Assembly (NCBI RefSeq): GCF_000316645.1
Contig: NC_019677.1
Coordinates: forward strand, 13,479 to 77,478
From: Nostoc sp. PCC 7524
Lineage (GTDB): Bacteria; Cyanobacteriota; Cyanobacteriia; Cyanobacteriales; Nostocaceae
Length of the DNA stretch: 64,000 bases
Reading direction: 5' to 3'
Shown: in pieces, positions 1 to 64,000 of the stretch
How the letters are laid out: each line of letters begins with the position of its first letter
Position numbering within the stretch: position 1 is the first letter of the stretch
Notes under the pieces: model-generated
Databases searched by the model: none
What the model was told of the DNA's origin: nothing
Seen by the model: only the letters and a program-made list of their open reading frames with translations
Made by a program: the position numbers and the translations under genes

Positions 1-221
1 GCAATTAGGGGAGTTTATAAATATTGCAAACCCACTATGTTTCAATCCCTAATAGGGATTAAGGTTAATTGCAATCGCACCACCAAAGGCACAACCAGAA
101 CCAAAGCCACAAAGTTTCAATCCCTAATAGGGATTAAGGTTAATTGCAATACACGGCGATTGCTCTCAGCATCACCACTGCCGTGTTTCAATCCCTAATA
201 GGGATTAAGGTTAATTGCAAT
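1..221 (-). CRISPR. CRISPR array A, leader-proximal end (array continues off the left edge)
   Basis: Three 37-nt repeats at 39-75, 114-150 and 185-221 are identical. On the + strand each begins GTTTCAATCCCTAATAGGG and ends TTAATTGCAAT. Two spacers of 38 and 34 nt lie between them, and 1-38 is a further spacer or part of one. On the minus strand the repeat ends in ATTGAAAC, the usual cyanobacterial crRNA 5' tag, so transcription should run leftward with the leader to the right of 221. The repeat holds the hairpin AATCCC-TATTA-GGGATT. No cas gene adjoins it, and it is unrelated to array B at 14.3 kb. Confidence 0.95.
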
Positions 222-447
222 CGCGGCAGGCTGAAAGCTAATCTGTATTTGATTTTCAAGGTTCAGTTGCGCGGATGGGTTGATTATAACACGCGAAAAT
301 GTCAGTCGATTTACATGAAATTCTTGAAACCTAGACTGGGTAAGGTGCGCGGATGATTTTAATTTAATTTTTCTGCAAAAGACCGTCCTACAAGGAATAC
401 AGCCATTTGTCCAAAAGAGAGAATTTCTACACCTACCCATCCGCGCA
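222..447 (-). promoter_or_regulatory. Putative leader of CRISPR array A
   Basis: This AT-rich non-coding stretch directly follows the last repeat on the side expected for the leader. The motif GCGCGGATG occurs at 269-277 and 347-355, and its inverse CATCCGCGC at 439-447. I infer a leader/promoter function from position and the repeated motif; no gene is convincing here. Confidence 0.5.
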
Positions 448-592
448 TTCAGCCAAAAAATATTGTGTATCTCAACTCTAACAAAGGTTCTAATTTTCTG
501 GAATTGGCAATCTAGGCGTGGTAGTTCTTATTACTAAAGCGACTTATCAATAACTTCTATAAATTACCTAGGAGGGAATATAACCCCAACAA

Positions 593-619
593 AAGCCCAG
601 TCAACCCGGCTGGGTTTTT
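593..619 (-). terminator. Probable terminator of arfB
   Basis: CCCAG at 596-600 pairs with CTGGG at 610-614. Read on the minus strand the hairpin is followed by CTTTTG, just beyond the arfB stop. The + strand side has T5, so it could stop transcripts from either side. Confidence 0.55.
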
Positions 620-638
620 GGTTTAAGAGGATCATACT

Positions 639-1052
639 TTAATCAACTATCTGCCTTCTCATTGACTTAATTTGTCCTCGCTTAGTTTTACTGTCAAGAC
701 GTTTTTTTTGAGAACTGCGAGTTGGTTTGGTGGGTTTGCGTTTTCTCTTAAGTACGACTGCGCTTTTAATAAGTTCTTTGAGTCGTTCTAAAGCTTCCTC
801 ACGGTTTTGCTCTTGGCTGCGATGTTCTTGAGCCTTGATGACAATAACCCCCTCTTGGGTAATGCGTCGGTCATTCAGTTTCAAAAGCTGTTCTTTGTAG
901 AAAGTGGGTAATGATGAAGTCTCAATGTTAAAGCGTAAGTGAATGGCAGTAGAAACCTTGTTGACGTTTTGACCCCCTGCTCCTTGAGAACGAATCGCGC
1001 TAATTTCGAGTTCGCTATCGGGGATAATAATTTTATTAGAGATTTGCAGCAT
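639..1052 (-). CDS. arfB: Alternative ribosome-rescue factor ArfB (peptidyl-tRNA hydrolase)
   Basis: The 137-residue protein carries the GGQ motif of class I release factors at residues 26-28 within GAGGQNVNKV and ends in a Lys/Arg-rich tail (from about residue 100), the layout of ArfB/YaeJ. In this family GGQ hydrolyses peptidyl-tRNA and the basic tail enters the empty mRNA channel of stalled ribosomes. The length matches the family. It acts alone in the cytoplasm; its neighbours are unrelated. A housekeeping gene on a plasmid-like replicon is slightly unusual, and a chromosomal copy may also exist. Confidence 0.9.
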   Translation of the reverse strand: MLQISNKIIIPDSELEISAIRSQGAGGQNVNKVSTAIHLRFNIETSSLPTFYKEQLLKLNDRRITQEGVIVIKAQEHRSQEQNREEALERLKELIKSAVVLKRKRKPTKPTRSSQKKRLDSKTKRGQIKSMRRQIVD

Positions 1053-1129
1053 AACTTATATATAGCGTTATTAGGGTGATCGCGTAGCGGTAGCGAGTCA
1101 ACGAGCGTCTCGCTGCTCAAGCCCTAAAT

Positions 1130-1531
1130 CTAACTTCCTCTTAGAACTGCTGCCTTAACCTTGGGTTTTACTTTCAATGGGTCTACACCTTCGGCGGGAT
1201 GACTATATTGATAAACCTGATAATCACCGTCACGCACTACAAACACTCTGCGAAAGTAATGTTTTTTAGTTCCTAGAATATAACTAGGTGGTGCGTTGTA
1301 TTCTAGGTCAGCATAACCAATCAATTTTCTTCTTTTTTCAATTCGCATCTGGTGAGATTTAGAAATTCCTTGTGTCTGACAAAAATCTGCCATATCTTCT
1401 CGCACCCAACGGTAATCATTTGGGTCAACCAGCCAAACGATGTTTTTCTCATACTGAACAATCTTTTCGTCTATCATATTTTCATTTAAAAGATTAGCTT
1501 TGTCCTTCCAAAAGCTTCTTACCTTTGGCAA
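1130..1531 (-). CDS. Hypothetical protein overlapping a ribbon-helix-helix gene
   Basis: Up to 133 residues, with no family recognised. The middle is charged and the C-terminus is rich in Val/Lys. The first start (1531) overlaps the upstream RHH gene by 38 nt in another frame; a second ATG at 1477 would avoid the overlap, but neither has a clear Shine-Dalgarno. Same strand and tight packing suggest co-transcription with the RHH gene, so it could be the effector of a small regulator-effector or toxin-antitoxin pair. That role is a guess from layout. Confidence 0.6.
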   Translation of the reverse strand: MPKVRSFWKDKANLLNENMIDEKIVQYEKNIVWLVDPNDYRWVREDMADFCQTQGISKSHQMRIEKRRKLIGYADLEYNAPPSYILGTKKHYFRRVFVVRDGDYQVYQYSHPAEGVDPLKVKPKVKAAVLRGS

Positions 1532-1673
1532 TGTAAGGGGCTATTTCCTTGCGAATAATTTCACTCATTGTGATACCATTCGCCAGACACCAAGTGTCAA
1601 AAGCAGCCTTATCATCTGGTTCTATCGCAATTTGTATATAGTCTTTTTTTCGCTCTAATTTTTTTCTGGGCAT
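1494..1673 (-). CDS. Small ribbon-helix-helix (CopG-like) DNA-binding protein
   Basis: This 59-residue ORF starts MPRKKLERKKDYIQIAIEPD and continues with a predicted beta strand (DYIQIAIE) and two helices (DDKAAFDTWCLANG, TMSEIIRKEIAPYIAKG), the ribbon-helix-helix arrangement with a basic N-terminus. It should dimerise and bind a palindrome. Two tandem TATCATGATA palindromes lie just upstream in the divergent intergenic region, the expected place for autoregulation and for control of the gene at 1779. The family call is from motif shape. Confidence 0.7.
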   Translation of the reverse strand: MPRKKLERKKDYIQIAIEPDDKAAFDTWCLANGITMSEIIRKEIAPYIAKGKKLLEGQS

Positions 1674-1692
1674 GGCTTCATTTTCATTAATT

Positions 1693-1732
1693 TGGTAATT
1701 ATATCATGATATTTATCATGATATAATTACCA
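1693..1732. promoter_or_regulatory. Divergent operator: 19-bp perfect inverted repeat with two TATCATGATA palindromes
   Basis: Arms 1693-1711 and 1714-1732 are perfectly complementary with a 2-bp centre. Each arm contains the palindrome TATCATGATA (1702-1711 and 1714-1723), spaced 12 bp apart, about one helical turn. It lies between the RHH gene (minus) and the small acidic gene (plus), so it is the likely site for the RHH protein. Confidence 0.65.
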
Positions 1733-1734
1733 GC

Positions 1735-1770
1735 ATGAGAGTTAAAAAAAACTACACTCTCATCAGGAGG
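1735..1770 (+). promoter_or_regulatory. 5'-leader hairpin plus Shine-Dalgarno, module copy A
   Basis: ATGAGAGT at 1735-1742 pairs perfectly with ACTCTCAT at 1756-1763, and the ribosome site AGGAGG (1765-1770) follows directly. The stem also starts a 12-codon reading frame that ends at TGA 1771. The paralogous module at 32.3 kb has the equivalent hairpin with a compensating base-pair change, which suggests that the fold itself matters. Confidence 0.5.
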
Positions 1771-1778
1771 TGAAACAA

Positions 1779-1982
1779 ATGACTCAATCGAAAGATGGCG
1801 GAAACGGACATCAAGAATACAACCCAGAAGTTGAATTCGAGTACGTTGATGCCGATGTCTGGTATGAGAAAAACCCTGAAACGGGAGAACGTATCGATGT
1901 AACCACTACAGACGATATTCTTGGCCAGATGAATGATGAGGACGAAGAGGAAGATAATCCACCTTCGTCCGAGACTGAATAA
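1779..1982 (+). CDS. Small acidic protein, module copy A
   Basis: This 67-residue protein begins MTQSKDGGNGHQ and ends in a run of Asp/Glu. ATG 1779 is preferred because AGGAGG lies 8 nt upstream; an in-frame GTG at 1770 overlaps that site. The family was not recognised. It is paralogous to the acidic protein ending at 32543: both share a GGNGH element, an ETG(E/D)R element and an acidic C-terminus, and both precede a terminator-like hairpin and a Tyr-rich partner gene. The acidic charge would suit a DNA mimic or antitoxin-like role, but nothing proves it. Confidence 0.7.
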   Translation: MTQSKDGGNGHQEYNPEVEFEYVDADVWYEKNPETGERIDVTTTDDILGQMNDEDEEEDNPPSSETE

Positions 1983-2001
1983 ACCTAAATAGCCCCTAGT
2001 T

Positions 2002-2020
2002 AGCCCCTAGGGGCTTTCTT
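2002..2020 (+). terminator. Terminator between the two module-A genes
   Basis: The perfect 14-nt palindrome AGCCCCTAGGGGCT (2002-2015) is followed by TTCTT. The same position in module B also holds a hairpin, so attenuation between the two genes may be part of the design. Confidence 0.55.
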
Positions 2021-2040
2021 ACTTCAATCTTATCGTATCT

Positions 2041-2352
2041 ATGTCTACAATCTATTCTCCCCTTTATCTTCAAATTTATGAGCGTGAAGGAACGCGTTGG
2101 TTTTTTCATCCTGGCAATGTTTTCTACAATGCTCATAACATTTCTACCGATTTAGAATCGACGCTCGAAAGAAACGGGTTAACTAAAATGAAAGTTTTGG
2201 TTGAGCTATTCCGAATCAACGGTGGTAAACCTGGCTATTACTTAGCTAATATCCGAGATAAGAACTACTACTACTGTGGTGATGAGTGGGCTTCGGTCAA
2301 AGCCAAGCTCAAAGAATTAGGCATTGGGCGGGATGAACCAAATTACTCTTGA
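2041..2352 (+). CDS. Conserved small Tyr-rich protein, module copy A
   Basis: This 103-residue protein is closely similar to the one at 32631-32945. Both share ELFRINGGKPGYYLAN, then RDK, YYYCG and ELGIGRDEP near the C-terminus. The N-terminal half differs much more. No known family was recognised. The strong conservation of the C-terminal 50 residues points to a folded domain with an aromatic surface. It is always preceded by the small acidic gene, so the two probably act together. Confidence 0.75.
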   Translation: MSTIYSPLYLQIYEREGTRWFFHPGNVFYNAHNISTDLESTLERNGLTKMKVLVELFRINGGKPGYYLANIRDKNYYYCGDEWASVKAKLKELGIGRDEPNYS

Positions 2353-2579
2353 ATGAAGCATTTTTGTAGGGGCGCAGTGCTGGAGGCGATCGCCCTTGCA
2401 TCTGCAATTTCAAAGAGGAAAAAGGAGCGATCGCTGCCATCGTCCATACTGTAACTCTGTGCTAGTGACTATTCACCACAACGATAACTGCCCAAACTAA
2501 AGCTTTGAAAATTGTCATGCCAATAGCAATACAAAAGCTTAACCAAATTCATAAATATCCCAGGTGAGGAAACAGAGAA

Positions 2580-2819
2580 CTAACTCCCAGAGCCATAAAT
2601 ATCTTTTAATACAGCTTCTAGCCCCGCATTTAAATCTTGCAATGCTGCATCCAAACTATCATAACTTGCTTTTCCCTGCCAAAGCATTCCACCACAATCA
2701 AGTGCGCGTATAAAAGAATTGAGAGGACTATCTACGTCATAACCAATTTCAATCCAGCCTTCATCCTCATTGACCCAACGAGCAATATTTGGGTAAGTTT
2801 TTTCAAATGCAACTTTCAT
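2580..2819 (-). CDS. Hypothetical 79-residue protein
   Basis: Starts MKVAFEKTYPNIARWV and is acidic, with a helical C-terminal half (SLDAALQDLNAGLEAVLKDI). No known function. The upstream sequence GGAGAAAAAT supplies a weak ribosome site. Convergent with the module-A genes and followed by the recombinase gene on the same strand. Confidence 0.6.
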   Translation of the reverse strand: MKVAFEKTYPNIARWVNEDEGWIEIGYDVDSPLNSFIRALDCGGMLWQGKASYDSLDAALQDLNAGLEAVLKDIYGSGS

Positions 2820-2908
2820 ATTTTTCTCCAGAGCTAATCACCCTTTACTCATCATCATCATCAGGCAAATACAACCCACTACTATTAGTCAGTTGGTTAA
2901 CATTTACC

Positions 2909-3994
2909 TCAAAATCTCGGCAGTACCGTACCCGTACCTGCATCCTTTTTGGGACGAATATAAGTTTTGGTAGTATCAGACTTGGTATGCCCCAATTGGT
3001 CTTGCACATCAAACAGTGGTTTAATCTCCACTGCCCTCGTTGCATGAGAGTGCCTGAGCCAGTGACAAGAAAATTCTATTTTGGCTACCTCAGAGATATC
3101 TTGAATCAATCTTTTAATCGCGCGATCGCTCAATGGCAACCCGCGCTTTTTCGGGTCGGGTGACATATTGGGGAATACTGGCATCTTATCACTAGCCATA
3201 CCCCGGTACTTTTTGAGCAACTTTGAAGTTTCATGGTCTAAGCCAATCTCGCGGTACTTCCCACCCTTACCCCGAAACTTAATTGTGTAATACCCACGCT
3301 GTCTATCTTCTGGTGCTGGGTCTGGTTGCCATTTAAAGTTGTGCCAATATAACCCCGGATAATCTTCTTTGGGTTGTCCTGGTTCATCACCTGGAATCGT
3401 TACCCGCCCCACTTCACCAACGCGCATTCCACTATAAAAAAGCAAACAAAAAACTAGCCAGTGTTTACCCCCCAACTGCTGGGCAGCTTGGGCTAGTTTC
3501 TTCATTTCCCAATCTTCTAGATAACGCTCTGATTTGGGTAAATTACTGAAATTATCGTAATTTATGGTACTTGCTATATTCCGCAAAAAGTAACCAACAT
3601 TTTCTCCACTCCCATAACTCCAAAGAGAGCGTAACATCAAAATCTGGTTTGATTTAGTATAAGGGGAAACCTCACCCCAACTAGCGATAAATTCCAGTAA
3701 CTTTGGCTGCTGGATTAATCTGAAATCGGGTATACCTTGATGACGTACCCAATCAAGTAATTTTTGACCAAAACGATAGTATTTTCGCTTAGTTTGCTCC
3801 CGATTTTGGCTGCCTGCCCAAGCTAAGATTAACTCCTCATCATTACTCACAGCAGGTGTGCGGTAATAATATTGGCGAATGACCTCCGATACCAATTCTG
3901 GAGTTACTTGCGCTGAAGTATTTGGTTTTACAACTTCTCCTAATTTGGTAGGGAGAACTTCTACGGAGCTAACCTCAATATTAGTCACATCCAT
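2909..3994 (-). CDS. Tyrosine recombinase / integrase
   Basis: The 361-residue protein has the complete catalytic set: R191 in SGMRVGEV, K246 in GKGGK, H311 and R314 in HWLRHS, H336 in LGHT and the nucleophile Y345 in KTYIRP. Residues 30-140 form the likely SAM-like core-binding domain. Such enzymes cut and rejoin DNA through a 3'-phosphotyrosine; on plasmids they resolve dimers or integrate the element. No flanking attachment site could be identified. The gene stands alone, reading away from the DUF3122 gene. Confidence 0.93.
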   Translation of the reverse strand: MDVTNIEVSSVEVLPTKLGEVVKPNTSAQVTPELVSEVIRQYYYRTPAVSNDEELILAWAGSQNREQTKRKYYRFGQKLLDWVRHQGIPDFRLIQQPKLLEFIASWGEVSPYTKSNQILMLRSLWSYGSGENVGYFLRNIASTINYDNFSNLPKSERYLEDWEMKKLAQAAQQLGGKHWLVFCLLFYSGMRVGEVGRVTIPGDEPGQPKEDYPGLYWHNFKWQPDPAPEDRQRGYYTIKFRGKGGKYREIGLDHETSKLLKKYRGMASDKMPVFPNMSPDPKKRGLPLSDRAIKRLIQDISEVAKIEFSCHWLRHSHATRAVEIKPLFDVQDQLGHTKSDTTKTYIRPKKDAGTGTVLPRF

Positions 3995-4028
3995 TGGAGA
4001 AATAAGGATTACGCCATGAGCAATATAT

Positions 4029-4058
4029 AGCTTCCTAGAAGTGCCGTTTCAGGAAGCT
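4029..4058 (-). terminator. Stem-loop upstream of the integrase / downstream of the DUF3122 gene
   Basis: AGCTTCCT (4029-4036) pairs perfectly with AGGAAGCT (4051-4058). AT-rich sequence follows on both sides. It could terminate the DUF3122 gene or serve as an operator for the recombinase. Confidence 0.4.
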
Positions 4059-4199
4059 TATATTTTATTCTAAAGCTTAAGTGGATGTGCTGGTATGAAG
4101 AGAACGCTTAACCAATGCTTTGGCTTTGGGGTTGGTTGTGATTTAGGTGTAGCATTTTGAGTGAGCCACTCAGCCTGAAAGTTTTGTTAGTTGCCAGGG

Positions 4200-4721
4200 T
4201 TAGTCAATCTCAGTTACTAGCCATTGCCACTCGGTGACTACGGATTGAGGAATATTGAGAACCAATGGCTTTTCGCCTTGAACTGGTACATACAGTTTGA
4301 GTGCATCGGTGGTTGGCAGTTTGGGTAAAACATCAGTTAATTCATATTCCCCGACATTGGGGGCTGGTGCAGTTAAAGCGTAAGCATCGGATGCACTGAG
4401 TAATTTTCCTGATGTTGCCTCAATTTCTAATGGTTGGGGGTGGGCAATTTCAACTACACCCGGAAACCCTACCAAGCGTAACCTTAAATCTCGAACTGGA
4501 TTGTTGTAATTTTGTTTGAACAGTAGCACCTGCCAAGCGTAACCTTGTTTATCTTTAATAGATACTTGGGAGTGGTAGCGCAAAACACCAGGGGAATCAT
4601 GATGTTGCCGTAGCAGTGCAACAGCTGGTTCCACACCCCATCCACTAAAAGTCAAAGCTAGAAAGACTACTAGGGCGCAGTGCCAGAAATATTGTAGAAA
4701 TTTTCGCTGCAAGTGACACAT
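4200..4721 (-). CDS. DUF3122-family exported protein
   Basis: 173 residues with a hydrophobic N-terminal segment at about residues 12-27 followed by a likely signal peptidase site, then a beta-rich domain (QGYAWQVLLFKQ, LRLRLVGFPGVVEIAHPQPL). It matches my memory of the cyanobacterial DUF3122 family, whose function is unknown. Probably periplasmic. It lies 27 nt downstream of the coiled-coil gene on the same strand. Confidence 0.7.
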   Translation of the reverse strand: MCHLQRKFLQYFWHCALVVFLALTFSGWGVEPAVALLRQHHDSPGVLRYHSQVSIKDKQGYAWQVLLFKQNYNNPVRDLRLRLVGFPGVVEIAHPQPLEIEATSGKLLSASDAYALTAPAPNVGEYELTDVLPKLPTTDALKLYVPVQGEKPLVLNIPQSVVTEWQWLVTEID

Positions 4722-4748
4722 CTTGTTAGTACATAAATATTACTAAAA

Positions 4749-5267
4749 TTATTGTTTCACTGGATGGTAAAGTTCAGTTCTAACATCCCATTCCCACCCC
4801 ACGCTCATGGGGTCACGATTACGCGACCAACTGATAAATTCTTTGGGGCTTAGTTTCTCTGTTTCTACAATCAGGCTTTGGGGACTAACACCAAGTCTTT
4901 GAGCTAAACTTTCATTTGTTCTGGGCTGTAGTTCAATTTGGGGTTGCTGGTATGAGTACGCTTGTCTGCGCGGTCTGGTGTTGTTGCTGTATCTCCCAGA
5001 AGTAATAGCCCTCTCCATGAGTTCCAGCTTCTTGGTAATTGTATCTAGTTTGGTTTCTAGCTTCTGTTCTAGCTGCTTAACTGCTAAACTACTAGGGGCA
5101 ATATCGCTATCAATTTTGCTATCAAACTGGGTGAGCAATTCTTCTAAGCCTTGCAACAAGGCGATTGTATGACCTTGACGATGTAGTTTAGATAGTTTTT
5201 TAACTGCTGGAATTAAAGCAGTAGGCACACGAATCATTTCACTGGGTGGGGTCTTGTGGTCAGTCAT
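4749..5267 (-). CDS. Coiled-coil plasmid protein, possible DNA-binding regulator
   Basis: 172 residues. The N-terminal part (IRVPTALIPAVKKLSKLHRQG) resembles a ribbon-helix-helix-like start, residues 60-90 form a coiled coil (VKQLEQKLETKLDTITKKLE), and the C-terminal part carries a possible helix-turn-helix (NESLAQRLGVSPQSLIVE). Overlapping palindromes sit at its own start codon, fitting autoregulation. It resembles hypothetical proteins common on cyanobacterial plasmids. Function unknown. Confidence 0.6.
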   Translation of the reverse strand: MTDHKTPPSEMIRVPTALIPAVKKLSKLHRQGHTIALLQGLEELLTQFDSKIDSDIAPSSLAVKQLEQKLETKLDTITKKLELMERAITSGRYSNNTRPRRQAYSYQQPQIELQPRTNESLAQRLGVSPQSLIVETEKLSPKEFISWSRNRDPMSVGWEWDVRTELYHPVKQ

Positions 5268-5285
5268 TTGATATCAAATTTGATA
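5267..5285. promoter_or_regulatory. Overlapping palindromes at the start of the coiled-coil gene
   Basis: TTTGATATCAAA (5267-5278) and TATCAAATTTGATA (5272-5285) are both perfect palindromes and overlap at the start codon. Likely operator of the adjacent gene. Confidence 0.45.
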
Positions 5286-5377
5286 GCAATTAACTGATTG
5301 TAGAGTAAAAGCGGTCTTCTGATTGCGATCCGCTAAATTCTTAGAGGAAAACTAGGCGATCGCCATATACGTTGATA

Positions 5378-5531
5378 ACAAGCGGGAGAGGAAACCTCTA
5401 CCGATGGTGTCGAGTCTGCCGTACAGTCATAGGGTTCGGCATGATGCACAATCAAGTTAGGGTCTGTTGTGAAGGAATAGGGAGTTAATGCCCAAGCTGG
5501 TGCATGAGTTCAACTCTCCTCAGATCCACTT
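5378..5531 (+). ncRNA. Structured RNA resembling HEARO / IscB-type omega RNA, with no nuclease gene
   Basis: A compact run of stems with no ORF: AGAGG-AAA-CCTCT near 5388-5400, TGCCG (5417-5421) with CGGCA (5437-5441), CACAA (5447-5451) with TTGTG (5467-5471), and a compound hairpin at 5480-5519 in which GGGAG pairs with CTCTCC, ATGC with GCAT, and CCA with TGG. The order of stems and phrases such as ATGCCCAAGCTGGTGCATGA recall the HEARO motif (RNA partner of IscB/IsrB nucleases), known in cyanobacteria. No HNH/RuvC ORF follows; nuiA starts 210 nt downstream. The family name is from memory, the fold is visible. Confidence 0.5.
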
Positions 5532-5560
5532 TTTATAGAAGAAGTAAATATACAGTAGCA

Positions 5561-5592
5561 ACCGCTTTGGGACATGATTAACCCAGAGCGGT
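5561..5592 (+). terminator. Stem-loop after the structured RNA
   Basis: ACCGCTTTGGG (5561-5571) pairs with CCCAGAGCGGT (5582-5592) at 10 of 11 positions around a 10-nt loop. T-rich sequence follows weakly. It may end transcripts of the structured RNA or precede nuiA. Confidence 0.45.
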
Positions 5593-5742
5593 TATTGATT
5601 TGTAGAAAGTATTGGGATAATTGTCTTATTGTCGAGACTGGCGAATGGGCTGGTGTTACGATTTCAGTAACTTTTTGCCATGATGTCGTAGTTTTTTTAG
5701 GCTGATTATGTTAAATCTCCCCTAGCGATCGCAATAAATTTT

Positions 5743-6144
5743 ATGACTAACGAGATTGTGGAAAAACTTAAACAAGCCTCCGATGGTTTGTTAATGATGA
5801 GTGAATCAGAATATCCTTTTGAAGTGTTTTTGTGGTCTGGTGAGGCACAAGAACCGTTGACAAATCAAAAACTGCTGCAATTAACAGGACATTCCCCAGA
5901 AACATCAGTTGAAACCGTAGACCTCGATTATTTCTTTCGTAACTGTGCTGTAGAAAAAGAATGGCACGATGAAGTGCAAAAACAAAATGTGCAGAAATTT
6001 CAAACACTTGTTACAACACTAAAGGATAATCTCACAGACATCAAAGTTTATCGTTTAGGTACGATAGATATTGATGTCTATATTGTTGGTAAAACTCCAT
6101 CTGGTGATTTAGCAGGAATTTCTACTAAAGTTATAGAAACCTAA
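5743..6144 (+). CDS. nuiA: Nuclease A inhibitor (NuiA-like)
   Basis: 133 residues, close to the size of NuiA, with recognisable family segments (EYPFEVFLW, LDYFFRNCA, VYRLGTIDIDVYIVG). NuiA binds NucA one to one in the cytoplasm and blocks its active site, protecting the host from the toxic secreted nuclease. The convergent neighbour is a NucA-like nuclease, which strongly supports the call. A bidirectional terminator separates the two stops. Confidence 0.88.
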   Translation: MTNEIVEKLKQASDGLLMMSESEYPFEVFLWSGEAQEPLTNQKLLQLTGHSPETSVETVDLDYFFRNCAVEKEWHDEVQKQNVQKFQTLVTTLKDNLTDIKVYRLGTIDIDVYIVGKTPSGDLAGISTKVIET

Positions 6145-6161
6145 TCTATTCTTTAATTATT

Positions 6162-6187
6162 AGCCTGTCTGCAAATACAGACAGGCT
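6162..6187. terminator. Bidirectional terminator between nuiA and nucA
   Basis: AGCCTGTCTG (6162-6171) and CAGACAGGCT (6178-6187) form a perfect 10-bp stem with a 6-nt loop, located between two convergent stop codons, with a short T-run on the + side. Confidence 0.75.
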
Positions 6188-6220
6188 TTAGGTTTGACTT
6201 GAAATAACTATCTTTTAACC

Positions 6221-7084
6221 TTACAAATTGTCAACTCTAGCCTCAATTACATTTTGAATAGAGGAAGAAACGTTAGAAAGAAAATCATAGGTAGTTCCAG
6301 TTGTCTTAAAAAGTCTTGCTTCTAGAGTGTCAACGCTAATTCTATAATCTTTCCAATCCGCATTTCTCACACCTTGCGTATTGGGTATATCAACAGTAAT
6401 TACCCTGGTATTAGTAGTTACACCACTCACTCCCAAACCTGGTCTATCTAAAATTACAATCACCTTATAAGTTCGGGCTGGGACGGTAACTTTGCCACCA
6501 GCAATTGTGGTTCTGTCACCATTCGACCCTGTACCACCAGTGCCATAGGAACCTGAAATGATGTAGAGTTCCCTATTCTGTCCGGTTACTAAACTTCTAG
6601 AATAATTTTCTAGATTCGCCCATACTCCCTGATTATTATCTGGGGCTTGAGGAATTATATTTGTCATAAAGAATGTAGCAGAATTATTGGCGATAGTATT
6701 TGTTCTATCTGCCGAAGGAGCCATATGTCCTCTATCAAAGCCGCTACCTGTGTAATCGGAAGTCACAACTCGATAGCAGCCAGAAGGTAAGGCATCTGCA
6801 CGAAAATCATCTTGACGAGGCGCACTTCCGAGCCATGATCGGTTTAACTGCCAACTCACCCAATTTGGTGTTCCTCGAAAACAGTTATGAGAGGTTGCAT
6901 ACTGAGCTTTGCTTAGTAATAAATTACTGAAGCTAGTGTTAGCACCCGTAGGATTTCCCATTGTCAAATGAACACTTGAAGTTTGGGCAGTTAGAGGTTT
7001 TTGAAGATAATTAAGCAGAGCGAAAAATACTGTTGCTGGTACGGCAATAGCTAGAATAGCTCTGAAAAGCTTAGACTTCTTCAT
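6221..7084 (-). CDS. nucA: Secreted DNA/RNA non-specific endonuclease (NucA-like)
   Basis: 287 residues. A signal or membrane anchor occupies residues 8-25. The DRGH motif is at 117-120 (H120 the likely general base) and NNQGVWANLENYSR near 150-163 holds the Asn/Glu that ligate the catalytic Mg ion. NucA-family enzymes degrade DNA and RNA without sequence preference outside the cytoplasm. The inhibitor gene nuiA sits tail to tail with it. Length fits Anabaena NucA. Confidence 0.92.
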   Translation of the reverse strand: MKKSKLFRAILAIAVPATVFFALLNYLQKPLTAQTSSVHLTMGNPTGANTSFSNLLLSKAQYATSHNCFRGTPNWVSWQLNRSWLGSAPRQDDFRADALPSGCYRVVTSDYTGSGFDRGHMAPSADRTNTIANNSATFFMTNIIPQAPDNNQGVWANLENYSRSLVTGQNRELYIISGSYGTGGTGSNGDRTTIAGGKVTVPARTYKVIVILDRPGLGVSGVTTNTRVITVDIPNTQGVRNADWKDYRISVDTLEARLFKTTGTTYDFLSNVSSSIQNVIEARVDNL

Positions 7085-7650
7085 TTGTGAGTGTTATATG
7101 TATTTATTTGTTTAACTACAATTGTTTGCGCTAAAGTTACAGAAATTAAGTAAAATTTAGCAATTGCAATGTAGCTTGGGTTTTATAAGAATAGGTAAAT
7201 AAGCAGTAAACGCCACATTAACGTTTAGTAATCATTTAGGTGATTGCTTTAAATTAAAATAATAAAAACTATCAGAAATTTATGTGTTATTTAGTCCAAA
7301 AAATGATGATTATCTAGTAGCCTATTGCTAATTTTTCTAGAGGGAAGTCAGCAATAAGTAGAGTGAGAGTTGCGGCGATTCTCCTTTGGAGAGGCAGGGA
7401 CAACGCGCAAACCGCAGTGCTGGAAGCAATCGCTTTGTTACTCCTGAGCGATCGCCAGGGTTTAGGGCGTAAGCTCTTTTCTTAGAGGAAAAGTCAGCGA
7501 TACCTACGGTAAGCTACGCTAACGCCTAGAAACTAAATTTCCCAGCAGGATTTACTCAAGTTGAGGTTCATGATTATACTCATCAAGAGATAGGCTGTAC
7601 TATCAGCTAAAATAATCGCGATCGCTACTTGTAAGGCTCATCTAGAAAGT
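7085..7650. other. Gene-free interval with HIP1 sites and a dispersed 12-mer
   Basis: The part next to nucA is AT-rich and probably holds its promoter. The right half holds degenerate HIP1-type octamers, the exact 12-mer TTCTTAGAGGAA at 7479-7490 and short inverted repeats. No convincing ORF or RNA gene. Confidence 0.5.
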
Positions 7651-8130
7651 ATGGCAAACTACCGCTTTTTGACTATTTGGCAATTAGATGCGCCTATTGA
7701 GAAGGTTTGGGATGCAATTATCCATTCTGAACGCTGGCCAGATTACTGGAAAGCGGTCGAAAGCGTAGTTGAGCTACAGGTAGGTGAACCGAGTGGGGTA
7801 GGGAACATTCGGCGTTTTACTTGGAAAACTCCCCTGTCCTATAAACTGGCCTTTGACACTTGCATTCAGAGAATTGATGCTCCTGTTTTAATGGAAGCAG
7901 TTGCCCACGGTGAAGTAGAAGGAGTGGGTTTATGGGAATTAGAAGCAGTCGAAAATGGCACAATTGTTCGCTATACCTGGACTGTGAAAACTACCAAACT
8001 TTGGATGAATCTACTAGCAATTTTCATTCGCCCCTTGATGGAATGGAATCACAACGTCATCATGCACCAAGGCGGCAAAGCAATGGCTCAACTCTTGAAT
8101 GCACGTCTTTTAAGGAATGAATCATATTAG
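7651..8130 (+). CDS. SRPBCC (START-like) family protein
   Basis: 159 residues with the opening typical of SRPBCC proteins (IWQLDAPIEKVWDAIIHSERWPDYWKAVESV) here spanning residues 8-39, followed by the alternating strands that form the helix-grip hydrophobic cavity and a long C-terminal helix. Such proteins bind or transform lipids, polyketides or pigments; the ligand cannot be told from sequence. Stand-alone gene. Confidence 0.8.
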   Translation: MANYRFLTIWQLDAPIEKVWDAIIHSERWPDYWKAVESVVELQVGEPSGVGNIRRFTWKTPLSYKLAFDTCIQRIDAPVLMEAVAHGEVEGVGLWELEAVENGTIVRYTWTVKTTKLWMNLLAIFIRPLMEWNHNVIMHQGGKAMAQLLNARLLRNESY

Positions 8131-8148
8131 AAAAAACATGACATCGCT

Positions 8149-8523
8149 CTACACGCTATCATCCATCCAGCCGCACTCAGGGCAATCCCAATGTACCCGT
8201 GCTGTGTAATCTCGGTCAAACGTAAAGCCGCATTGGGGACACTTGCCAGTAAATAAAGGATGGGTATCTAGCAATTCTAGCTGTTGCTGTTGTGTCCATT
8301 GCTGTTGGGGCTGCAAAATCAACTCGCCATTGTAATAGGTTGCCCCTTCTGGTTGCCATAGTTCTTCTGCTTCGGCGTTGGGGTCTTCTCGAAAATCTAG
8401 GCAACTATCACCGTCTACCCCATCTGGGTGAACGGCACAGACGAGGTGGGGGTTATGGGCATATAGGAGACAGCGATCGCACTCTGGGATTTTTGGCATA
8501 GTACCAGTGTACTGCTTTATCAC
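8149..8523 (-). CDS. Hypothetical zinc-ribbon protein
   Basis: Up to 124 residues; an in-frame ATG at 8499 (MPKIPECDRC) is an equally good start. Cys pairs occur at the N-terminus (CDRCLLY) and at the C-terminus (CPQCGF and CPECGW about 20 residues apart), the latter a rubredoxin-like zinc knuckle pair. Function unknown. Confidence 0.65.
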   Translation of the reverse strand: MIKQYTGTMPKIPECDRCLLYAHNPHLVCAVHPDGVDGDSCLDFREDPNAEAEELWQPEGATYYNGELILQPQQQWTQQQQLELLDTHPLFTGKCPQCGFTFDRDYTARVHWDCPECGWMDDSV

Positions 8524-8786
8524 AAGCGATGCCTACGCACTCTTTGAATTTTTCCTCTAAGAATATCGCCAAGCAATGACGAATTGCCCACAAGATAAGC
8601 GTTCGCTTGCTTTGGATACTATTTTTTAGTACATTTGTATTTACTGAACTGCTGAGAGTAAGCCATACAGAGTCCCTACCGAAAGTGTGGGGATTTTATT
8701 TTGTTGGCGGGGGTGCATTCACAGTAGCTATTGACTATGAACTGTTGGCTATGGACTAATGACTAATAACTAATAAGCATTGACTA

Positions 8787-9113
8787 ATGACTAACCAAAC
8801 CATTCATGTTGTAGCTCGTTTTGTGGCTTTACCCGATAAAGTAGAAGAACTCAAAGCTTTATTATTGGGACTGATTGAACCAACTGGGCAAGAAGCAGGT
8901 GTGATTAAATATCAACTTTTACAAAATCAATCAGATCCAACAGATTTTACTTTTGTAGAAGAGTGGGAATCCGAGGCAGCACTGGATACTCATTTAGCGT
9001 CACGCCGTCTGCAAGTACCAATAGCCAAGCTAGAAGGATTAATAGCTACGCCCCCAGATATCCGCCGTTATTCTCTTTTGGCTGGGATTCCTAGTATCCC
9101 ACTGGCGGAATAG
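8787..9113 (+). CDS. Antibiotic biosynthesis monooxygenase (ABM) domain protein
   Basis: 108 residues with ABM features: HVVARFVALPDKVEELKALL, then AGVIKYQLLQN and FTFVEEWESEAALDTHLAS. These small dimeric ferredoxin-like proteins include quinol monooxygenases (YgiN type) that act without cofactors. The start lies inside a run of ACTAATG repeats (8745-8793) that precedes the gene. Alone in its orientation. Confidence 0.85.
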   Translation: MTNQTIHVVARFVALPDKVEELKALLLGLIEPTGQEAGVIKYQLLQNQSDPTDFTFVEEWESEAALDTHLASRRLQVPIAKLEGLIATPPDIRRYSLLAGIPSIPLAE

Positions 9114-9315
9114 TTGTATAGAACACTGTCGGGGCTTGAGGGCGATGCCTACGGCGGTAAACTACACTCTTAATTCGAGCGATCGCAAGTAGCGTCTCGT
9201 TCGCGGAGCGTCTCCGACAGGAGAAGAGAGGAAAACCCAAGCGTAGGCGATAGTCCACCGTAGGCATCGCACAGTGGAGACTTTTCCTCTAAGAATTTGA
9301 TTTTATAGCTACTTT
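9114..9315. repeat. Patchwork of interspersed cyanobacterial repeats
   Basis: Contains TAGTTTACCGCCGTAGGCAT in inverse orientation (9142-9164, shared with 32970-32992), a GCGTCTCGTTCGCGGAGCGT-type inverted repeat near 9193-9212 and the 12-mer TTCCTCTAAGAA at 9284-9295. No gene seen. Confidence 0.55.
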
Positions 9316-9798
9316 CTACCTCGAAGAGCGCATTTCTTGCTGGCGCATGGGCATAGCGTCAATTTGCTCAAAAATTGCTGTCGCTTCGACTGGTGTAGTA
9401 TCACTGCGCTTAACACCACCATCTTTGCCTACCAAAATAACGCGGAAATTATCTTTGTCAACTCCAAAGCGATCGCGCAAATTGGCCACAGAAGATTCAT
9501 CTATTAACTGTCCGTTGGCATAGCTTTTATCTGTTGCCAAAACCTGAACCAGAACTAAATCCCGTTCTGTAAAACCGTTTTGGTGCTGCTCAAATAACTG
9601 CATCTGTTGCTGATATGTACGGTTATCAACAGACGGTGCAAATACTAATAGCACGCGGTTTTGCCATTTTTGGGAACTGAGGTTAAATGAAGACATTTTG
9701 ATGGCTTGGGTTGAACCTTGGGCAGTACCACCAATGCTGACTGGCGATAGGGCTATAGACGCGGTGAGGGTCAGGGCGATTAATACTGAGTTATTCAC
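9316..9798 (-). CDS. DUF4174-family exported protein, thioredoxin-like
   Basis: 160 residues. Residues 1-28 form a signal peptide. The body (QNRVLLVFAPSVDNRTYQQQ, RDLVLVQVLA, FRVILVGKDGGVKRSDT) fits DUF4174, a thioredoxin-fold family without the CxxC pair. Probably periplasmic; function unknown. Confidence 0.75.
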   Translation of the reverse strand: MNNSVLIALTLTASIALSPVSIGGTAQGSTQAIKMSSFNLSSQKWQNRVLLVFAPSVDNRTYQQQMQLFEQHQNGFTERDLVLVQVLATDKSYANGQLIDESSVANLRDRFGVDKDNFRVILVGKDGGVKRSDTTPVEATAIFEQIDAMPMRQQEMRSSR

Positions 9799-10002
9799 TT
9801 CGGCGTTTGAGATGAACTTTCCATCATTTCAAAGTATCATTAGTTTCCCCGCTCTGACTCTACCTGATGATTGAATAAGTGTAATGCTTACCCACAAGAG
9901 CATAGACGGCATCGCTGCTTTGGTGTTTATCCTCTAAGAATTTCAGGAGACAGGCGATCGCTTATAGTTTGGTTTTTCCTCTAAGAATTTTCTGGGGGTG
10001 CG

Positions 10003-10413
10003 TCATTGAGATTGAAAAAACTGCTTGATGAAGTTGAGATATCCTTGTCGTCCACCTCTATTAGTCCACAGTTTAATTGACGATTGAATTCGTTTGAGGC
10101 AGTCTACGATTTCTGCCACAGTCTTGGGTGTTATCTGTTCGTCAAGTGTTTGAATTGTGTTGTCTGAAATGGAGGTTCGTCCTAAGTGTAATTCACAAAT
10201 TGCCTTTACTTGTGTAGCGACTTGGGCTGATATTCCTCTAATTGGACGTGATGCGCCTGACCTACCTTGAGCTTCGGCACTATAAACACGGATTAATGAT
10301 TCAATTGCTGTCATGACTTCAGCATCAATCAAATCCGGTCTTTCTTGATAGACTTGCATGATGACAAACTCTATATTCTGTAGAACATCTAAATGTTGGG
10401 TTTCTACGCTCAT
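10003..10413 (-). CDS. Hypothetical helical protein
   Basis: 136 residues, mostly helical by composition, with LQNIEFVIMQVYQERPDLID near the N-terminus and a basic C-terminal segment (KLWTNRGGRQGYLNFIKQF). No family recognised. It lies 62 nt downstream of the phosphatase gene on the same strand, so co-transcription is possible. Confidence 0.6.
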   Translation of the reverse strand: MSVETQHLDVLQNIEFVIMQVYQERPDLIDAEVMTAIESLIRVYSAEAQGRSGASRPIRGISAQVATQVKAICELHLGRTSISDNTIQTLDEQITPKTVAEIVDCLKRIQSSIKLWTNRGGRQGYLNFIKQFFQSQ

Positions 10414-10475
10414 GATTACGATTTTATCTGTAGTTTTAACTGAGTTGATAGTCTGTGCAAGTAACTTTGCAGCTA

Positions 10476-10913
10476 CTAACTTTGAGCTAATTGTTCTATA
10501 AGTTGCAGTATATGCTTCTCAATTTGCCCAAGGGCAACTGTAGCAGAGGTTTGATCGATATCATGGACTAACCAGTATTCAATTGCATCTGCCCATTGGG
10601 GAAAGCGTTCATTCATCAATGGACGATGTTCCAACTCATCTAATGCAATAACTCTAGTAGCTGATTGAAAATCTTGCTCACTGGCTGCTAGTGGAAACCG
10701 TTCATCATCAGGTAGGTTTACCAATCGCACTGCTAAAGCCTCAGCCGCATACCGGGAAATTGTCCCCACATTGTTAACACCGCGCTCAAGTGCTAACCCT
10801 CTAGAGTCAGCCTGCCAATCTAAACCCTGTTTGGTAGCCAACCAATTAAAAAGATGTTCGGCAAAGCGGCTGCGGTAGTAGTTGCCTGTACACAAGAATA
10901 AGATTTTATTCAT
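10476..10913 (-). CDS. Low-molecular-weight phosphotyrosine phosphatase-like protein
   Basis: Starts MNKILFLCTGNYYRSRFAEH: the P-loop CTGNYYR satisfies C-x5-R directly after the first beta strand, as in LMW-PTP and arsenate reductase folds. About 145 residues, family size. A C-terminal DID stretch could supply the general-acid Asp, though the canonical DP dipeptide is absent. An upstream in-frame start at 10994 adds 27 residues with no family resemblance, so ATG 10913 is preferred. Confidence 0.75.
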   Translation of the reverse strand: MNKILFLCTGNYYRSRFAEHLFNWLATKQGLDWQADSRGLALERGVNNVGTISRYAAEALAVRLVNLPDDERFPLAASEQDFQSATRVIALDELEHRPLMNERFPQWADAIEYWLVHDIDQTSATVALGQIEKHILQLIEQLAQS

Positions 10914-11015
10914 TGAGTTGACCAAATTCAGTAAGCCTACGAGCTTTTTACTGGTAAATGGGGTAATTGGCAAGATATCTAGGCTACTTTTCACATGGTT
11001 GCAATGGGGTTTCCT

Positions 11016-12224
11016 CTAAGAATCGGAGGGGCGATCGCCTATTTCATGAAAATAGCGGGAAAATAAAAGTTGTGCAGCCTGACGATGTTTTTCCACTAAT
11101 TCAGGAGGAGATAAGACTTCTACCTTATCCATATAACGATAAACCCACAAACTAAACTCATCTAAAGAACGAGGTGGTAAATCTACAGCATATTCTACAA
11201 ATGTATATTCTCCAGTGATTTTGTTTATGGGTCCTTTAGTAATTTTTTGACGGAGATGACGACGCTCTCCTTCTAAAATAAAAGCTGATACTGGTGAAAA
11301 AAATCGCACTTTAACAGGAATGAATGCCAGTTTCCCAGCTAATTCTAATTGTTGTGGTTCTGGTTCTCCTAAATTAAAACCCCAACCGTTTTCAAATAAT
11401 TTATAGGCTTTGGCTAAACTTTCTCTTTGTTTTTCTAACCCCCGTGGTTGTATTTTCAACGGGTAGCAGTGGCTATTGAAACGATTTAAACGTCCCATTA
11501 CTAAATGCCCGGTTTCATAAATTTCATATAGTAAATACCAAGCAATATCATAGTAAATTAACTGTAAAGGAAAGACTTGAAAACGTCCAATGCGATTGGA
11601 ATTATAAAGGTCACGACTGCGAGAAATTTCAATTGCTTGTCCTTGATTAACGGCTTGTTCTAATAATGGTAATTGATGAAATAGCGTATCTTGGTGTTGT
11701 CCCCTTGCTGCCATATCTTCTGGATCTGTATAATTAATGGCACGGTTGAGATGTTGACGAGTAGGGTAAAAAAATTCGCCTTTGAGTTCCATATCTAACC
11801 CTCGTAATCTTTTACTGAGAGTTTCATAAATGCGTCTAACTTGGGCATCACCTTGATATTGCGCTTGAGACGCTAGTGCGTTAAAGGCTACTTTTAATTC
11901 TGTGGTAGAAAGCGCACCAGTTCCTAAATAATATCCCCAGCGATACATCCGACGGTCAAGAATACCGTAATTTCTGAGAGTTTCTAAATCTTTTCGTAAG
12001 GTAGGAGTTGCCGGATAACCATCTGGTAATTGTATATTTAATTCTTTCGCTAATTCCTGTAAATATATCCGTACCGAACTAAGTGCATCATGATTTTCAT
12101 TATTATTAGAGTCAATAAAATCAGGACTACCTATACCTGGATATTTTAAAAAGGTAGCAATTAACAGTAGCAAACGTTCAAAAGCTAAACGTTCTGTGTA
12201 AGGGTGAGCAGGTTTTTTAGGCAT
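11016..12224 (-). CDS. WYL-domain transcriptional regulator next to the CRISPR-Cas locus
   Basis: 402 residues. The N-terminal region (about 10-110) resembles a winged helix, including TPTLRKDLETLRNYGILDRR. The middle (about 190-270) has the WYL-type beta barrel (FQVFPLQLIYYDIAWYLLYE). WYL proteins sense nucleotides or ssDNA and often sit beside CRISPR loci; in Synechocystis the WYL protein Sll7009 represses a CRISPR system. It is divergent from csx18-cas1-cas2, so a regulator of this locus is the natural inference. Confidence 0.85.
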   Translation of the reverse strand: MPKKPAHPYTERLAFERLLLLIATFLKYPGIGSPDFIDSNNNENHDALSSVRIYLQELAKELNIQLPDGYPATPTLRKDLETLRNYGILDRRMYRWGYYLGTGALSTTELKVAFNALASQAQYQGDAQVRRIYETLSKRLRGLDMELKGEFFYPTRQHLNRAINYTDPEDMAARGQHQDTLFHQLPLLEQAVNQGQAIEISRSRDLYNSNRIGRFQVFPLQLIYYDIAWYLLYEIYETGHLVMGRLNRFNSHCYPLKIQPRGLEKQRESLAKAYKLFENGWGFNLGEPEPQQLELAGKLAFIPVKVRFFSPVSAFILEGERRHLRQKITKGPINKITGEYTFVEYAVDLPPRSLDEFSLWVYRYMDKVEVLSPPELVEKHRQAAQLLFSRYFHEIGDRPSDS

Positions 12225-12442
12225 TGTTCAAGTAATTACGCAGGTTTGTATTTACAGGAAACTCATCCGATTACAAAAAGAAAATATTTGGACTGCTAGT
12301 GGAAATTAGCTGCAAGTATTGTCAATATTGGTTTATAGCAGATAGCTGTAATAATTTAGTTTATCTCCTTTTTCTGGCTTTTCAGTAATTCAGGGTTTAT
12401 CGTAGTCAACATCATCACTTTCAAGTCAGGCCTATCTACACT

Positions 12443-12718
12443 ATGTATATCTCTCGACGTGCTGCTACTGCCAGAAATATTTCTGTATCTGCTGTTAATG
12501 GTGGTATTACTTTAGTAATTTTGTTAATTGCGCCTCTGGGTTTAGCAGCAGTAATTATTAATACTTTATTAGTTACAGTTTCTACTTATATAATTTCTAG
12601 TATGGCGGATAGGATAGTTTTGTGGTTAGAACCGGAACAAAGGGCAGAATTAGCTTCTTCTGGAGAAGATGAACATCGTTCTACACGCAAGTCTCATTTA
12701 CAACGATGGTGGCGTTAA
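12443..12718 (+). CDS. csx18: CRISPR-associated small membrane protein Csx18
   Basis: 91 residues: basic N-terminus (MYISRRAATARNISVSAVNG), one long or two short membrane segments at about residues 20-57, then a charged cytoplasmic tail ending QRWWR. Size, membrane span and position before cas1-cas2 match Csx18, known from cyanobacterial CRISPR loci and of unknown role. It is 140 nt upstream of cas1. Confidence 0.7.
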   Translation: MYISRRAATARNISVSAVNGGITLVILLIAPLGLAAVIINTLLVTVSTYIISSMADRIVLWLEPEQRAELASSGEDEHRSTRKSHLQRWWR

Positions 12719-12857
12719 TAATATATTGATTGGGGAATAGGCAACAGGGAATAGGGACTGATGAAGAAGTTTTTGAATTACAAATTACATAGGCGTAGCA
12801 AACTGCCACAGGCTATTACGCATTGGTCTTAACAGTTCCTTCATCATTAGTAATTTC

Positions 12858-13847
12858 ATGCAAACTCTTTATGTTTCTGAGCAAAACTGCTATGTGTCTT
12901 TACAGAAAGAAACTTTGCTAGTTAAACAAGGGGAAACTGTATATGTGGAAGTGCAGTTACCTTTGCTAGAGCAAATTCTGATTTTTGGGCGCTCTCAGGT
13001 GACTACACAAGTCATTCGTGCTTGTTTATGGCGAGATATTCCCATTGCTTATTTATCACGGATGGGTTATTGCTATGGTAGAATTTTGCCAATTTCTAGG
13101 GGATATAGGCAGTTATCCCGTTATCAACAACAGCTGTCCCCTATTGAAAGATTGGTTACTGCTAGGGCTATTGTAAAAGGCAAGTTGAAAAACAGTCGCG
13201 TACTGTTGCGAAGACAGAGGAAAAAGAAAGAGTCAGAGATTTTAGAACGGGTTTTACAAAGTTTAGATTATTTAGCTAGCCAAGCCGCCGAAGCTGATAC
13301 TTGGGAGAGGTTAATGGGGTTTGAAGGTGCTGGTGCTGCTCAATATTTCTCTGCTTTTAGTGAATGTTTAACTAATCCTGATTTTGTGTTTTCTGGTCGT
13401 AGTCGTCGCCCTCCTGGAAACCCAGTAAATGCTATGCTGAGTTTTGGTTATCAAGTTCTGTGGAATCATCTATTAGCATTAATTGAAATTCAAGGTTTAG
13501 ACCCCTATTATGCTTGTCTACATCAAGGTCACGATGGTCATGCGGCATTGGCTTCTGATTTAATTGAGGAATTTCGCGCACCTTTAGTAGATTCTTTAGT
13601 GATGTGGTTAATTAATCGCAAAATTGTTAGTGCTGAAGCTGATTTCGATTTCAAAAATGGTGGGTGCTATTTGAATGATTCGGGGAGAAAGAAATTTCTA
13701 CGGGCTTTTGTACAGCGAATGACTGAGCAAATACAAACTGAGGATGGAACCCAGCCTAAATGGGATTTACTAACTCAACAAGTCAAAGCTTTTAAACAGT
13801 TTGTCTACAATCCTAGTCATCATTATCAGCCTTACAAAATTGATTAA
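12858..13847 (+). CDS. cas1: CRISPR adaptation integrase Cas1
   Basis: 329 residues. The metal-binding residues are in place: E156 in GFEGAGAAQYF, H222 in CLHQGHDGH and acidic residues 234-238 in SDLIEEFR. Cas1 with Cas2 cuts and inserts new spacers at the leader end of the array. Here cas1, cas2, leader and array follow each other directly, so this pair should serve array B. No reverse transcriptase is fused. Confidence 0.96.
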   Translation: MQTLYVSEQNCYVSLQKETLLVKQGETVYVEVQLPLLEQILIFGRSQVTTQVIRACLWRDIPIAYLSRMGYCYGRILPISRGYRQLSRYQQQLSPIERLVTARAIVKGKLKNSRVLLRRQRKKKESEILERVLQSLDYLASQAAEADTWERLMGFEGAGAAQYFSAFSECLTNPDFVFSGRSRRPPGNPVNAMLSFGYQVLWNHLLALIEIQGLDPYYACLHQGHDGHAALASDLIEEFRAPLVDSLVMWLINRKIVSAEADFDFKNGGCYLNDSGRKKFLRAFVQRMTEQIQTEDGTQPKWDLLTQQVKAFKQFVYNPSHHYQPYKID

Positions 13848-13855
13848 ATTTTACT

Positions 13856-14137
13856 ATGTTTTTGTATGTAATTTCCTACGATATTCCTTGTGATAAACGT
13901 CGTAAAAAGGTGGCTGACTTATTAGAAGGGTATGGACAGCGTGTGCAGTATTCCGTGTTTGAATGTCAGTTAAATACAGAAAAGTATCAAGATTTGCGTC
14001 GTCGGTTAAGAAAACAACTGAAGTTAGAAGAGGATAACGTAAGGTTTTATCCGTTATCTAGGCATACTCTGTCTCAGGTGGAAACTTGGGGTGTAGGAAT
14101 ACCCGTGATTGAACCACCTAGTTCAATTATTATCTAG
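13856..14137 (+). CDS. cas2: CRISPR adaptation protein Cas2
   Basis: 93 residues opening MFLYVISYDIPCDKRRKKVA with the conserved first-strand Asp (SYDI) and the typical SVFEC segment. It dimerises to bridge two Cas1 dimers. Starts 8 nt after cas1 and ends 184 nt before the first repeat of array B. Confidence 0.96.
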   Translation: MFLYVISYDIPCDKRRKKVADLLEGYGQRVQYSVFECQLNTEKYQDLRRRLRKQLKLEEDNVRFYPLSRHTLSQVETWGVGIPVIEPPSSIII

Positions 14138-14321
14138 CTGTTTCCGAGGTTTGGGTGAAGTAGCTGGAGTATTGATTTTTTGGTTGTGACCTTCGGTAGC
14201 TTGTTGGATAAAGGTTACGGGGTTTTAAATGGTTGCTTTGTGGGCTGTTTGGCGGTGGTTTTTCCTGACCTTCGGAAACCGTCTCTGGATTTCTTACGGA
14301 GTAATGATTTAAAATCTAGGG
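14138..14321 (+). promoter_or_regulatory. Leader of CRISPR array B
   Basis: This 184-nt T/G-rich non-coding stretch lies between cas2 and the first repeat. TGACCTTCGG occurs twice (14187-14196 and 14266-14275). It should carry the array promoter and the integration signals for Cas1-Cas2. Confidence 0.7.
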
Positions 14322-18926
<4,605 letters not shown>

Positions 18927-19233
18927 GCTTTTAGATATGACTCCTAAAAAGGAGTATATACTTTTGAAGTATAAAAACATACTTACAAAATCAAAGAAAT
19001 ACACATGAACTATCACAGATGAACAAGGAAAACCTATAGTTTGGTCAATTCATAAATAATAACTGATGTCAAACATAAGAAAATATTTGTGATAGAACTC
19101 ATATAAAGAGGTAAAGCTTACAAATCAATGATTTCAGGATGATTTTGGCAAATGTTGAGATATTTTATATTCCTAGACAAATACTGAAATCCCTTAATAC
19201 AATGCACATATCAGCTACATAAGGAAATTACTG
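18927..19233. other. Interval between array B and cmr operon: hairpins, cmr promoter, possible gene remnant
   Basis: ACTCCTAAAAAGGAGT (18940-18955) and ATACTTTTGAAGTAT (18958-18972) are two small hairpins right after the last repeat that may end the pre-crRNA. Around 19005-19065 one frame reads a short peptide-like remnant (TITDEQGKPIVWSIHK) after an in-frame stop. The right end, AT-rich with AAGGAAATTA just before cmr2, should carry the cmr operon promoter. Confidence 0.45.
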
Positions 19234-23300
<4,067 letters not shown>

Positions 23301-23309
23301 GAAAAATAC

Positions 23310-24089
23310 ATGATTGAATACATCTACTTATATCTGCTTTCACCATTACATACAGGGGGTACAACCCAAGAAGGTAATTTATTAGGGATTGCCCGTGAAT
23401 CTCATACTAATTTTCCGTATATTCCTTCCAGTACCTTTCGTGGTAAAGTGCGGTCAATTGTCACAGATAAAGACACACAATATCAACTATTTGGCAATGA
23501 CTTAAAGGATGGTCAACAATTAGAACAAGGAAATATTTGGATTGGTGACGCTTCTATATTATGGTTGCCAGTACCATCATTAAGTCATAGCGTAGTTTGG
23601 ATTAGTTGCCCCATGTTATTACAACGTTGGCAACGTTTACAAGGTGGTAGATTACCCATACCGCCTGAATATAGTTGTAACTTTGCCAATGGTTCTGCTG
23701 TTTATCTCAAAGATGCAATTATTCAAGCTAATCAATTACAAACTTGGGCAACATCAGAAGAATTTGTACCTAAATCTTCAGCAACCAGTTCTGTAAATCG
23801 TTTATTAGTTTTACCTGATAAGCATTGTGCCACATTAATTCAAATGAGTTTATGGCGACAAGTAAAAATCAAATTAGATGAACACAAATCAGTAGATGGT
23901 GGTTTCCGTTATGAAGAAGCAATTCCACCAGATACATTAATGTATCTACCTTGGGGAATTACATCTCAAGCTAATGGAATATCACAAAAATCTTACAATA
24001 ATTTCAAAAACTTATTAGCAGCCAATGAAATACTACAAATTGGGGGACAAGAAAGTTTAGGGCGGGGATTTGTCCAACAATGGATGTAA
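23310..24089 (+). CDS. cmr4: Type III-B protein Cmr4 (Cas7 backbone subunit)
   Basis: 259 residues: LYLLSPLHTGGTTQEGNLLG at the start, IPSSTFRGKVRS as RAMP helix and GGQESLGRGF near the C-terminus, all typical of Cmr4. This subunit repeats along the crRNA and cleaves target RNA at 6-nt steps. Nine nt after cmr3. Confidence 0.93.
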   Translation: MIEYIYLYLLSPLHTGGTTQEGNLLGIARESHTNFPYIPSSTFRGKVRSIVTDKDTQYQLFGNDLKDGQQLEQGNIWIGDASILWLPVPSLSHSVVWISCPMLLQRWQRLQGGRLPIPPEYSCNFANGSAVYLKDAIIQANQLQTWATSEEFVPKSSATSSVNRLLVLPDKHCATLIQMSLWRQVKIKLDEHKSVDGGFRYEEAIPPDTLMYLPWGITSQANGISQKSYNNFKNLLAANEILQIGGQESLGRGFVQQWM

Positions 24090-24109
24090 AAGTATTTAAG
24101 GAAATTAAT

Positions 24110-24505
24110 ATGACATTTGACCCTAGAACAATTGCCACACCTATCTACGATGCTTTAAATAATTTGCGTTCTCTACCCAATCAAGATGACACTCGTTTGA
24201 AACAACAAAAAAGTCAAGCAGTGGAACTCTATACTTATCTTTCCACTTGGGGAATGATGCGGTTAAAAGCTGAAGAGATGGCATTACCTGAAGGAATGAA
24301 GGGTAAAAAACAAGTAGTAGAAAAATTTTTTGAATCTTTACAAACTATTTCAGGAATACCAAATCTATCTGGTCAACAAGGTTTAACAACTTTGAGGAAT
24401 CTTAATACAGATGAATATTTAGGTTTAACGGGTTTGGGGCTAGCTTTAGCACAAGAGTTTAGTTTTTGGGCTACTGCAATTTATACAGGTATTGAGGGAG
24501 ACTAA
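24110..24505 (+). CDS. cmr5: Type III-B small subunit Cmr5
   Basis: 131 residues from ATG 24110, chosen because AAGGAAATTA lies just upstream, as for cmr2; an earlier ATG at 24080 would overlap cmr4 by 10 nt. All-helical, with AVELYTYLSTWGMMRLKAE and ALAQEFSFWATAIYTG as in Cmr5. It lines the inner filament of the complex. Confidence 0.88.
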   Translation: MTFDPRTIATPIYDALNNLRSLPNQDDTRLKQQKSQAVELYTYLSTWGMMRLKAEEMALPEGMKGKKQVVEKFFESLQTISGIPNLSGQQGLTTLRNLNTDEYLGLTGLGLALAQEFSFWATAIYTGIEGD

Positions 24506-24510
24506 AAATT

Positions 24511-26427
24511 ATGGTATTTGAAAGACCTAATCAACCTAAAAAACCTCAATCACCTGCAAATGCAACACCAAATATAAATCAACCCAGAAGAGTAATTAAT
24601 GTTGGGGTTGATAACGGTGGTGGTAATCGTGGTAATGGTAATAACAATCAACCTCCTATACCGTCTCCCTGGTTGAATCCAGAAAACCCACCTCAGCCAC
24701 ATTCAGAAGCCAGTTTTGTAGAATATTTGCGTTGGATGCGATCGCCCGATAGTCACTACAAAGATCCAACGAAAGTGCAAATATTGCAAATGGCGGAACA
24801 GGGGGCAAAATATTCAAAGCGATTACAAGAACTCACAAAACGCACAGAATTAATAGCCCAAAATAGTTTTAGGGTTCAATGTCCTTGGAGAATTAGAGTT
24901 GGAGGACACCGAGGACCAGAAAGTATCTTATTACCTGCTTTTGATGCTTTGGGTATTCCTTATATTCCCTCTAGCACCCTGCGCGGTGTGGCCAGAACGC
25001 AAGCTATTAGGGAAATAATGGCACAAAAAAATATTGAATGGAAAGATGCAGAAAAACAAATTGCACCTTGGTTTGGGTCTTTAGATGCTAAAAATCCAAG
25101 CGATCGCTCAGGGAAAGTTGTATTTTTAGATGCTTATCCTTTAGCCAATCAAAATCAAAATGTATTAGCTGTAGATATGGCTAATAATATTTGGCAATGG
25201 GAGAATAATTCACCAAAATACAGTCCTAATCCCAATCCATTTCTAAATTTAGAAAAACCCATGTTTATTATTGGATTAAGGTTAGCCAATGGTTACCAAA
25301 ATCAACAAATTCTAGAACAAGTTAAACATTGGTTAATTAGAGGTTTACAAGCTGGAGTAGGCTCTCAGATTAACACTGGGTATGGTCAATTAAACCCCGC
25401 AGGTAAAGTTACTCCTAAAAGTGAATTTTTCAGAATCGATTTTATTGTAGAAGGTCAATTAATTCATGGTCATCAAAAGTTTAAAAATGTTAACCAGCCT
25501 TATCAAAAAGACAAAGAAGGTAAATTGAGAACTGATAACAAGGGAAACTTAAAACCAGATACAATTAATCATGCAGAAGTCCGTCCCGTTGCATTCAAAT
25601 CAATGCTACGTTATTGGTTTAGAACTTTTGCATTAGGAGTTTTAGAACCTGAAACAGTTCAATACTGGGAAAATCAAATCTTTGGTGGAATTAATCCTAG
25701 TAAAGAATATGGCTGGTTAATGGTCAGAGTTTTAGAAGGTAAAACCATTAGAGATAATTCTCTAAACAGAGATGATGATTTTGGTGAACAATCCGGAATT
25801 TTAACATTAAATTACTCACCCGGAACACCCAATAATCAAAAAGATAATTTCCAAAAATTAATTACAAATCTTACTTGGCTAATGTTTCATTTAGGTGGTA
25901 TTGGGCAAGGAGCAAGAAGACCATGTTATTCTCGCAGAAATCGCCAATATGCCCCCTGGTGGCGTGGTTCAAATTTGATAGCTGATAGTCAAGATTCATT
26001 TTGGGAATTACCTGAAAATACTCAAAAATTTCAAAGATTGTTCAGACAAAGAATAGAAGCATTCTATCAAGCAATACAAGGTTTAGGCATAAATTTTAAC
26101 TATCGTCAGACAAGAAATTGTGGTTTAGTTAGTAATCACCAATGGACAGAAGCTATTGATGCTAATTGTCGGATAATTGTCTGTTCTGGAAAAGAAGTGT
26201 TGGGTAAACCTTATGCGTTAGCAGTTCTCCATAGCAAAGAATTAAAGTTCAATGATAATTATGACGGTAATCTTTGCGGAAAAGTAGGTAGAGAAGTCAA
26301 ACCTTCCCCTGTATGGATTGCAGATTTAGGTGATTACCAAGTAGTCACCGTATTTGGTGCTAGTGAAAATCCCCGTAGAAATTATTTAGAAAAATTACAA
26401 AACAAACTCCAAATCTTTCCCCTATGA
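24511..26427 (+). CDS. Cmr6-Cmr1 fusion protein
   Basis: 638 residues. Residues 1-65 are a low-complexity Pro/Asn/Gly linker. Residues about 115-300 are Cmr6-like (IPYIPSSTLRGVARTQAIRE, then GLQAGVGSQINTGYG). Residues about 305-638 are Cmr1-like (EVRPVAFKSMLRYWFRTFAL, GGIGQGARRPCYSRR). No separate cmr1 or cmr6 exists in the operon, so one chain probably supplies both end-cap subunits. In characterised Cmr complexes Cmr6 and Cmr1 are adjacent at the crRNA 3' end, which makes the fusion sensible. No frameshift is involved. Confidence 0.85.
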   Translation: MVFERPNQPKKPQSPANATPNINQPRRVINVGVDNGGGNRGNGNNNQPPIPSPWLNPENPPQPHSEASFVEYLRWMRSPDSHYKDPTKVQILQMAEQGAKYSKRLQELTKRTELIAQNSFRVQCPWRIRVGGHRGPESILLPAFDALGIPYIPSSTLRGVARTQAIREIMAQKNIEWKDAEKQIAPWFGSLDAKNPSDRSGKVVFLDAYPLANQNQNVLAVDMANNIWQWENNSPKYSPNPNPFLNLEKPMFIIGLRLANGYQNQQILEQVKHWLIRGLQAGVGSQINTGYGQLNPAGKVTPKSEFFRIDFIVEGQLIHGHQKFKNVNQPYQKDKEGKLRTDNKGNLKPDTINHAEVRPVAFKSMLRYWFRTFALGVLEPETVQYWENQIFGGINPSKEYGWLMVRVLEGKTIRDNSLNRDDDFGEQSGILTLNYSPGTPNNQKDNFQKLITNLTWLMFHLGGIGQGARRPCYSRRNRQYAPWWRGSNLIADSQDSFWELPENTQKFQRLFRQRIEAFYQAIQGLGINFNYRQTRNCGLVSNHQWTEAIDANCRIIVCSGKEVLGKPYALAVLHSKELKFNDNYDGNLCGKVGREVKPSPVWIADLGDYQVVTVFGASENPRRNYLEKLQNKLQIFPL

Positions 26428-27953
26428 AAACAACAAATAGCACGAATCATGTTAATACTCTCATCATCACCGTAGGAACTAGGCAAATAGGTTGGCGTTG
26501 TAAAGATGGCATCATCCGTTCCTTTGGTGCAGATGGTAATATTGGCTATCCAGCCCATATCAAGGAATTATATCAAGAATTAGGAATAGAACGAGGTAAT
26601 CATCTAGAAGGTGATACAACCTATCCTTGGAGTGGTCGAGATTTAGGACAACGCTACTATGAATATTGTAAAGAATGGCTAGGTGGTGATTTTAATAATA
26701 TTGAATTATTGCTAGATAAAACAATTATTGGATCAGGAATTAAACAAGGATTAAAACATATTATTCTTTGGGGTACAGACCAACCAGAAAACATTCCTTG
26801 GAATTATCGCCGCCTTGATACACTGTGGATAGCAGAATTAATGGCAGGTAAAATTAAAAGTTTATTTCCTGATGTTAGAGTTGATATTCATGCACCAAAA
26901 ATCAACGCTAATGATAGCGAAGCAATTCGGCAAGAATTAGAACAATTAGTTTTAAAAGAAGCTATCAATGCTTTTTCACCTACTAAAGATGAAGAATTTG
27001 TACTCTGGATACAAACAAAAGGATGTACCCCTGTAATTGCTTCTAATGTAGAAATTTGTGCAGCAGCTTTAGTCCGTCAATATCAAGTATTTAATGCCAG
27101 TCCTGATGAACCAAAGGAATTTTTTACTAAATTAGAAAATGGTTTAGTAACTGCTAATCATTCTCAGAGTTTTACATTAATTCCAATGGCAGAATATTTT
27201 TGGTCATTGGAAAAACTACGTATTAAATCAGCTTGGGAAAGAGGCGATTTTTCTGAAGCACAAATTTGGTTATCAGTCCACCAAAATCGTCATAAAGTTT
27301 TATATAAATTAGCTGGTTTTTTAGCACAATATAGCAATTGTGAATCAAATGATGAGTTTTACAGCAAACTCAAAGATTGGATAGGTTCTAATGATGTGAG
27401 TAACTTAGTTAATGCAGAACAAGTTACAACTTGGAAAACCCAAATTCAAAAAATGCAAGCTGACAAAACTATTAATCTATGGGAATCTACCATTATCTTA
27501 GAACTGTGTCTGAAACGAGAAACTTATACAACAGCATTTATTCAGTTTGCTCAACTCTTAGAACGATTATTATATATCCAATCAATAACACACAATTGGA
27601 TTGCTAAAGGTTGGATATTAGCTAAAAGTAATGACCCATCGCTAGCAGAATTAATGCAAGGTTGGTGTCAGTATAAAAGATTCAATCAAGATAGTAAATG
27701 GTCTAAACTGTTGTACGATATTCGGCAAAACCGTAATCAAATTATTCATAAAGGTGAATCTATCACACCAAGAATAATTCGTGCTATCTGGGCTAATAAT
27801 GGTTTCCCTGTTCAATACCCAGAAACAGCAGAAGTCATTAAGAACTTGATGATGGATGTACTCAAAGAAATTAGCACACCTCCTAGCTTGGATCAATTGT
27901 TGATGCGATCGCTATATCAATGGGGGCTGAATTATCTTCAAGATGCTAGTTAA
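26424..27953 (+). CDS. CARF-HEPN ancillary ribonuclease (Csm6/Csx1-like)
   Basis: 509 residues. The N-terminus has a Rossmann-type CARF start (LIITVGTRQIGWR, residues 13-25). The C-terminal region has the HEPN motif R437-x4-H442 in RNRNQIIH-like sequence (IRQNRNQIIHKGE). Such enzymes bind cyclic oligoadenylate made by Cas10 and degrade RNA non-specifically. It overlaps the cmr6-cmr1 stop by 4 nt and closes the operon. The exact subfamily is uncertain because CARF domains diverge strongly. Confidence 0.8.
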   Translation: MKTTNSTNHVNTLIITVGTRQIGWRCKDGIIRSFGADGNIGYPAHIKELYQELGIERGNHLEGDTTYPWSGRDLGQRYYEYCKEWLGGDFNNIELLLDKTIIGSGIKQGLKHIILWGTDQPENIPWNYRRLDTLWIAELMAGKIKSLFPDVRVDIHAPKINANDSEAIRQELEQLVLKEAINAFSPTKDEEFVLWIQTKGCTPVIASNVEICAAALVRQYQVFNASPDEPKEFFTKLENGLVTANHSQSFTLIPMAEYFWSLEKLRIKSAWERGDFSEAQIWLSVHQNRHKVLYKLAGFLAQYSNCESNDEFYSKLKDWIGSNDVSNLVNAEQVTTWKTQIQKMQADKTINLWESTIILELCLKRETYTTAFIQFAQLLERLLYIQSITHNWIAKGWILAKSNDPSLAELMQGWCQYKRFNQDSKWSKLLYDIRQNRNQIIHKGESITPRIIRAIWANNGFPVQYPETAEVIKNLMMDVLKEISTPPSLDQLLMRSLYQWGLNYLQDAS

Positions 27954-28182
27954 TACTTTACCTGAATGCTCATAGAGTTAGTTTTACTAATTGTACATTG
28001 CAAATTTATCAAAGATTAAGGGTCAACCTGAGTTTAGACATTTCCCATGCTGCATCTTGAGAAAACGCAACTATAACAATAAGCGATCGCCTCCAACCAA
28101 ATTCTTAGAGGAAAAATCAAGTATGCGATCGCCCCTGTAAAGGGCAAACTACCAGTAGAACCGCCCCTGTAAACATCTACCT

Positions 28183-30051
28183 ATGGCTACCCTAATTCCC
28201 TCATTTAATAGCTGCTCAATGCGAATGACCCCCGGCGAGAGGAGGTTAGCCGAGCGTTTGGAGGAAAAATTAGAGGATGATTACCTGCTATGGTATGACG
28301 TACCAGTTGGTAAAAAGCAGCTACATCCAGATTTTATTGTGCTGCACCCCAGCCGGGGCTTGTTCATCCTTGAGGTGAAAGACTGGAAACTCGACACTAT
28401 TAAAAGTATCAACCCCTCCACAGTCACCATCATTACTGAGGATGGGGTCAAGGAAGTTCAACACCCACTACAACAGGCCAGAGATTATGCCCTAGCAGTC
28501 AACAAGATGCTAGAAAAAGATGCTCTTTTGGTGCAGCAAGCAGGTAATTATCAAGGTAAACTAATCATCCCCTACGGTTACGGTGTGGTATTGACTAACA
28601 TTACCCGCAAAGCATTCAATGAAAGTGAACTACCAGCCGTATTTGAGTCACACTTGGTTATCTGCAAAGATGAGATGCTACCTAGCACCGATGCAGGTGA
28701 GTTTCAACAACGGCTTTGGGATTTATCAGCATATCAATTTGGCAAGACCCTTACTAGCAGCCAAATAGATAGAATCCGGTGGCATATCTTCCCAGATTTA
28801 CGCATCAGTGCCAAACAATTATCTTTATTTGATGTAGACACCACCACTGAAGAATCACCACAGTTGCAAATCCCAGATATTCTCAAAATTATGGACTTGC
28901 AACAGGAACAGTTAGCCAGGAGTTTGGGAGACGGGCATCGGGTAATTCATGGTGTAGCTGGTTCAGGTAAAACCATGATTTTAGCTTACCGTTGTCAGCA
29001 TCTTGCTCAAGTTGGTAATAAGCCCATATTGGTACTGTGTTTCAATGTCTCTCTTGCTGCCAAACTAAGGCAGGTGGTTCAAGAAGACCCGAACAAAATC
29101 AGCCGCATCAAAGTACGACACTTTCACGGCTGGTGCATGGATTTACTCAAGAAATACCGTATCCCCAAACCTGACTTTAGAGAATATCAAGGTGAAGCTT
29201 ACATCAACGAACTGGTAAACCGAGTTATCGCCGCCGTTGACGCTCAAAAAATACCAGCCGGAACTTATGACGCTGTGATGCTAGATGAAGGCCACGACTT
29301 TAAAGGGGAGTGGTTAAAACTGGTTGCACAGATGGTCAATCCAGAAACCAATTCTTTGCTTATTCTCTATGACGATGCTCAAAACCTCTACGGCGAAAAA
29401 CGCGACAAGAAATTTAGTTTTAAGAGTGTAGGCATCCAGGCACAAGGACGCACCACCATACTAAAACTCAACTACCGCAACACAGAACAGGTGTTAAAGG
29501 TAGCCTACGAATTTGCTAAGGAAGTGATGACCCCCAGCACCGGGGATGATGACCAAGTGGTATTAATAGAACCAGCTAGTGCAGGAAGACAAGGAGCAAA
29601 ACCAGATTTAATTAAACTTCCCAGTTTTAAACATGAGGTAGATTATCTAGCCGAACGGGTGCAACAATTGCATGAGCGTGGTACAGCTTGGAACGAAATA
29701 GCCATTATTTATCGCCTTAGATTCATGGGCGATCGCATATACAACCACTTCCAAAAAATGCAAATCCCCATCGAATGGGTAAATGCCAACAGTGAAAGTC
29801 GCAACTATCACCCAGATGAGCCAAGCATTAAACTCATGACTATGCACTCATCTAAAGGGCTAGAGTTCCCAATGGTGTTAATTCCTGGCATTGGTTTTAT
29901 GCCTGACCAGTACGGACACAGCACACCAGAAGAAGAAGCGCGGTTACTTTACGTGGGAATGACAAGGGCGATTGAGCAGTTGATTCTGACTTGCGATCGC
30001 TCCTCCCAATTTACTCGGCGTTTGGAGGCAGTATTACAACATAATTCTTAG
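28183..30051 (+). CDS. NERD-domain nuclease fused to SF1 (UvrD/Rep-like) helicase
   Basis: 622 residues. Residues about 15-130 are a NERD domain (HPDFIVLHPSRGLFILEVKDW has the D-x-n-E-x-K pattern). Walker A GVAGSGKT is at 257-264; the Walker B-like MLDEGHDF, the helicase motif LKLNYRNTEQV and the C-terminal MHSSKGLEFPMVLIPG and RLLYVGMTRA complete an SF1A helicase. Likely a DNA-processing or defence enzyme; nuclease-helicase fusions with NERD occur in phage defence. It follows the CRISPR operon but has its own upstream region. Confidence 0.88.
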   Translation: MATLIPSFNSCSMRMTPGERRLAERLEEKLEDDYLLWYDVPVGKKQLHPDFIVLHPSRGLFILEVKDWKLDTIKSINPSTVTIITEDGVKEVQHPLQQARDYALAVNKMLEKDALLVQQAGNYQGKLIIPYGYGVVLTNITRKAFNESELPAVFESHLVICKDEMLPSTDAGEFQQRLWDLSAYQFGKTLTSSQIDRIRWHIFPDLRISAKQLSLFDVDTTTEESPQLQIPDILKIMDLQQEQLARSLGDGHRVIHGVAGSGKTMILAYRCQHLAQVGNKPILVLCFNVSLAAKLRQVVQEDPNKISRIKVRHFHGWCMDLLKKYRIPKPDFREYQGEAYINELVNRVIAAVDAQKIPAGTYDAVMLDEGHDFKGEWLKLVAQMVNPETNSLLILYDDAQNLYGEKRDKKFSFKSVGIQAQGRTTILKLNYRNTEQVLKVAYEFAKEVMTPSTGDDDQVVLIEPASAGRQGAKPDLIKLPSFKHEVDYLAERVQQLHERGTAWNEIAIIYRLRFMGDRIYNHFQKMQIPIEWVNANSESRNYHPDEPSIKLMTMHSSKGLEFPMVLIPGIGFMPDQYGHSTPEEEARLLYVGMTRAIEQLILTCDRSSQFTRRLEAVLQHNS

Positions 30052-30078
30052 AGGAAAACCTAAGCGTAAGCGATCGCT

Positions 30079-30387
30079 TTACCTCTCAAAACGCTCATGC
30101 CCAATGTGAACCTGCCACTCCACAACTCTAGCAGAGTCAGCTAACATTCCATCGCGTACACGGGGGCTACTGTTGACAATGGCTTGAGCCGCTTCTAAAT
30201 TCTCCGCCTGAATTACCCACAGCCCCGTTCCATCGTGAGGAAAAAACGGGCCACAGCACAGTAGTGTTCCTTTCTCCTGCTGCTCACGAAACCAAGCCAG
30301 TTGGTCTTGGTCATGTTCTGGGTGAACCTTTTTATACTCGTAATACTCTGGAACAGTGGCTACGACAACGGCAAACAGTTTAGACAT
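30079..30387 (-). CDS. YciI-like family protein
   Basis: 102 residues with the YciI pattern: FAVVVATVPEYYEYKKVHPEH, then GTLLCCGPFFPHDGTGLWVIQAENLEAAQAI. The ferredoxin-like dimer family has an active-site His-Asp pair and unknown substrates. Single gene. Confidence 0.8.
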   Translation of the reverse strand: MSKLFAVVVATVPEYYEYKKVHPEHDQDQLAWFREQQEKGTLLCCGPFFPHDGTGLWVIQAENLEAAQAIVNSSPRVRDGMLADSARVVEWQVHIGHERFER

Positions 30388-30509
30388 ATGCTCTTGTTAA
30401 ATGATTTATCTGCTTGTGTAATGGTATTTTTAGGGCGCAGTCCATTGCAACCCATCAAATGGGAATCCTCATAATAGTTGCGTTCCTCACCATTATGAAA
30501 ATCTTGAAA

Positions 30510-30551
30510 TTCTTAGAGGAAAAGAGTGATCGCTTTTTATTCTTAGAGGAA
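30510..30551 (+). repeat. Two copies of the dispersed 12-mer TTCTTAGAGGAA (representative site)
   Basis: Exact copies at 30510-30521 and 30540-30551. Elsewhere: plus orientation starting at 5338, 7479, 28102, 30045, 37477, 41419, 53453, 55920 and 61093; minus orientation at 8552, 9284, 9976, 11011, 35726, 37017, 44183, 46860, 48691, 49769, 53508, 54807, 59509 and 60762. One-mismatch copies start at 9929, 35845, 41981, 46651, 48245, 56627 and 59449. One more copy is split by the IS at 33.9 kb. Many sit beside GCGATCGC octamers. Confidence 0.9.
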
Positions 30552-30595
30552 AATATAGGAGCGATCGCCCCCTCTCCCCCACACCCCAACACCCC

Positions 30596-30808
30596 ATGAC
30601 AAACATCCACAACCTGGGCATAACCGATACTGAATACACCCAGTTACTAACCCAAGGCTACGACTCCAACTTAGAACACCAGTTGATAGAACTTGGTGAA
30701 AGTCCAGAGCAAGCCAGGAAAATAGCGCGGCTGGTGGGACTGACACAAGACAAACCACCCCAGACTGATGAAGAGTGGGAAGAATTTATGGCAGTTTGGG
30801 AGGATTAG
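30596..30808 (+). CDS. Small acidic helical protein
   Basis: 70 residues, beginning MTNIHNLGITDTEYTQLLTQ. It resembles the 76-residue protein at 62022 over its first 45 residues (NLG[IV]T, EY, G-x-D spacing), so the two may be distant paralogues. No known family. The start is close to ACCCCATGAC without a clear ribosome site. Confidence 0.5.
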   Translation: MTNIHNLGITDTEYTQLLTQGYDSNLEHQLIELGESPEQARKIARLVGLTQDKPPQTDEEWEEFMAVWED

Positions 30809-30847
30809 TTTTAGGAGAAGGTGCGATCGCCCTATTCAACTAACAGA

Positions 30848-31051
30848 TTAATCATCTGGAAACTGCCAAGATGAAATACTTTCTACATCTTTGCTACCAC
30901 ATTGAATACAAGTTACATCAAATTCTGAATCCATCCATTCATAACCGCAACTACGACAGTGACAGAAAATATTATTGCGGTTAGCGTCTTTTATACCTTG
31001 ATGCCATTGCTGTAGTTGGTCAGGATTTTGGAAAGGAAAATCATTAGACAT
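30848..31051 (-). CDS. Small zinc-ribbon protein
   Basis: 67 residues from MSNDFPFQNP (an upstream start at 31063 adds four). CHCRSCGYEW and CIQCGSKDVE form two CxxC knuckles 17 residues apart, a zinc ribbon. It may bind nucleic acid or a partner protein. Twenty nt downstream of the GIY-YIG gene on the same strand. Confidence 0.65.
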   Translation of the reverse strand: MSNDFPFQNPDQLQQWHQGIKDANRNNIFCHCRSCGYEWMDSEFDVTCIQCGSKDVESISSWQFPDD

Positions 31052-31071
31052 TGTAATTACCACAAAACATT

Positions 31072-31632
31072 CTATTTAAACGGCTGTCCCCATCGCTCCC
31101 AATTTTCTTTGTTAAATGGAGTGCGCCACTTTTGAATCAGGCTCAACTCTAGCTGCTGCCGTGCGCGTCGCTCCACCGGAGCATCCCACCAAAACGTGAT
31201 GTTTACTGCTGTCTTCATCTCATAGCGATAATGTAAATCCTGATAGCTTGCAATGTAATCCTTGCAGCCGTGAATCCCTTTCCACCGCTTGTTACTGCGG
31301 CAGGTTTCCCCCACATACAAAATTAAGCCAGCCGCAGAGTCAACAACAAAGTACAAACACGCATCGCCGGGGCTATCAGCTGGCATCCTCCAAAAAGAGA
31401 GCGATCGCACTTCCAACTGCAACGGATCAATCCTGTCTGGGTCACAATGCACTGGAGCTAGGTCAAATAATGTCGCCTGCTGCACTGGCTTGGTTTCCCT
31501 CACCCGTTGCTGATACTGTAAAATCTGCGCCTTCCACTTCAGCAAGGCATCAGCACTCATCACCAGTGTTTCTGTTCTACGTGCTGGTGTAGGGGTCAAG
31601 TCTGAAAATAGGTTTAGCTGATTTTCTTCCAA
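31072..31632 (-). CDS. GIY-YIG nuclease-family protein
   Basis: 186 residues. The GIY-YIG core lies in the C-terminal half: CLYFVVDSAAGLILYVGET, then the catalytic-type Arg in SNKRWKGIHG and a Glu-bearing helix (RRARQQLELSLIQKWRTPFN). The N-terminus has an LNLFSDL motif similar to peptides that bind DNA polymerase clamps. A free-standing endonuclease, perhaps a homing or repair enzyme. Confidence 0.75.
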   Translation of the reverse strand: MEENQLNLFSDLTPTPARRTETLVMSADALLKWKAQILQYQQRVRETKPVQQATLFDLAPVHCDPDRIDPLQLEVRSLSFWRMPADSPGDACLYFVVDSAAGLILYVGETCRSNKRWKGIHGCKDYIASYQDLHYRYEMKTAVNITFWWDAPVERRARQQLELSLIQKWRTPFNKENWERWGQPFK

Positions 31633-31751
31633 GGTACTACGGCTAGCTTACCAACTTGTAGATTATCCCCTAGAACTGACTTGTCAGTTCGCTATCACCT
31701 CAAAGCAAAAAAATGTTGTTACAATATCTGTAAACCACTTATTGATAATTT

Positions 31752-32252
31752 ATGGTAGGCAGAAAGAAGCTTGACCGTACTAATATTCATGCTAGGGTAG
31801 ACCCTGGAACAGCAGATAAACTAAAAGAAATAGCTAAAAAGCTAGGCTACATATACGATAACGAAGGTTCTACAGGACAGTTGCTAGATGCGATCGCAAC
31901 AGAAAAGATTATTTTGATTCATAAGGATCGAAAACTTGAAAAGACTACCAGAAAATATCTTTATTTAGCAGAATTTATATTTCCTGATGAGACTTTCATA
32001 AAGATTGGTGTTACAGGGCTTCCCATCAACAAAAGGTTTCCTGGTAAAAATTATCAAGTTAATGTAATACATCAAGTTGAAGATTTACTTACTTCTGTTC
32101 TTCAAAAGGAGGAATTAATTTTACAGCACTTTGCACAGTTCTCTTACCGACCGGTTAACGACTTTGATGGTCGGACTGAATGTTTCACAAGTGAAGTTCC
32201 TATTACCGAAATCATAGAAATCATGAATCAATCTCATCCAATTTATGGTTAA
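31752..32252 (+). CDS. Ribbon-helix-helix plus GIY-YIG-like nuclease fusion
   Basis: 166 residues. Residues 1-50 (RTNIHARVDPGTADKLKEIA) look like an RHH DNA-binding unit. Residues 65-160 (YLYLAEFIFPDETFIKIGVTGLPINKRF) match the T5orf172-type GIY-YIG core with K-I-G-V-T and the following Arg. It lies directly upstream of module copy B, as an RHH gene lies beside copy A, so it may be the regulator of that module, armed with a nuclease domain. Confidence 0.65.
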   Translation: MVGRKKLDRTNIHARVDPGTADKLKEIAKKLGYIYDNEGSTGQLLDAIATEKIILIHKDRKLEKTTRKYLYLAEFIFPDETFIKIGVTGLPINKRFPGKNYQVNVIHQVEDLLTSVLQKEELILQHFAQFSYRPVNDFDGRTECFTSEVPITEIIEIMNQSHPIYG

Positions 32253-32306
32253 CGTTTATTCAAAAAATGGTTTACGAATTTAGATAAATAAGTGATAATT
32301 ACAAGT

Positions 32307-32340
32307 ATGAGGGCAAAATTGATACCCTCAATTCGGGAGG
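32307..32340 (+). promoter_or_regulatory. 5'-leader hairpin plus ribosome site, module copy B
   Basis: TGAGGG (32308-32313) pairs with CCCTCA (32325-32330), followed by GGGAGG at 32335-32340. Same position and shape as the copy at 1735-1770; an A-U pair there is G-C here. Confidence 0.5.
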
Positions 32341-32543
32341 TGATAAAAGTAGTTCAATCAGGTGGAAACGGACACAGCCAAGATCCAGACATCAAGAAAA
32401 CTTATGAACATCTTGATGAGGATACCCAGACAACTCAAGACAGATGGGTTGAGGAAGATGGGGAAACAGGCGATCGCCGGATCGTATTTGGCGAAGAAGT
32501 CCGTGAGGATCTAGGAATCGAGGATGAAGATGAAGAATCCTAA
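32307..32543 (+). CDS. Small acidic protein, module copy B
   Basis: Paralogue of the acidic protein at 1779. The shared body runs from SGGNGH to the acidic C-terminus (GIEDEDEES). The start is uncertain: the ATG used by copy A is GTA here, leaving ATG 32307 (giving a longer N-terminus through the hairpin) or GTG 32340, which overlaps the ribosome site. The loss of the ATG may mean a different translation control or decay in this copy. Confidence 0.6.
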   Translation: MRAKLIPSIREVIKVVQSGGNGHSQDPDIKKTYEHLDEDTQTTQDRWVEEDGETGDRRIVFGEEVREDLGIEDEDEES

Positions 32544-32566
32544 CCTCGACCTAGACTAAATCAAAG

Positions 32567-32593
32567 AAGCCCTCAACTAGCCCTTGGGGGCTT
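32567..32593 (+). terminator. Terminator between the two module-B genes
   Basis: AAGCCCTCAA (32567-32576) pairs with TTGGGGGCTT (32584-32593) at 9 of 10 positions, followed by a pyrimidine-rich CTCCTTTCTCTTTT. Counterpart of the terminator at 2002. Confidence 0.6.
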
Positions 32594-32630
32594 CTCCTTT
32601 CTCTTTTAATTCTTAGTTTTAGTTTAGCCT

Positions 32631-32945
32631 ATGTCTAAAATTGTTTTTCCGTTTCACTACCTAATTTACAGAAGATCGGGTGTTGACTGGTTTGTGAAAG
32701 AAAACGGGAGAGTTTTTTACAACCCCACTGACGAGCCTACGCAATTAACCAATAGAGCCGAGCAATTTGGCACAACGGATCAGAATGTAGCCATCGAATT
32801 GTTCCGTATTAATGGCGGTAAGCCTGGGTATTATTTAGCAAACCTGCGAGATAAAAAATACTACTACTGCGGTCAAAAATGGGAAGATGTCAAAACCAAG
32901 CTAAGAGAATTAGGTATTGGTAGAGATGAACCAAGTTCCTCTTGA
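32631..32945 (+). CDS. Conserved small Tyr-rich protein, module copy B
   Basis: 104 residues, paralogue of the protein at 2041-2352. ELFRINGGKPGYYLAN, RDK, YYYCG and ELGIGRDEP are all kept, while the first 50 residues are diverged. Conservation across two copies in different contexts supports real function. Family unknown. Confidence 0.75.
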   Translation: MSKIVFPFHYLIYRRSGVDWFVKENGRVFYNPTDEPTQLTNRAEQFGTTDQNVAIELFRINGGKPGYYLANLRDKKYYYCGQKWEDVKTKLRELGIGRDEPSSS

Positions 32946-33453
32946 CGCAAAGAATTTTTGCTTTGAGCGTAGTTTACCGCCGTAGGCATCGCTCTACACT
33001 GTCGCTAAGATATTTACCAGTATTAATTTACACAATTTACATTTATGTTCTAAGATGACGAGGAAACGAGGAAAGCACTGGTTTATCCCCGGCTGGGGAA
33101 CTCAAGAAGCATAAATCTTGAATTTGTGAGCCAACCATTCACAGATATTTTCCTATAACTTTTGTTAGATGAATAAATAGCTTTTTATTTGTAACTTCAA
33201 ATTGTGCTGGTGGTAGGTTTATTAGTTAACTAATAAAGCTCTGCCAATGCGAAATATATTCACATTCAATTGATGGAATAAAATTCTGTGTACACAGACA
33301 CAGCGAAAAGAAGTGTTAACGAACTCCAAAACAATGAATATAGCATTAAAATTTCTAACACTCCAAAACTGAAGTATCACCAGTGGCGATACCATTACAA
33401 ACTAAGCGGTTTTTTGATAGAGACTACACCGATAAATAGCAGAGGTTAGAGCA
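32946..33453. other. Gene-free interval
   Basis: Holds the dispersed repeat TAGTTTACCGCCGTAGGCAT (32970-32989), shared in inverse orientation with 9142-9164, then AT-rich sequence with no ORF of note. The end nearest 33454 should contain the promoter of the membrane protein gene. Confidence 0.5.
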
Positions 33454-33867
33454 ATGGATGAGCGTCATCGTTACTTACAAATCGCTCTCATTCTTGTCGG
33501 AATTGCCTTTTTACTTATCTATCCGCTAACAAAAATCTGGCCATCAGGCTGGTTATGGCAACCTGGTCAGTACGAATATGAACAAATGATTATTGGTGTT
33601 TATGCAACGCTTGGTGTCTTTTTGCTGTTGGCTTCAAGGCAACCAGAAGCGAACCTCAGTTTAATCTGGTTCACTGTTTGGTCAAGTTTAGTTCACGGAC
33701 TAATTATGGCGGTACACGCAGTAATTGATCCTGCTGAACGTGGACACCTCTTTGGTGATGTTCCAGCATTGTTATTGGTGGCAATTGTCCTTGCTTTCCT
33801 TACGCCGCGCAAAGTGGTGTCTAGTGTAATTGATAGTGAAACTGCCCCAAAGGTTCATTTACCCTGA
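33454..33867 (+). CDS. Small multi-pass membrane protein (DUF6632-like)
   Basis: 137 residues with four hydrophobic segments (about 7-27, 47-62, 70-90, 100-118). RHRYLQIALILVGIAFLLIYPL and VWSSLVHGLIMAVHAVIDP resemble the DUF6632 family. Function unknown; located in the cytoplasmic membrane. Confidence 0.65.
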   Translation: MDERHRYLQIALILVGIAFLLIYPLTKIWPSGWLWQPGQYEYEQMIIGVYATLGVFLLLASRQPEANLSLIWFTVWSSLVHGLIMAVHAVIDPAERGHLFGDVPALLLVAIVLAFLTPRKVVSSVIDSETAPKVHLP

Positions 33868-33924
33868 AAAGTATAGTTTAGGGGAGTGCCTTACAACAAC
33901 GCGACCGCTCCATGCCATTCTTAG

Positions 33925-35282
33925 CGGGACTTAAACAAAAATTAAGCCCAAAAAGAGTATAATGCTTAACTAACATAGCTTTCACGTTAGAAAAAGCTCA
34001 TGAAAGAAACCACTCCCACAGCGATGCCCCCGTGCTTTGAAAGATGGTGTCAAAGATTTGATGATGTGTTTACTCATAAAGCTCAAAAAAGAGAGTTTAG
34101 ACACTATATAGGGGGATTACTGGGGGAAAGTGAGAGAAAAAACCTGTTTCAAATGGCGGATAATGCTGTAGGTGTAACTTACCACCGATTACATCACTTT
34201 TTGACCGAAGCACCTTGGTCTAGTGGGCAGGTGAATGAGCGTCGATTGGAAATCATGAATAAGTGCAGTCAAACGAGAATTAGTAGAGGTTTTAGCTTAA
34301 TAATTGATGATTCTGGTCATAGAAAAAGTGGTAATTTTACTGCTGGTGTGGGGAGACAGTATATTGGAGAAATTGGCAAAACAGATAATGGAATCGTAGT
34401 AGTAACAACGCATTTATATGATGGCAGAAAAAGCTTACCGTTAGATATAGAGTTATATCAACACGCTGATTCTTTAGCTCAAGGAAAACAAGATCCTCTA
34501 TTTGAGAAAAAACCAGAACTAGCAATCAAGTTAATAGATCAAGCCCTAAACAGAAAATATCAACCTGGGATAGTAATTGTAGATGCTGGATATGGCAACA
34601 ATACATCATTTTTATTAGAGTTGGAAAAACGGCAATTAAAATATTTAGGAGGATTAGCTAAAAATCGAAAAGTAACAGTTAATCAAACAGATAATATTCA
34701 ACAAACAATTCGGTTAGATGAATTAGCCCAGAGCTTACCCAAAGAGGCTTTCACAGAAATTCAAACAGATTTGGATAAACCCAAAACATTATGGGTAGTA
34801 ACTTGTGAAGTGGAAATATCAAGTTTAACTGGAAAGCGAAATATTGCTATCGTCATGAATGCTTCTACTTTCTCAGCAGCCACCGATATTGACTACTTCA
34901 TCACTAATATATCTTCATCAATTGTTACACCACAATGGATAGTTGATACATATTCTCAAAGGAATTGGGTAGAAGTTTTTTACAGGGAAGCTAAAGGATG
35001 GTTAGGACTTAAAGAATATCAAGTTCGTGATAAAAGGAGTTTACTGCGCCATTTTATTTTGGTTTTCTGTGCCTATACTTTTATTCTTTGGCATCAGTTA
35101 ACTGGAGGATTAAGACGACGGTGGGCAAACAAACCTTTAAATACTTTTACTGAAGCTTTAGAAGCTTTCAGAACAGCCATGTCTTTTCGATTTATTGATT
35201 GGTTGAACTTAAATCGTGACGTGTTTGCTGCTTACAAAGCTAGTTTGGGTTACATTTGGGCTTGATTTTTGTCTAAGTCCCG
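33925..35282 (+). mobile_element. Intact IS701-family insertion sequence
   Basis: Terminal inverted repeats of about 26 bp at 33925-33950 and 35257-35282 match at all but two positions (CGGGACTTA at each outer end). They are flanked by a 4-bp direct repeat TTAG (33921-33924 and 35283-35286). One transposase gene fills the element. Removing the IS and one TTAG restores ATTCTTAGAGGAAAA, a copy of the dispersed 12-mer, so the insertion is recent enough to leave both halves unchanged. Confidence 0.93.
34000..35265 (+). CDS. IS701-family transposase
   Basis: 421 residues with the DDE residues in family context: first Asp in IIDDSGHRKSG with GVGRQYIGEIGK following, second in IVIVDAGYGNN and the Glu in RNWVEVFYREAKGWLGLKEY. 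Full length and uninterrupted, so it could be active. Contained within the IS ends. Confidence 0.92.
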   Translation: MKETTPTAMPPCFERWCQRFDDVFTHKAQKREFRHYIGGLLGESERKNLFQMADNAVGVTYHRLHHFLTEAPWSSGQVNERRLEIMNKCSQTRISRGFSLIIDDSGHRKSGNFTAGVGRQYIGEIGKTDNGIVVVTTHLYDGRKSLPLDIELYQHADSLAQGKQDPLFEKKPELAIKLIDQALNRKYQPGIVIVDAGYGNNTSFLLELEKRQLKYLGGLAKNRKVTVNQTDNIQQTIRLDELAQSLPKEAFTEIQTDLDKPKTLWVVTCEVEISSLTGKRNIAIVMNASTFSAATDIDYFITNISSSIVTPQWIVDTYSQRNWVEVFYREAKGWLGLKEYQVRDKRSLLRHFILVFCAYTFILWHQLTGGLRRRWANKPLNTFTEALEAFRTAMSFRFIDWLNLNRDVFAAYKASLGYIWA

Positions 35283-35346
35283 TTAGAGGAAAACCAACCA
35301 ATGACGTAACGCTATTACGGAGGCGATCGCTTTTTACTTACTCGTT

Positions 35347-35721
35347 TTAATTTCCTGCCAAGAAAGCTTGGAATAGTTCTGATATTTTTGCCTTGAGTGC
35401 TGTAATTGCTTCTTCTAGACTTTCACAAGGGTCTGTATTGACTAAGTGGGCATCACCCACATCAGCACCTGACCACAGATAGCTGTGTAGCCCTATAGTT
35501 AAACATCCTTGCCATTTATCTTCATGATTAGTATCAAGTGTGATAAAAAACCGCCGGGGTATCATTAGTTCTTCGGTCTTAATTTCAAACTCACCCCACA
35601 CCGAGAAGCCAAAATATTCACCGTTTTTTTCATTGTTGTATTCCCAGTTGGTAAAGTTGGGAAAAGCAACTTTAACCCGCTCTAAAACTTGTTGGATTTC
35701 AGGTTGTGTTAGCAACATCAT
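35347..35721 (-). CDS. Hypothetical protein
   Basis: 124 residues, acidic, with a beta-rich centre (YFGFSVWGEFEI, RRFFITLDTN, WQGCLTIGLHSYLWSG) and a helical C-terminus. No family recognised. The 12-mer TTCCTCTAAGAA sits right at its start. Confidence 0.55.
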   Translation of the reverse strand: MMLLTQPEIQQVLERVKVAFPNFTNWEYNNEKNGEYFGFSVWGEFEIKTEELMIPRRFFITLDTNHEDKWQGCLTIGLHSYLWSGADVGDAHLVNTDPCESLEEAITALKAKISELFQAFLAGN

Positions 35722-35849
35722 TTTTTTCCTCTAAGAAAAATACCATATAAAAAATAGGGCTACTTCTTGAGCATATTCTGGTCTATCGCTTCTTTCTCCA
35801 TTGATTGCGATCGCCTCTAACGGGCGGTTACGCCATCGCCCTTCATCCT

Positions 35850-36116
35850 CTAAGAATCAAATAATGATAATTGACCAGGGGAAATATTAGATTTACCACC
35901 CCTGTGATAATAAAGATGACAGGCACTGCAAAGAGCTATTAAATTCTCACGCCGATTATCAGCAGGGTTTCTATTCCAATGATGGACTTGCAATGTATAA
36001 ACTCTGCTTAATAGTTTTTCTCCTGGTTTAGTACACTGCAAACCACATTTTTCACAGCACCATTGCGCCTGCTGCTTAATTTCGGTTGCCATTTCTTTCC
36101 AATCGTCAGGATACAT
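35850..36116 (-). CDS. HNH endonuclease
   Basis: 88 residues: CEKCG, then LQVHHWNRNPADNRRENLIA and CSACHLYYHRGG, the complete HNH fold with a structural zinc from two CxxC pairs. It ends in GQLSLFDS, similar to clamp-binding peptides. Free-standing; target unknown. Confidence 0.88.
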   Translation of the reverse strand: MYPDDWKEMATEIKQQAQWCCEKCGLQCTKPGEKLLSRVYTLQVHHWNRNPADNRRENLIALCSACHLYYHRGGKSNISPGQLSLFDS

Positions 36117-36159
36117 TAAGCATTAAATAAGTAGCTCAGTGTTAAAAATTATCGCTATG

Positions 36160-36198
36160 GTAAGGCAGGAGGCAGGAGGCAGAAGGCAGAAGGGAAGA
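36160..36198. repeat. Purine-rich short tandem repeat (GGCAGAA/GGCAGGA units)
   Basis: Seven-base units GGCAGGA and GGCAGAA follow each other here, and a similar tract is at 36662-36692. They flank the small winged-helix gene at 36318. Such short tandem repeats are typical of filamentous cyanobacteria. The rest of 36117-36317 shows no gene. Confidence 0.6.
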
Positions 36199-36317
36199 GG
36201 GTTATAGCTTTGTTTACCTTTCTTAACTCAGTTTTGTTTTTTCCCACCGACTTACTTAAAGCATCTATTATTAATAAATACCATAAAAATAAGTAACTTG
36301 AACTACCTTGTTTTTTA

Positions 36318-36617
36318 TCATCTACTTTTCTCCTTATAAAACCAAACTGCTTCGCTATGATGTTCCTTTTCTTTTTTCACTAAGCCAACTTTTACAAATT
36401 CTCTCAAGTAGCATTTACAAGTATTATCATTCAAACCAGAACGGTGTACCATCTGGCTTGTAGATAATCCATTGCTACCACCTTCTTGCAAAATCCAGAG
36501 TAAGAAATTAGCCTGATTTAGAGAATCAGTAAAGCAAATATTCAACTCTCTACTAGGCTTGAGAAATCCTTGCCTCAAAGCCTCTGGAATAATTACGATT
36601 ATTCTTTCTGTCTGCAT
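36318..36617 (-). CDS. Probable winged-helix DNA-binding protein
   Basis: 99 residues. The C-terminal two thirds read as a winged helix: NFLLWILQEGG, SQMVHRSGLNDNTCKCYLRE (recognition helix region), then LVKKEKEHHSEAVWFY as the wing. No family name can be given. Confidence 0.55.
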   Translation of the reverse strand: MQTERIIVIIPEALRQGFLKPSRELNICFTDSLNQANFLLWILQEGGSNGLSTSQMVHRSGLNDNTCKCYLREFVKVGLVKKEKEHHSEAVWFYKEKSR

Positions 36618-36695
36618 ATTTTAATCAATCCCTCTGAAGGGATTTTAACATTATCAAAGAAAGGCAGAGGGCAGAAGGCAGAAGGCAGAAGGGAT

Positions 36696-37814
36696 TTATT
36701 TCTTACTCTTTGCCCTCCTAATAAAACCAATAATCTCCTCAAGTGGCACACCCTCTTTCTGCATTGATTGAATTATTGCGATCGCACCCACAGGAATACT
36801 GCCAATACTTCTGCCCTTCCACTCACCGTCTATCTTCTCTTCCCAATTGAAGCCCCATCTCCAATGAGTAGGATTATCAGGCTTTCTGTTACCAATTACA
36901 CGGGGGTAGCTGGCAATTGTTCCATCCTTCAACTTCTTATTTTCAAGATATTTGTACAAGCATCCCTTGCGCTGTCTGCCTTTAGACTTCTGCACAGCTT
37001 CTGGCTGCGGCTGACTTTCCTCTAAGAAATTCACTGGTGTCCATCCACACACGCCACAACCATCTTCAAGTTTGAGTAGTGGTGATTCACAGCTAGGGCA
37101 ATGTACATCTTGAATTTGCGGTGTACGCTGCAACTCAAGCTGGTGGGATTGTAAAACTTGTATTCTAAGATTTTCTTCCTCAATAATTGATTGAGAAGAA
37201 GCGATCGCAGTATCCCTCTCTTTTTTATGCTTGCAATTGGCTATTAAATCATCAATGCGCCATTGCTGTCGGGAAATCCTCTGTTGGCATAATTTAATCT
37301 GCTCCTCAATAGGCAAAATATCACAGCGAATAAAGCACGGATCATTCTCATCTATCCCTAATGATGAGGGTACAGGATGCAAACCAGAAGCAGCACGCCA
37401 GAATTGCTCGGTATCTGGCTGTATATCTGCAATGTCTACGGCAATGATAAATTTATTGCCCATCTTTACATCAATTTTCTTAGAGGAAATATTGGTAATA
37501 ATTCCCCAGTTCCAATCTGAGTAATATTTTTCCTTGTGATGGGCGACTTTTACGCGTTGGCCTACTGAATAAGTCTCTTTATGCTCTAATTTCTTGTAAT
37601 TCCAAGCCTGCATTTGCTTGGGGGTGTATTCAGCAGATAAACCGTTTTCCCAGGTGATAGTGATTTTCTTGTTGTGTACACTCGTGACTTCACCCAAATG
37701 ACCACCAGGGGCAATAATGCGTTCGCCTACTTGAAACGAGCCAATTTCATAGTTGCCACCAGAACTTTTAACTTTAGAAGAGACTTTAGCTGAATCAACA
37801 AGCGTCTTAGTCAT
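36696..37814 (-). CDS. Hypothetical plasmid protein with SH3-like repeats, coiled coil and zinc ribbon
   Basis: 372 residues. Two SH3-like barrels near the N-terminus (FQVGERIIAPGGHLGEVTSV and YSVGQRVKVAHHKEKY), a coiled coil at about 165-220, a zinc ribbon (CPSCESP and CGVCGW) near 240-260 and a basic C-terminal domain. It lies 6 nt after dnaB on the same strand, so a role in plasmid replication or DNA handling is likely. Two copies of the 12-mer lie in its coding sequence. Confidence 0.6.
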   Translation of the reverse strand: MTKTLVDSAKVSSKVKSSGGNYEIGSFQVGERIIAPGGHLGEVTSVHNKKITITWENGLSAEYTPKQMQAWNYKKLEHKETYSVGQRVKVAHHKEKYYSDWNWGIITNISSKKIDVKMGNKFIIAVDIADIQPDTEQFWRAASGLHPVPSSLGIDENDPCFIRCDILPIEEQIKLCQQRISRQQWRIDDLIANCKHKKERDTAIASSQSIIEEENLRIQVLQSHQLELQRTPQIQDVHCPSCESPLLKLEDGCGVCGWTPVNFLEESQPQPEAVQKSKGRQRKGCLYKYLENKKLKDGTIASYPRVIGNRKPDNPTHWRWGFNWEEKIDGEWKGRSIGSIPVGAIAIIQSMQKEGVPLEEIIGFIRRAKSKK

Positions 37815-37820
37815 GGCTCA

Positions 37821-39209
37821 TCACCTAAGATTTTTAATAATTCCGTAGGTCTTATCAAAGAAAACGGCGGCTGTACCTGTCTCACCATGCCGTGCCTTAG
37901 CCACAATTAGTTCTAAAATTCCTTGGTCTGTAGTATCTGGGTTATAGTATTCGTCGCGGTAGGCCAAGATAATATTGTCTGCTACCATTTCTAGGATTCC
38001 CGACTGGCTCAGGTCGCTCATCATCGGACGTTTATTCTGCCTACTTTCTACTCCCCTGGATATTTGTGATAGTGCTAGTACAGGTACATCCAAATCCCCA
38101 GCCATTTTGTAAAGTCCTCTGGCCACATCACCTAGTTCATAACTGCGATTACCACCAGAGTCCTCTGCCATCATTTGCAGATAATCAACCACAACCAAAC
38201 CTAACTTTCCTTGTTTGGCTTTAATTTGACGACATTCACTAGCAATTCCAGAAACAGTGATGCCTCTGGAGTCATTCATGTATAGAGGCAGTTCTGAGGC
38301 AATGTTAACAATTTTGGCAATGGTGGCGAATTCCCAGTCTGCTAGGGGTTTATTACCTGAACGATGTCTGCGGATGCGATCGCTTCTTAGTGGCGTTACA
38401 CCTAAATGTTTGTAGGCATCAGTGACACTAATTAAACTCCATAACCTGTACTCTAACTGCTTTTTAGTCATCTCCAAGGAGAAAATAGCCACTGGTAAAT
38501 TGTGGAGAAGAATCATTTGGAGTGCCAAAAATAAAGCAATCTGGCTTTTACCCATTGATGGCCTGCCGCCAACTATGGTGAGTGTGCCATTTTCAAATCC
38601 CAGCAATAAATCATCAAGCTCATGCAGTCCTGTAGGGTATATGGGGTTATTTGTATCTAATTGCTCGTAGGCAGCAATATTAATTGTGCTGTTATGTTCG
38701 GTGTTGGAATTAATGGTTTGATGAGCAACCTGAAACACCTTCTGCTCTGATTGATCCATGATTTTGGGTAACTCAGTTTCCGTCTCATAACCTAGATGCA
38801 CAATTTCATTGCCGGCTTTAATCAACTGCCGTCGCAGATATTTATCCATTACTAACCCTGCCAAGGCATCGATGTTAACAGCTGACACAGTGCGGTCTAC
38901 CAAAGCTGCTAACTTATTTCTGCCGCCGATACGGACAAGTAAATCGTGGTCAGCAAGCCAGTTGGTAATCGCTAGCAAGTCTGTGGGTTTACCCTGACTG
39001 TGGAGTAGCACAGCTGCTTGATAAATATCTTTGTGGGCGCTGATGTAAAAAGCTTCTGGAATTAAGCGATCGCTGACTCTAGTGATCGCTTCTGGGTCTA
39101 GCATGATTCCACCCAAGATAGCCTCTTCCGCCTCAATGTTTTGAGGTGGCAGGCGGTCATGACTTAACCGTTGAAAACTTAGTTCTTCAGTCATACTGTG
39201 TTCCCACAC
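37821..39209 (-). CDS. dnaB: Replicative DNA helicase DnaB
   Basis: 462 residues. The N-terminal DnaB domain starts PPQNIEAEEAILGGIMLDPE; the RecA-like motor has Walker A GGRPSMGKS, the LEMTKKQL segment, VVDYLQMM as Walker B and SRGVESRQNKRP with the arginine finger region. It unwinds DNA at the fork as a hexamer. The start overlaps the initiator gene end by 19 nt. A plasmid-coded copy beside an initiator gene suggests self-loading at the plasmid origin. Confidence 0.96.
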   Translation of the reverse strand: MWEHSMTEELSFQRLSHDRLPPQNIEAEEAILGGIMLDPEAITRVSDRLIPEAFYISAHKDIYQAAVLLHSQGKPTDLLAITNWLADHDLLVRIGGRNKLAALVDRTVSAVNIDALAGLVMDKYLRRQLIKAGNEIVHLGYETETELPKIMDQSEQKVFQVAHQTINSNTEHNSTINIAAYEQLDTNNPIYPTGLHELDDLLLGFENGTLTIVGGRPSMGKSQIALFLALQMILLHNLPVAIFSLEMTKKQLEYRLWSLISVTDAYKHLGVTPLRSDRIRRHRSGNKPLADWEFATIAKIVNIASELPLYMNDSRGITVSGIASECRQIKAKQGKLGLVVVDYLQMMAEDSGGNRSYELGDVARGLYKMAGDLDVPVLALSQISRGVESRQNKRPMMSDLSQSGILEMVADNIILAYRDEYYNPDTTDQGILELIVAKARHGETGTAAVFFDKTYGIIKNLR

Positions 39210-40015
39210 ATTCGCATAGCTTGCCGACGTTGTTCTTCAAGTTCCTCGTGAAACTTTTGCATCATTTCCCTACCCCGACCGCTTCTATATTCTGGCTCTT
39301 GCGCTTTTTGGGTAGCCGCTACAAATTTTTCGTAATAAACCTCCCAACGGTTTTTCCCAGCCTTATTGGTGTGTGCTAACCAAGCCTCAATATCGTTTAC
39401 TGGCTTGCTCAAATTCTTGGTTTTTTCCTCACAAAATTCCAAAAAATTCGCTCGCTCTTCTTCTGAGAGAGTATTTATAAATTCTGAATAAGTCTTATTA
39501 ATCTTAGAGTCCTGCGGTTCTTGCTCAGTAGGCACTTCAGGCTCTTGGTGGGAAATTCTGTTCTCGGTCGGGAAATTCTGTTCCCGGTCGGGAAATTCTG
39601 TTCCCAAGTGGGAATTCTTTTTCTCAAGTGGGAAATTCTGTTCCTGGGTGGGAAATTCTGTTCCCACTTGTGTGACAGTTGGCGTAGTGTCACAGTCAAA
39701 AATTGGCTCAGAGGTTTCCTCCGCTCCCAACTTTTCAAGACACAAACACCCACCAGCAGAAACTTTTACCGAGTAATCAATGTCTTCTAAATTGATGTAG
39801 CCTTTTTCCTCTAACACTGCGATCGCTGCATTAACAGCACGTTTAGTAATTCCCAAATCCTCAGCAATCTTGGAGGCTCTAATTTTCATGCCATTGCCAT
39901 AAGGATCAAGCGATCGCACATAGTAAAGAATACTGATTTGGGATTTGGTAAGGCTTTTACAAATTTTTACCCATTCAGAGTTTTGTAGTGGGTAGAATTT
40001 ACCGTCTATCTTCAC
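39191..40015 (-). CDS. Putative replication initiator (phage O-like arrangement) with internal iterons
   Basis: 274 residues from GTG 40015. Residues about 18-75 form a winged helix (KSQISILYYVRS, IRASKIAEDLGITKRAVNAA), a central linker (about 115-157) is encoded by six 20-bp DNA repeats, and a charged helical C-terminus (EFCEEKTKNL to EELEEQRRQAM) precedes dnaB. Winged-helix initiator, internal origin repeats, then helicase is the lambda O-P / P22 gene 18-12 plan. The replication role is inferred from this layout. Confidence 0.65.
   Translation of the reverse strand: MKIDGKFYPLQNSEWVKICKSLTKSQISILYYVRSLDPYGNGMKIRASKIAEDLGITKRAVNAAIAVLEEKGYINLEDIDYSVKVSAGGCLCLEKLGAEETSEPIFDCDTTPTVTQVGTEFPTQEQNFPLEKKNSHLGTEFPDREQNFPTENRISHQEPEVPTEQEPQDSKINKTYSEFINTLSEEERANFLEFCEEKTKNLSKPVNDIEAWLAHTNKAGKNRWEVYYEKFVAATQKAQEPEYRSGRGREMMQKFHEELEEQRRQAMRMCGNTV
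39551..39670. repeat. Six tandem 20-bp iterons inside the initiator gene; candidate origin
   Basis: Units start at 39551, 39571, 39591, 39611, 39631 and 39651, core GGAAATTCTGTTCCC. The fourth unit is the most diverged. The 20-bp period is not a multiple of three, so the protein repeats only every 60 bp and all three frames stay open, which points to selection on the DNA. Confidence 0.75.
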
Positions 40016-40104
40016 ATCTGCCCCCTTACCAGAGTTACAAATGTGACATAATCAGCCGCTAAAAATCCGTCTTTCAGCGTTTGTGGAAGATGCTCAATTG
40101 TCAT
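40012..40104 (-). CDS. Possible 30-codon leader peptide coupled to the initiator gene
   Basis: A short ORF, MTIEHLPQTLKDGFLAADYV and ten more residues, ends in a stop that overlaps the GTG start of the initiator gene (GTGA). Such overlap allows translational coupling, a common copy-number control device. No strong ribosome site is visible, so it may be chance. Confidence 0.35.
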   Translation of the reverse strand: MTIEHLPQTLKDGFLAADYVTFVTLVRGQM

Positions 40105-40182
40105 AACATTTGAATAGGTTTATCAAGATGCCCTAGTAAGTTTGCTTGCTGGGGCAATTTTGTCTGGATATAATCAAATCAA

Positions 40183-40211
40183 CTATTAGATTAATTTGAT
40201 TAACCTAATAG
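40183..40211. promoter_or_regulatory. Operator candidate between the initiator and XRE genes
   Basis: CTATTAG (40183-40189) and CTAATAG (40205-40211) are the ends of a 29-bp imperfect inverted repeat with TTAAT/ATTAA matching further in. The adjoining TATATAATA could be a -10 region for the XRE gene. Likely binding site for the XRE protein. Confidence 0.5.
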
Positions 40212-40266
40212 CTTAATATAATATATAATAATACTCACAGCTTAATTGTAGGTCAACAAAAAACTT

Positions 40267-40650
40267 ATGGCTCAGATTTACCAGCTATTCAAAAAGGCAA
40301 TGGATCGTTATGGAGTCCAGGGTAAAGAGCTTGCAGCTATGGTTGGCATTAGTCCTAATCACTTATCTGATTTTCGCAACGGGAAAAAGTGGGTTAGCCA
40401 GGAAACCTTGACAAGCTTACTAGAAGGCATGGAGCAACTTAGCCCTGGTTCAAAACGCTACTTTTGTGAGTTGCTTGCTGGGGAACAGCTAGGTGAAAAA
40501 GAAGACGCTGCTAAAAGCTTGGTGAAAATGATTGAAGCTGCTAACGATGATGAAATGGAAGCGGCGATGATTGCCATTGGTCGCAAGTGGAAGCAATTGC
40601 GCCTTGGACGCATCCACAACGAGGATGTTGATCAAGCGATCGCAGTATAG
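40267..40650 (+). CDS. XRE-family helix-turn-helix regulator
   Basis: 127 residues. The helix-turn-helix is GKELAAMVGISPNHLSDFRNGKKW (about residues 20-43); the rest is helical and probably dimerises. Divergent from the initiator-dnaB operon with an inverted repeat between, so it may repress replication genes. A decayed copy of its last 33 bp lies at 40702-40734. Confidence 0.8.
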   Translation: MAQIYQLFKKAMDRYGVQGKELAAMVGISPNHLSDFRNGKKWVSQETLTSLLEGMEQLSPGSKRYFCELLAGEQLGEKEDAAKSLVKMIEAANDDEMEAAMIAIGRKWKQLRLGRIHNEDVDQAIAV

Positions 40651-40701
40651 ATTTTAGCTATGCTGAACATTGAGAAAAATCAGTGTTTGCCCTAGCTTCA
40701 T

Positions 40702-40734
40702 ACTGAGGATGTTGATAAAGCCATCGCAGTATCA
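40702..40734 (+). repeat. Duplicated tail of the XRE gene
   Basis: GAGGATGTTGAT and ATCGCAGTAT repeat the 3' end of the XRE gene (40618-40650) with three or four changes. It is the scar of a small duplication or of recombination between related copies. Confidence 0.5.
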
Positions 40735-40767
40735 TGTTATTAACATGACATTAACATCATACTTAGT

Positions 40768-41058
40768 ATGACAGAGATATTTTGTATTTGCTTAGACGAT
40801 GTTCGCCGCGTGTTGAGTATGTTGCCGGTTCCAGAGAAAGAAGTTTTGCTAGCAGAGCAATTACAGGCACTGCCGGCGGAGTCTAGGGCAAAGGTTCTCG
40901 GTCTTGCAGGCTCAGGATTAACTGTGGTAGCAGGTTCACTTATCTGTCTTAATTCTGGTGTTGCCATCATTCAAAATACTTCAGAATTTGACCCGGAAAC
41001 AGTTTTTCAAGCTTTAGCCGATTTTATGAAATCGGAAAAAAATCAACATTCAAAATAA
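40768..41058 (+). CDS. Hypothetical small protein
   Basis: 96 residues: charged N-terminal helix region (DDVRRVLSMLPVPEKEVLLA), then a Gly/Val-rich hydrophobic stretch (VLGLAGSGLTVVAGSLICL) that might insert in the membrane. No family recognised. Confidence 0.5.
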   Translation: MTEIFCICLDDVRRVLSMLPVPEKEVLLAEQLQALPAESRAKVLGLAGSGLTVVAGSLICLNSGVAIIQNTSEFDPETVFQALADFMKSEKNQHSK

Positions 41059-41213
41059 AGCTGTTAACAGGTTTTAGTTCTGGGAGAAGTGGGGCGATGG
41101 GCTATGCCCCGCTTTGGCGATCGCTCCCCAAACATCTCATCTACTTATTTTGAATGGTGCGATCGCCTGACCTCAAGTTCTTTTGGAATGGTGCGTAGGG
41201 AGTGAGTGATGCG

Positions 41214-41408
41214 TTACTCACCACTGATTAGGTTAGCCTTGATGTACACTCGATACAGCTTAGATTCTCCCCTATTAGCATAAGGTTTACTCTCTTCTAC
41301 AATCTCGATAATTTTGTCATCATCCTGCAATTTATGAAGTAGCCACAGCCAAACTTGCAAATCTGTCTGGGTGGCCATAATGCGAATTTCAGCATAGTGA
41401 TTAGTCAT
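41214..41408 (-). CDS. Hypothetical small protein
   Basis: 64 residues (MTNHYAEIRIMATQTDLQVW onward) with an alpha-beta look and a YRVYIKANL end. Function unknown. The 12-mer TTCTTAGAGGAA lies 11 nt upstream. Confidence 0.5.
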   Translation of the reverse strand: MTNHYAEIRIMATQTDLQVWLWLLHKLQDDDKIIEIVEESKPYANRGESKLYRVYIKANLISGE

Positions 41409-41432
41409 ACCATAGTTTTTCTTAGAGGAAAA

Positions 41433-41471
41433 ATGCCTTTAAATAGGTTATGCCTTTAAATAGGTTATGCC
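41433..41471. promoter_or_regulatory. Direct repeats with AGGTTATGCC after the gene at 41474
   Basis: A 17-bp unit, ATGCCTTTAAATAGGTT, is repeated in tandem, giving AGGTTATGCC twice (41445-41454, 41462-41471). The same box occurs as an inverted pair on the other side of the gene (41904-41938). Confidence 0.5.
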
Positions 41472-41473
41472 TT

Positions 41474-41890
41474 CTATTTATTTTTTGGCATAACTTTAGC
41501 AAGTAGCAATTCTATCTGATTTAGACACTCTTCAATAGACTCTAATTGCTTGCGGTTTTCCCATTCTTCATAGGCTGCTTCGGTTTCTGGGTCTGCTCCT
41601 AATCCCGTGGTACTACCGACTCGTCCGATGTGTTGGTGACAAGTGAACTCAGGGTCTTTGCCCTTTTTTGGCGGATGTCCTTTTGGTTTAGGATTTCGCT
41701 TAAAAATTGGGTTATCAGCTTGCCACTTGGCGTATCGGTAAATTTCTCTATTTCCACTGCGGTAATACCTGACTACTTCATACTCATGTATCCACGTTCC
41801 TGGCGGTGCTAGCGGCTTCTTTAATAGTTGTTGCCTAAGTTGGGCTAGAAGCTGGATGTTTTCAATGATTTGGCTGATGCGCTCTTCCAT
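41474..41890 (-). CDS. Hypothetical basic protein, plasmid type
   Basis: 138 residues: N-terminal helix, a central basic stretch (NPIFKRNPKPKGHPPKKGKD) with one Cys-His element (FTCHQHIG) and a C-terminal coiled coil. It looks nucleic-acid binding. AGGTTATGC boxes flank the gene on both sides, fitting autoregulation. Confidence 0.55.
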   Translation of the reverse strand: MEERISQIIENIQLLAQLRQQLLKKPLAPPGTWIHEYEVVRYYRSGNREIYRYAKWQADNPIFKRNPKPKGHPPKKGKDPEFTCHQHIGRVGSTTGLGADPETEAAYEEWENRKQLESIEECLNQIELLLAKVMPKNK

Positions 41891-41903
41891 AAGCCATTTT
41901 TAA

Positions 41904-41938
41904 AGGTTATGCTATAACTTTATAATACGGCATAACCT
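41904..41938. promoter_or_regulatory. Inverted AGGTTATGC / GCATAACCT pair upstream of the basic-protein gene
   Basis: AGGTTATGC (41904-41912) and GCATAACCT (41930-41938) are perfect inverse copies, 17 bp apart, between the start of the 41474 gene and the SNF2 gene end. Confidence 0.5.
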
Positions 41939-41983
41939 ATGTAACCGCATTTTTGAGCAAAGTAACAGCGTCCTTGGTAATTC

Positions 41984-44287
41984 TTAGAGGATCGCGAGTA
42001 ATTCTTTAGCCAAATCTTTAGGTGAATTAATCCCTTTTAAAGTTTTGCGTTTGCCTTTCAATACAAGCTCAATTCGCTGTTGTTTTTGAATTAACAGGTC
42101 ATCAATTGCTTGGTCAACATGGCCTAACTGTAACCATGTTGCAAACACAGCATTTTGTTGACCAAGGCGATGACATCTATCCTCGGCTTGCTCACAATCA
42201 CCAGGAGTCCAAGCGCGATCTACCAAAATTACGTTACTAGCAGCTGTTAGAGTTATACCAACACCACCAGCTTTAATAGTACCAACGAAAACTTTTTTAT
42301 CACCCAATTGAAACTGATCAATTAATAACTGCCTTTCAATTGGTTTAGTTTCACCAGTGAGTAATAGTCCATCAAGTTCAGTTGCGATCGCCTTCGCGCT
42401 TTCTACAAACTCAGTGAAGATTACCACTTGTTCACCTTGTTCTAACAGTTCCCCCGCAGTTGCGATTGCTGCCTCAACCTTAAACTCACTGCCTACTTTC
42501 CGCAGAATATTAAGGGTTGCCAATGCCTCAGCTTCAGGGTCAGCCGGATTGTAAGCCAATACCCAACTTAACCACAGTTTAAAAGATGAACATTTAAACA
42601 GTATTGGTAGGTTGTATTTGAATTTCTTACACTGCGATCGCCGGCGGTAATCATCTACTAATAATCTGACTGTATCTTGATATTCATCTAACTGTTTAGT
42701 TTCAAGTTCAACCTTTTCAAATAAACGTGTTTTATCTGGTAGTTCTTTTAGGCACTGTTGTTTAGTGCGTCGTAATATGACATCCTCTGTTTTCTGTGAC
42801 AATTCATCAAGATGTGATGCGCCTGTATTGTCCCAAACTGTTTTTCTGCCAATATCCTTGTGATAAGCATTACAATAACGACGCTCATAATCATATTTAT
42901 CATTTGCTAAAGGATGATTAACCGCGCATAGTAATGGATAAAGGTTAACTGGTCTACCATTTTTAATTGGTGTCCCAGTCAGTAACCATGCTGTTAAACA
43001 ATTCTCATGATGTGCTAATTCCAACATCTTTTTTGTTCTGGCACTGGCAATATTCTGAGCATAATGGGCTTCATCACAAATCAGCACATATTTTTTAGTT
43101 TCAAGTGGCTTTGGTAACTTTGCCCAGCTAAAGCACTCAATCTTGACTTCAGCACGGGATGCCTCGCGTACCCAATTATCCATCACAGATACAGGAGCAA
43201 TCACAAACACCGGACAATCGTGTGTACGCTGCATTGCTCTTGCTGCAACTAAAGCTGTAAGCGACTTTCCTAATCCCATGTGATCTGAGAGAATCCCCCC
43301 GGTGTAAATCCCACCGCGACGGTGAGCAAGTAGCCACTCTACACCTTTTTTTTGGTAATCACGCAGATACCAGCCATTAGCCAAAGGTGCATTCAAATCA
43401 GCAGCTTCTACGAATTTGACAATTTCATCAGCCATAGCTAAAGCCTCAGCTTCCTTGGCTGCTTTCTCTTCCTCAAGTTGCATTTGAGCTAGAGCGATCG
43501 CGCCCTTAAACTGTGCTGATATATGAAATTCATCTGTAATCAGTTTTTCTTTGACTTCTAAACTTTTGTTAATAGGAAAACGCCAGGATTTATCACTACC
43601 CTCAAACCTATAACCTTCAATGGTCTTACAATCTCGCTGAAATTTACCAGATGAATCATAAGGAGCGTACACAGCAATTAAATCGCCCTTTACCTCTACT
43701 CGCTTCTCTGGAATATACTGCTGACCGTTATCATTAATAGCTCCTACTTTGGGAGAATCTTCAGGGTATTGATGCTCTATTAAATCCCACTGTGGTAACT
43801 GCAAATTTCCCCTATTTAGCTGCTTTTCGTATTTATGCAGTATTTTTAAGGCAGCTTTGGCGTGGGCTTTGATAATAGGCTTTTTATCTCTAATTCTGCT
43901 AGCTAGCCAATGCCCAAAGCCAGCATCAGCACCATTAAAGCCTGCTCCATCCTGAGAGTAAGCATAATCGCACCTATCAGCTAAATAAATGATGCAATCT
44001 TCTAGAGAGCGATCGCATCTTTGCTCTTTCTTCTCCTCAATGATGAGGGGAAGTTCTAGCTGGAGCTTGATTAAATCCTCTAATTCTAAATTTTTAATTG
44101 AATCACGTATAAGTTCTAAGCTACTTGCAGAGATGATCTGAGGTGATAAACCATTATCTAGCGATCGCGCGTATCGCTCAATTTCCTCTAAGAATATTTC
44201 GGGAACTCGTACAGCTTTGGTAGGTAAATGTTGCCAAGCTGCTTTTTGCTTGGTTAGATGCTCAGTTTTCGGATGATAGTTTGGCAT
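41984..44287 (-). CDS. SNF2-family helicase (SMARCAL1/HARP-like layout)
   Basis: 767 residues. The N-terminal third holds a region that resembles a HARP-type module (VYAPYDSSGKFQRDCKTIEG, WRFPINKS). Then Walker A DHMGLGKSLTA, DEAH box CDEAHYAQN, LLTGTPIKN, and the second lobe VVIFTEFVESA, GGVGITLTAA and AEDRCHRLGQ. These enzymes translocate on dsDNA and anneal or remodel it. Probably used in plasmid DNA maintenance or repair. Complete and in frame. Confidence 0.93.
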   Translation of the reverse strand: MPNYHPKTEHLTKQKAAWQHLPTKAVRVPEIFLEEIERYARSLDNGLSPQIISASSLELIRDSIKNLELEDLIKLQLELPLIIEEKKEQRCDRSLEDCIIYLADRCDYAYSQDGAGFNGADAGFGHWLASRIRDKKPIIKAHAKAALKILHKYEKQLNRGNLQLPQWDLIEHQYPEDSPKVGAINDNGQQYIPEKRVEVKGDLIAVYAPYDSSGKFQRDCKTIEGYRFEGSDKSWRFPINKSLEVKEKLITDEFHISAQFKGAIALAQMQLEEEKAAKEAEALAMADEIVKFVEAADLNAPLANGWYLRDYQKKGVEWLLAHRRGGIYTGGILSDHMGLGKSLTALVAARAMQRTHDCPVFVIAPVSVMDNWVREASRAEVKIECFSWAKLPKPLETKKYVLICDEAHYAQNIASARTKKMLELAHHENCLTAWLLTGTPIKNGRPVNLYPLLCAVNHPLANDKYDYERRYCNAYHKDIGRKTVWDNTGASHLDELSQKTEDVILRRTKQQCLKELPDKTRLFEKVELETKQLDEYQDTVRLLVDDYRRRSQCKKFKYNLPILFKCSSFKLWLSWVLAYNPADPEAEALATLNILRKVGSEFKVEAAIATAGELLEQGEQVVIFTEFVESAKAIATELDGLLLTGETKPIERQLLIDQFQLGDKKVFVGTIKAGGVGITLTAASNVILVDRAWTPGDCEQAEDRCHRLGQQNAVFATWLQLGHVDQAIDDLLIQKQQRIELVLKGKRKTLKGINSPKDLAKELLAIL

Positions 44288-44483
44288 AGTTCTTTGGCCG
44301 GATACTATTACTAAATAATATCTTGAATGCAGTGTACACTCGATAAAGAATGATTAAAAGCTAAATTTTAGATCATAAAGCTACGCTTTTAAAGAAGTTG
44401 TTGCTAACGCAGTCCGTTTCTTGACTCCCTTACGGTCGATGTCCCCCCCCGCCCCAAGGGGTGCGCTCAGTCGCCGCAGGGCT

Positions 44484-44625
44484 ACCCCGGCTTTTTTAGT
44501 ATGGCTACGTGCGTCAAGGGCGAGAGCAAGTGGCGGAATATCGTTACTTCGTTTTTATATCTGGGGACACCCCAGACCCCACCGCCACCCTTGACCCACT
44601 CCGCTTTTTAAAAGATAGCCGGGGT
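44484..44625 (+). ncRNA. Candidate structured RNA, four nested helices, GC-rich
   Basis: P1 ACCCCGGCT (44484-44492) with AGCCGGGGT (44617-44625); P2 GTCAAGGG (44513-44520) with CCCTTGAC (44588-44595); P3 TGGCGG (44531-44536) with CCGCCA (44582-44587); P4 TCTGGGG (44560-44566) with CCCCAGA (44570-44576). All four are perfect and nested. It sits 38 nt before the next start codon, so it may be a leader RNA, an independent ncRNA or a DNA structure. Family unknown. Confidence 0.55.
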
Positions 44626-44663
44626 TGTTCCTGGTCAGTCCTTTCGCTTGTGAGGTTCGGTCT

Positions 44664-44963
44664 ATGCGTTCAGTTCCATTTGAGTTTGTTTCTGCTTTGT
44701 CCTGTGAGTTTGAGGCGGTTGATTGTTTCTGGCGGGAGTCTGACAGTTCTTTCACTGGGTTCGTGGCGGAGGTGTGGTTTGAGTCGTTGCCGCGTGAGTT
44801 TGCTGTTCGGTGGGCTGAGGTGGTGGGATACGCGGTGAAGGTGCGTTGTGTTTCTGTGGGTCCTGCTCGTTTTGCTGTGCGTGTTCCGGTCGTTGTGCCA
44901 GTTGGTCAGGTCAGGTTGGGTTGGCCTAGTCGTGGTTCTAGGGTTCAGTTAGTTTACAGCTAG
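44664..44963 (+). CDS. Hypothetical GC-rich small protein behind the structured RNA
   Basis: 99 residues from ATG 44664 (MRSVPFEFVSALSCEFEAVD), rich in Val, Phe and Arg, ending in PVGQVRLGWPSRGSRVQLV. G/T-ending codons differ from the AT-rich neighbours and resemble those of the SLOG gene at 45492, so the two may have arrived together. A terminator follows closely, which supports a real gene. Function unknown. Confidence 0.5.
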   Translation: MRSVPFEFVSALSCEFEAVDCFWRESDSSFTGFVAEVWFESLPREFAVRWAEVVGYAVKVRCVSVGPARFAVRVPVVVPVGQVRLGWPSRGSRVQLVYS

Positions 44964-44969
44964 TTCGTT

Positions 44970-44993
44970 GGGGGGCTTTTGCTCCCTTTTTTT
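44970..44993 (+). terminator. Terminator of the 44664 gene
   Basis: GGGGGC (44970-44975 region) pairs with GCTCCC around TTTT and is followed by T7. Seven nt after the stop codon. Confidence 0.75.
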
Positions 44994-45441
44994 GGGGTAA
45001 GTGCGATCGCTGTCGTAAGTTTCCCCTAGAACCAAAACCTATTCCCTCCCTTTGAGTGCGATCGCTGTTTTCATGGAAGTGAGAACGCTAAGAAAAGCTG
45101 TTGCTGCGCTTTTAATCTTTGAATATATAAGGTTGCTTCGCAGTTGTTGTGCTTTTTGTCTGCTGCCATCAATTAACTCATAAAAACAAAGACCTGGAAG
45201 CAGCAGCCAAAAAGCGGTGCAAAAAAAGCAGCGATTTCTGATTTTATCACCTCCACTTCGTTCCGGTGATGGACAGAAATCTTGGGCTGCTTTTTTTGCG
45301 GGAGGAAGAAATGCAGAGAAAGAGAAAGGAGAGGTAAAGGTATCGGCGGCTGTTGTTTCTGTCGGTGTGCCACTGGTGGCCAAGTGGGTGCAGTCCACTC
45401 GCCCCGGCTGCGCCGGGGCAAGACAGGCGTAAAATTCTAAC
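44994..45441. other. Non-coding interval with several strong hairpins
   Basis: Contains two GCGATCGC octamers, the large hairpin at 45219-45299 and the perfect stem GCCCCGGC-TGC-GCCGGGGC at 45401-45419. Open frames on both strands have no recognisable content and are probably by-products of composition. Confidence 0.5.
45219..45299. terminator. 81-nt three-part hairpin with A7/T7 flanks, bidirectional terminator or RNA
   Basis: GCAAAAAAAGCAGC (45219-45232) pairs perfectly with 45286-45299; inside, GATTTCTG (45233-45240) pairs with CAGAAATC (45274-45281) and ATCACC (45246-45251) with GGTGAT (45265-45270). Total 28 bp in one stack with one small bulge. Read from either side it ends in GCTGCTTTTTTT, so it should stop transcription both ways. 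Confidence 0.7.
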
Positions 45442-45467
45442 ATTATAGCGTGTCTACGTGCTATAAT
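45442..45467 (+). promoter_or_regulatory. Shared promoter/operator, copy 1 (SLOG gene)
   Basis: ATTATAGCGTG, TCTA, then CGTGCTATAAT: nearly the same 26-bp palindrome as at 46327, with two changes in the right arm. It contains the -10 hexamer TATAAT facing the SLOG gene, which starts 25 nt later. Confidence 0.7.
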
Positions 45468-45491
45468 GATGATTATTGCTAGGTTTTCACC

Positions 45492-46031
45492 ATGCTTTCA
45501 GCTATTTTTTCTCAGTTTTCCTGCTTTGGTTTCTCCGGCTCTCGCAAGTGGGGTCAGTCTCCTGCTCCTTTGTCTCTGGCTGCGGCGGCTGTCCCCTCTG
45601 GCTCTCGCGTGTTGGTCGGGTGTGCGGCTGGTGTCGATGCGTTTTTCCGTTCGGCCTTCCCGGCTGCTGAGGTGTTCGCGGTTTCTTCTGGTGTGTGGGG
45701 TGTGGGTCGTGGTGCTTTCGCGGCTCGGTCTGTGGCGTGTGTCCGTGCCGTTGCTGCTGGTGGTGGCCTGTGGGTTTCGTTCCCCAGTTCCCCCTGCCCG
45801 GTTGGCCTCGTTCCCTCTAGTTCTCAGTCGCGCTGTTTTTCCGGCCGCGGCTCTGGGTCTTGGGCTTCTCTTGCGTTTGCCCTTGGGTCTGGTCTGCCTT
45901 GCGTCGTTTTCCTGGGGTCGCTGCCTGTTCCGGCTGGCTGGGGTCTGTTTCCTCTGCTTGGCTTAAAAGGTTGGTTTGGTTGTTCTCAAGTTGTTGGCCA
46001 ACCGTCGCCAGTTCAGTTGTCTCTGTTCTAG
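45492..46031 (+). CDS. SLOG-fold (DprA/YspA-like) nucleotide-binding protein
   Basis: 179 residues. Four elements fit the YspA/DUF2493 branch of the SLOG superfamily: GFSGSRKW near residue 14, VLVGCAAGVDAFFRSAFP at 40-57, AARSVACVRAV then GLWVSFP at about 76-98, and GSGSWASLAFALGSGLPCVVF at 120-140. SLOG domains bind nucleotides or nucleic acid and recur in conflict systems. The last 215 nt are antisense to the RHH gene. Composition is GC-rich and unlike the neighbours. The family call is from motif spacing. Confidence 0.6.
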   Translation: MLSAIFSQFSCFGFSGSRKWGQSPAPLSLAAAAVPSGSRVLVGCAAGVDAFFRSAFPAAEVFAVSSGVWGVGRGAFAARSVACVRAVAAGGGLWVSFPSSPCPVGLVPSSSQSRCFSGRGSGSWASLAFALGSGLPCVVFLGSLPVPAGWGLFPLLGLKGWFGCSQVVGQPSPVQLSLF

Positions 46032-46248
46032 TCAGTTCGGCGGCTTTGTGTCGCTCTATCTTTTCAGCGATCGCCTCACGCACAAATTCAGGGTAATCCT
46101 TCCCCAAGCTTTCCAAAAATTGTTTAGTCGATGATGTCAGCCTCACGCTGATTTTTTCGGTCAAAGGCTCATCACCTTTAGCCTGAAATTGATGCTTTTC
46201 TAGTTCTGGGTTGCCTCCAGGTCTGCCACTGCTTAAAGTTCCTGCCAT
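45817..46248 (-). CDS. Ribbon-helix-helix regulator with low-complexity tail
   Basis: 143 residues from ATG 46248 (MAGTLSSGRPGGNPELEKHQ); a GTG at 46263 is also in frame. The RHH unit is EKISVRLTSSTKQFLESLGK through EFVREAIAEKIE. The rest is a Gln/Glu/Lys-rich tail that overlaps the SLOG gene on the other strand. Closely related starts are familiar from Nostoc plasmid proteins. It is the best candidate for the protein that binds the four GTGTCTAC palindromes. Confidence 0.75.
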   Translation of the reverse strand: MAGTLSSGRPGGNPELEKHQFQAKGDEPLTEKISVRLTSSTKQFLESLGKDYPEFVREAIAEKIERHKAAELTRTETTELATVGQQLENNQTNLLSQAEETDPSQPEQAATPGKRRKADQTQGQTQEKPKTQSRGRKNSATEN

Positions 46249-46274
46249 TTTTATTACTCTCACGTTGCCGCCAC

Positions 46275-46292
46275 ATTATAGCGTGTCTACAA
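46275..46292 (-). promoter_or_regulatory. Shared promoter/operator, half site (RHH gene)
   Basis: On the minus strand GTAGACACGCTATAAT reads one full arm plus centre of the palindrome, with TATAAT facing the RHH gene start. The other arm is replaced by AATTTG. Confidence 0.6.
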
Positions 46293-46326
46293 TTTGAAAT
46301 TTCTGTAAAGATTGCTGTTTTTGGTT

Positions 46327-46352
46327 ATTATAGCGTGTCTACACGCTATAAT
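46327..46352 (+). promoter_or_regulatory. Shared promoter/operator, perfect copy
   Basis: ATTATAGCGTG (46327-46337), TCTA, CACGCTATAAT (46342-46352): perfect 11-bp arms. TATAAT faces the gene at 46385, whose start is preceded by AAGGTATTCGACCA. Confidence 0.75.
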
Positions 46353-46384
46353 GGTTACATAACACAAAACAAGGTATTCGACCA

Positions 46385-46585
46385 ATGACACCTGATAAAA
46401 CTTTACCCGCTTGGATTTTTGTCCCCAGTCTCGACGACTATGTAGAGATAGTAGGTGGGAAGTGTGAACTGATTGATGGAAAAAGATATTTAAGAATTGT
46501 CTGTGCAGATTCTCAAGGCAATGAGGTTTTATTAAACCCTTCAGATTTACAAATTTACTTTGAACGTTGTGCCATCTCTTTCTAA
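46385..46585 (+). CDS. Hypothetical 66-residue protein under the shared operator
   Basis: MTPDKTLPAWIFVPSLDDYV onward, mostly beta, ending in IYFERCAISF. The start is fixed by AAGGTATTCGACCA immediately upstream, an element that also precedes 46890 and 48790. Function unknown. Confidence 0.65.
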   Translation: MTPDKTLPAWIFVPSLDDYVEIVGGKCELIDGKRYLRIVCADSQGNEVLLNPSDLQIYFERCAISF

Positions 46586-46678
46586 TTAATAAATCTGCGA
46601 TCCCTTTGGGGTCGCTCTCTCTTCTCTTCGAGACGCTACGCGAACACTTCATCCTCTAAGAATTTGGCAAATGTATCT

Positions 46679-46831
46679 ATGCTGAAATTTCAGGCTGATT
46701 TAATCGATACAGAAGGCAAGCTAAAAATAGTTGAGTTTGAGTTTCAACAATCAACAATAAACGATTACCAACTCAGACAAATTATTGCCAAAGAATTACC
46801 AGGATGGCAATTACTTAGTATTTGGTACTAG
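46679..46831 (+). CDS. Hypothetical 50-residue protein
   Basis: MLKFQADLIDTEGKLKIVEF followed by a helical end and GWQLLSIWY. It reads as a compact alpha-beta unit. No clear ribosome site; accepted because of coding-like composition and a place in a run of same-strand small genes. Confidence 0.45.
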   Translation: MLKFQADLIDTEGKLKIVEFEFQQSTINDYQLRQIIAKELPGWQLLSIWY

Positions 46832-46889
46832 CTCTAAAGCGATCGCTCTCTCGCTTCATTTCCTCTAAGAATATTTAAGGTATCCGACC

Positions 46890-47690
46890 ATGCAATTAGT
46901 TTTCAATTCAGAATCAGAAGCTTTGGCCGTAGCTGAACAACTTTATAATATTCAACAAATAGGTAAAATTTTAATTCCTGCTAACAAAACAATTGATTAT
47001 CAAGCTTTGGAATTAGCTGTCAATTTGGCGGGTGTGACCTTCCCAGTTTTCAGTTTCCCTATTATCAGCAGTTTTAAATGCCGTTTACCTTTTCCTCAAC
47101 AGGAGAGAGAATGCACCTGTAGTAAATCACCTAAAATTTATGTAGCTTGCTTATCTGCATACAATAACGGGCATTTACACGGGCTTTGGATTGACGCAAC
47201 CCAAGACCCAGAAGACATAGAGGATGATATTAAATGGATGCTTTCATGGTCGCCTGTAGCAGATGATGAACCCTGCGAAGAATGGGCGATACATGATTAT
47301 GAAAACTTTGCTGATTTCTCATTACGTGAATATGAAAGTCTGCAATATATCAGCAAATTAGCCCAAGCATTATATTATGCCGATGATGCTGATGCAATGG
47401 CGGCTTGGCTTAATTATGCAAAAGATGTAATTCATGAGCCAGATATTGAGAAATTAGCAGAAGAATTTAGTAGTTATTATTGTGGTCACTGGGAATCAGA
47501 GAGGGATTTTGTTTTAAAATCCGATGAAATTGAAAGTGTGTATAATTGGTCAGAATTTGAGAAAAATTTCCTCTTTTGGTCGCAGCATATTGATTGGGAT
47601 TCAGTAGCTCGTGAGTTATTTCTTCAGGGCTACGATTCGGTAAAAGCTTCACCTCATGGCGTTTACGTTTTTCGTGAATATCACGGCTGA
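46890..47690 (+). CDS. ardA: Antirestriction protein ArdA with N-terminal extension
   Basis: 266 residues. From about residue 82 it matches ArdA: PKIYVACLSAYNNGHLHGLW, then acidic EDIEDDIKWML and WAIHDYENF, ending ARELFLQGYDSVKASPHGVY. ArdA dimers mimic B-form DNA by surface Asp/Glu and block type I restriction enzymes. The first 80 residues are additional and contain a Cys cluster (ECTCSKS). Preceded by AAGGTATCCGACC. It would help the plasmid survive transfer. Confidence 0.85.
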   Translation: MQLVFNSESEALAVAEQLYNIQQIGKILIPANKTIDYQALELAVNLAGVTFPVFSFPIISSFKCRLPFPQQERECTCSKSPKIYVACLSAYNNGHLHGLWIDATQDPEDIEDDIKWMLSWSPVADDEPCEEWAIHDYENFADFSLREYESLQYISKLAQALYYADDADAMAAWLNYAKDVIHEPDIEKLAEEFSSYYCGHWESERDFVLKSDEIESVYNWSEFEKNFLFWSQHIDWDSVARELFLQGYDSVKASPHGVYVFREYHG

Positions 47691-47745
47691 TTTATCAACA
47701 AGCGATCCCATTGGGATCGCCTTATCGCTTCATTTACCATAAAGT

Positions 47746-48210
47746 ATGCAAGTATCTTCAGAACTTCAAAGCCAAATATTTAGCAAGTATTTAATCGCTG
47801 AATTACTTTACCAACTCAACCGATTTAAATGGGCTGATAACTTTTCTCGGCATGAATTAGTAATTGAACCTTGGGCGAATGGCTTATGGGTAAAGCAAGC
47901 TGGGCTGATTAGTTATCATGATTTAGCTGATGCTCTAAAACAAGAAGCTGAAGCAAAGGCTTATAATTTATCGGTTCAACAAATCAAACAAGGTAGATTT
48001 TTAGTTTCCTCATCTCAAAACCCCAATAAAAATTACTTTGTGCAATTCAATCGCGGTCTTGGTTGGAATTGCAACTGTATGAGATATAAATGTTGGAATA
48101 ACAGGATGAGTGAAGAATTACCCCAGTTGTTTCAGGCATTGAATGGTAAAATTTTCTGCCATCATATAGTGGCTGCTCATGATTTTGACGTAACAATTTC
48201 AAGACGCTAA
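47746..48210 (+). CDS. SWIM-type zinc-finger-like hypothetical protein
   Basis: 154 residues. NCNCMRYKCW followed by FCHHIVAA about 35 residues later gives the CxC-xn-CxH pattern of SWIM zinc fingers. SWIM domains bind DNA or protein, and the pattern recurs weakly in the protein at 48790. Function unknown. Confidence 0.6.
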   Translation: MQVSSELQSQIFSKYLIAELLYQLNRFKWADNFSRHELVIEPWANGLWVKQAGLISYHDLADALKQEAEAKAYNLSVQQIKQGRFLVSSSQNPNKNYFVQFNRGLGWNCNCMRYKCWNNRMSEELPQLFQALNGKIFCHHIVAAHDFDVTISRR

Positions 48211-48265
48211 TCACAGTTAGTTGTGTAAGCATCAATCCTCTTTTATCCTCTAAGAATTTATACCA

Positions 48266-48655
48266 ATGCAAGCGGCTCACTGTGCTTTAGTGGTAGCCCT
48301 GAAATATTTACCAGATGATCCAAATTTGGTGATTGCACGAACGCATCTAGAAGCAGCGATCGCACTCTCTGGTCAATACCACAAAGCAAAATATAGCATC
48401 TTTTGGCTAACATCAAAAGCTAACATCAAACGCAGAGTTACACAGCAATTGAATGAGTTAGCATTTGATACATATTCACACATGATTGAATTAGCTAATA
48501 CCCTAGAACAATATGCAATTGCTAAAAGCTCCCTCAATGCTCCACCTCCTAAAAATTGGCAAGCTTTAATTCATAATCTAGATTGTGCTTTTGAATGGAT
48601 TAATCGAGAACACCTACAAGAAATTCAAGCCAAGCAGTTAATTTTAATATCTTAA
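48266..48655 (+). CDS. Hypothetical helical protein
   Basis: 129 residues, nearly all helical (VVALKYLPDDPNLVIARTHL, HMIELANTLEQYAIA). No family recognised. In the run of same-strand genes between ArdA and ERF. Confidence 0.55.
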   Translation: MQAAHCALVVALKYLPDDPNLVIARTHLEAAIALSGQYHKAKYSIFWLTSKANIKRRVTQQLNELAFDTYSHMIELANTLEQYAIAKSSLNAPPPKNWQALIHNLDCAFEWINREHLQEIQAKQLILIS

Positions 48656-48728
48656 GTTTTAGAGCGATCGCTTTATTGGGGTGATCGCTTTTCCTCTAAG
48701 AATTTATGAAATTTGTGTAAACTATGCC

Positions 48729-48754
48729 ATTATAGCTTGTCTACGCGCTATAAT
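48729..48754 (+). promoter_or_regulatory. Shared promoter/operator, copy upstream of 48790
   Basis: ATTATAGCTTG, TCTA, CGCGCTATAAT: 23 of 26 positions match the perfect copy at 46327. TATAAT faces the gene at 48790, which starts after AAGGTATCCGACCA. Confidence 0.65.
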
Positions 48755-48789
48755 AAATTGTATAGACCTTAGAAAAAGGTATCCGACCA

Positions 48790-49500
48790 ATGACCAGATT
48801 CTCTGCTAAAGCTCATACTCGCACTGATTACAGTTATTCAATTTTTCACCAATCTTTATTACATGAAGATAACAGCGAAGATTACGCACTTCGCCACATT
48901 TACAGCCTAGAAAATACCAAAGTATTGCTGACAAAATGGGGCTGGACACCAGAACAAATTAAAGCTGGGATTGATTACGCCACTATTGATGTATATAGAA
49001 ATTTTGTATATTTACACATCCCCAATAAAATTGAAAAGCGTGGTCAATTCATCAAAATTCGTGGTATTTCTCGCTTCATTTCCAAAGCAGATTATGTAGA
49101 AGTTTTGATTAACCGTTCTTGGGCTAAAGCTGATCCATATAAATTAGAACTAGGGAACGATTGGGATGAATTGATAGCTCGTGGTAATACTGGTGACTTC
49201 TACGAGGTCAAATTATATCAATATGAAATTACCTGCACTTGTCACGCTTATAGCGGTTTAGAAAAAGCTTTTAACCAGGATGCAGTCGCTACAAAACATT
49301 TGATGCTAAACGCCAGAACTCAGGGACAAATACCTGATAAACACATCTTTGCAGTTTGGAAGTATTTAGGGTGTGAGACTTTACGCCAGTATGAGTATTG
49401 CTGGCTGGAACGTAAAGAAGCAGCTATGAGGGAGCAAAAAAAATACTCATGGAAATTTCACCCTGAGCCAGAACGTGACGCAGAGTTACTTGACTGGTAA
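48790..49500 (+). CDS. Hypothetical protein with SWIM-like CxC motif
   Basis: 236 residues. YEITCTCHAYSG and ATKHLM resemble a partial SWIM-type zinc site; the C-terminus is rich in charged and aromatic residues. No family recognised. Start fixed by the upstream element AAGGTATCCGACCA and by the shared operator. Confidence 0.6.
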   Translation: MTRFSAKAHTRTDYSYSIFHQSLLHEDNSEDYALRHIYSLENTKVLLTKWGWTPEQIKAGIDYATIDVYRNFVYLHIPNKIEKRGQFIKIRGISRFISKADYVEVLINRSWAKADPYKLELGNDWDELIARGNTGDFYEVKLYQYEITCTCHAYSGLEKAFNQDAVATKHLMLNARTQGQIPDKHIFAVWKYLGCETLRQYEYCWLERKEAAMREQKKYSWKFHPEPERDAELLDW

Positions 49501-49545
49501 ACATTAAACTGGCCGCCAGCCCACAGCCGCTAAGAGAGGGTATTG

Positions 49546-49586
49546 AATCGGGGACAGGTATCCGACCAAAGATATTTTCCCCGATT
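49546..49586 (+). promoter_or_regulatory. Hairpin presenting GGTATCCGACCA in its loop
   Basis: AATCGGGG (49546-49553) pairs perfectly with CCCCGATT (49579-49586); the loop carries CAGGTATCCGACCA. Here the element is not followed by a start codon; the next ORF begins at 49628. It may be a regulatory RNA version of the start-site element. Confidence 0.45.
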
Positions 49587-49627
49587 GCCAAAATAGGCCA
49601 TTCAATCATAACAAATAGGACACTTTT

Positions 49628-49777
49628 ATGAACGAAGAACTGAGCGAATTAATTAACGCTGATTACCCACTATCTGATCCAAGTTGGGATTACTCACAGA
49701 TTTGGACTCACTCTCAGGAAGCAGCAGCGCAGTTGCAACAGCATACAGGCGATCGCACCTATAAAATTTTCCTCTAA
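49628..49777 (+). CDS. Small 49-residue protein upstream of the ERF gene
   Basis: MNEELSELINADYPLSDPSW onward, acidic. AGGACACTTTT precedes the ATG as a weak ribosome site. Its stop codon is supplied by the 12-mer TTCCTCTAAGAA (49769-49780), and the ERF gene starts 12 nt later, so coupling is likely. Confidence 0.5.
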   Translation: MNEELSELINADYPLSDPSWDYSQIWTHSQEAAAQLQQHTGDRTYKIFL

Positions 49778-49789
49778 GAATTTGCAACC

Positions 49790-50473
49790 ATGACACAAAC
49801 ACCACAACTGAATGCAGCCTTGGCCAAAGCTAAAGCACAAATACCAGCTATTTTGGCCAATCGTAATGTAAAAATCCCTACAAAGACAGGCAGAGAAATT
49901 AATTTTACATACGCTGAACTTGAAGAAATTCAGCCCAAGATTACACCTGTATTATCTGCCTGTGGCCTAGCGATCGCTCATCAGATGACCTTTGTAGAAA
50001 GTAGGTATTGCTTGGTTTCTACACTTCGCCATGAAAGCGGCGAACAGATAGATTCTGTATTTCCCCTCCCTGGCGACTTTAATGATGCAAAGGAATTGGG
50101 AATACAAATTAGTTACGGTAGAAGATATAACACTTTATGCCTTTTGGATATTACCGTAGTTGATAGCCAAAACTGGGAAGAGGTTAAACGTAAAATCGGT
50201 AAGGAAATCAGACAAGAGGCTGGACTTATTCAGAAACCTAAAGAGAAGGAAGGCTCAATTTTACATGACATGGCTGGCGTATCAGGTGTACAGACCATAT
50301 CTGAGGGACAGATTAAAAGACTGTGGGCGATCGCAAGGAATGAATTGCACCTATCAGAATCAGATGTGAGATCAGTGCTGGCAGGATTTCAACTTGAACG
50401 CACTGCTGATATACCTACAAACAAGTACGATGCTGTAATCGAATCCATGAAAAACTACGCTACAAAATTTTGA
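49790..50473 (+). CDS. ERF-family single-strand annealing protein
   Basis: 227 residues. The ERF core is at about 15-125: NFTYAELEEIQPKITPVLSA, ESRYCLVSTLRHESGEQIDS and KELGIQISYGRRYNTLCLLD. ERF proteins form rings and anneal complementary ssDNA in phage and plasmid recombination. The C-terminal 70 residues resemble the small helical domain seen after such cores. Followed by a strong terminator. Confidence 0.88.
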   Translation: MTQTPQLNAALAKAKAQIPAILANRNVKIPTKTGREINFTYAELEEIQPKITPVLSACGLAIAHQMTFVESRYCLVSTLRHESGEQIDSVFPLPGDFNDAKELGIQISYGRRYNTLCLLDITVVDSQNWEEVKRKIGKEIRQEAGLIQKPKEKEGSILHDMAGVSGVQTISEGQIKRLWAIARNELHLSESDVRSVLAGFQLERTADIPTNKYDAVIESMKNYATKF

Positions 50474-50498
50474 CAGTCAATTTGGGAGTATCGCAGTA

Positions 50499-50529
50499 AA
50501 CCCTGGTTAGTTATTAGCCAGGGTTTTTT
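50499..50529 (+). terminator. Terminator of the ERF gene
   Basis: AACCCTGG pairs with CCAGGGTT around an 11-nt loop and is followed by T-rich GGTTTTTTA. Confidence 0.85.
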
Positions 50530-50531
50530 AA

Positions 50532-50583
50532 GCGCGTTTTTGAGTGTGCTTGCAAGTATTTCGATGCTTACTCAAAAACGCGC
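50532..50583. repeat. Perfect 14-bp inverted repeat with 24-nt loop
   Basis: GCGCGTTTTTGAGT (50532-50545) and ACTCAAAAACGCGC (50570-50583) are exact inverse copies. A very G-rich tract (50586-50643) follows, then GGTGGT/ACCACC. It lies between convergent genes and could be a terminator for the SNase gene or a plasmid-specific site. Confidence 0.6.
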
Positions 50584-50694
50584 AATGGGGTGGATGGTGC
50601 AGGGATGGGTTGGGATGGCGTGAGTGAGGAGGGGGTGGTGAGGAGCTTCGACGAAACCACCGCCGACGAACGAGCAATTTTCCTCTTTTGAAAA

Positions 50695-51273
50695 TTACCT
50701 ATTGCGCTGCGCTCTGCGATAATCCCAAGGCTTTTGATAATTCCCTGCCCACACACCAAGCTTTTTAGATTTACCAATTTCTTCTGCTTTTTCTAAAGCT
50801 ATTTTATTGTGGCATTTCCCTACATATTGCTTATATAAATACGCATTGCCACTGCTAAGTTGCTCCTCATTCCAAAATTTTTCAATATTATCTTTATTTG
50901 GTGGGGAAGAAAATACTTCAGCTACTAATCGGCCATAGCGATCGCTCTCCACTGACACAATCGATACTTGCCCCCCTACTTCCTGCGATAATCTCTCTAA
51001 ATTTGCCTTTGATTCTTTACCTAAAGGCTGCTTACTTTCAGGTGCATCAATGCCGCACAGCCGAATTTTTTTCTCTTCTCCTGTACGGCGGACAACAATA
51101 CTATCTCCGTCAGATATCCTGACAACTTCCCATGATTCCGAAAACTGTCTGTTGGCGTTAGCAAGAGATTCGCCAATACTGCCAGACAGTATTTCACATC
51201 CTGAAATTCCAGTGGTTACACCTAGTAAAATTGCAATATAAATTTTTGTTTTGTAATGTAATACAACTTTCAT
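50695..51273 (-). CDS. Staphylococcal-nuclease-like thermonuclease lipoprotein
   Basis: 192 residues. A lipobox-like LLGVTTGISGC ends at Cys26. The SNase core follows: VVRISDGDSIVV, RLCGIDAPES with the catalytic Arg, and VESDRYGRLVAEVF with the second Arg. The enzyme cuts DNA and RNA with Ca. Second extracytoplasmic nuclease in the window besides NucA. Confidence 0.88.
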   Translation of the reverse strand: MKVVLHYKTKIYIAILLGVTTGISGCEILSGSIGESLANANRQFSESWEVVRISDGDSIVVRRTGEEKKIRLCGIDAPESKQPLGKESKANLERLSQEVGGQVSIVSVESDRYGRLVAEVFSSPPNKDNIEKFWNEEQLSSGNAYLYKQYVGKCHNKIALEKAEEIGKSKKLGVWAGNYQKPWDYRRAQRNR

Positions 51274-51364
51274 AAAAATTTCCTACTTAATTTCAACAAT
51301 TATCAAATCGATCAGGCTTTTTCTAAGATGTGTGCAGCGTAATCGATTGTCAATAAAGGCTTGT

Positions 51365-52015
51365 ATGAAAGTTAAGAAATTTCTCTCTTTGATTGGATTG
51401 GGCTTGATGAGTGTAGGAGCGATCGCAAGCTCTATTCTCCCAGCTAATGCGATTCCCTACAATGGCGAGAATGTATATAAGGTGACGGAGAACGGACAAA
51501 CCACCGTTTTTATTTCCGGTACTGCAAACGCAACAGCAACAGTTGCCCTCGGCTATGTTGACAGATTTAGCTCTCGTGTCGCAGGAACTTGCGGAGAAAT
51601 TAGATTAAGTGCCTCTAGTGTGGGCATGACCCCGACTATTGGAGTAGCTGGAAGTAATGTTACTCTTGCTTCTCTCCCCACTCAGCTTTTACCAAGTTGC
51701 ACCAACGGAACTTTCGCTGAAGCAAGAAGCGCAAACTTTAAAACACCCGCCGGCGATGTGGTAATCGTCGGGCAGACTCCAGGCTCGGCAGTATTGCTAA
51801 ATGTACCTAGAGATACAAATCGTAGTGTAAGAATTAACGCTTGCGGATTTGGCACTTTGAGAAACAGCACATCATTTAGTATTCCCGCCACCTTCTCAGT
51901 TAACGGCTCGTCAAAAACCTTATCTTCCTTACCTAGTGCGATGAATGCGCCTCGTTGCACTTCTGGCGTGGGTTACGTACCCGCAGCTTGGATGTCTTCC
52001 GGTAGTGGCAACTAA
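51365..52015 (+). CDS. Exported hypothetical protein with two similar halves
   Basis: 216 residues from ATG 51365 (MKVKKFLSLIGLGLMSVGAI), with a signal peptide ending near ANA. TLASLPTQLLPSCTNG and TLSSLPSAMNAPRCTSG mark two repeats of a Ser/Gly/Thr-rich beta domain, each with a Cys. Probably secreted or surface-bound. Family unknown. Confidence 0.7.
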   Translation: MKVKKFLSLIGLGLMSVGAIASSILPANAIPYNGENVYKVTENGQTTVFISGTANATATVALGYVDRFSSRVAGTCGEIRLSASSVGMTPTIGVAGSNVTLASLPTQLLPSCTNGTFAEARSANFKTPAGDVVIVGQTPGSAVLLNVPRDTNRSVRINACGFGTLRNSTSFSIPATFSVNGSSKTLSSLPSAMNAPRCTSGVGYVPAAWMSSGSGN

Positions 52016-52076
52016 TTTTATTTCTAAATTAATTAGCTATAAAAGATTGAGGCTCAAAGTGTAGCCTCATTTTTTT

Positions 52077-53384
52077 ATGAATATAATCACCATACTTTTC
52101 TGCTTTAGTATTATTCTGATAAATCCCTTGGGCATGAATAGAGGAGCAATATGGACTCAGCCCAAAATACTTGCTGTTGAGTTAATTACTATAATTAATC
52201 TATTTATAATTTCTCAAAGTTGGGAATTAATAAAATTATCTAAAGTGTGGAGAATAGCTGCTTTATTATGGAGTGCATTTCTACTTATTGGAATAATTAC
52301 TACAATTTACAGTCCTCTACCAGTGCGATCGCTCCTTGGTCATGTCACTATGAAAAGTGGGCTTTTATATTATGGATTAATCGCAGTTTTCACCATGAGT
52401 AATGCTCTGGTACTAAAGTTAAAGCCAGAGGTAGTAAAAGCGCAATTTCAAGGCTTATTAATTGGTGGCTTAATTCTTAGCCTGAGTATCTTTCCCCAGA
52501 CGCTCAATTGGCAGATAGATTACACTGCTACAACTGGTCAACTCATTAAAGAGAATATTTTAAAAAGCACCATTTTTCAAGGACACCAACCAATCGGGCT
52601 TTATTCCCATAGAGGCCATGCTGCGTTTACCTTAGCGGCGGTAAATGTAATGGCGTTAGTTGCATATCAAAAAAAATGGATTAATATTAAGCAACTAGCA
52701 TTGTACATAATTCCTGCTATGCCTGCTTTAATCTTCACCCAGACTAGAGCAGGTTTACTGGCTTTGATTATTGCTTTTGGATATCTACTAGGAAAGAAGC
52801 ATTATAAAGTGATTGCTGTGGGTGCGATCGCTACTATTCTGATAATCAGCATTATTTCCACAAATCGCCATATCAAAGATTTTCCTATTATCAATCAAAT
52901 TACTTCCAATAGAGTTGATTTTTGGAGCTTTTCAACTAGAAGAATTAAGCAGCGTCCTTTGTTTGGATGGGGGTTTGATGGCTTTGAAATTGCTTACCCT
53001 TTTCAACCAGATGGCAAAATTAAAACTACACAAGCCTTAACAAGTAAAGCTCACAATTTAATATTAGATACTGCTGTATCAGTGGGAATAATAGGTACAG
53101 TAGTTTATTTGATTTTAATAGGCTTTTGTTTGTATCTCGTATCTAAATCATCAATGGTGGGTATGGTAGGGGTTGCGATCGCATATCTCACCTATACCTT
53201 CACTTGGTACGAATGCGCTCAGTTTACCCATATCTTTTGGTGGTCACTAAGCTTTTTTGATTATGAGAAAGTTATTCGCAGTATTTCTATTAATAATCAG
53301 TCAGTCACCAGCTATAGCTCAATGGACACCAGAATTAGAAGCTGGATTTCAGCAGCGAAAGCGCGAATATTTAGAAAAGTTTGA
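52077..53384 (+). CDS. O-antigen ligase / polymerase-like membrane protein
   Basis: 435 residues with about ten membrane segments and a periplasmic loop (IGLYSHRGHAAFTLAAVN, then RRIKQRPLFGWGFDGFE), features of the Wzy/WaaL family that polymerise or ligate polysaccharides. The last 40 residues overlap the next gene and have no membrane character, so the frame may run on past its functional end. Confidence 0.75.
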   Translation: MNIITILFCFSIILINPLGMNRGAIWTQPKILAVELITIINLFIISQSWELIKLSKVWRIAALLWSAFLLIGIITTIYSPLPVRSLLGHVTMKSGLLYYGLIAVFTMSNALVLKLKPEVVKAQFQGLLIGGLILSLSIFPQTLNWQIDYTATTGQLIKENILKSTIFQGHQPIGLYSHRGHAAFTLAAVNVMALVAYQKKWINIKQLALYIIPAMPALIFTQTRAGLLALIIAFGYLLGKKHYKVIAVGAIATILIISIISTNRHIKDFPIINQITSNRVDFWSFSTRRIKQRPLFGWGFDGFEIAYPFQPDGKIKTTQALTSKAHNLILDTAVSVGIIGTVVYLILIGFCLYLVSKSSMVGMVGVAIAYLTYTFTWYECAQFTHIFWWSLSFFDYEKVIRSISINNQSVTSYSSMDTRIRSWISAAKARIFRKV

Positions 53385-55002
53385 ATCTGGTAAGTATGGA
53401 AGCACAGCCTATGAGTATGAGAAAAATTCGTACCCAAAGGCTATGATTGATTTTCTTAGAGGAAACAAGCGGGAGGCGATCGCATTCCTTCAAGCTGATG
53501 ATGCAGATTCCTCTAAGAATGGTCACATTTTAGGATTTGATTTTTACTCAGGGTTTACTCTAAAAGGTCAAGTTAGGAAATATTTTGGTTTTGGTGAATT
53601 TCTCAGCCCCAGCTACAAATCCCGAATGAGGGAAGGAATGAGACTTTTTACCAAAGTTGACCCACTAACTCAACACTTCTCACAGCCTAGAAAATTTTGG
53701 GAAAGGTCAACTGACAACTGTACAAGCTGGGTAGATTGTCGCAACACTGACAACCTCCGCGCTATGCGAGATAGCAGCGTTTATCTGATGGCTGAAGAAG
53801 CTGGAAACGAGCGTACACTGCAAATATATAAAGATAGGATACGTTTGAGAGTGCGATCGCTCTACATGATTGGTCAAGGTGAATGGGATAGTCCTATTTA
53901 TTTGGGTCACACAATCACCAGTTATGTAAACTTGTACGATTTTGCTAAGGATGAAGAGGTTAGAGCGATCGCAAAGTCAGCGTTAGATTGGTTTTTTGTC
54001 ACCGGAGCGTTGAAGTATTGGCGTGGTGGTTTTGGTGGGCCAAGTAAGCGAGATAATAGCGGCGGTAATTGTGCGTGGTGTTCTGGTGCATCTCGCGCAC
54101 TGGGCTTGTATTTTGGGGATTCACCAGTAAAGGATAATTCACAAGATACTGATTTAATTCATCTCATCACCAGCAGCTACAGGCCACCCGCCGCCGCAGT
54201 TGCCCTGGCGCAAAAACAATTCACCAAACCTCTAGAATTACTAAATTCCAAGCCACAGTATGAAAACTGGAAACCTGGAAAAAGCGATAAACCAGAGTTT
54301 CACGAGACTTTGTATTTTGGTCATACATTCCAGCTTGGTACTTTGGCACAGGGTAGCGGCGGTGATTGGAACGGATTTAAGCTGATGGCTTTTAATTCCC
54401 ACAGGGGGATTGATTATTTTATCCCTACATCCTCATCAGGTAACAATGCTGTGGGGCAGTATCAGAATTTGGCGATTTGGTTAAATGATGCAAATTCATC
54501 ATTCCAGTTTTTTTTACCTAAGTCTGCACACACAGAAATCAAGCGAGGAAAATTATTTATTAAATTGGAGAAAACTTGGCTAGCGATAACTCCGTTAAGC
54601 TCCGCTAACGCACCTATCAACCTACAATTTGGTGTAACTAAGGATGTAAAAAATTACCCAAATGACCATATTTTAACTGCCAGTGCGATAGGTGAAGGGA
54701 TTAGCGGCTTTGTGCTTGAAGTAGGAGAGGGTGAAAGTTGGGAACAGTTCAAGTATTCTGTGTTGGGTTCTCAATTAAAGATAGACAATCAAACGGCTGA
54801 ATACATTTCCTCTAAGAAAATTAGAGTGCAACACCAGGGGCGATCGCTTCCTAAAGTATGGAGAAATGGAAAGTTACATGATTGGGGCAATCATTTTGAT
54901 GTGTATCAAAGCGATAAGCCGTTAATTCATCAAGGCTGGAAATCTAAAAGCTTAAATCTCAGCATCCTTGATGGTCAGCACCAAAAGCTTGAGTTTAAAT
55001 AA
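53263..55002 (+). CDS. Exported protein, possible polysaccharide-processing enzyme
   Basis: 579 residues from ATG 53263 (MRKLFAVFLLIISQSPAIAQ), with a cleavable signal peptide. The middle (about 150-290) is helical, the C-terminal half beta-rich with GHTFQLGTLAQGSGGDWNGF, a layout reminiscent of alginate or heparin lyases (toroid plus beta sandwich). No catalytic residue can be named. Overlaps the O-antigen-ligase-like gene by 122 nt. Two 12-mer copies lie in its coding region (53453, 53508). Confidence 0.65.
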   Translation: MRKLFAVFLLIISQSPAIAQWTPELEAGFQQRKREYLEKFESGKYGSTAYEYEKNSYPKAMIDFLRGNKREAIAFLQADDADSSKNGHILGFDFYSGFTLKGQVRKYFGFGEFLSPSYKSRMREGMRLFTKVDPLTQHFSQPRKFWERSTDNCTSWVDCRNTDNLRAMRDSSVYLMAEEAGNERTLQIYKDRIRLRVRSLYMIGQGEWDSPIYLGHTITSYVNLYDFAKDEEVRAIAKSALDWFFVTGALKYWRGGFGGPSKRDNSGGNCAWCSGASRALGLYFGDSPVKDNSQDTDLIHLITSSYRPPAAAVALAQKQFTKPLELLNSKPQYENWKPGKSDKPEFHETLYFGHTFQLGTLAQGSGGDWNGFKLMAFNSHRGIDYFIPTSSSGNNAVGQYQNLAIWLNDANSSFQFFLPKSAHTEIKRGKLFIKLEKTWLAITPLSSANAPINLQFGVTKDVKNYPNDHILTASAIGEGISGFVLEVGEGESWEQFKYSVLGSQLKIDNQTAEYISSKKIRVQHQGRSLPKVWRNGKLHDWGNHFDVYQSDKPLIHQGWKSKSLNLSILDGQHQKLEFK

Positions 55003-55974
55003 TGACCGACGCATTTTAGCCCATGATCTATATGTTTGGGCTTTGGTATTGTCTAATGTATTTTGTCTAGTGAGATAAGTTTCTGTGTCGCTGTTACCTC
55101 TGCGATACCTAATTTCAAACACTTTAAACTGGTCAACTGCCCTGGTTGCCACTACCTGAGAGGTTTGGTAATCAGTTCTGGCTTCGTCAAATTCAACTAA
55201 TAACTCTGTAACTTTAGTGCGGATTGTATCAGCTAGTTGTGCGCGGTTGCGTTGCAGTTCGGCTACTTTTATCTGTAAATCACCAATTGCGATCGCATTC
55301 CTTTGAGCATCAGCATTCCCGCCCTGTGTGCCTTGAAATAGCGGTATTCCAATGATATTCAATAAGCCATTTATTATCCCCGTGTCACCCCTAAAGATGG
55401 AAGCGATATTATCAATTAATCCATTCCCCTTTTGTGGTTGACCTGATATGGGAGTTGGCCCCAATAAATATTGCAGTGCTGGGGTGAGGATAGATAATTG
55501 AATTGATTTTTTATTCCTAGCTTTAGCTTCATTGATGCGCTCGTTGGCCTCGTTAATTCGTGCATCGATTTCTTTGAGCAGTGGGGATTGGGCGATCGCT
55601 CTATCCTGTAATTGTTGTAAACACACCGCCGAAGTTTCTAGGCAAGGAAGCCCACCGCGCAGCAGCCGCCACATATCATCATTAAATTCTTTTTGGATGA
55701 TTGCATCTATGCTGGGCTTGTTAAATGGGTTTTGCTCAGGTTTAGGTAATTGTGAATCAGCATCCTGATCCGCTTGTGGCGCGTCTTCTGGGCTTACTTC
55801 CTCCTGTGGTTCTTTTTCCTCCGGCTGCTCATTTTCATCGCTTGGCGGGGTTTTGGTTGGTGGTGGTGCGGGTACTTTTATCGGTACTGGTGCTGGTGAC
55901 TGTGCTTGTACTTCCCCCATTCTTAGAGGAAATAGGAGTAGGACTAATAGTAACAACCGTTGTATATTTTCCAT
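54952..55974 (-). CDS. TolC-like outer-membrane efflux protein
   Basis: 340 residues from ATG 55974 (MENIQRLLLLVLLLFPLRMG), signal peptide, then a long Pro/Glu-rich linker (residues 30-85) and coiled-coil helices (DARINEANERINEAKARNKK, FEIRYRRGNSDTETYLTRQN) as in TolC-family exit channels. Shorter than classical TolC. Works with the HlyD-like protein encoded just upstream. Its 3' end overlaps the convergent gene by 51 nt. Confidence 0.75.
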   Translation of the reverse strand: MENIQRLLLLVLLLFPLRMGEVQAQSPAPVPIKVPAPPPTKTPPSDENEQPEEKEPQEEVSPEDAPQADQDADSQLPKPEQNPFNKPSIDAIIQKEFNDDMWRLLRGGLPCLETSAVCLQQLQDRAIAQSPLLKEIDARINEANERINEAKARNKKSIQLSILTPALQYLLGPTPISGQPQKGNGLIDNIASIFRGDTGIINGLLNIIGIPLFQGTQGGNADAQRNAIAIGDLQIKVAELQRNRAQLADTIRTKVTELLVEFDEARTDYQTSQVVATRAVDQFKVFEIRYRRGNSDTETYLTRQNTLDNTKAQTYRSWAKMRRSLFKLKLLVLTIKDAEI

Positions 55975-57067
55975 CCTTCCCAGTCCAAGGCTTAATTCGC
56001 CTAATATATCCATGCCTTGGGCTTCTCACAATCGGGATTTGTGCTAATTTATCCTCAATTGTGGTGAGTGAAATATTAAGTTGTGCTAACTGGTAATCCC
56101 TGTCTCTTATAGCCTGGGCGTACTGCTGCTGTTGCCGTGAGTATTCCTGTTGAGTTTGATTCTCTTGTTGTTGTCTTTTTGCTTCCTCAAGTCCGGCATC
56201 ATACTCAGTAAGCTGACGGCGATTTTGGGCAGCAATGAGGCGTGATTCTGCCACCTCTAAATCAGATTGTGCAAGTCTCACATTTATTTCTAATTGTTGC
56301 AATTCCTGTTGTTGGAGTATTGCAGAGGCGTTGAGTTTAGCCTTGGCTTGGTCGAGTGCAGAATTGGCCTGATCCATTTCAGAGCGCAACTGTTTAAGCT
56401 TGGCTTCCTCATGCTGCAAAACTGCATCTTCTAGCCTCATATCCCGCATAGCGAGTATTAATTGTTCCTGCTCCCGCACTTTCTCACTAGCGATTTGTAA
56501 TCCTGCCTCTGCCTTCTCTGCCTCTGCTCGTCGTTCTGGGTTGTCTGATTTCAATATAATTGTCCGCGCTTCCAATAGTGCGATCGCTTGATTTAACCGC
56601 AATCTAGCCTGAGCGATCGCTGCTTTTTCCTCTGAGAATATCGCCGGCGGTAGTGGCTTTAATCCTAGCGATTCCCTTGGTTTGAAGGGTTCAGGGATAT
56701 TTTTAGACTTGAGATTTTCAATTTGCAATGTGACGGATTGCTTTTGTTTGAGGAGGCGATCGCGCTCTGTGGAATTATCACTAATTACATCACCCTGCCT
56801 AATCTCCTGACCAACCCTCACCTTTAAGAATGCTGGATTATCCACAGAAATACTCATTCTTAGAGGTCGATTTTGTTGTAAAAGTGAGTTTGCAGAATCG
56901 TCAAATTCCTCTGAGTCATCATCAGGGGGATTTTTTGTATTATTAACTTCTTCACTTTTAGCAGCAATCACGGGCTGATTTTCTGGAGTGCTTCTTACTA
57001 AGAAAATCAATCCAATCAGCCCAATACATAAATAAATGTATAAATTATTGCTACTAAATTCTTTCAT
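55835..57067 (-). CDS. HlyD-like membrane-fusion (periplasmic adaptor) protein
   Basis: 410 residues from ATG 57067 (MKEFSSNNLYIYLCIGLIGL), one membrane segment near the N-terminus, a biotinyl-lipoyl-like element (FLKVRVGQEIRQGDVISD), a long coiled coil (about 100-345) and IVRSPRHGYIRRIKPW closing the lipoyl domain. Such adaptors join an inner-membrane pump to TolC. The 3' end overlaps the TolC-like gene by 140 nt. No ABC transporter gene lies nearby. Confidence 0.82.
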   Translation of the reverse strand: MKEFSSNNLYIYLCIGLIGLIFLVRSTPENQPVIAAKSEEVNNTKNPPDDDSEEFDDSANSLLQQNRPLRMSISVDNPAFLKVRVGQEIRQGDVISDNSTERDRLLKQKQSVTLQIENLKSKNIPEPFKPRESLGLKPLPPAIFSEEKAAIAQARLRLNQAIALLEARTIILKSDNPERRAEAEKAEAGLQIASEKVREQEQLILAMRDMRLEDAVLQHEEAKLKQLRSEMDQANSALDQAKAKLNASAILQQQELQQLEINVRLAQSDLEVAESRLIAAQNRRQLTEYDAGLEEAKRQQQENQTQQEYSRQQQQYAQAIRDRDYQLAQLNISLTTIEDKLAQIPIVRSPRHGYIRRIKPWTGKDGKYTTVVTISPTPISSKNGGSTSTVTSTSTDKSTRTTTNQNPAKR

Positions 57068-57129
57068 ACTTGGGTTGTAAGACTGGGGTTTAAGTAGTAT
57101 TCCCAGTCTTAACATTAGCTTTTACTCAT

Positions 57130-57899
57130 TTATAGCAGTGGAATTTGGTTATAGGTAGATTCTGTTTTACCGAGAATTTTCAGAATTTTTCTCCAACGCT
57201 TAACAGAGTAAAATGGCTGTTTTGCGTACCACTCTTTTGGATCAATATTATGCTTTGATGAATTGCAAGATAAACAAGCAGGAACTATATTCCCTAAGCA
57301 GTCAGATCCACCTTTTGATATGGGAATAAAATGGTCACGAAAAAGAACAGTTTTTTGCAACAGTAAGAACAACAGTTATCAAATTTTTCGTATTGATACT
57401 TGAGTTGTTCATCTGTATAGTTAACTAAGTGAACTGCCCGTTTTCTATCCTTTTTTATTCTATGTCCTCGTTTTATTGCTAATCTGCCTTGTTCTGTCTG
57501 GCGATAATTTTTTTGTCTTTCAGATATTTGTTCAAAGTTAGTAGCATGATAGTTCCTGTTATATTCTCTTAGCCTCTCTCTATTATCATTTCGATACTTT
57601 TGAGCATACTTCTTTATTTTGTCCTTATTAGCTTCTCTATAAGCTTTTTTTCTTTGTTTTATCTTCTCCGAGTGAATGATGTTATAGAGTTTAGCTGACT
57701 GCAATATTCTCTCTCTATTTTTCTGATAATTCTCTTTTATCTGCTCTGGTGTTTTGGCGTTTCGTCTACGAACGCAATCAACACAGTCTCTTCCTGCACA
57801 GTAACGTAGACTTTTACCAGTCTCATTCCAATTATGACCATGACGACAAAGCCTGCCCAGATAAAACTTATCTGGGTTAAATGTTATATCATTGTTCAT
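57130..57899 (-). pseudogene. HNH endonuclease gene split by a frameshift at an A6 run
   Basis: Frame 1 (57899 to 57294) gives the N-terminal Cys motif (CRHGHNW, CAGRDCVDC), a very basic helical middle and NCCSYCCKK. After AAAAAA near 57355-57360 the HNH half continues in the -1 frame: RDHFIPISKGGSDCLGNIVP, ACLSCNSSKHN, ending at 57130. One more A would join the halves as CCKKTVLFRDHF. Either a real frameshift mutation, slippage on the A-run, or a sequencing slip. Intact, it would be a homing-type HNH nuclease. Confidence 0.75.
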
Positions 57900-57905
57900 G
57901 TTGAC

Positions 57906-57989
57906 CTACTCAGACTAGGTTGACCACGTTTCGGGGTGTTACCAGCACCGCCGAAACTTATTATTGAAATTATACCTTAATCTGAGTAG
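57906..57989. repeat. Two-part stem-loop directly upstream of the HNH gene
   Basis: CTACTCAGA (57906-57914) pairs with TCTGAGTAG (57981-57989), 9 bp perfect; inside, GTTTCGG (57928-57934) pairs with CCGAAAC (57951-57957) and GGTG with CACC. It may be the edge of an element carrying the HNH gene or a leader structure. Confidence 0.5.
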
Positions 57990-58022
57990 AAAAACTTACA
58001 CAATTTCGGTAATTAATTAATA

Positions 58023-59105
58023 TTAAATGCGTTGATAAAAAGGCTTTATCTTAGTATGAAATCCATCGCTATCCATTCTGATTAAAGCCTCTAACGGTTG
58101 TAGATTAGCGATTAAGTTGACTGCAAATCTAAATCTACGTGCAACTTTAGTAACTTCTACTTGATCTACTCCGAGAACCATCTTAGTTGAGGAATTGGCG
58201 AGAACAGTATTAGAAATATCTGAATCCATCTGACTAGCAACGATTATTCCTAATCCAAATTTTCGCGCCTCACTGGTGATTTTCTCAAGAGTATGAGATG
58301 ATTTGATTTCTTTTACTTCATCTAGTAGAGCATAACAGCGTGGAACTCTACCATCAATTTCGCCCATCAACTTGTGACTGTCGAAAAGCTGTTTTAAGAG
58401 GGTTTCTGCTGCGATCGCACTCAACCCTGGTACTTTAGATAATGCAGACAAGTCAAATCTGACAACAGGGAAATTCATTGATGGTTGAGGTTTGCTGAAA
58501 ATTCCGTATTTGAAAGTAGCAGCCAGTTTTAACAATAACTTCTGTGAATCCTTACAACCATCTTCTACCCGACTTTGCAGTTCACTTTCTAAGTCAGCAA
58601 AGGTAGGAGGTTGATTAACCCAACTTGACTGCTTTTTCTGAAAAATACCTCTATTTTCGTAGCAACTTATAAAGGCATTTAAAATCAAACCCTCTTGATT
58701 ATCTCCCATCTTTAAAGACTTTCTTAGGATAGATGAGACAGCGATCGCTTGTAAATCCGGTCCACCACCTTTTGGATCTAAATCAAGAACTAATGGATTT
58801 AGCCCATGTGGTGATTCAGCATTAAGAGAGTAACAAACTTCTCCAGGTAATTCCAAATCTCCATGAAAATCGGAAATGACTATTTTGATATCAGGAAACA
58901 ATAACGGTAATTCGTGAGCAAGTGCTTTAAGTGTCTGAGTTTTACCACTTCCAGAAGTTCCGAGAATAACAACATGACCGTTGCGAAGCTTGGCAGGATT
59001 CCACCAGACTTTATCACCTAGTAGAATACCGTCTGTTGATGATTCTGTATTAACTTTTTTAGTCTGGTTAGGTTTGAGAGTTTGGGTTGGTAGTGGTTTA
59101 GGCAT
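58023..59105 (-). CDS. HerA/TraG-like ATPase
   Basis: 360 residues. Walker A LGTSGSGKTQTLKA at about 49-62, KIVISDFHGDLEL after it, Walker B CYALLDEVKEI and GLGIIVASQMDSD near the C-terminus follow the HerA/VirD4 superfamily of ring DNA pumps. With the AAA ATPase and membrane protein downstream on the same strand it may form a DNA-transfer or membrane-anchored complex. No relaxase was found. Confidence 0.75.
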   Translation of the reverse strand: MPKPLPTQTLKPNQTKKVNTESSTDGILLGDKVWWNPAKLRNGHVVILGTSGSGKTQTLKALAHELPLLFPDIKIVISDFHGDLELPGEVCYSLNAESPHGLNPLVLDLDPKGGGPDLQAIAVSSILRKSLKMGDNQEGLILNAFISCYENRGIFQKKQSSWVNQPPTFADLESELQSRVEDGCKDSQKLLLKLAATFKYGIFSKPQPSMNFPVVRFDLSALSKVPGLSAIAAETLLKQLFDSHKLMGEIDGRVPRCYALLDEVKEIKSSHTLEKITSEARKFGLGIIVASQMDSDISNTVLANSSTKMVLGVDQVEVTKVARRFRFAVNLIANLQPLEALIRMDSDGFHTKIKPFYQRI

Positions 59106-59164
59106 GGGGTATTGGGGACTGGGGACTGGGGTAATAAGTAATGAGTAATGAGTAATGAGTAATG
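59106..59164. repeat. Short tandem repeats (GGGGACT and AGTAATG units)
   Basis: GGGGACT-type units run from 59106 to about 59132 and AGTAATG is repeated four times at 59138-59164. Typical Nostocales STRR sequence, between the HerA-like and YdjM-like genes. Confidence 0.75.
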
Positions 59165-59196
59165 TTAGCGGTAGCGCGGCGTTTAGCCGGTAATGA

Positions 59197-60240
59197 CTAT
59201 TGACTATTCGTGTTTATAATCCTCACTTGTAACTGACCTGTACCAAACTCTTCACCTAACTTACTTTGCACAATTCCAAGCGGTGCAGCTTCTAAGGTAA
59301 CTGTGCTGTCACTGGCTCTGATGTAGGGAAATTGGTAGGGGTCACGCGGCAAGGTTACACCGTCGAGAGTATCAAATGACAGCTGACCAGAAATAAACAC
59401 CATCGCCCCGGCGCGGTTAAATTTTTCTAGTGCTGCCCCTATTGGCTCATCCTCTAAGAAAATGGCTTCAATATTTGTGATGGCTGGTTTCCCTACATCA
59501 GCTGTAATTTCCTCTAAGAAAATCTGGCTATCTGGTTCAGTGGAAGCTTTGTAAATTTTGTTGTCGTCGGACTGAATTAAAAAGCCTGTACCTAAGCTTT
59601 GAATGATAAGAAATTGACCAACAACTCTGGATCTGTCGGTTGTCCTCACTCCCTTGATATTGGCTTTAATCAAGTGCGTACTGCCTGATTCGTTGTAAAT
59701 ACGTTGTACGCCAGAAGGTGAGGCAATTAGGCGGTTGAATTGAGTTAATATTCCGCCAGAGTTATTGATATTGAAAATAGCCAGAGCGATCGCAATCAGC
59801 ACCACCAACACAAAATACTCAGCATTACTCCCAGTTCTTAGCCGTAGGTTACGATTACCTGGGCAGACGCACCGCACCGGTGACGGCCAAAACATTTCCA
59901 CACCACCACGAGTAAACACATCAGCAAACCAGCCAAAGGTATAACCAATGTTGAGAGCGTGGACGAGGTTGATTAAACGGGGATTAAACAGTGCAATTCC
60001 ATAACCAACAACTGCAACAACTGCACTGGCAATTAAGCTGTGGGTACAGCTGCGGTGTGGCATTTTACTTTCAAAAAAACTGCTGATCCAGGGAAGGACA
60101 CGACCGGCTGGGGATGTGGACACATCGATGTCGGGGAGAAGACCAGCGATCGCACCCACTGCAATCACCGTAGGGCTAGCAGTTCCCAATAATAATGATG
60201 TAGCAGTGCCACTGATTAAGAGATGGGAGATGCCAAGCAT
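59197..60240 (-). CDS. YdjM-like (DUF457) membrane metal-dependent hydrolase
   Basis: 347 residues. GLLPDIDV, PHRSCTHSLIAS and GYTFGWFADVFTRGGVEMFWP supply the Asp/His metal ligands of the YdjM/DUF457 family, set among four or five membrane segments (residues 1-170). The C-terminal 170 residues are a soluble beta domain not typical for the family. Its start overlaps the AAA gene end (ATGCTT at the stop), so the two are coupled. Role unknown. Confidence 0.75.
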   Translation of the reverse strand: MLGISHLLISGTATSLLLGTASPTVIAVGAIAGLLPDIDVSTSPAGRVLPWISSFFESKMPHRSCTHSLIASAVVAVVGYGIALFNPRLINLVHALNIGYTFGWFADVFTRGGVEMFWPSPVRCVCPGNRNLRLRTGSNAEYFVLVVLIAIALAIFNINNSGGILTQFNRLIASPSGVQRIYNESGSTHLIKANIKGVRTTDRSRVVGQFLIIQSLGTGFLIQSDDNKIYKASTEPDSQIFLEEITADVGKPAITNIEAIFLEDEPIGAALEKFNRAGAMVFISGQLSFDTLDGVTLPRDPYQFPYIRASDSTVTLEAAPLGIVQSKLGEEFGTGQLQVRIINTNSQ

Positions 60241-61208
60241 TAGCGGATTCTCCTATCTTCACGCGGTAAGTTGTACAGTAGGCGAGACAGTCCCAAGAAT
60301 ATGGCCGCGGCGATACCTCCAAAAATATAGAGTGCTTGGTCATTTGTACCTAGTCCGATAAACCGCATAATCACAAAGGCGATACCCGCCAGGAGTATTA
60401 AGGGTGTGATATCAAAATAACGGCGGTGGTCTGCACCTTCAACTTCCAGCCCCAGGTATTCTTCATCCACAGCTCGCGCTGCCAGCATCGGATTTCCCCC
60501 GGCGCGTTCTTGCAGTTTGGCTAGTTCCGAGGGTTTAAGTTGAATTTCCCTGTCAGCTGCTGCCTGCACCATAATCTCTCTAATTGCGTACTCTGGCAGG
60601 GGTTTTAATTCGATGCGGGGAATATTGATAAAGATATCCGTCCTGGGTGGGTCAGTGGCTAAAAGTAACATTGGTACGTTACTACGCCGCAATTGCTTCA
60701 GCCACATCCTAAATTTAGTGTCGCAACTGTGGGCATCATCCACTATGAGAAAGGCTGTATTTTCCTCTAAGAATTGGGCGATCGCTCTTTTTAATTTGTC
60801 GGCTGTTAATGATTTTCCCTCTAAATCCTCAGTGGGAATATCAAACTGATGGGCAATTTCTAACAGCATTTGTTTAGGTGTCGCCGGTTCAATGAAAGCC
60901 ACTGTGAACTCGTCACCCTGCAATTTCTCTACTACAGCACTAGCTAGTACAGATTTACCACTCCCATCCTCACCGGCGATCAGAATTGCACCATTAGCCA
61001 GTAATGATGCTGTAGTGCGGTTTAGTTCGGTTTGTCGGTAAATTTTAAATTCACCAGGCGCAGCTATTTCGTCAGTTGTGTCTGGGTCGTTTTTCTTAGA
61101 GGAAAACTTGGGTATAAATGCAAATACTCCACTTATCCCTAATGCCAACAATGACACAGGATTTAGCCCGTTGAGTGCGACAATTGCACCAGTTGCCATC
61201 ATGCCCAA
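60240..61208 (-). CDS. Membrane-anchored AAA ATPase (ExeA/TniB-like motor)
   Basis: 322 residues. One N-terminal membrane segment, Walker A AGEDGSGKSVLASAV at about 79-93, Walker B AFLIVDDAHSC, sensor region PMLLLATDPP, and two C-terminal membrane segments (about 265-310). The motor resembles ExeA/TniB STAND-like ATPases. It lies between the HTH gene and the YdjM-like gene in one operon. Confidence 0.7.
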   Translation of the reverse strand: MGMMATGAIVALNGLNPVSLLALGISGVFAFIPKFSSKKNDPDTTDEIAAPGEFKIYRQTELNRTTASLLANGAILIAGEDGSGKSVLASAVVEKLQGDEFTVAFIEPATPKQMLLEIAHQFDIPTEDLEGKSLTADKLKRAIAQFLEENTAFLIVDDAHSCDTKFRMWLKQLRRSNVPMLLLATDPPRTDIFINIPRIELKPLPEYAIREIMVQAAADREIQLKPSELAKLQERAGGNPMLAARAVDEEYLGLEVEGADHRRYFDITPLILLAGIAFVIMRFIGLGTNDQALYIFGGIAAAIFLGLSRLLYNLPREDRRIR

Positions 61209-61213
61209 AAACT

Positions 61214-61888
61214 TTAAGCCACGCTGATAGATCCCATTGCGGAATTGATCAATGAGTCTGCGTATGCGAAAGGGTCAACGCTTGGCATCTCCCCTGATTC
61301 CTTGATTTTGGCTTTTAGCTCATCTGGTAGTAGGTCTGGATTTTGAATGAAGTGTTGAGCCAGCATATTTTCAGCGATGAGTGTACCGGCTGCTTTATTC
61401 TGCGCGCTGGTGATAATGGCTGCTACGTCGTTTACTTGATCTGAGGACTGCGATCGCTTTTGTGTGGGCGCGTAATTTGGGGCGGCAATTTGCTGAGTCT
61501 GAGTAGCCACTGTCAGAGTAGTTGTAGGTGTCGGCTGCTCGTCCTCAACTTCAATTGGCCCTGATGGTTCTGGCACTGGGTAGCCTTCCATCTTTCCGGT
61601 AGTTTTAATGTGGTCGTGTAGCCCATCCATGTGTGCTATCTGCTCGGCATCCAGATAAGCTTTCTTGCCTATCTTCCAGGTGGTTATCCTCAGATATTTC
61701 ATCCGATTGTATAAAGGATCTCTGCCTATGCCATATTTTTTTTGTAATTCTAATATAGAAATTTTAGAAAAATTATCAATATTTTGTCTGTCGTCTGCCG
61801 GATTGTCTCCCAACTGTAGGCTATTGTCTGGTGTGTTGTCTGCCAGATTTACGCTGTTGTTCTCCATACTGTCTGCCATTAGTATCAA
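61214..61888 (-). CDS. Helix-turn-helix protein heading the ATPase operon
   Basis: Up to 224 residues; starts at 61879 and 61867 are also possible. ISILELQKKYGIGRDPLYNR is the recognition part of a MerR/excisionase-like HTH (about residues 46-80), followed by a Pro/Thr-rich linker and a helical C-terminus. The N-terminal 30 residues are encoded by GTCTG-rich DNA repeats, which may be its own binding sites. Six nt before the AAA gene. Confidence 0.65.
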   Translation of the reverse strand: MILMADSMENNSVNLADNTPDNSLQLGDNPADDRQNIDNFSKISILELQKKYGIGRDPLYNRMKYLRITTWKIGKKAYLDAEQIAHMDGLHDHIKTTGKMEGYPVPEPSGPIEVEDEQPTPTTTLTVATQTQQIAAPNYAPTQKRSQSSDQVNDVAAIITSAQNKAAGTLIAENMLAQHFIQNPDLLPDELKAKIKESGEMPSVDPFAYADSLINSAMGSISVA

Positions 61889-61980
61889 ACTATCTGGTTA
61901 CTTTTAAAACCATTGTCTGCTGGACTGTTGGGCAGACACTACCGGATAATCACGAGTTGTCTTGTGAATTTTTACCAGAC
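61786..61980. promoter_or_regulatory. Cluster of GTCTG/CAGAC boxes across the start of the HTH gene
   Basis: GTCTG occurs at 61786, 61793, 61826, 61837, 61871 and 61915, CAGAC at 61933 and 61976, several as ATTGTCTG or TGTCTGCC. Eight copies in 195 bp is far above chance. They run from the coding start into the upstream region and may be binding sites for the HTH protein. Confidence 0.5.
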
Positions 61981-62021
61981 AATGGGAGTGTAATCACATA
62001 AAAAATCAGGAAATTATACTT

Positions 62022-62252
62022 ATGTCGGAAGTTGAAAACTTGGGAGTGACTGTAGAGGAATATTTAGAGGGATTGGCCGCAGGCATTGATGTTTTGGAGT
62101 TGAAGCGGTTAGAAGCAAGCGGAATTCCCACAAACTTGGCTTTAGAATTGATGGCGATTATGCCAAAGGTAATTGATGGCACAGCTACACCTGAAGAGGT
62201 TGTTAGAGGACTGATGATTATGTCACCATCTCTTAGACAGCAACTTGAATAG
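62022..62252 (+). CDS. Small acidic helical protein, convergent with parB
   Basis: 76 residues (MSEVENLGVTVEEYLEGLAA onward), related in its first half to the 70-residue protein at 30596. AGGAAATTATACTT gives a ribosome site. It stops 24 nt from the parB stop. Function unknown. Confidence 0.6.
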   Translation: MSEVENLGVTVEEYLEGLAAGIDVLELKRLEASGIPTNLALELMAIMPKVIDGTATPEEVVRGLMIMSPSLRQQLE

Positions 62253-62275
62253 TGAGAGAGAATTACCTCATTGCT

Positions 62276-63226
62276 TCACTTGGGATTGTCATCTTCTATC
62301 AGTGCCTTTAATTGAGTTAAGAGCTTTTCTACCTTCGCTTTTTTCTTTGGGTCATCCCAGACTTGGGATTTTTTTAAGCGGCGAAATGTGTCATCAGCTA
62401 GGTCTTTTATTGATGGTGGTTCTGATGCAGTCTGTTGCTCAATCTCTTTAATCTTGCGCTTGATTTCGCTCAGTGAGAGATTGTAGGCGATCGCATCTTC
62501 TAGGAGTTGTTTTCGTGTATCTTCATTTTTAACTCGTGCGATCGCTCGTGCTTTGGTATATTCAAGTTGACCAGAACGCAGCACTTCTAGAACATCTGGT
62601 GGCAGATTAAGCAGTGGCAGACGATTTTTAACAAATGACTCCCAACTCATGCGCCCCAAAGATGCAAATAATTCTTCAATTATCTGAGTTTCGGGTTGAG
62701 ACATAACGTTATGTCTCAATTCGGAATTGCGATCGCAAACGTTTCTCATGCGGTTAAGATGGCTGCTAACCTCCTGTTGGGTTATCTGCATCTGGATGGC
62801 TAATAATTCAAGGATGCCTTCGGTTTCTTCTAGGGGGTTGAGGTCTTCGCGTTGCAGGTTTTCTACCAGTCGCACCTGATAGGTGGTGATGTCATCCATC
62901 TCACGGACGATTACAGGCACTTCAGTTAGTCCTGCCATTTGAGATGCTCGGAGGCGACGCTCACCAGCTACCAGTTCGTACTCACCACTCTCGCAAGGAC
63001 GGACAAGCAAAGGTTCAAGAATGCCCAATTTTTGAATTGAGCGTGATAGTTCCTCTAGTTTTTGAGGGTCAAAGTAACGCCGGGGCTGGGATGGTGGCAG
63101 TTTAATTAAACTGATGGCCACTGTATTGGGTGAGTTAGCCGGACTTTCAGTTTCGTTAAAACTTTCGCCTAGTAGGGCGGCTACACCTTTTAAGTGGCTG
63201 GTATAGGGTTGCTCTTTTTTGCTCAC
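62276..63226 (-). CDS. parB: Plasmid partition protein ParB
   Basis: 316 residues. The ParB/Srx domain starts ISLIKLPPSQPRRYFDPQKL and contains the CTPase motif region GEYELVAGERRLRASQMAGL; VENLQREDLNPLEETEG and ITQQEVSSHLNRMRN lead into the HTH, and a C-terminal helical domain follows. ParB binds parS and spreads as a clamp. Its start overlaps the parA stop by 4 nt. A 24-bp palindrome lies within its coding region. Confidence 0.95.
   Translation of the reverse strand: MSKKEQPYTSHLKGVAALLGESFNETESPANSPNTVAISLIKLPPSQPRRYFDPQKLEELSRSIQKLGILEPLLVRPCESGEYELVAGERRLRASQMAGLTEVPVIVREMDDITTYQVRLVENLQREDLNPLEETEGILELLAIQMQITQQEVSSHLNRMRNVCDRNSELRHNVMSQPETQIIEELFASLGRMSWESFVKNRLPLLNLPPDVLEVLRSGQLEYTKARAIARVKNEDTRKQLLEDAIAYNLSLSEIKRKIKEIEQQTASEPPSIKDLADDTFRRLKKSQVWDDPKKKAKVEKLLTQLKALIEDDNPK
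62696..62719. promoter_or_regulatory. 24-bp perfect palindrome in parB, parS candidate
   Basis: TTGAGACATAAC (62696-62707) and GTTATGTCTCAA (62708-62719) are exact inverse copies. It encodes LRHNVMSQ in a variable part of ParB, right next to a GCGATCGC octamer. ParB sites are palindromes close to parAB, so this is the best candidate in the window. Confidence 0.5.
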
Positions 63227-63990
63227 TGTAGTTTTTCTAAATTGAGGGCGATTTTTTTTAGTACAGCGACGGCAGGATGTTTGGGATTATATAGTGCTAA
63301 GGGTAATCGCGCTTCACTGGCATCAGCAAAGGCAATAGATTTAGGAATAGGTTCAAAGACCGTAGCTACAGGTGAAAGTTGTTCTGTGATGGCTTTCATG
63401 GTTCTGCTTTCTTGAGCAGTACGTGCATCATACATTGTGGGGATGAAACCAGCAATGCTGAGTGTTTTATTAGCACCTTTACGGAGTGAAGCTACAGTTC
63501 TTAATAGTAAATCAGTTCCTTGAAAGGATTTGAACTGACACTGAATTGGTACTAAAACATGGGTAGCTGCTACTAAGCTGATAACGCTGAGGATGCCTAA
63601 AGAGGGGGGACAATCTATCAAAATAAAATCATAGTTGTCTAAGATGGGAGCGATCGCATTTTTTAGGCGCATTTCCCGCATCAAGGCGGCAACCAGTTCT
63701 AGTTCAGCAGCACTTAGGTTGATGTTGGCTGGCACTAAACCCATGCCGTGAATAGGTTCAGGGTGAATTGGTAATGGTTCTTCCCCTACCACTGCTTCGT
63801 AGACAGTTTTAGTGATATTTTCCGGTTCTAGCCCCATAAATGTTGTGAGTGAGGCTTGGGGGTCAAGGTCTATCAAAAGGACACGATTTTTCTTTTTTTG
63901 AGCGAGTTGGTAGCCCAAGTTCATCGTTAAACTTGTCTTTCCTACTCCCCCTGATTGGTTAAATAGCGCAATAATACGAGTTTTGCTCAC
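63223..63990 (-). CDS. parA: Plasmid partition ATPase ParA
   Basis: 255 residues: deviant Walker A FNQSGGVGKTSLTMNL at 10-25, LLIDLDPQASLT, and FILIDCPPSLGILS as Walker B. No N-terminal HTH, so it is the short chromosomal-type ParA; autoregulation by a separate factor is expected. It forms ATP-dependent dimers on the nucleoid that pull ParB-parS complexes. Operon with parB. Confidence 0.96.
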   Translation of the reverse strand: MSKTRIIALFNQSGGVGKTSLTMNLGYQLAQKKKNRVLLIDLDPQASLTTFMGLEPENITKTVYEAVVGEEPLPIHPEPIHGMGLVPANINLSAAELELVAALMREMRLKNAIAPILDNYDFILIDCPPSLGILSVISLVAATHVLVPIQCQFKSFQGTDLLLRTVASLRKGANKTLSIAGFIPTMYDARTAQESRTMKAITEQLSPVATVFEPIPKSIAFADASEARLPLALYNPKHPAVAVLKKIALNLEKLQ

Positions 63991-64000
63991 GAGTGATAAA

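Follow-up and report, generated by a model that had tools for sequence, protein, structure and literature searches.

The window, by which we mean the whole analysed stretch of 64,000 nucleotides from a 77,478-bp plasmid of Nostoc sp. PCC 7524, contains a three-gene replication operon and, scattered around and within it, numerous copies of a short DNA word (Table 1). The protein encoded by the last gene of the operon consists of an N-terminal part, a CPxC/CxxC zinc-ribbon-like stretch, a linker and a C-terminal domain with the signature GCLYKY...HWRWGFNWEEK, after which we call it the GCLYKY protein; these domain names are descriptive and come from reading the sequence. No Pfam family matches the protein at E<0.05, and two AlphaFold models compared by Foldseek and VIA gave no trustworthy structural match, the AP2 fold being included among the candidates for the GCLYKY domain. 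Some of its relatives are fused to an m5C methyltransferase (PF00145, E 9e-31) and others to Dam-type methyltransferases. The window further holds a 17-kb CRISPR-Cas block (11050-28050), in which there are 0 copies of the word.

Table 1. Genes of the replication operon and copies of the word (window coordinates)
Feature	Position	Strand	Remark
GCLYKY gene, 372-aa uncharacterised protein	36696..37814	-	last operon gene; candidate reader of the motif
dnaB-type replicative helicase	37821..39209	-	second operon gene; PF03796 E 5e-69, PF00772 E 5e-27
HTH protein	39191..40015	-	first operon gene; weakly like lambda-O-type initiators / DnaD-like loaders (PHROG, best 9e-6)
12-mer, exact	5338..5349	+	
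12-mer, exact	7479..7490	+	
12-mer, exact	8552..8563	-	
12-mer, exact	9284..9295	-	
12-mer, exact	9976..9987	-	
12-mer, exact	11011..11022	-	
12-mer, exact	28102..28113	+	
12-mer, exact	30045..30056	+	
12-mer, exact	30510..30521	+	
12-mer, exact	30540..30551	+	
12-mer, exact	35726..35737	-	
12-mer, exact	37017..37028	-	within GCLYKY gene, sense
12-mer, exact	37477..37488	+	within GCLYKY gene, antisense
12-mer, exact	41419..41430	+	
12-mer, exact	44183..44194	-	
12-mer, exact	46860..46871	-	
12-mer, exact	48691..48702	-	
12-mer, exact	49769..49780	-	
12-mer, exact	53453..53464	+	
12-mer, exact	53508..53519	-	
12-mer, exact	54807..54818	-	
12-mer, exact	55920..55931	+	11-mer kept in 5/5 aligned plasmids
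12-mer, exact	59509..59520	-	11-mer kept in 4/5 aligned plasmids; fifth has one substitution
12-mer, exact	60762..60773	-	11-mer kept in 5/5 aligned plasmids
12-mer, exact	61093..61104	+	11-mer kept in 5/5 aligned plasmids
11-mer core, exact	9929..9940	-	ends ..GGAT
11-mer core, exact	35845..35856	-	ends ..GGAT
11-mer core, exact	41981..41992	+	ends ..GGAT
11-mer core, exact	46651..46662	-	ends ..GGAT
11-mer core, exact	48245..48256	-	ends ..GGAT
11-mer core, exact	59449..59460	-	ends ..GGAT; 1/5 aligned plasmids (own); other four have several substitutions, ungapped
One-substitution relative TTCTAAGAGGAA	1135..1146	-	status unsure
One-substitution relative TTCTCAGAGGAA	56627..56638	-	status unsure

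The first-pass annotation had reported 25 exact copies of the 12-mer TTCTTAGAGGAA in the window, 11 in one orientation and 14 in the other, and all of them are found where it placed them; it counted seven further 12-mers with one mismatch, and the recount gives eight, six ending in ..GGAT together with TTCTAAGAGGAA and TTCTCAGAGGAA. Sequences with at most two mismatches to the 12-mer number 43 in the window; 100 dinucleotide shuffles gave 9.4 +/- 3.1, and none of them reached that count. The core of the word is 11 bp long, with the consensus AAW-TTCTTAGAGGA-WRA, and occurs 40 times on the plasmid, where a third-order Markov model predicts 0.05 copies; 31 of these (12 plus, 19 minus) lie in the window. 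The count over the complete 6.7-Mb genome that the annotation had proposed places 33 of the 36 copies of the 12-mer on this plasmid and 3 elsewhere. The word is only an imperfect inverted repeat, and its copies are spread over most of the plasmid.

The same core recurs on some related Nostocales plasmids at 0.8-6.6 copies per 10 kb. A set of 931 kb, consisting of sequence picked because the motif is present, contains 411 exact 11-mers (0.67 expected) and 67 one-substitution variants (20.7 expected); among 406 unique contexts, W stands at -1 in 396 and directly after the 11-mer in 401. When homologous positions are compared, 276 of 394 pairs are identical in the word, which makes it much more strongly conserved than its flanks (79% identical), and the non-identical pairs include 73 with at least three substitutions and none with exactly two. 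On the 291.6-kb plasmid pn2, all 48 copies are confined to a single 105-kb arc. Neither of the two outcomes that the annotation had named as fatal to its proposal was observed: the chromosome of the same strain and the motif-free plasmids examined do not have an equal density of copies, and the copies do not belong to one longer repeat family, their flanks being unshared. Its claim that copies inside genes lie in different frames holds in part, given that on four annotated plasmids, the Nostoc 7524 plasmid not among them, 38 of 47 such copies are in frame 0, encoding FLEE/FLED in sense or SSK in antisense, and the remaining 9 are in other frames; certain other reading frames of the word would contain a stop. 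The constraint that it placed at the level of DNA is supported. The word is a strict, conserved, plasmid-specific site at the DNA level. A viral origin of the word was considered and rejected: viral contigs scanned for a 14-mer carry single copies in each of the at least 80 matches listed. The titles and abstract openings covered, largely from outside subscription journals, mention no plasmid word of this kind, and the 4 papers that contain the 12-mer are by title on unrelated subjects.

Which protein could read this site? Two genes track the word best and are tied in the first set, those for the GCLYKY protein and for a SWIM-like protein, and beyond that set GCLYKY performs better. Among genomes with at least seven 12-mers, the GCLYKY gene is present in 8 of 10, always on the motif-rich contig, compared to 12 of 90 other genomes (p 2e-5). 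Of the 70 GCLYKY loci compared, the 48 without an m5C fusion have 2.54 copies per 10 kb outside the gene, with at least three copies in 24 of them, whereas the 22 m5C-fused loci have 0.03 copies per 10 kb and none has three or more; the tree comprises 62 of 74 rows, those with fewer than 70 aligned residues or less than 5 kb of flank having been dropped. The nucleotides of a conserved F-L peptide are kept in all 22 fused genes (TTA in 22, TTC in 21). Copies within GCLYKY genes occur in both orientations, and arrays of the word lie in the gene itself on contigs G055:C132 and G017:C27, in Nodularia and at locus L125. The Nodularia plasmid CP020115, which has 0 canonical copies, encodes a GCLYKY homologue that is 47% identical, and this diverged homologue is accompanied by an altered word, TTCTTAAGGGAA. 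The sequence TTCTTAAGGGA occurs 19 times in the whole record, 11 times in an open frame that ends in the GCLYKY domain and 8 times outside it at three places (0.02-0.03 copies expected by chance in 50 kb); in Cylindrospermum, it occurs once in the GCLYKY gene, twice within 3 kb, three times on another contig and once on C1. Nodularia thus provides one clear case in which the site has changed alongside a diverged GCLYKY protein. Variant words in G058 and G030 were rejected as dispersed variants and not counted as covariation, every copy of the respective 10-mer lying within the stretch of the GCLYKY gene (40 and 80 kb searched). As counter-evidence, the motif-rich arc of pn2 has no GCLYKY gene, and the gene was likewise not found on CP046707, AP018301, G008 and G012.

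Since the word is nearly confined to one class of plasmids and tracks the GCLYKY gene, it is probably the place where a new protein of plasmid maintenance docks. Specifically, we propose, with a probability of about 0.48, that TTCTTAGAGGA, flanked by A/T, is a strict recognition site whose putative reader is the plasmid-coded GCLYKY protein, which would bind it in a replication or maintenance role. This agrees with the suggestion of the first-pass annotation that the word is a site for a plasmid-coded DNA-binding or modifying protein, inasmuch as the putative reader is plasmid-coded and has methyltransferase-fused relatives, binding itself being what we infer.

Other readings have to be weighed against this one, and the frequent neighbour of the word, HIP1 (GCGATCGC), suggests the first of them. 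HIP1 is a target of orphan methyltransferases in cyanobacteria. As the annotation had noticed, the two sequences often lie close together, 20 of 40 copies of the word being within 30 bp of HIP1 compared to 9.1% of random positions. HIP1 and the alternate HIPs are described as strict short words that occur far above chance, about once per kb, and are tied to methyltransferases (PMC4390886), and Elhai (2015) raises the possibility that they are a by-product free of function. The plasmid word could similarly owe both its origin and its upkeep to methylation-directed repair, or to a GCLYKY-linked methyltransferase, and have no function of its own. Compatible with this are its strictness, with few degenerate variants (411 exact copies, 67 with one mismatch), its closeness to HIP1, the higher density of HIP1 on seven motif-bearing plasmids than on eight others (8.5-18.6 versus 2.5-6.5 per 10 kb), and the fusion of GCLYKY relatives to m5C or Dam-type methyltransferases. 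However, the word is neither palindromic nor genome-wide, being AT-rich, at least 11 bp long and represented by only 3 copies in the rest of the genome; it is precisely the homologues with an m5C fusion that lack dispersed copies; the positions of copies are conserved between plasmids; and two motif-bearing sequences, contig G055:C132 and a piece of G012:C17, are poor in HIP1 (5.2 and 4.0 per 10 kb). We consider a mere by-product unlikely.

The distribution of copies relative to genes bears on another improbable reading, that the word is the operator of a plasmid-wide transcription regulator, with a regulon like those of KorB or KorA and with GCLYKY or another shared plasmid protein as the regulator. 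Of the 115 copies on the four annotated plasmids, 68 fall between genes (24 expected) and 19 stand antisense in the 60 bp before a start, none of them farther off than 33 bp (3.8 expected); in the ardA/ssb region, several consecutive intergenic gaps each hold a copy. All of this would suit an operator. Yet the other 47 copies are inside genes, gaps at 3' ends are enriched much like those at 5' ends (34 and 28), and the arrays sit inside a single gene.

It is also rather unlikely that the word is read by a different protein common to these plasmids, such as the 236-aa product of window positions 48790-49500, for which SWIM-like is a label from its sequence, with no Pfam match. Apart from its tie with GCLYKY in the first set, its gene accompanies GCLYKY on 6 of 8 motif-rich contigs and is present on AP018301 and, cut at the end of the stretch, on pn2, both of which lack GCLYKY; but neither G033:C3 and G055:C132 nor the 50-kb stretches from the Anabaena 90 and Nodularia plasmids, all with the site or a variant, yielded it, and it is present on G058:C412 and C244, both with 0 copies. 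The density of the word resembles that of uptake sequences, and a tag for DNA transfer or uptake by the module of HerA/VirB4-like, YdjM-like and TolC-like genes (54952-61888) would fit the presence of the YdjM-like gene on 5 of 8 motif-rich contigs and of the module on six named plasmids or stretches that bear the motif. Such a tag is nonetheless highly improbable, and the module was rejected as the reader for its only partial tracking: G007:C45 and G017:C27 (35 and 15 copies) have no YdjM gene, AP018275, G031, G039, G058 and G019 carry it on copy-free records or contigs, and the rest of the Nostoc genome has just 3 copies. A small mobile or template-copied element, as the annotation had also envisaged, might account for the many copies and for comparisons in which the word faces dissimilar sequence of the same length (the 73 above), but is extremely unlikely, since homologous sites differ by substitutions rather than insertions, with one clean gap among 394 comparisons, and share no longer flank. 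Nor was its idea of a segregation mark borne out as far as the resident ParA/ParB are concerned: CP091914 encodes an 84% identical ParB and has 0 copies in 247 kb, no close ParB was found in the roughly 50 kb compared of AP025735 (30 copies) and CP026695 (37), which rank among the densest plasmids, and the palindromic site near parAB expected of a parS centromere was not seen.

If, then, the GCLYKY protein is the reader, it would encounter its word, often arrayed, in its own gene and about every 2 kb across the replicon, and, with sites so dispersed, it would coat or sense the entire plasmid. The sites might act as scattered initiator boxes that tie up a replication factor by titration, with effects on copy number and incompatibility, or replicon-wide anchoring sites of the KorB or MatP kind, and, because HIP1 often adjoins the word, binding may be coupled to the state of methylation. 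A more far-reaching scenario, which we regard as doubtful, is that O-like operons hold a self-addressed family, in which the last gene carries its own site in linker-coding DNA and encodes the reader, with at least two domain classes that have words of their own (GCLYKY with TTCTTAGAGGA and variants; SIHWR with TTACTAGGG); the GCLYKY word would have spread next to HIP1 as a mark of long-term residence, missing from newly acquired cargo such as the CRISPR-Cas block and from fused replicons such as the other arc of pn2. Should these proposals be correct, there would be a new replicon-wide marking system of plasmids with a Pfam-less protein family, and a plasmid-confined counterpart physically linked to HIP1, the function of which is an old open question. 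The word could then aid in identifying, typing and engineering cyanobacterial plasmids, and cargo could be dated by its absence. Natural variants whose protein and word have diverged in step would also open specificity to a direct test.

How does this compare with known systems? RK2 (IncP) has several KorB operators dispersed across one replicon, and the likeness to the Nostoc plasmid lies in strict sites for one plasmid-coded protein; the difference is that the word is not tracked by the ParB of its own plasmid and the candidate belongs to no known family. KorB itself is a CTP-dependent member of the ParB family (PMC11790492). Cis-acting DNA within a gene of a replication operon likewise has precedents in phage lambda and in plasmid p42d of R. 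etli. The lambda O gene contains origin iterons. In p42d, the origin lies inside the initiator gene repC, with no iterons (PMC3155836). The Nostoc word differs from p42d in being also dispersed, and GCLYKY is a putative initiator at most. In the MatP/matS, SlmA and Noc systems, part of a genome is likewise marked by strict sites scattered along it, but these are chromosomal and involve other protein families. KOPS is an over-represented word and, together with uptake sequences and Chi, marks the chromosome, whereas the Nostoc word has 3 copies outside its plasmid. Uptake sequences and Chi are treated as over-represented words also in PMC4390886. Finally, HIP1 and the alternate HIPs are GC-rich palindromes found over the whole genome, in contrast to the AT-rich, asymmetric word of 11 bp or more that is nearly confined to plasmids.

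The 12-bp motif that the first-pass annotation reported in 25 exact copies is found 25 times in the window on recount, and the complete 77,478-bp replicon carries 33 copies against three in the remainder of the genome. The 11-bp core, TTCTTAGAGGA, occurs 40 times on the replicon (0.05 expected), on average once per 1.9 kb. In 27 sequences (931 kb) that were picked for carrying the motif and partly overlap, there are 411 exact cores against 0.67 expected and just 67 one-substitution variants against 20.7; the consensus of this set, flanks included, is AAW-core-WRA with little beyond. The site can be read as an imperfect inverted repeat, TTCYT..ARGAA.

The 12-mer is present in 63 of 99 related genomes, usually in one to four copies; at least seven are present in 10 of 100, our own genome included, and among the places listed, the copies in such motif-rich genomes are often gathered on one or two contigs. 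Twelve plasmids were selected by ParB similarity: the word is present in four, and the stretches fetched from the other eight contain no copy or one. The 11-mer is absent from the whole records CP091914, CP011383 and AP018225; the whole record CP040298 has six copies in 216 kb, one adjoining a fragment of the GCLYKY domain (see below). Within the window, no copy lies in the 17-kb CRISPR-Cas block (P 0.0015 for a gap that long). On pn2 (CP117770), all 48 copies fall within one 105-kb arc and none in the other 186 kb; because 50 kb sampled from the empty arc contain a separate CyRepA1 gene and have HIP1 (GCGATCGC, the iterated word of cyanobacteria) at 2.6 per 10 kb, compared with 17.2 in 50 kb sampled from the rich arc, this plasmid seems to consist of two fused replicons. 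Hairpin-ended linear forms may exist among these plasmids, given that NZ_CP046707 is listed as linear and encodes a protelomerase-family protein. Another over-represented word, ACCACATTA, with AACTGCAAA near it in the list, is common to the motif-free AP018275 and CP023282.

Positions of the features (window, G000:C1:13479-77478 of the host genome, which has 3 contigs and 6.72 Mb) and 11-mer counts of named plasmids
Feature	Record	Position	Content
GCLYKY gene	window	36696-37814 (-)	372 aa
SWIM-like gene	window	48790-49500	236 aa; labelled from sequence reading
Module	window	54952-61888	HerA/VirB4-like ATPase, YdjM-like membrane protein, AAA ATPase, TolC-like and coiled-coil-like proteins
Type III-B (Cmr) CRISPR-Cas locus	window	12858-28050	cas1, cas2, array of ~63 repeats
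ardA/ssb region	window	46860-49780	
GCLYKY gene region	L125 (fetched locus)	5016-5633	dense array of at least 10 oppositely oriented copies
TTCTTAAGGGA outside the frame, 8	Nodularia CP020115	870-943; 38055; 45847-46085	2; 1; 5
SIHWR...YPQAYYHW-domain gene	L048 (AP018301)	10747-11604	
SIHWR...YPQAYYHW-domain gene	L299 (fetched sequence)	13687-14487	
SIHWR...YPQAYYHW-domain gene	L300 (fetched sequence)	23555-24383	
Named plasmid	CP026695		37 copies
Named plasmid	AP025735		30 copies
Named plasmid	CP050441		20 copies
Named plasmid	CP046707		7 copies
Named plasmid	AP018301		6 copies
Named plasmid	CP117770 (pn2)		48 copies

The suggestion that the motif is a small mobile unit can be dismissed, with a clean gap in one of 394 homologous-site comparisons (all pairs at 65-95% identity with alignable flanks). 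In 276 of these the 11-mer is identical, at a flank identity of 79% that, by our arithmetic, would leave about 7.5% of 11-mers intact; the non-identical comparisons include 86 substitutions at unchanged length (13 single, no double, 73 with three or more changes) and 31 with small indels. Thus, selection or an equivalent force maintains the sites, with gain and loss mostly in place. When five plasmids are aligned across the HerA/VirB4-like module, five of six site columns are common to four or five of them, and the flanks vary, between genes too. Of 115 copies in four annotated plasmids, 68 fall between genes (24 expected), and frame 0 predominates in both orientations among those within genes (38/47).

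So which gene tracks the word? ParB is rejected, the word being absent, for example, from CP091914, whose ParB is 84% identical. The HerA/VirB4-like module, which could be an envelope-spanning export machine, follows the word in part only; its YdjM-like protein is matched on 65 plasmid records, largely from cyanobacteria but with 10 from Thermus. In a comparison of 10 rich with 8 empty sequences, the GCLYKY and SWIM-like proteins tie at 9/10 versus 0/8, the exception among the rich sequences being the pn2 piece for the former and one contig (G033:C3) for the latter; this tie counts against GCLYKY as the reader, as does the failure to find its gene in three plasmids and two genomes that have copies. 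Wider sets favour GCLYKY. It has matches in 20 of 100 genomes (99 relatives and our own), namely, 8 of the 10 motif-rich and 12 of the 90 others (p 2e-5), and in all eight of these motif-rich genomes the gene sits on the motif-rich contig; the SWIM-like protein is on six of those eight contigs and on two site-free ones, and the stretches from Anabaena 90 and Nodularia yielded no match to it.

The first two genes of the operon encode an HTH protein with weak similarity to lambda-O-type initiators and a DnaB helicase, and the third encodes GCLYKY. The family (156 homologues in a protein search) is defined by its last ~90 residues, GCLYKY...HWRWGFNWEEK..., for which no Pfam family was found; in two structure models this part folds into strands and then two helices, with no trustworthy match in the PDB. 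Some relatives are fused to Dam or m5C methyltransferases, the m5C fusions being called from sequence motifs and one member checked by Pfam (PF00145, E 9e-31). Among 70 GCLYKY loci found by scanning a one-genome-per-species collection, some of them from one strain and so not independent, the 48 without m5C fusion have 2.54 copies per 10 kb outside the gene (24 with at least three), and the 22 fused ones 0.03. In a quick tree (62 of 74 rows, some likewise from one strain) built from few columns and with many forks open, 20 fused rows, all motif-poor, form one group with support 99, and the label needs 9 changes versus 20.7 when shuffled.

Many GCLYKY genes themselves hold the word upstream of the domain-coding part, in sense (FLEE) or antisense (SSK); in the gene of G055, four copies follow one another, three in sense and one in antisense. 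Among 121 domain matches, 113 show FLE[ED] in the protein no more than 45 residues ahead of the domain. The m5C-fused genes use the leucine codon TTA in 22/22 and the phenylalanine codon TTC in 21/22, so these nucleotides are conserved.

Some diverged homologues come with variant words, the apparent covariation being clear in one case (Nodularia) and slight in another (Cylindrospermum). Nodularia CP020115, with a homologue at 47%, has no canonical word in 92 kb and 19 copies of TTCTTAAGGGA, 11 of them inside the open frame whose end codes for the domain, 5' of the shorter gene annotated there. Cylindrospermum NIES-4074 has one TTCTTAAGGGA in the GCLYKY gene, another two less than 3 kb away, and four elsewhere in 7.7 Mb (5 there for the reversed control pattern). 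The canonical word is retained at ~50-56% protein identity in Anabaena 90 pANA01 (8 copies in 80 kb) and the related L148, L151 and L152; in genomes G058 and G030 variant words are confined to the GCLYKY gene, and none was found in 50 kb each of Allocoleopsis and Crinalium. In AP018301, another domain, SIHWR, occupies the operon position, with 12 copies of TTACTAGGG in its gene and two outside (0.62 expected in total); pNe_3 and TIOX110 have 9 and 12 in the 50 kb read from each, every one in the gene region. The SIHWR genes, which encode a second class of protein, carry 9-12 copies each in both orientations, with 0 or 2 elsewhere in the sequence read, and two of three lie behind O-like replication genes.

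Since the site is strict, conserved, concentrated on one kind of replicon and changes in step with the protein in one clear and one slight case, it is most simply interpreted as a putative binding site of GCLYKY. The gene's place in a replication operon, together with the own-gene arrays, points to a possible role in replication or maintenance, and PMC3155836 offers the precedent of an origin located inside a replication gene. On this reading, the copies scattered over the plasmid would serve to titrate the protein or to anchor it along the replicon.

The chief rival is that the word may be generated by methylation-directed repair, as Elhai proposes might hold for HIP words (PMC4390886). The reported closeness to HIP1 is borne out, with 20 of 40 plasmid copies within 30 bp (9.1% by chance); in four plasmids this applies to 14/21, 11/14, 9/16 and 6/11 intergenic copies, versus 18, 15, 20 and 12% of intergenic positions. 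Around 390 copies, 156 HIP1 sites within 30 bp lie downstream and 73 upstream, with no single fixed spacing, and HIP1 sites cluster little with one another in this way. This pairing and the methyltransferase fusions make methylation a likely partner of the site. In the ardA/ssb region (L040, L041, L042 and the window), each of several successive intergenic gaps contains a single copy, oriented antisense relative to the genes, and these copies resemble an oriented leading-region element.
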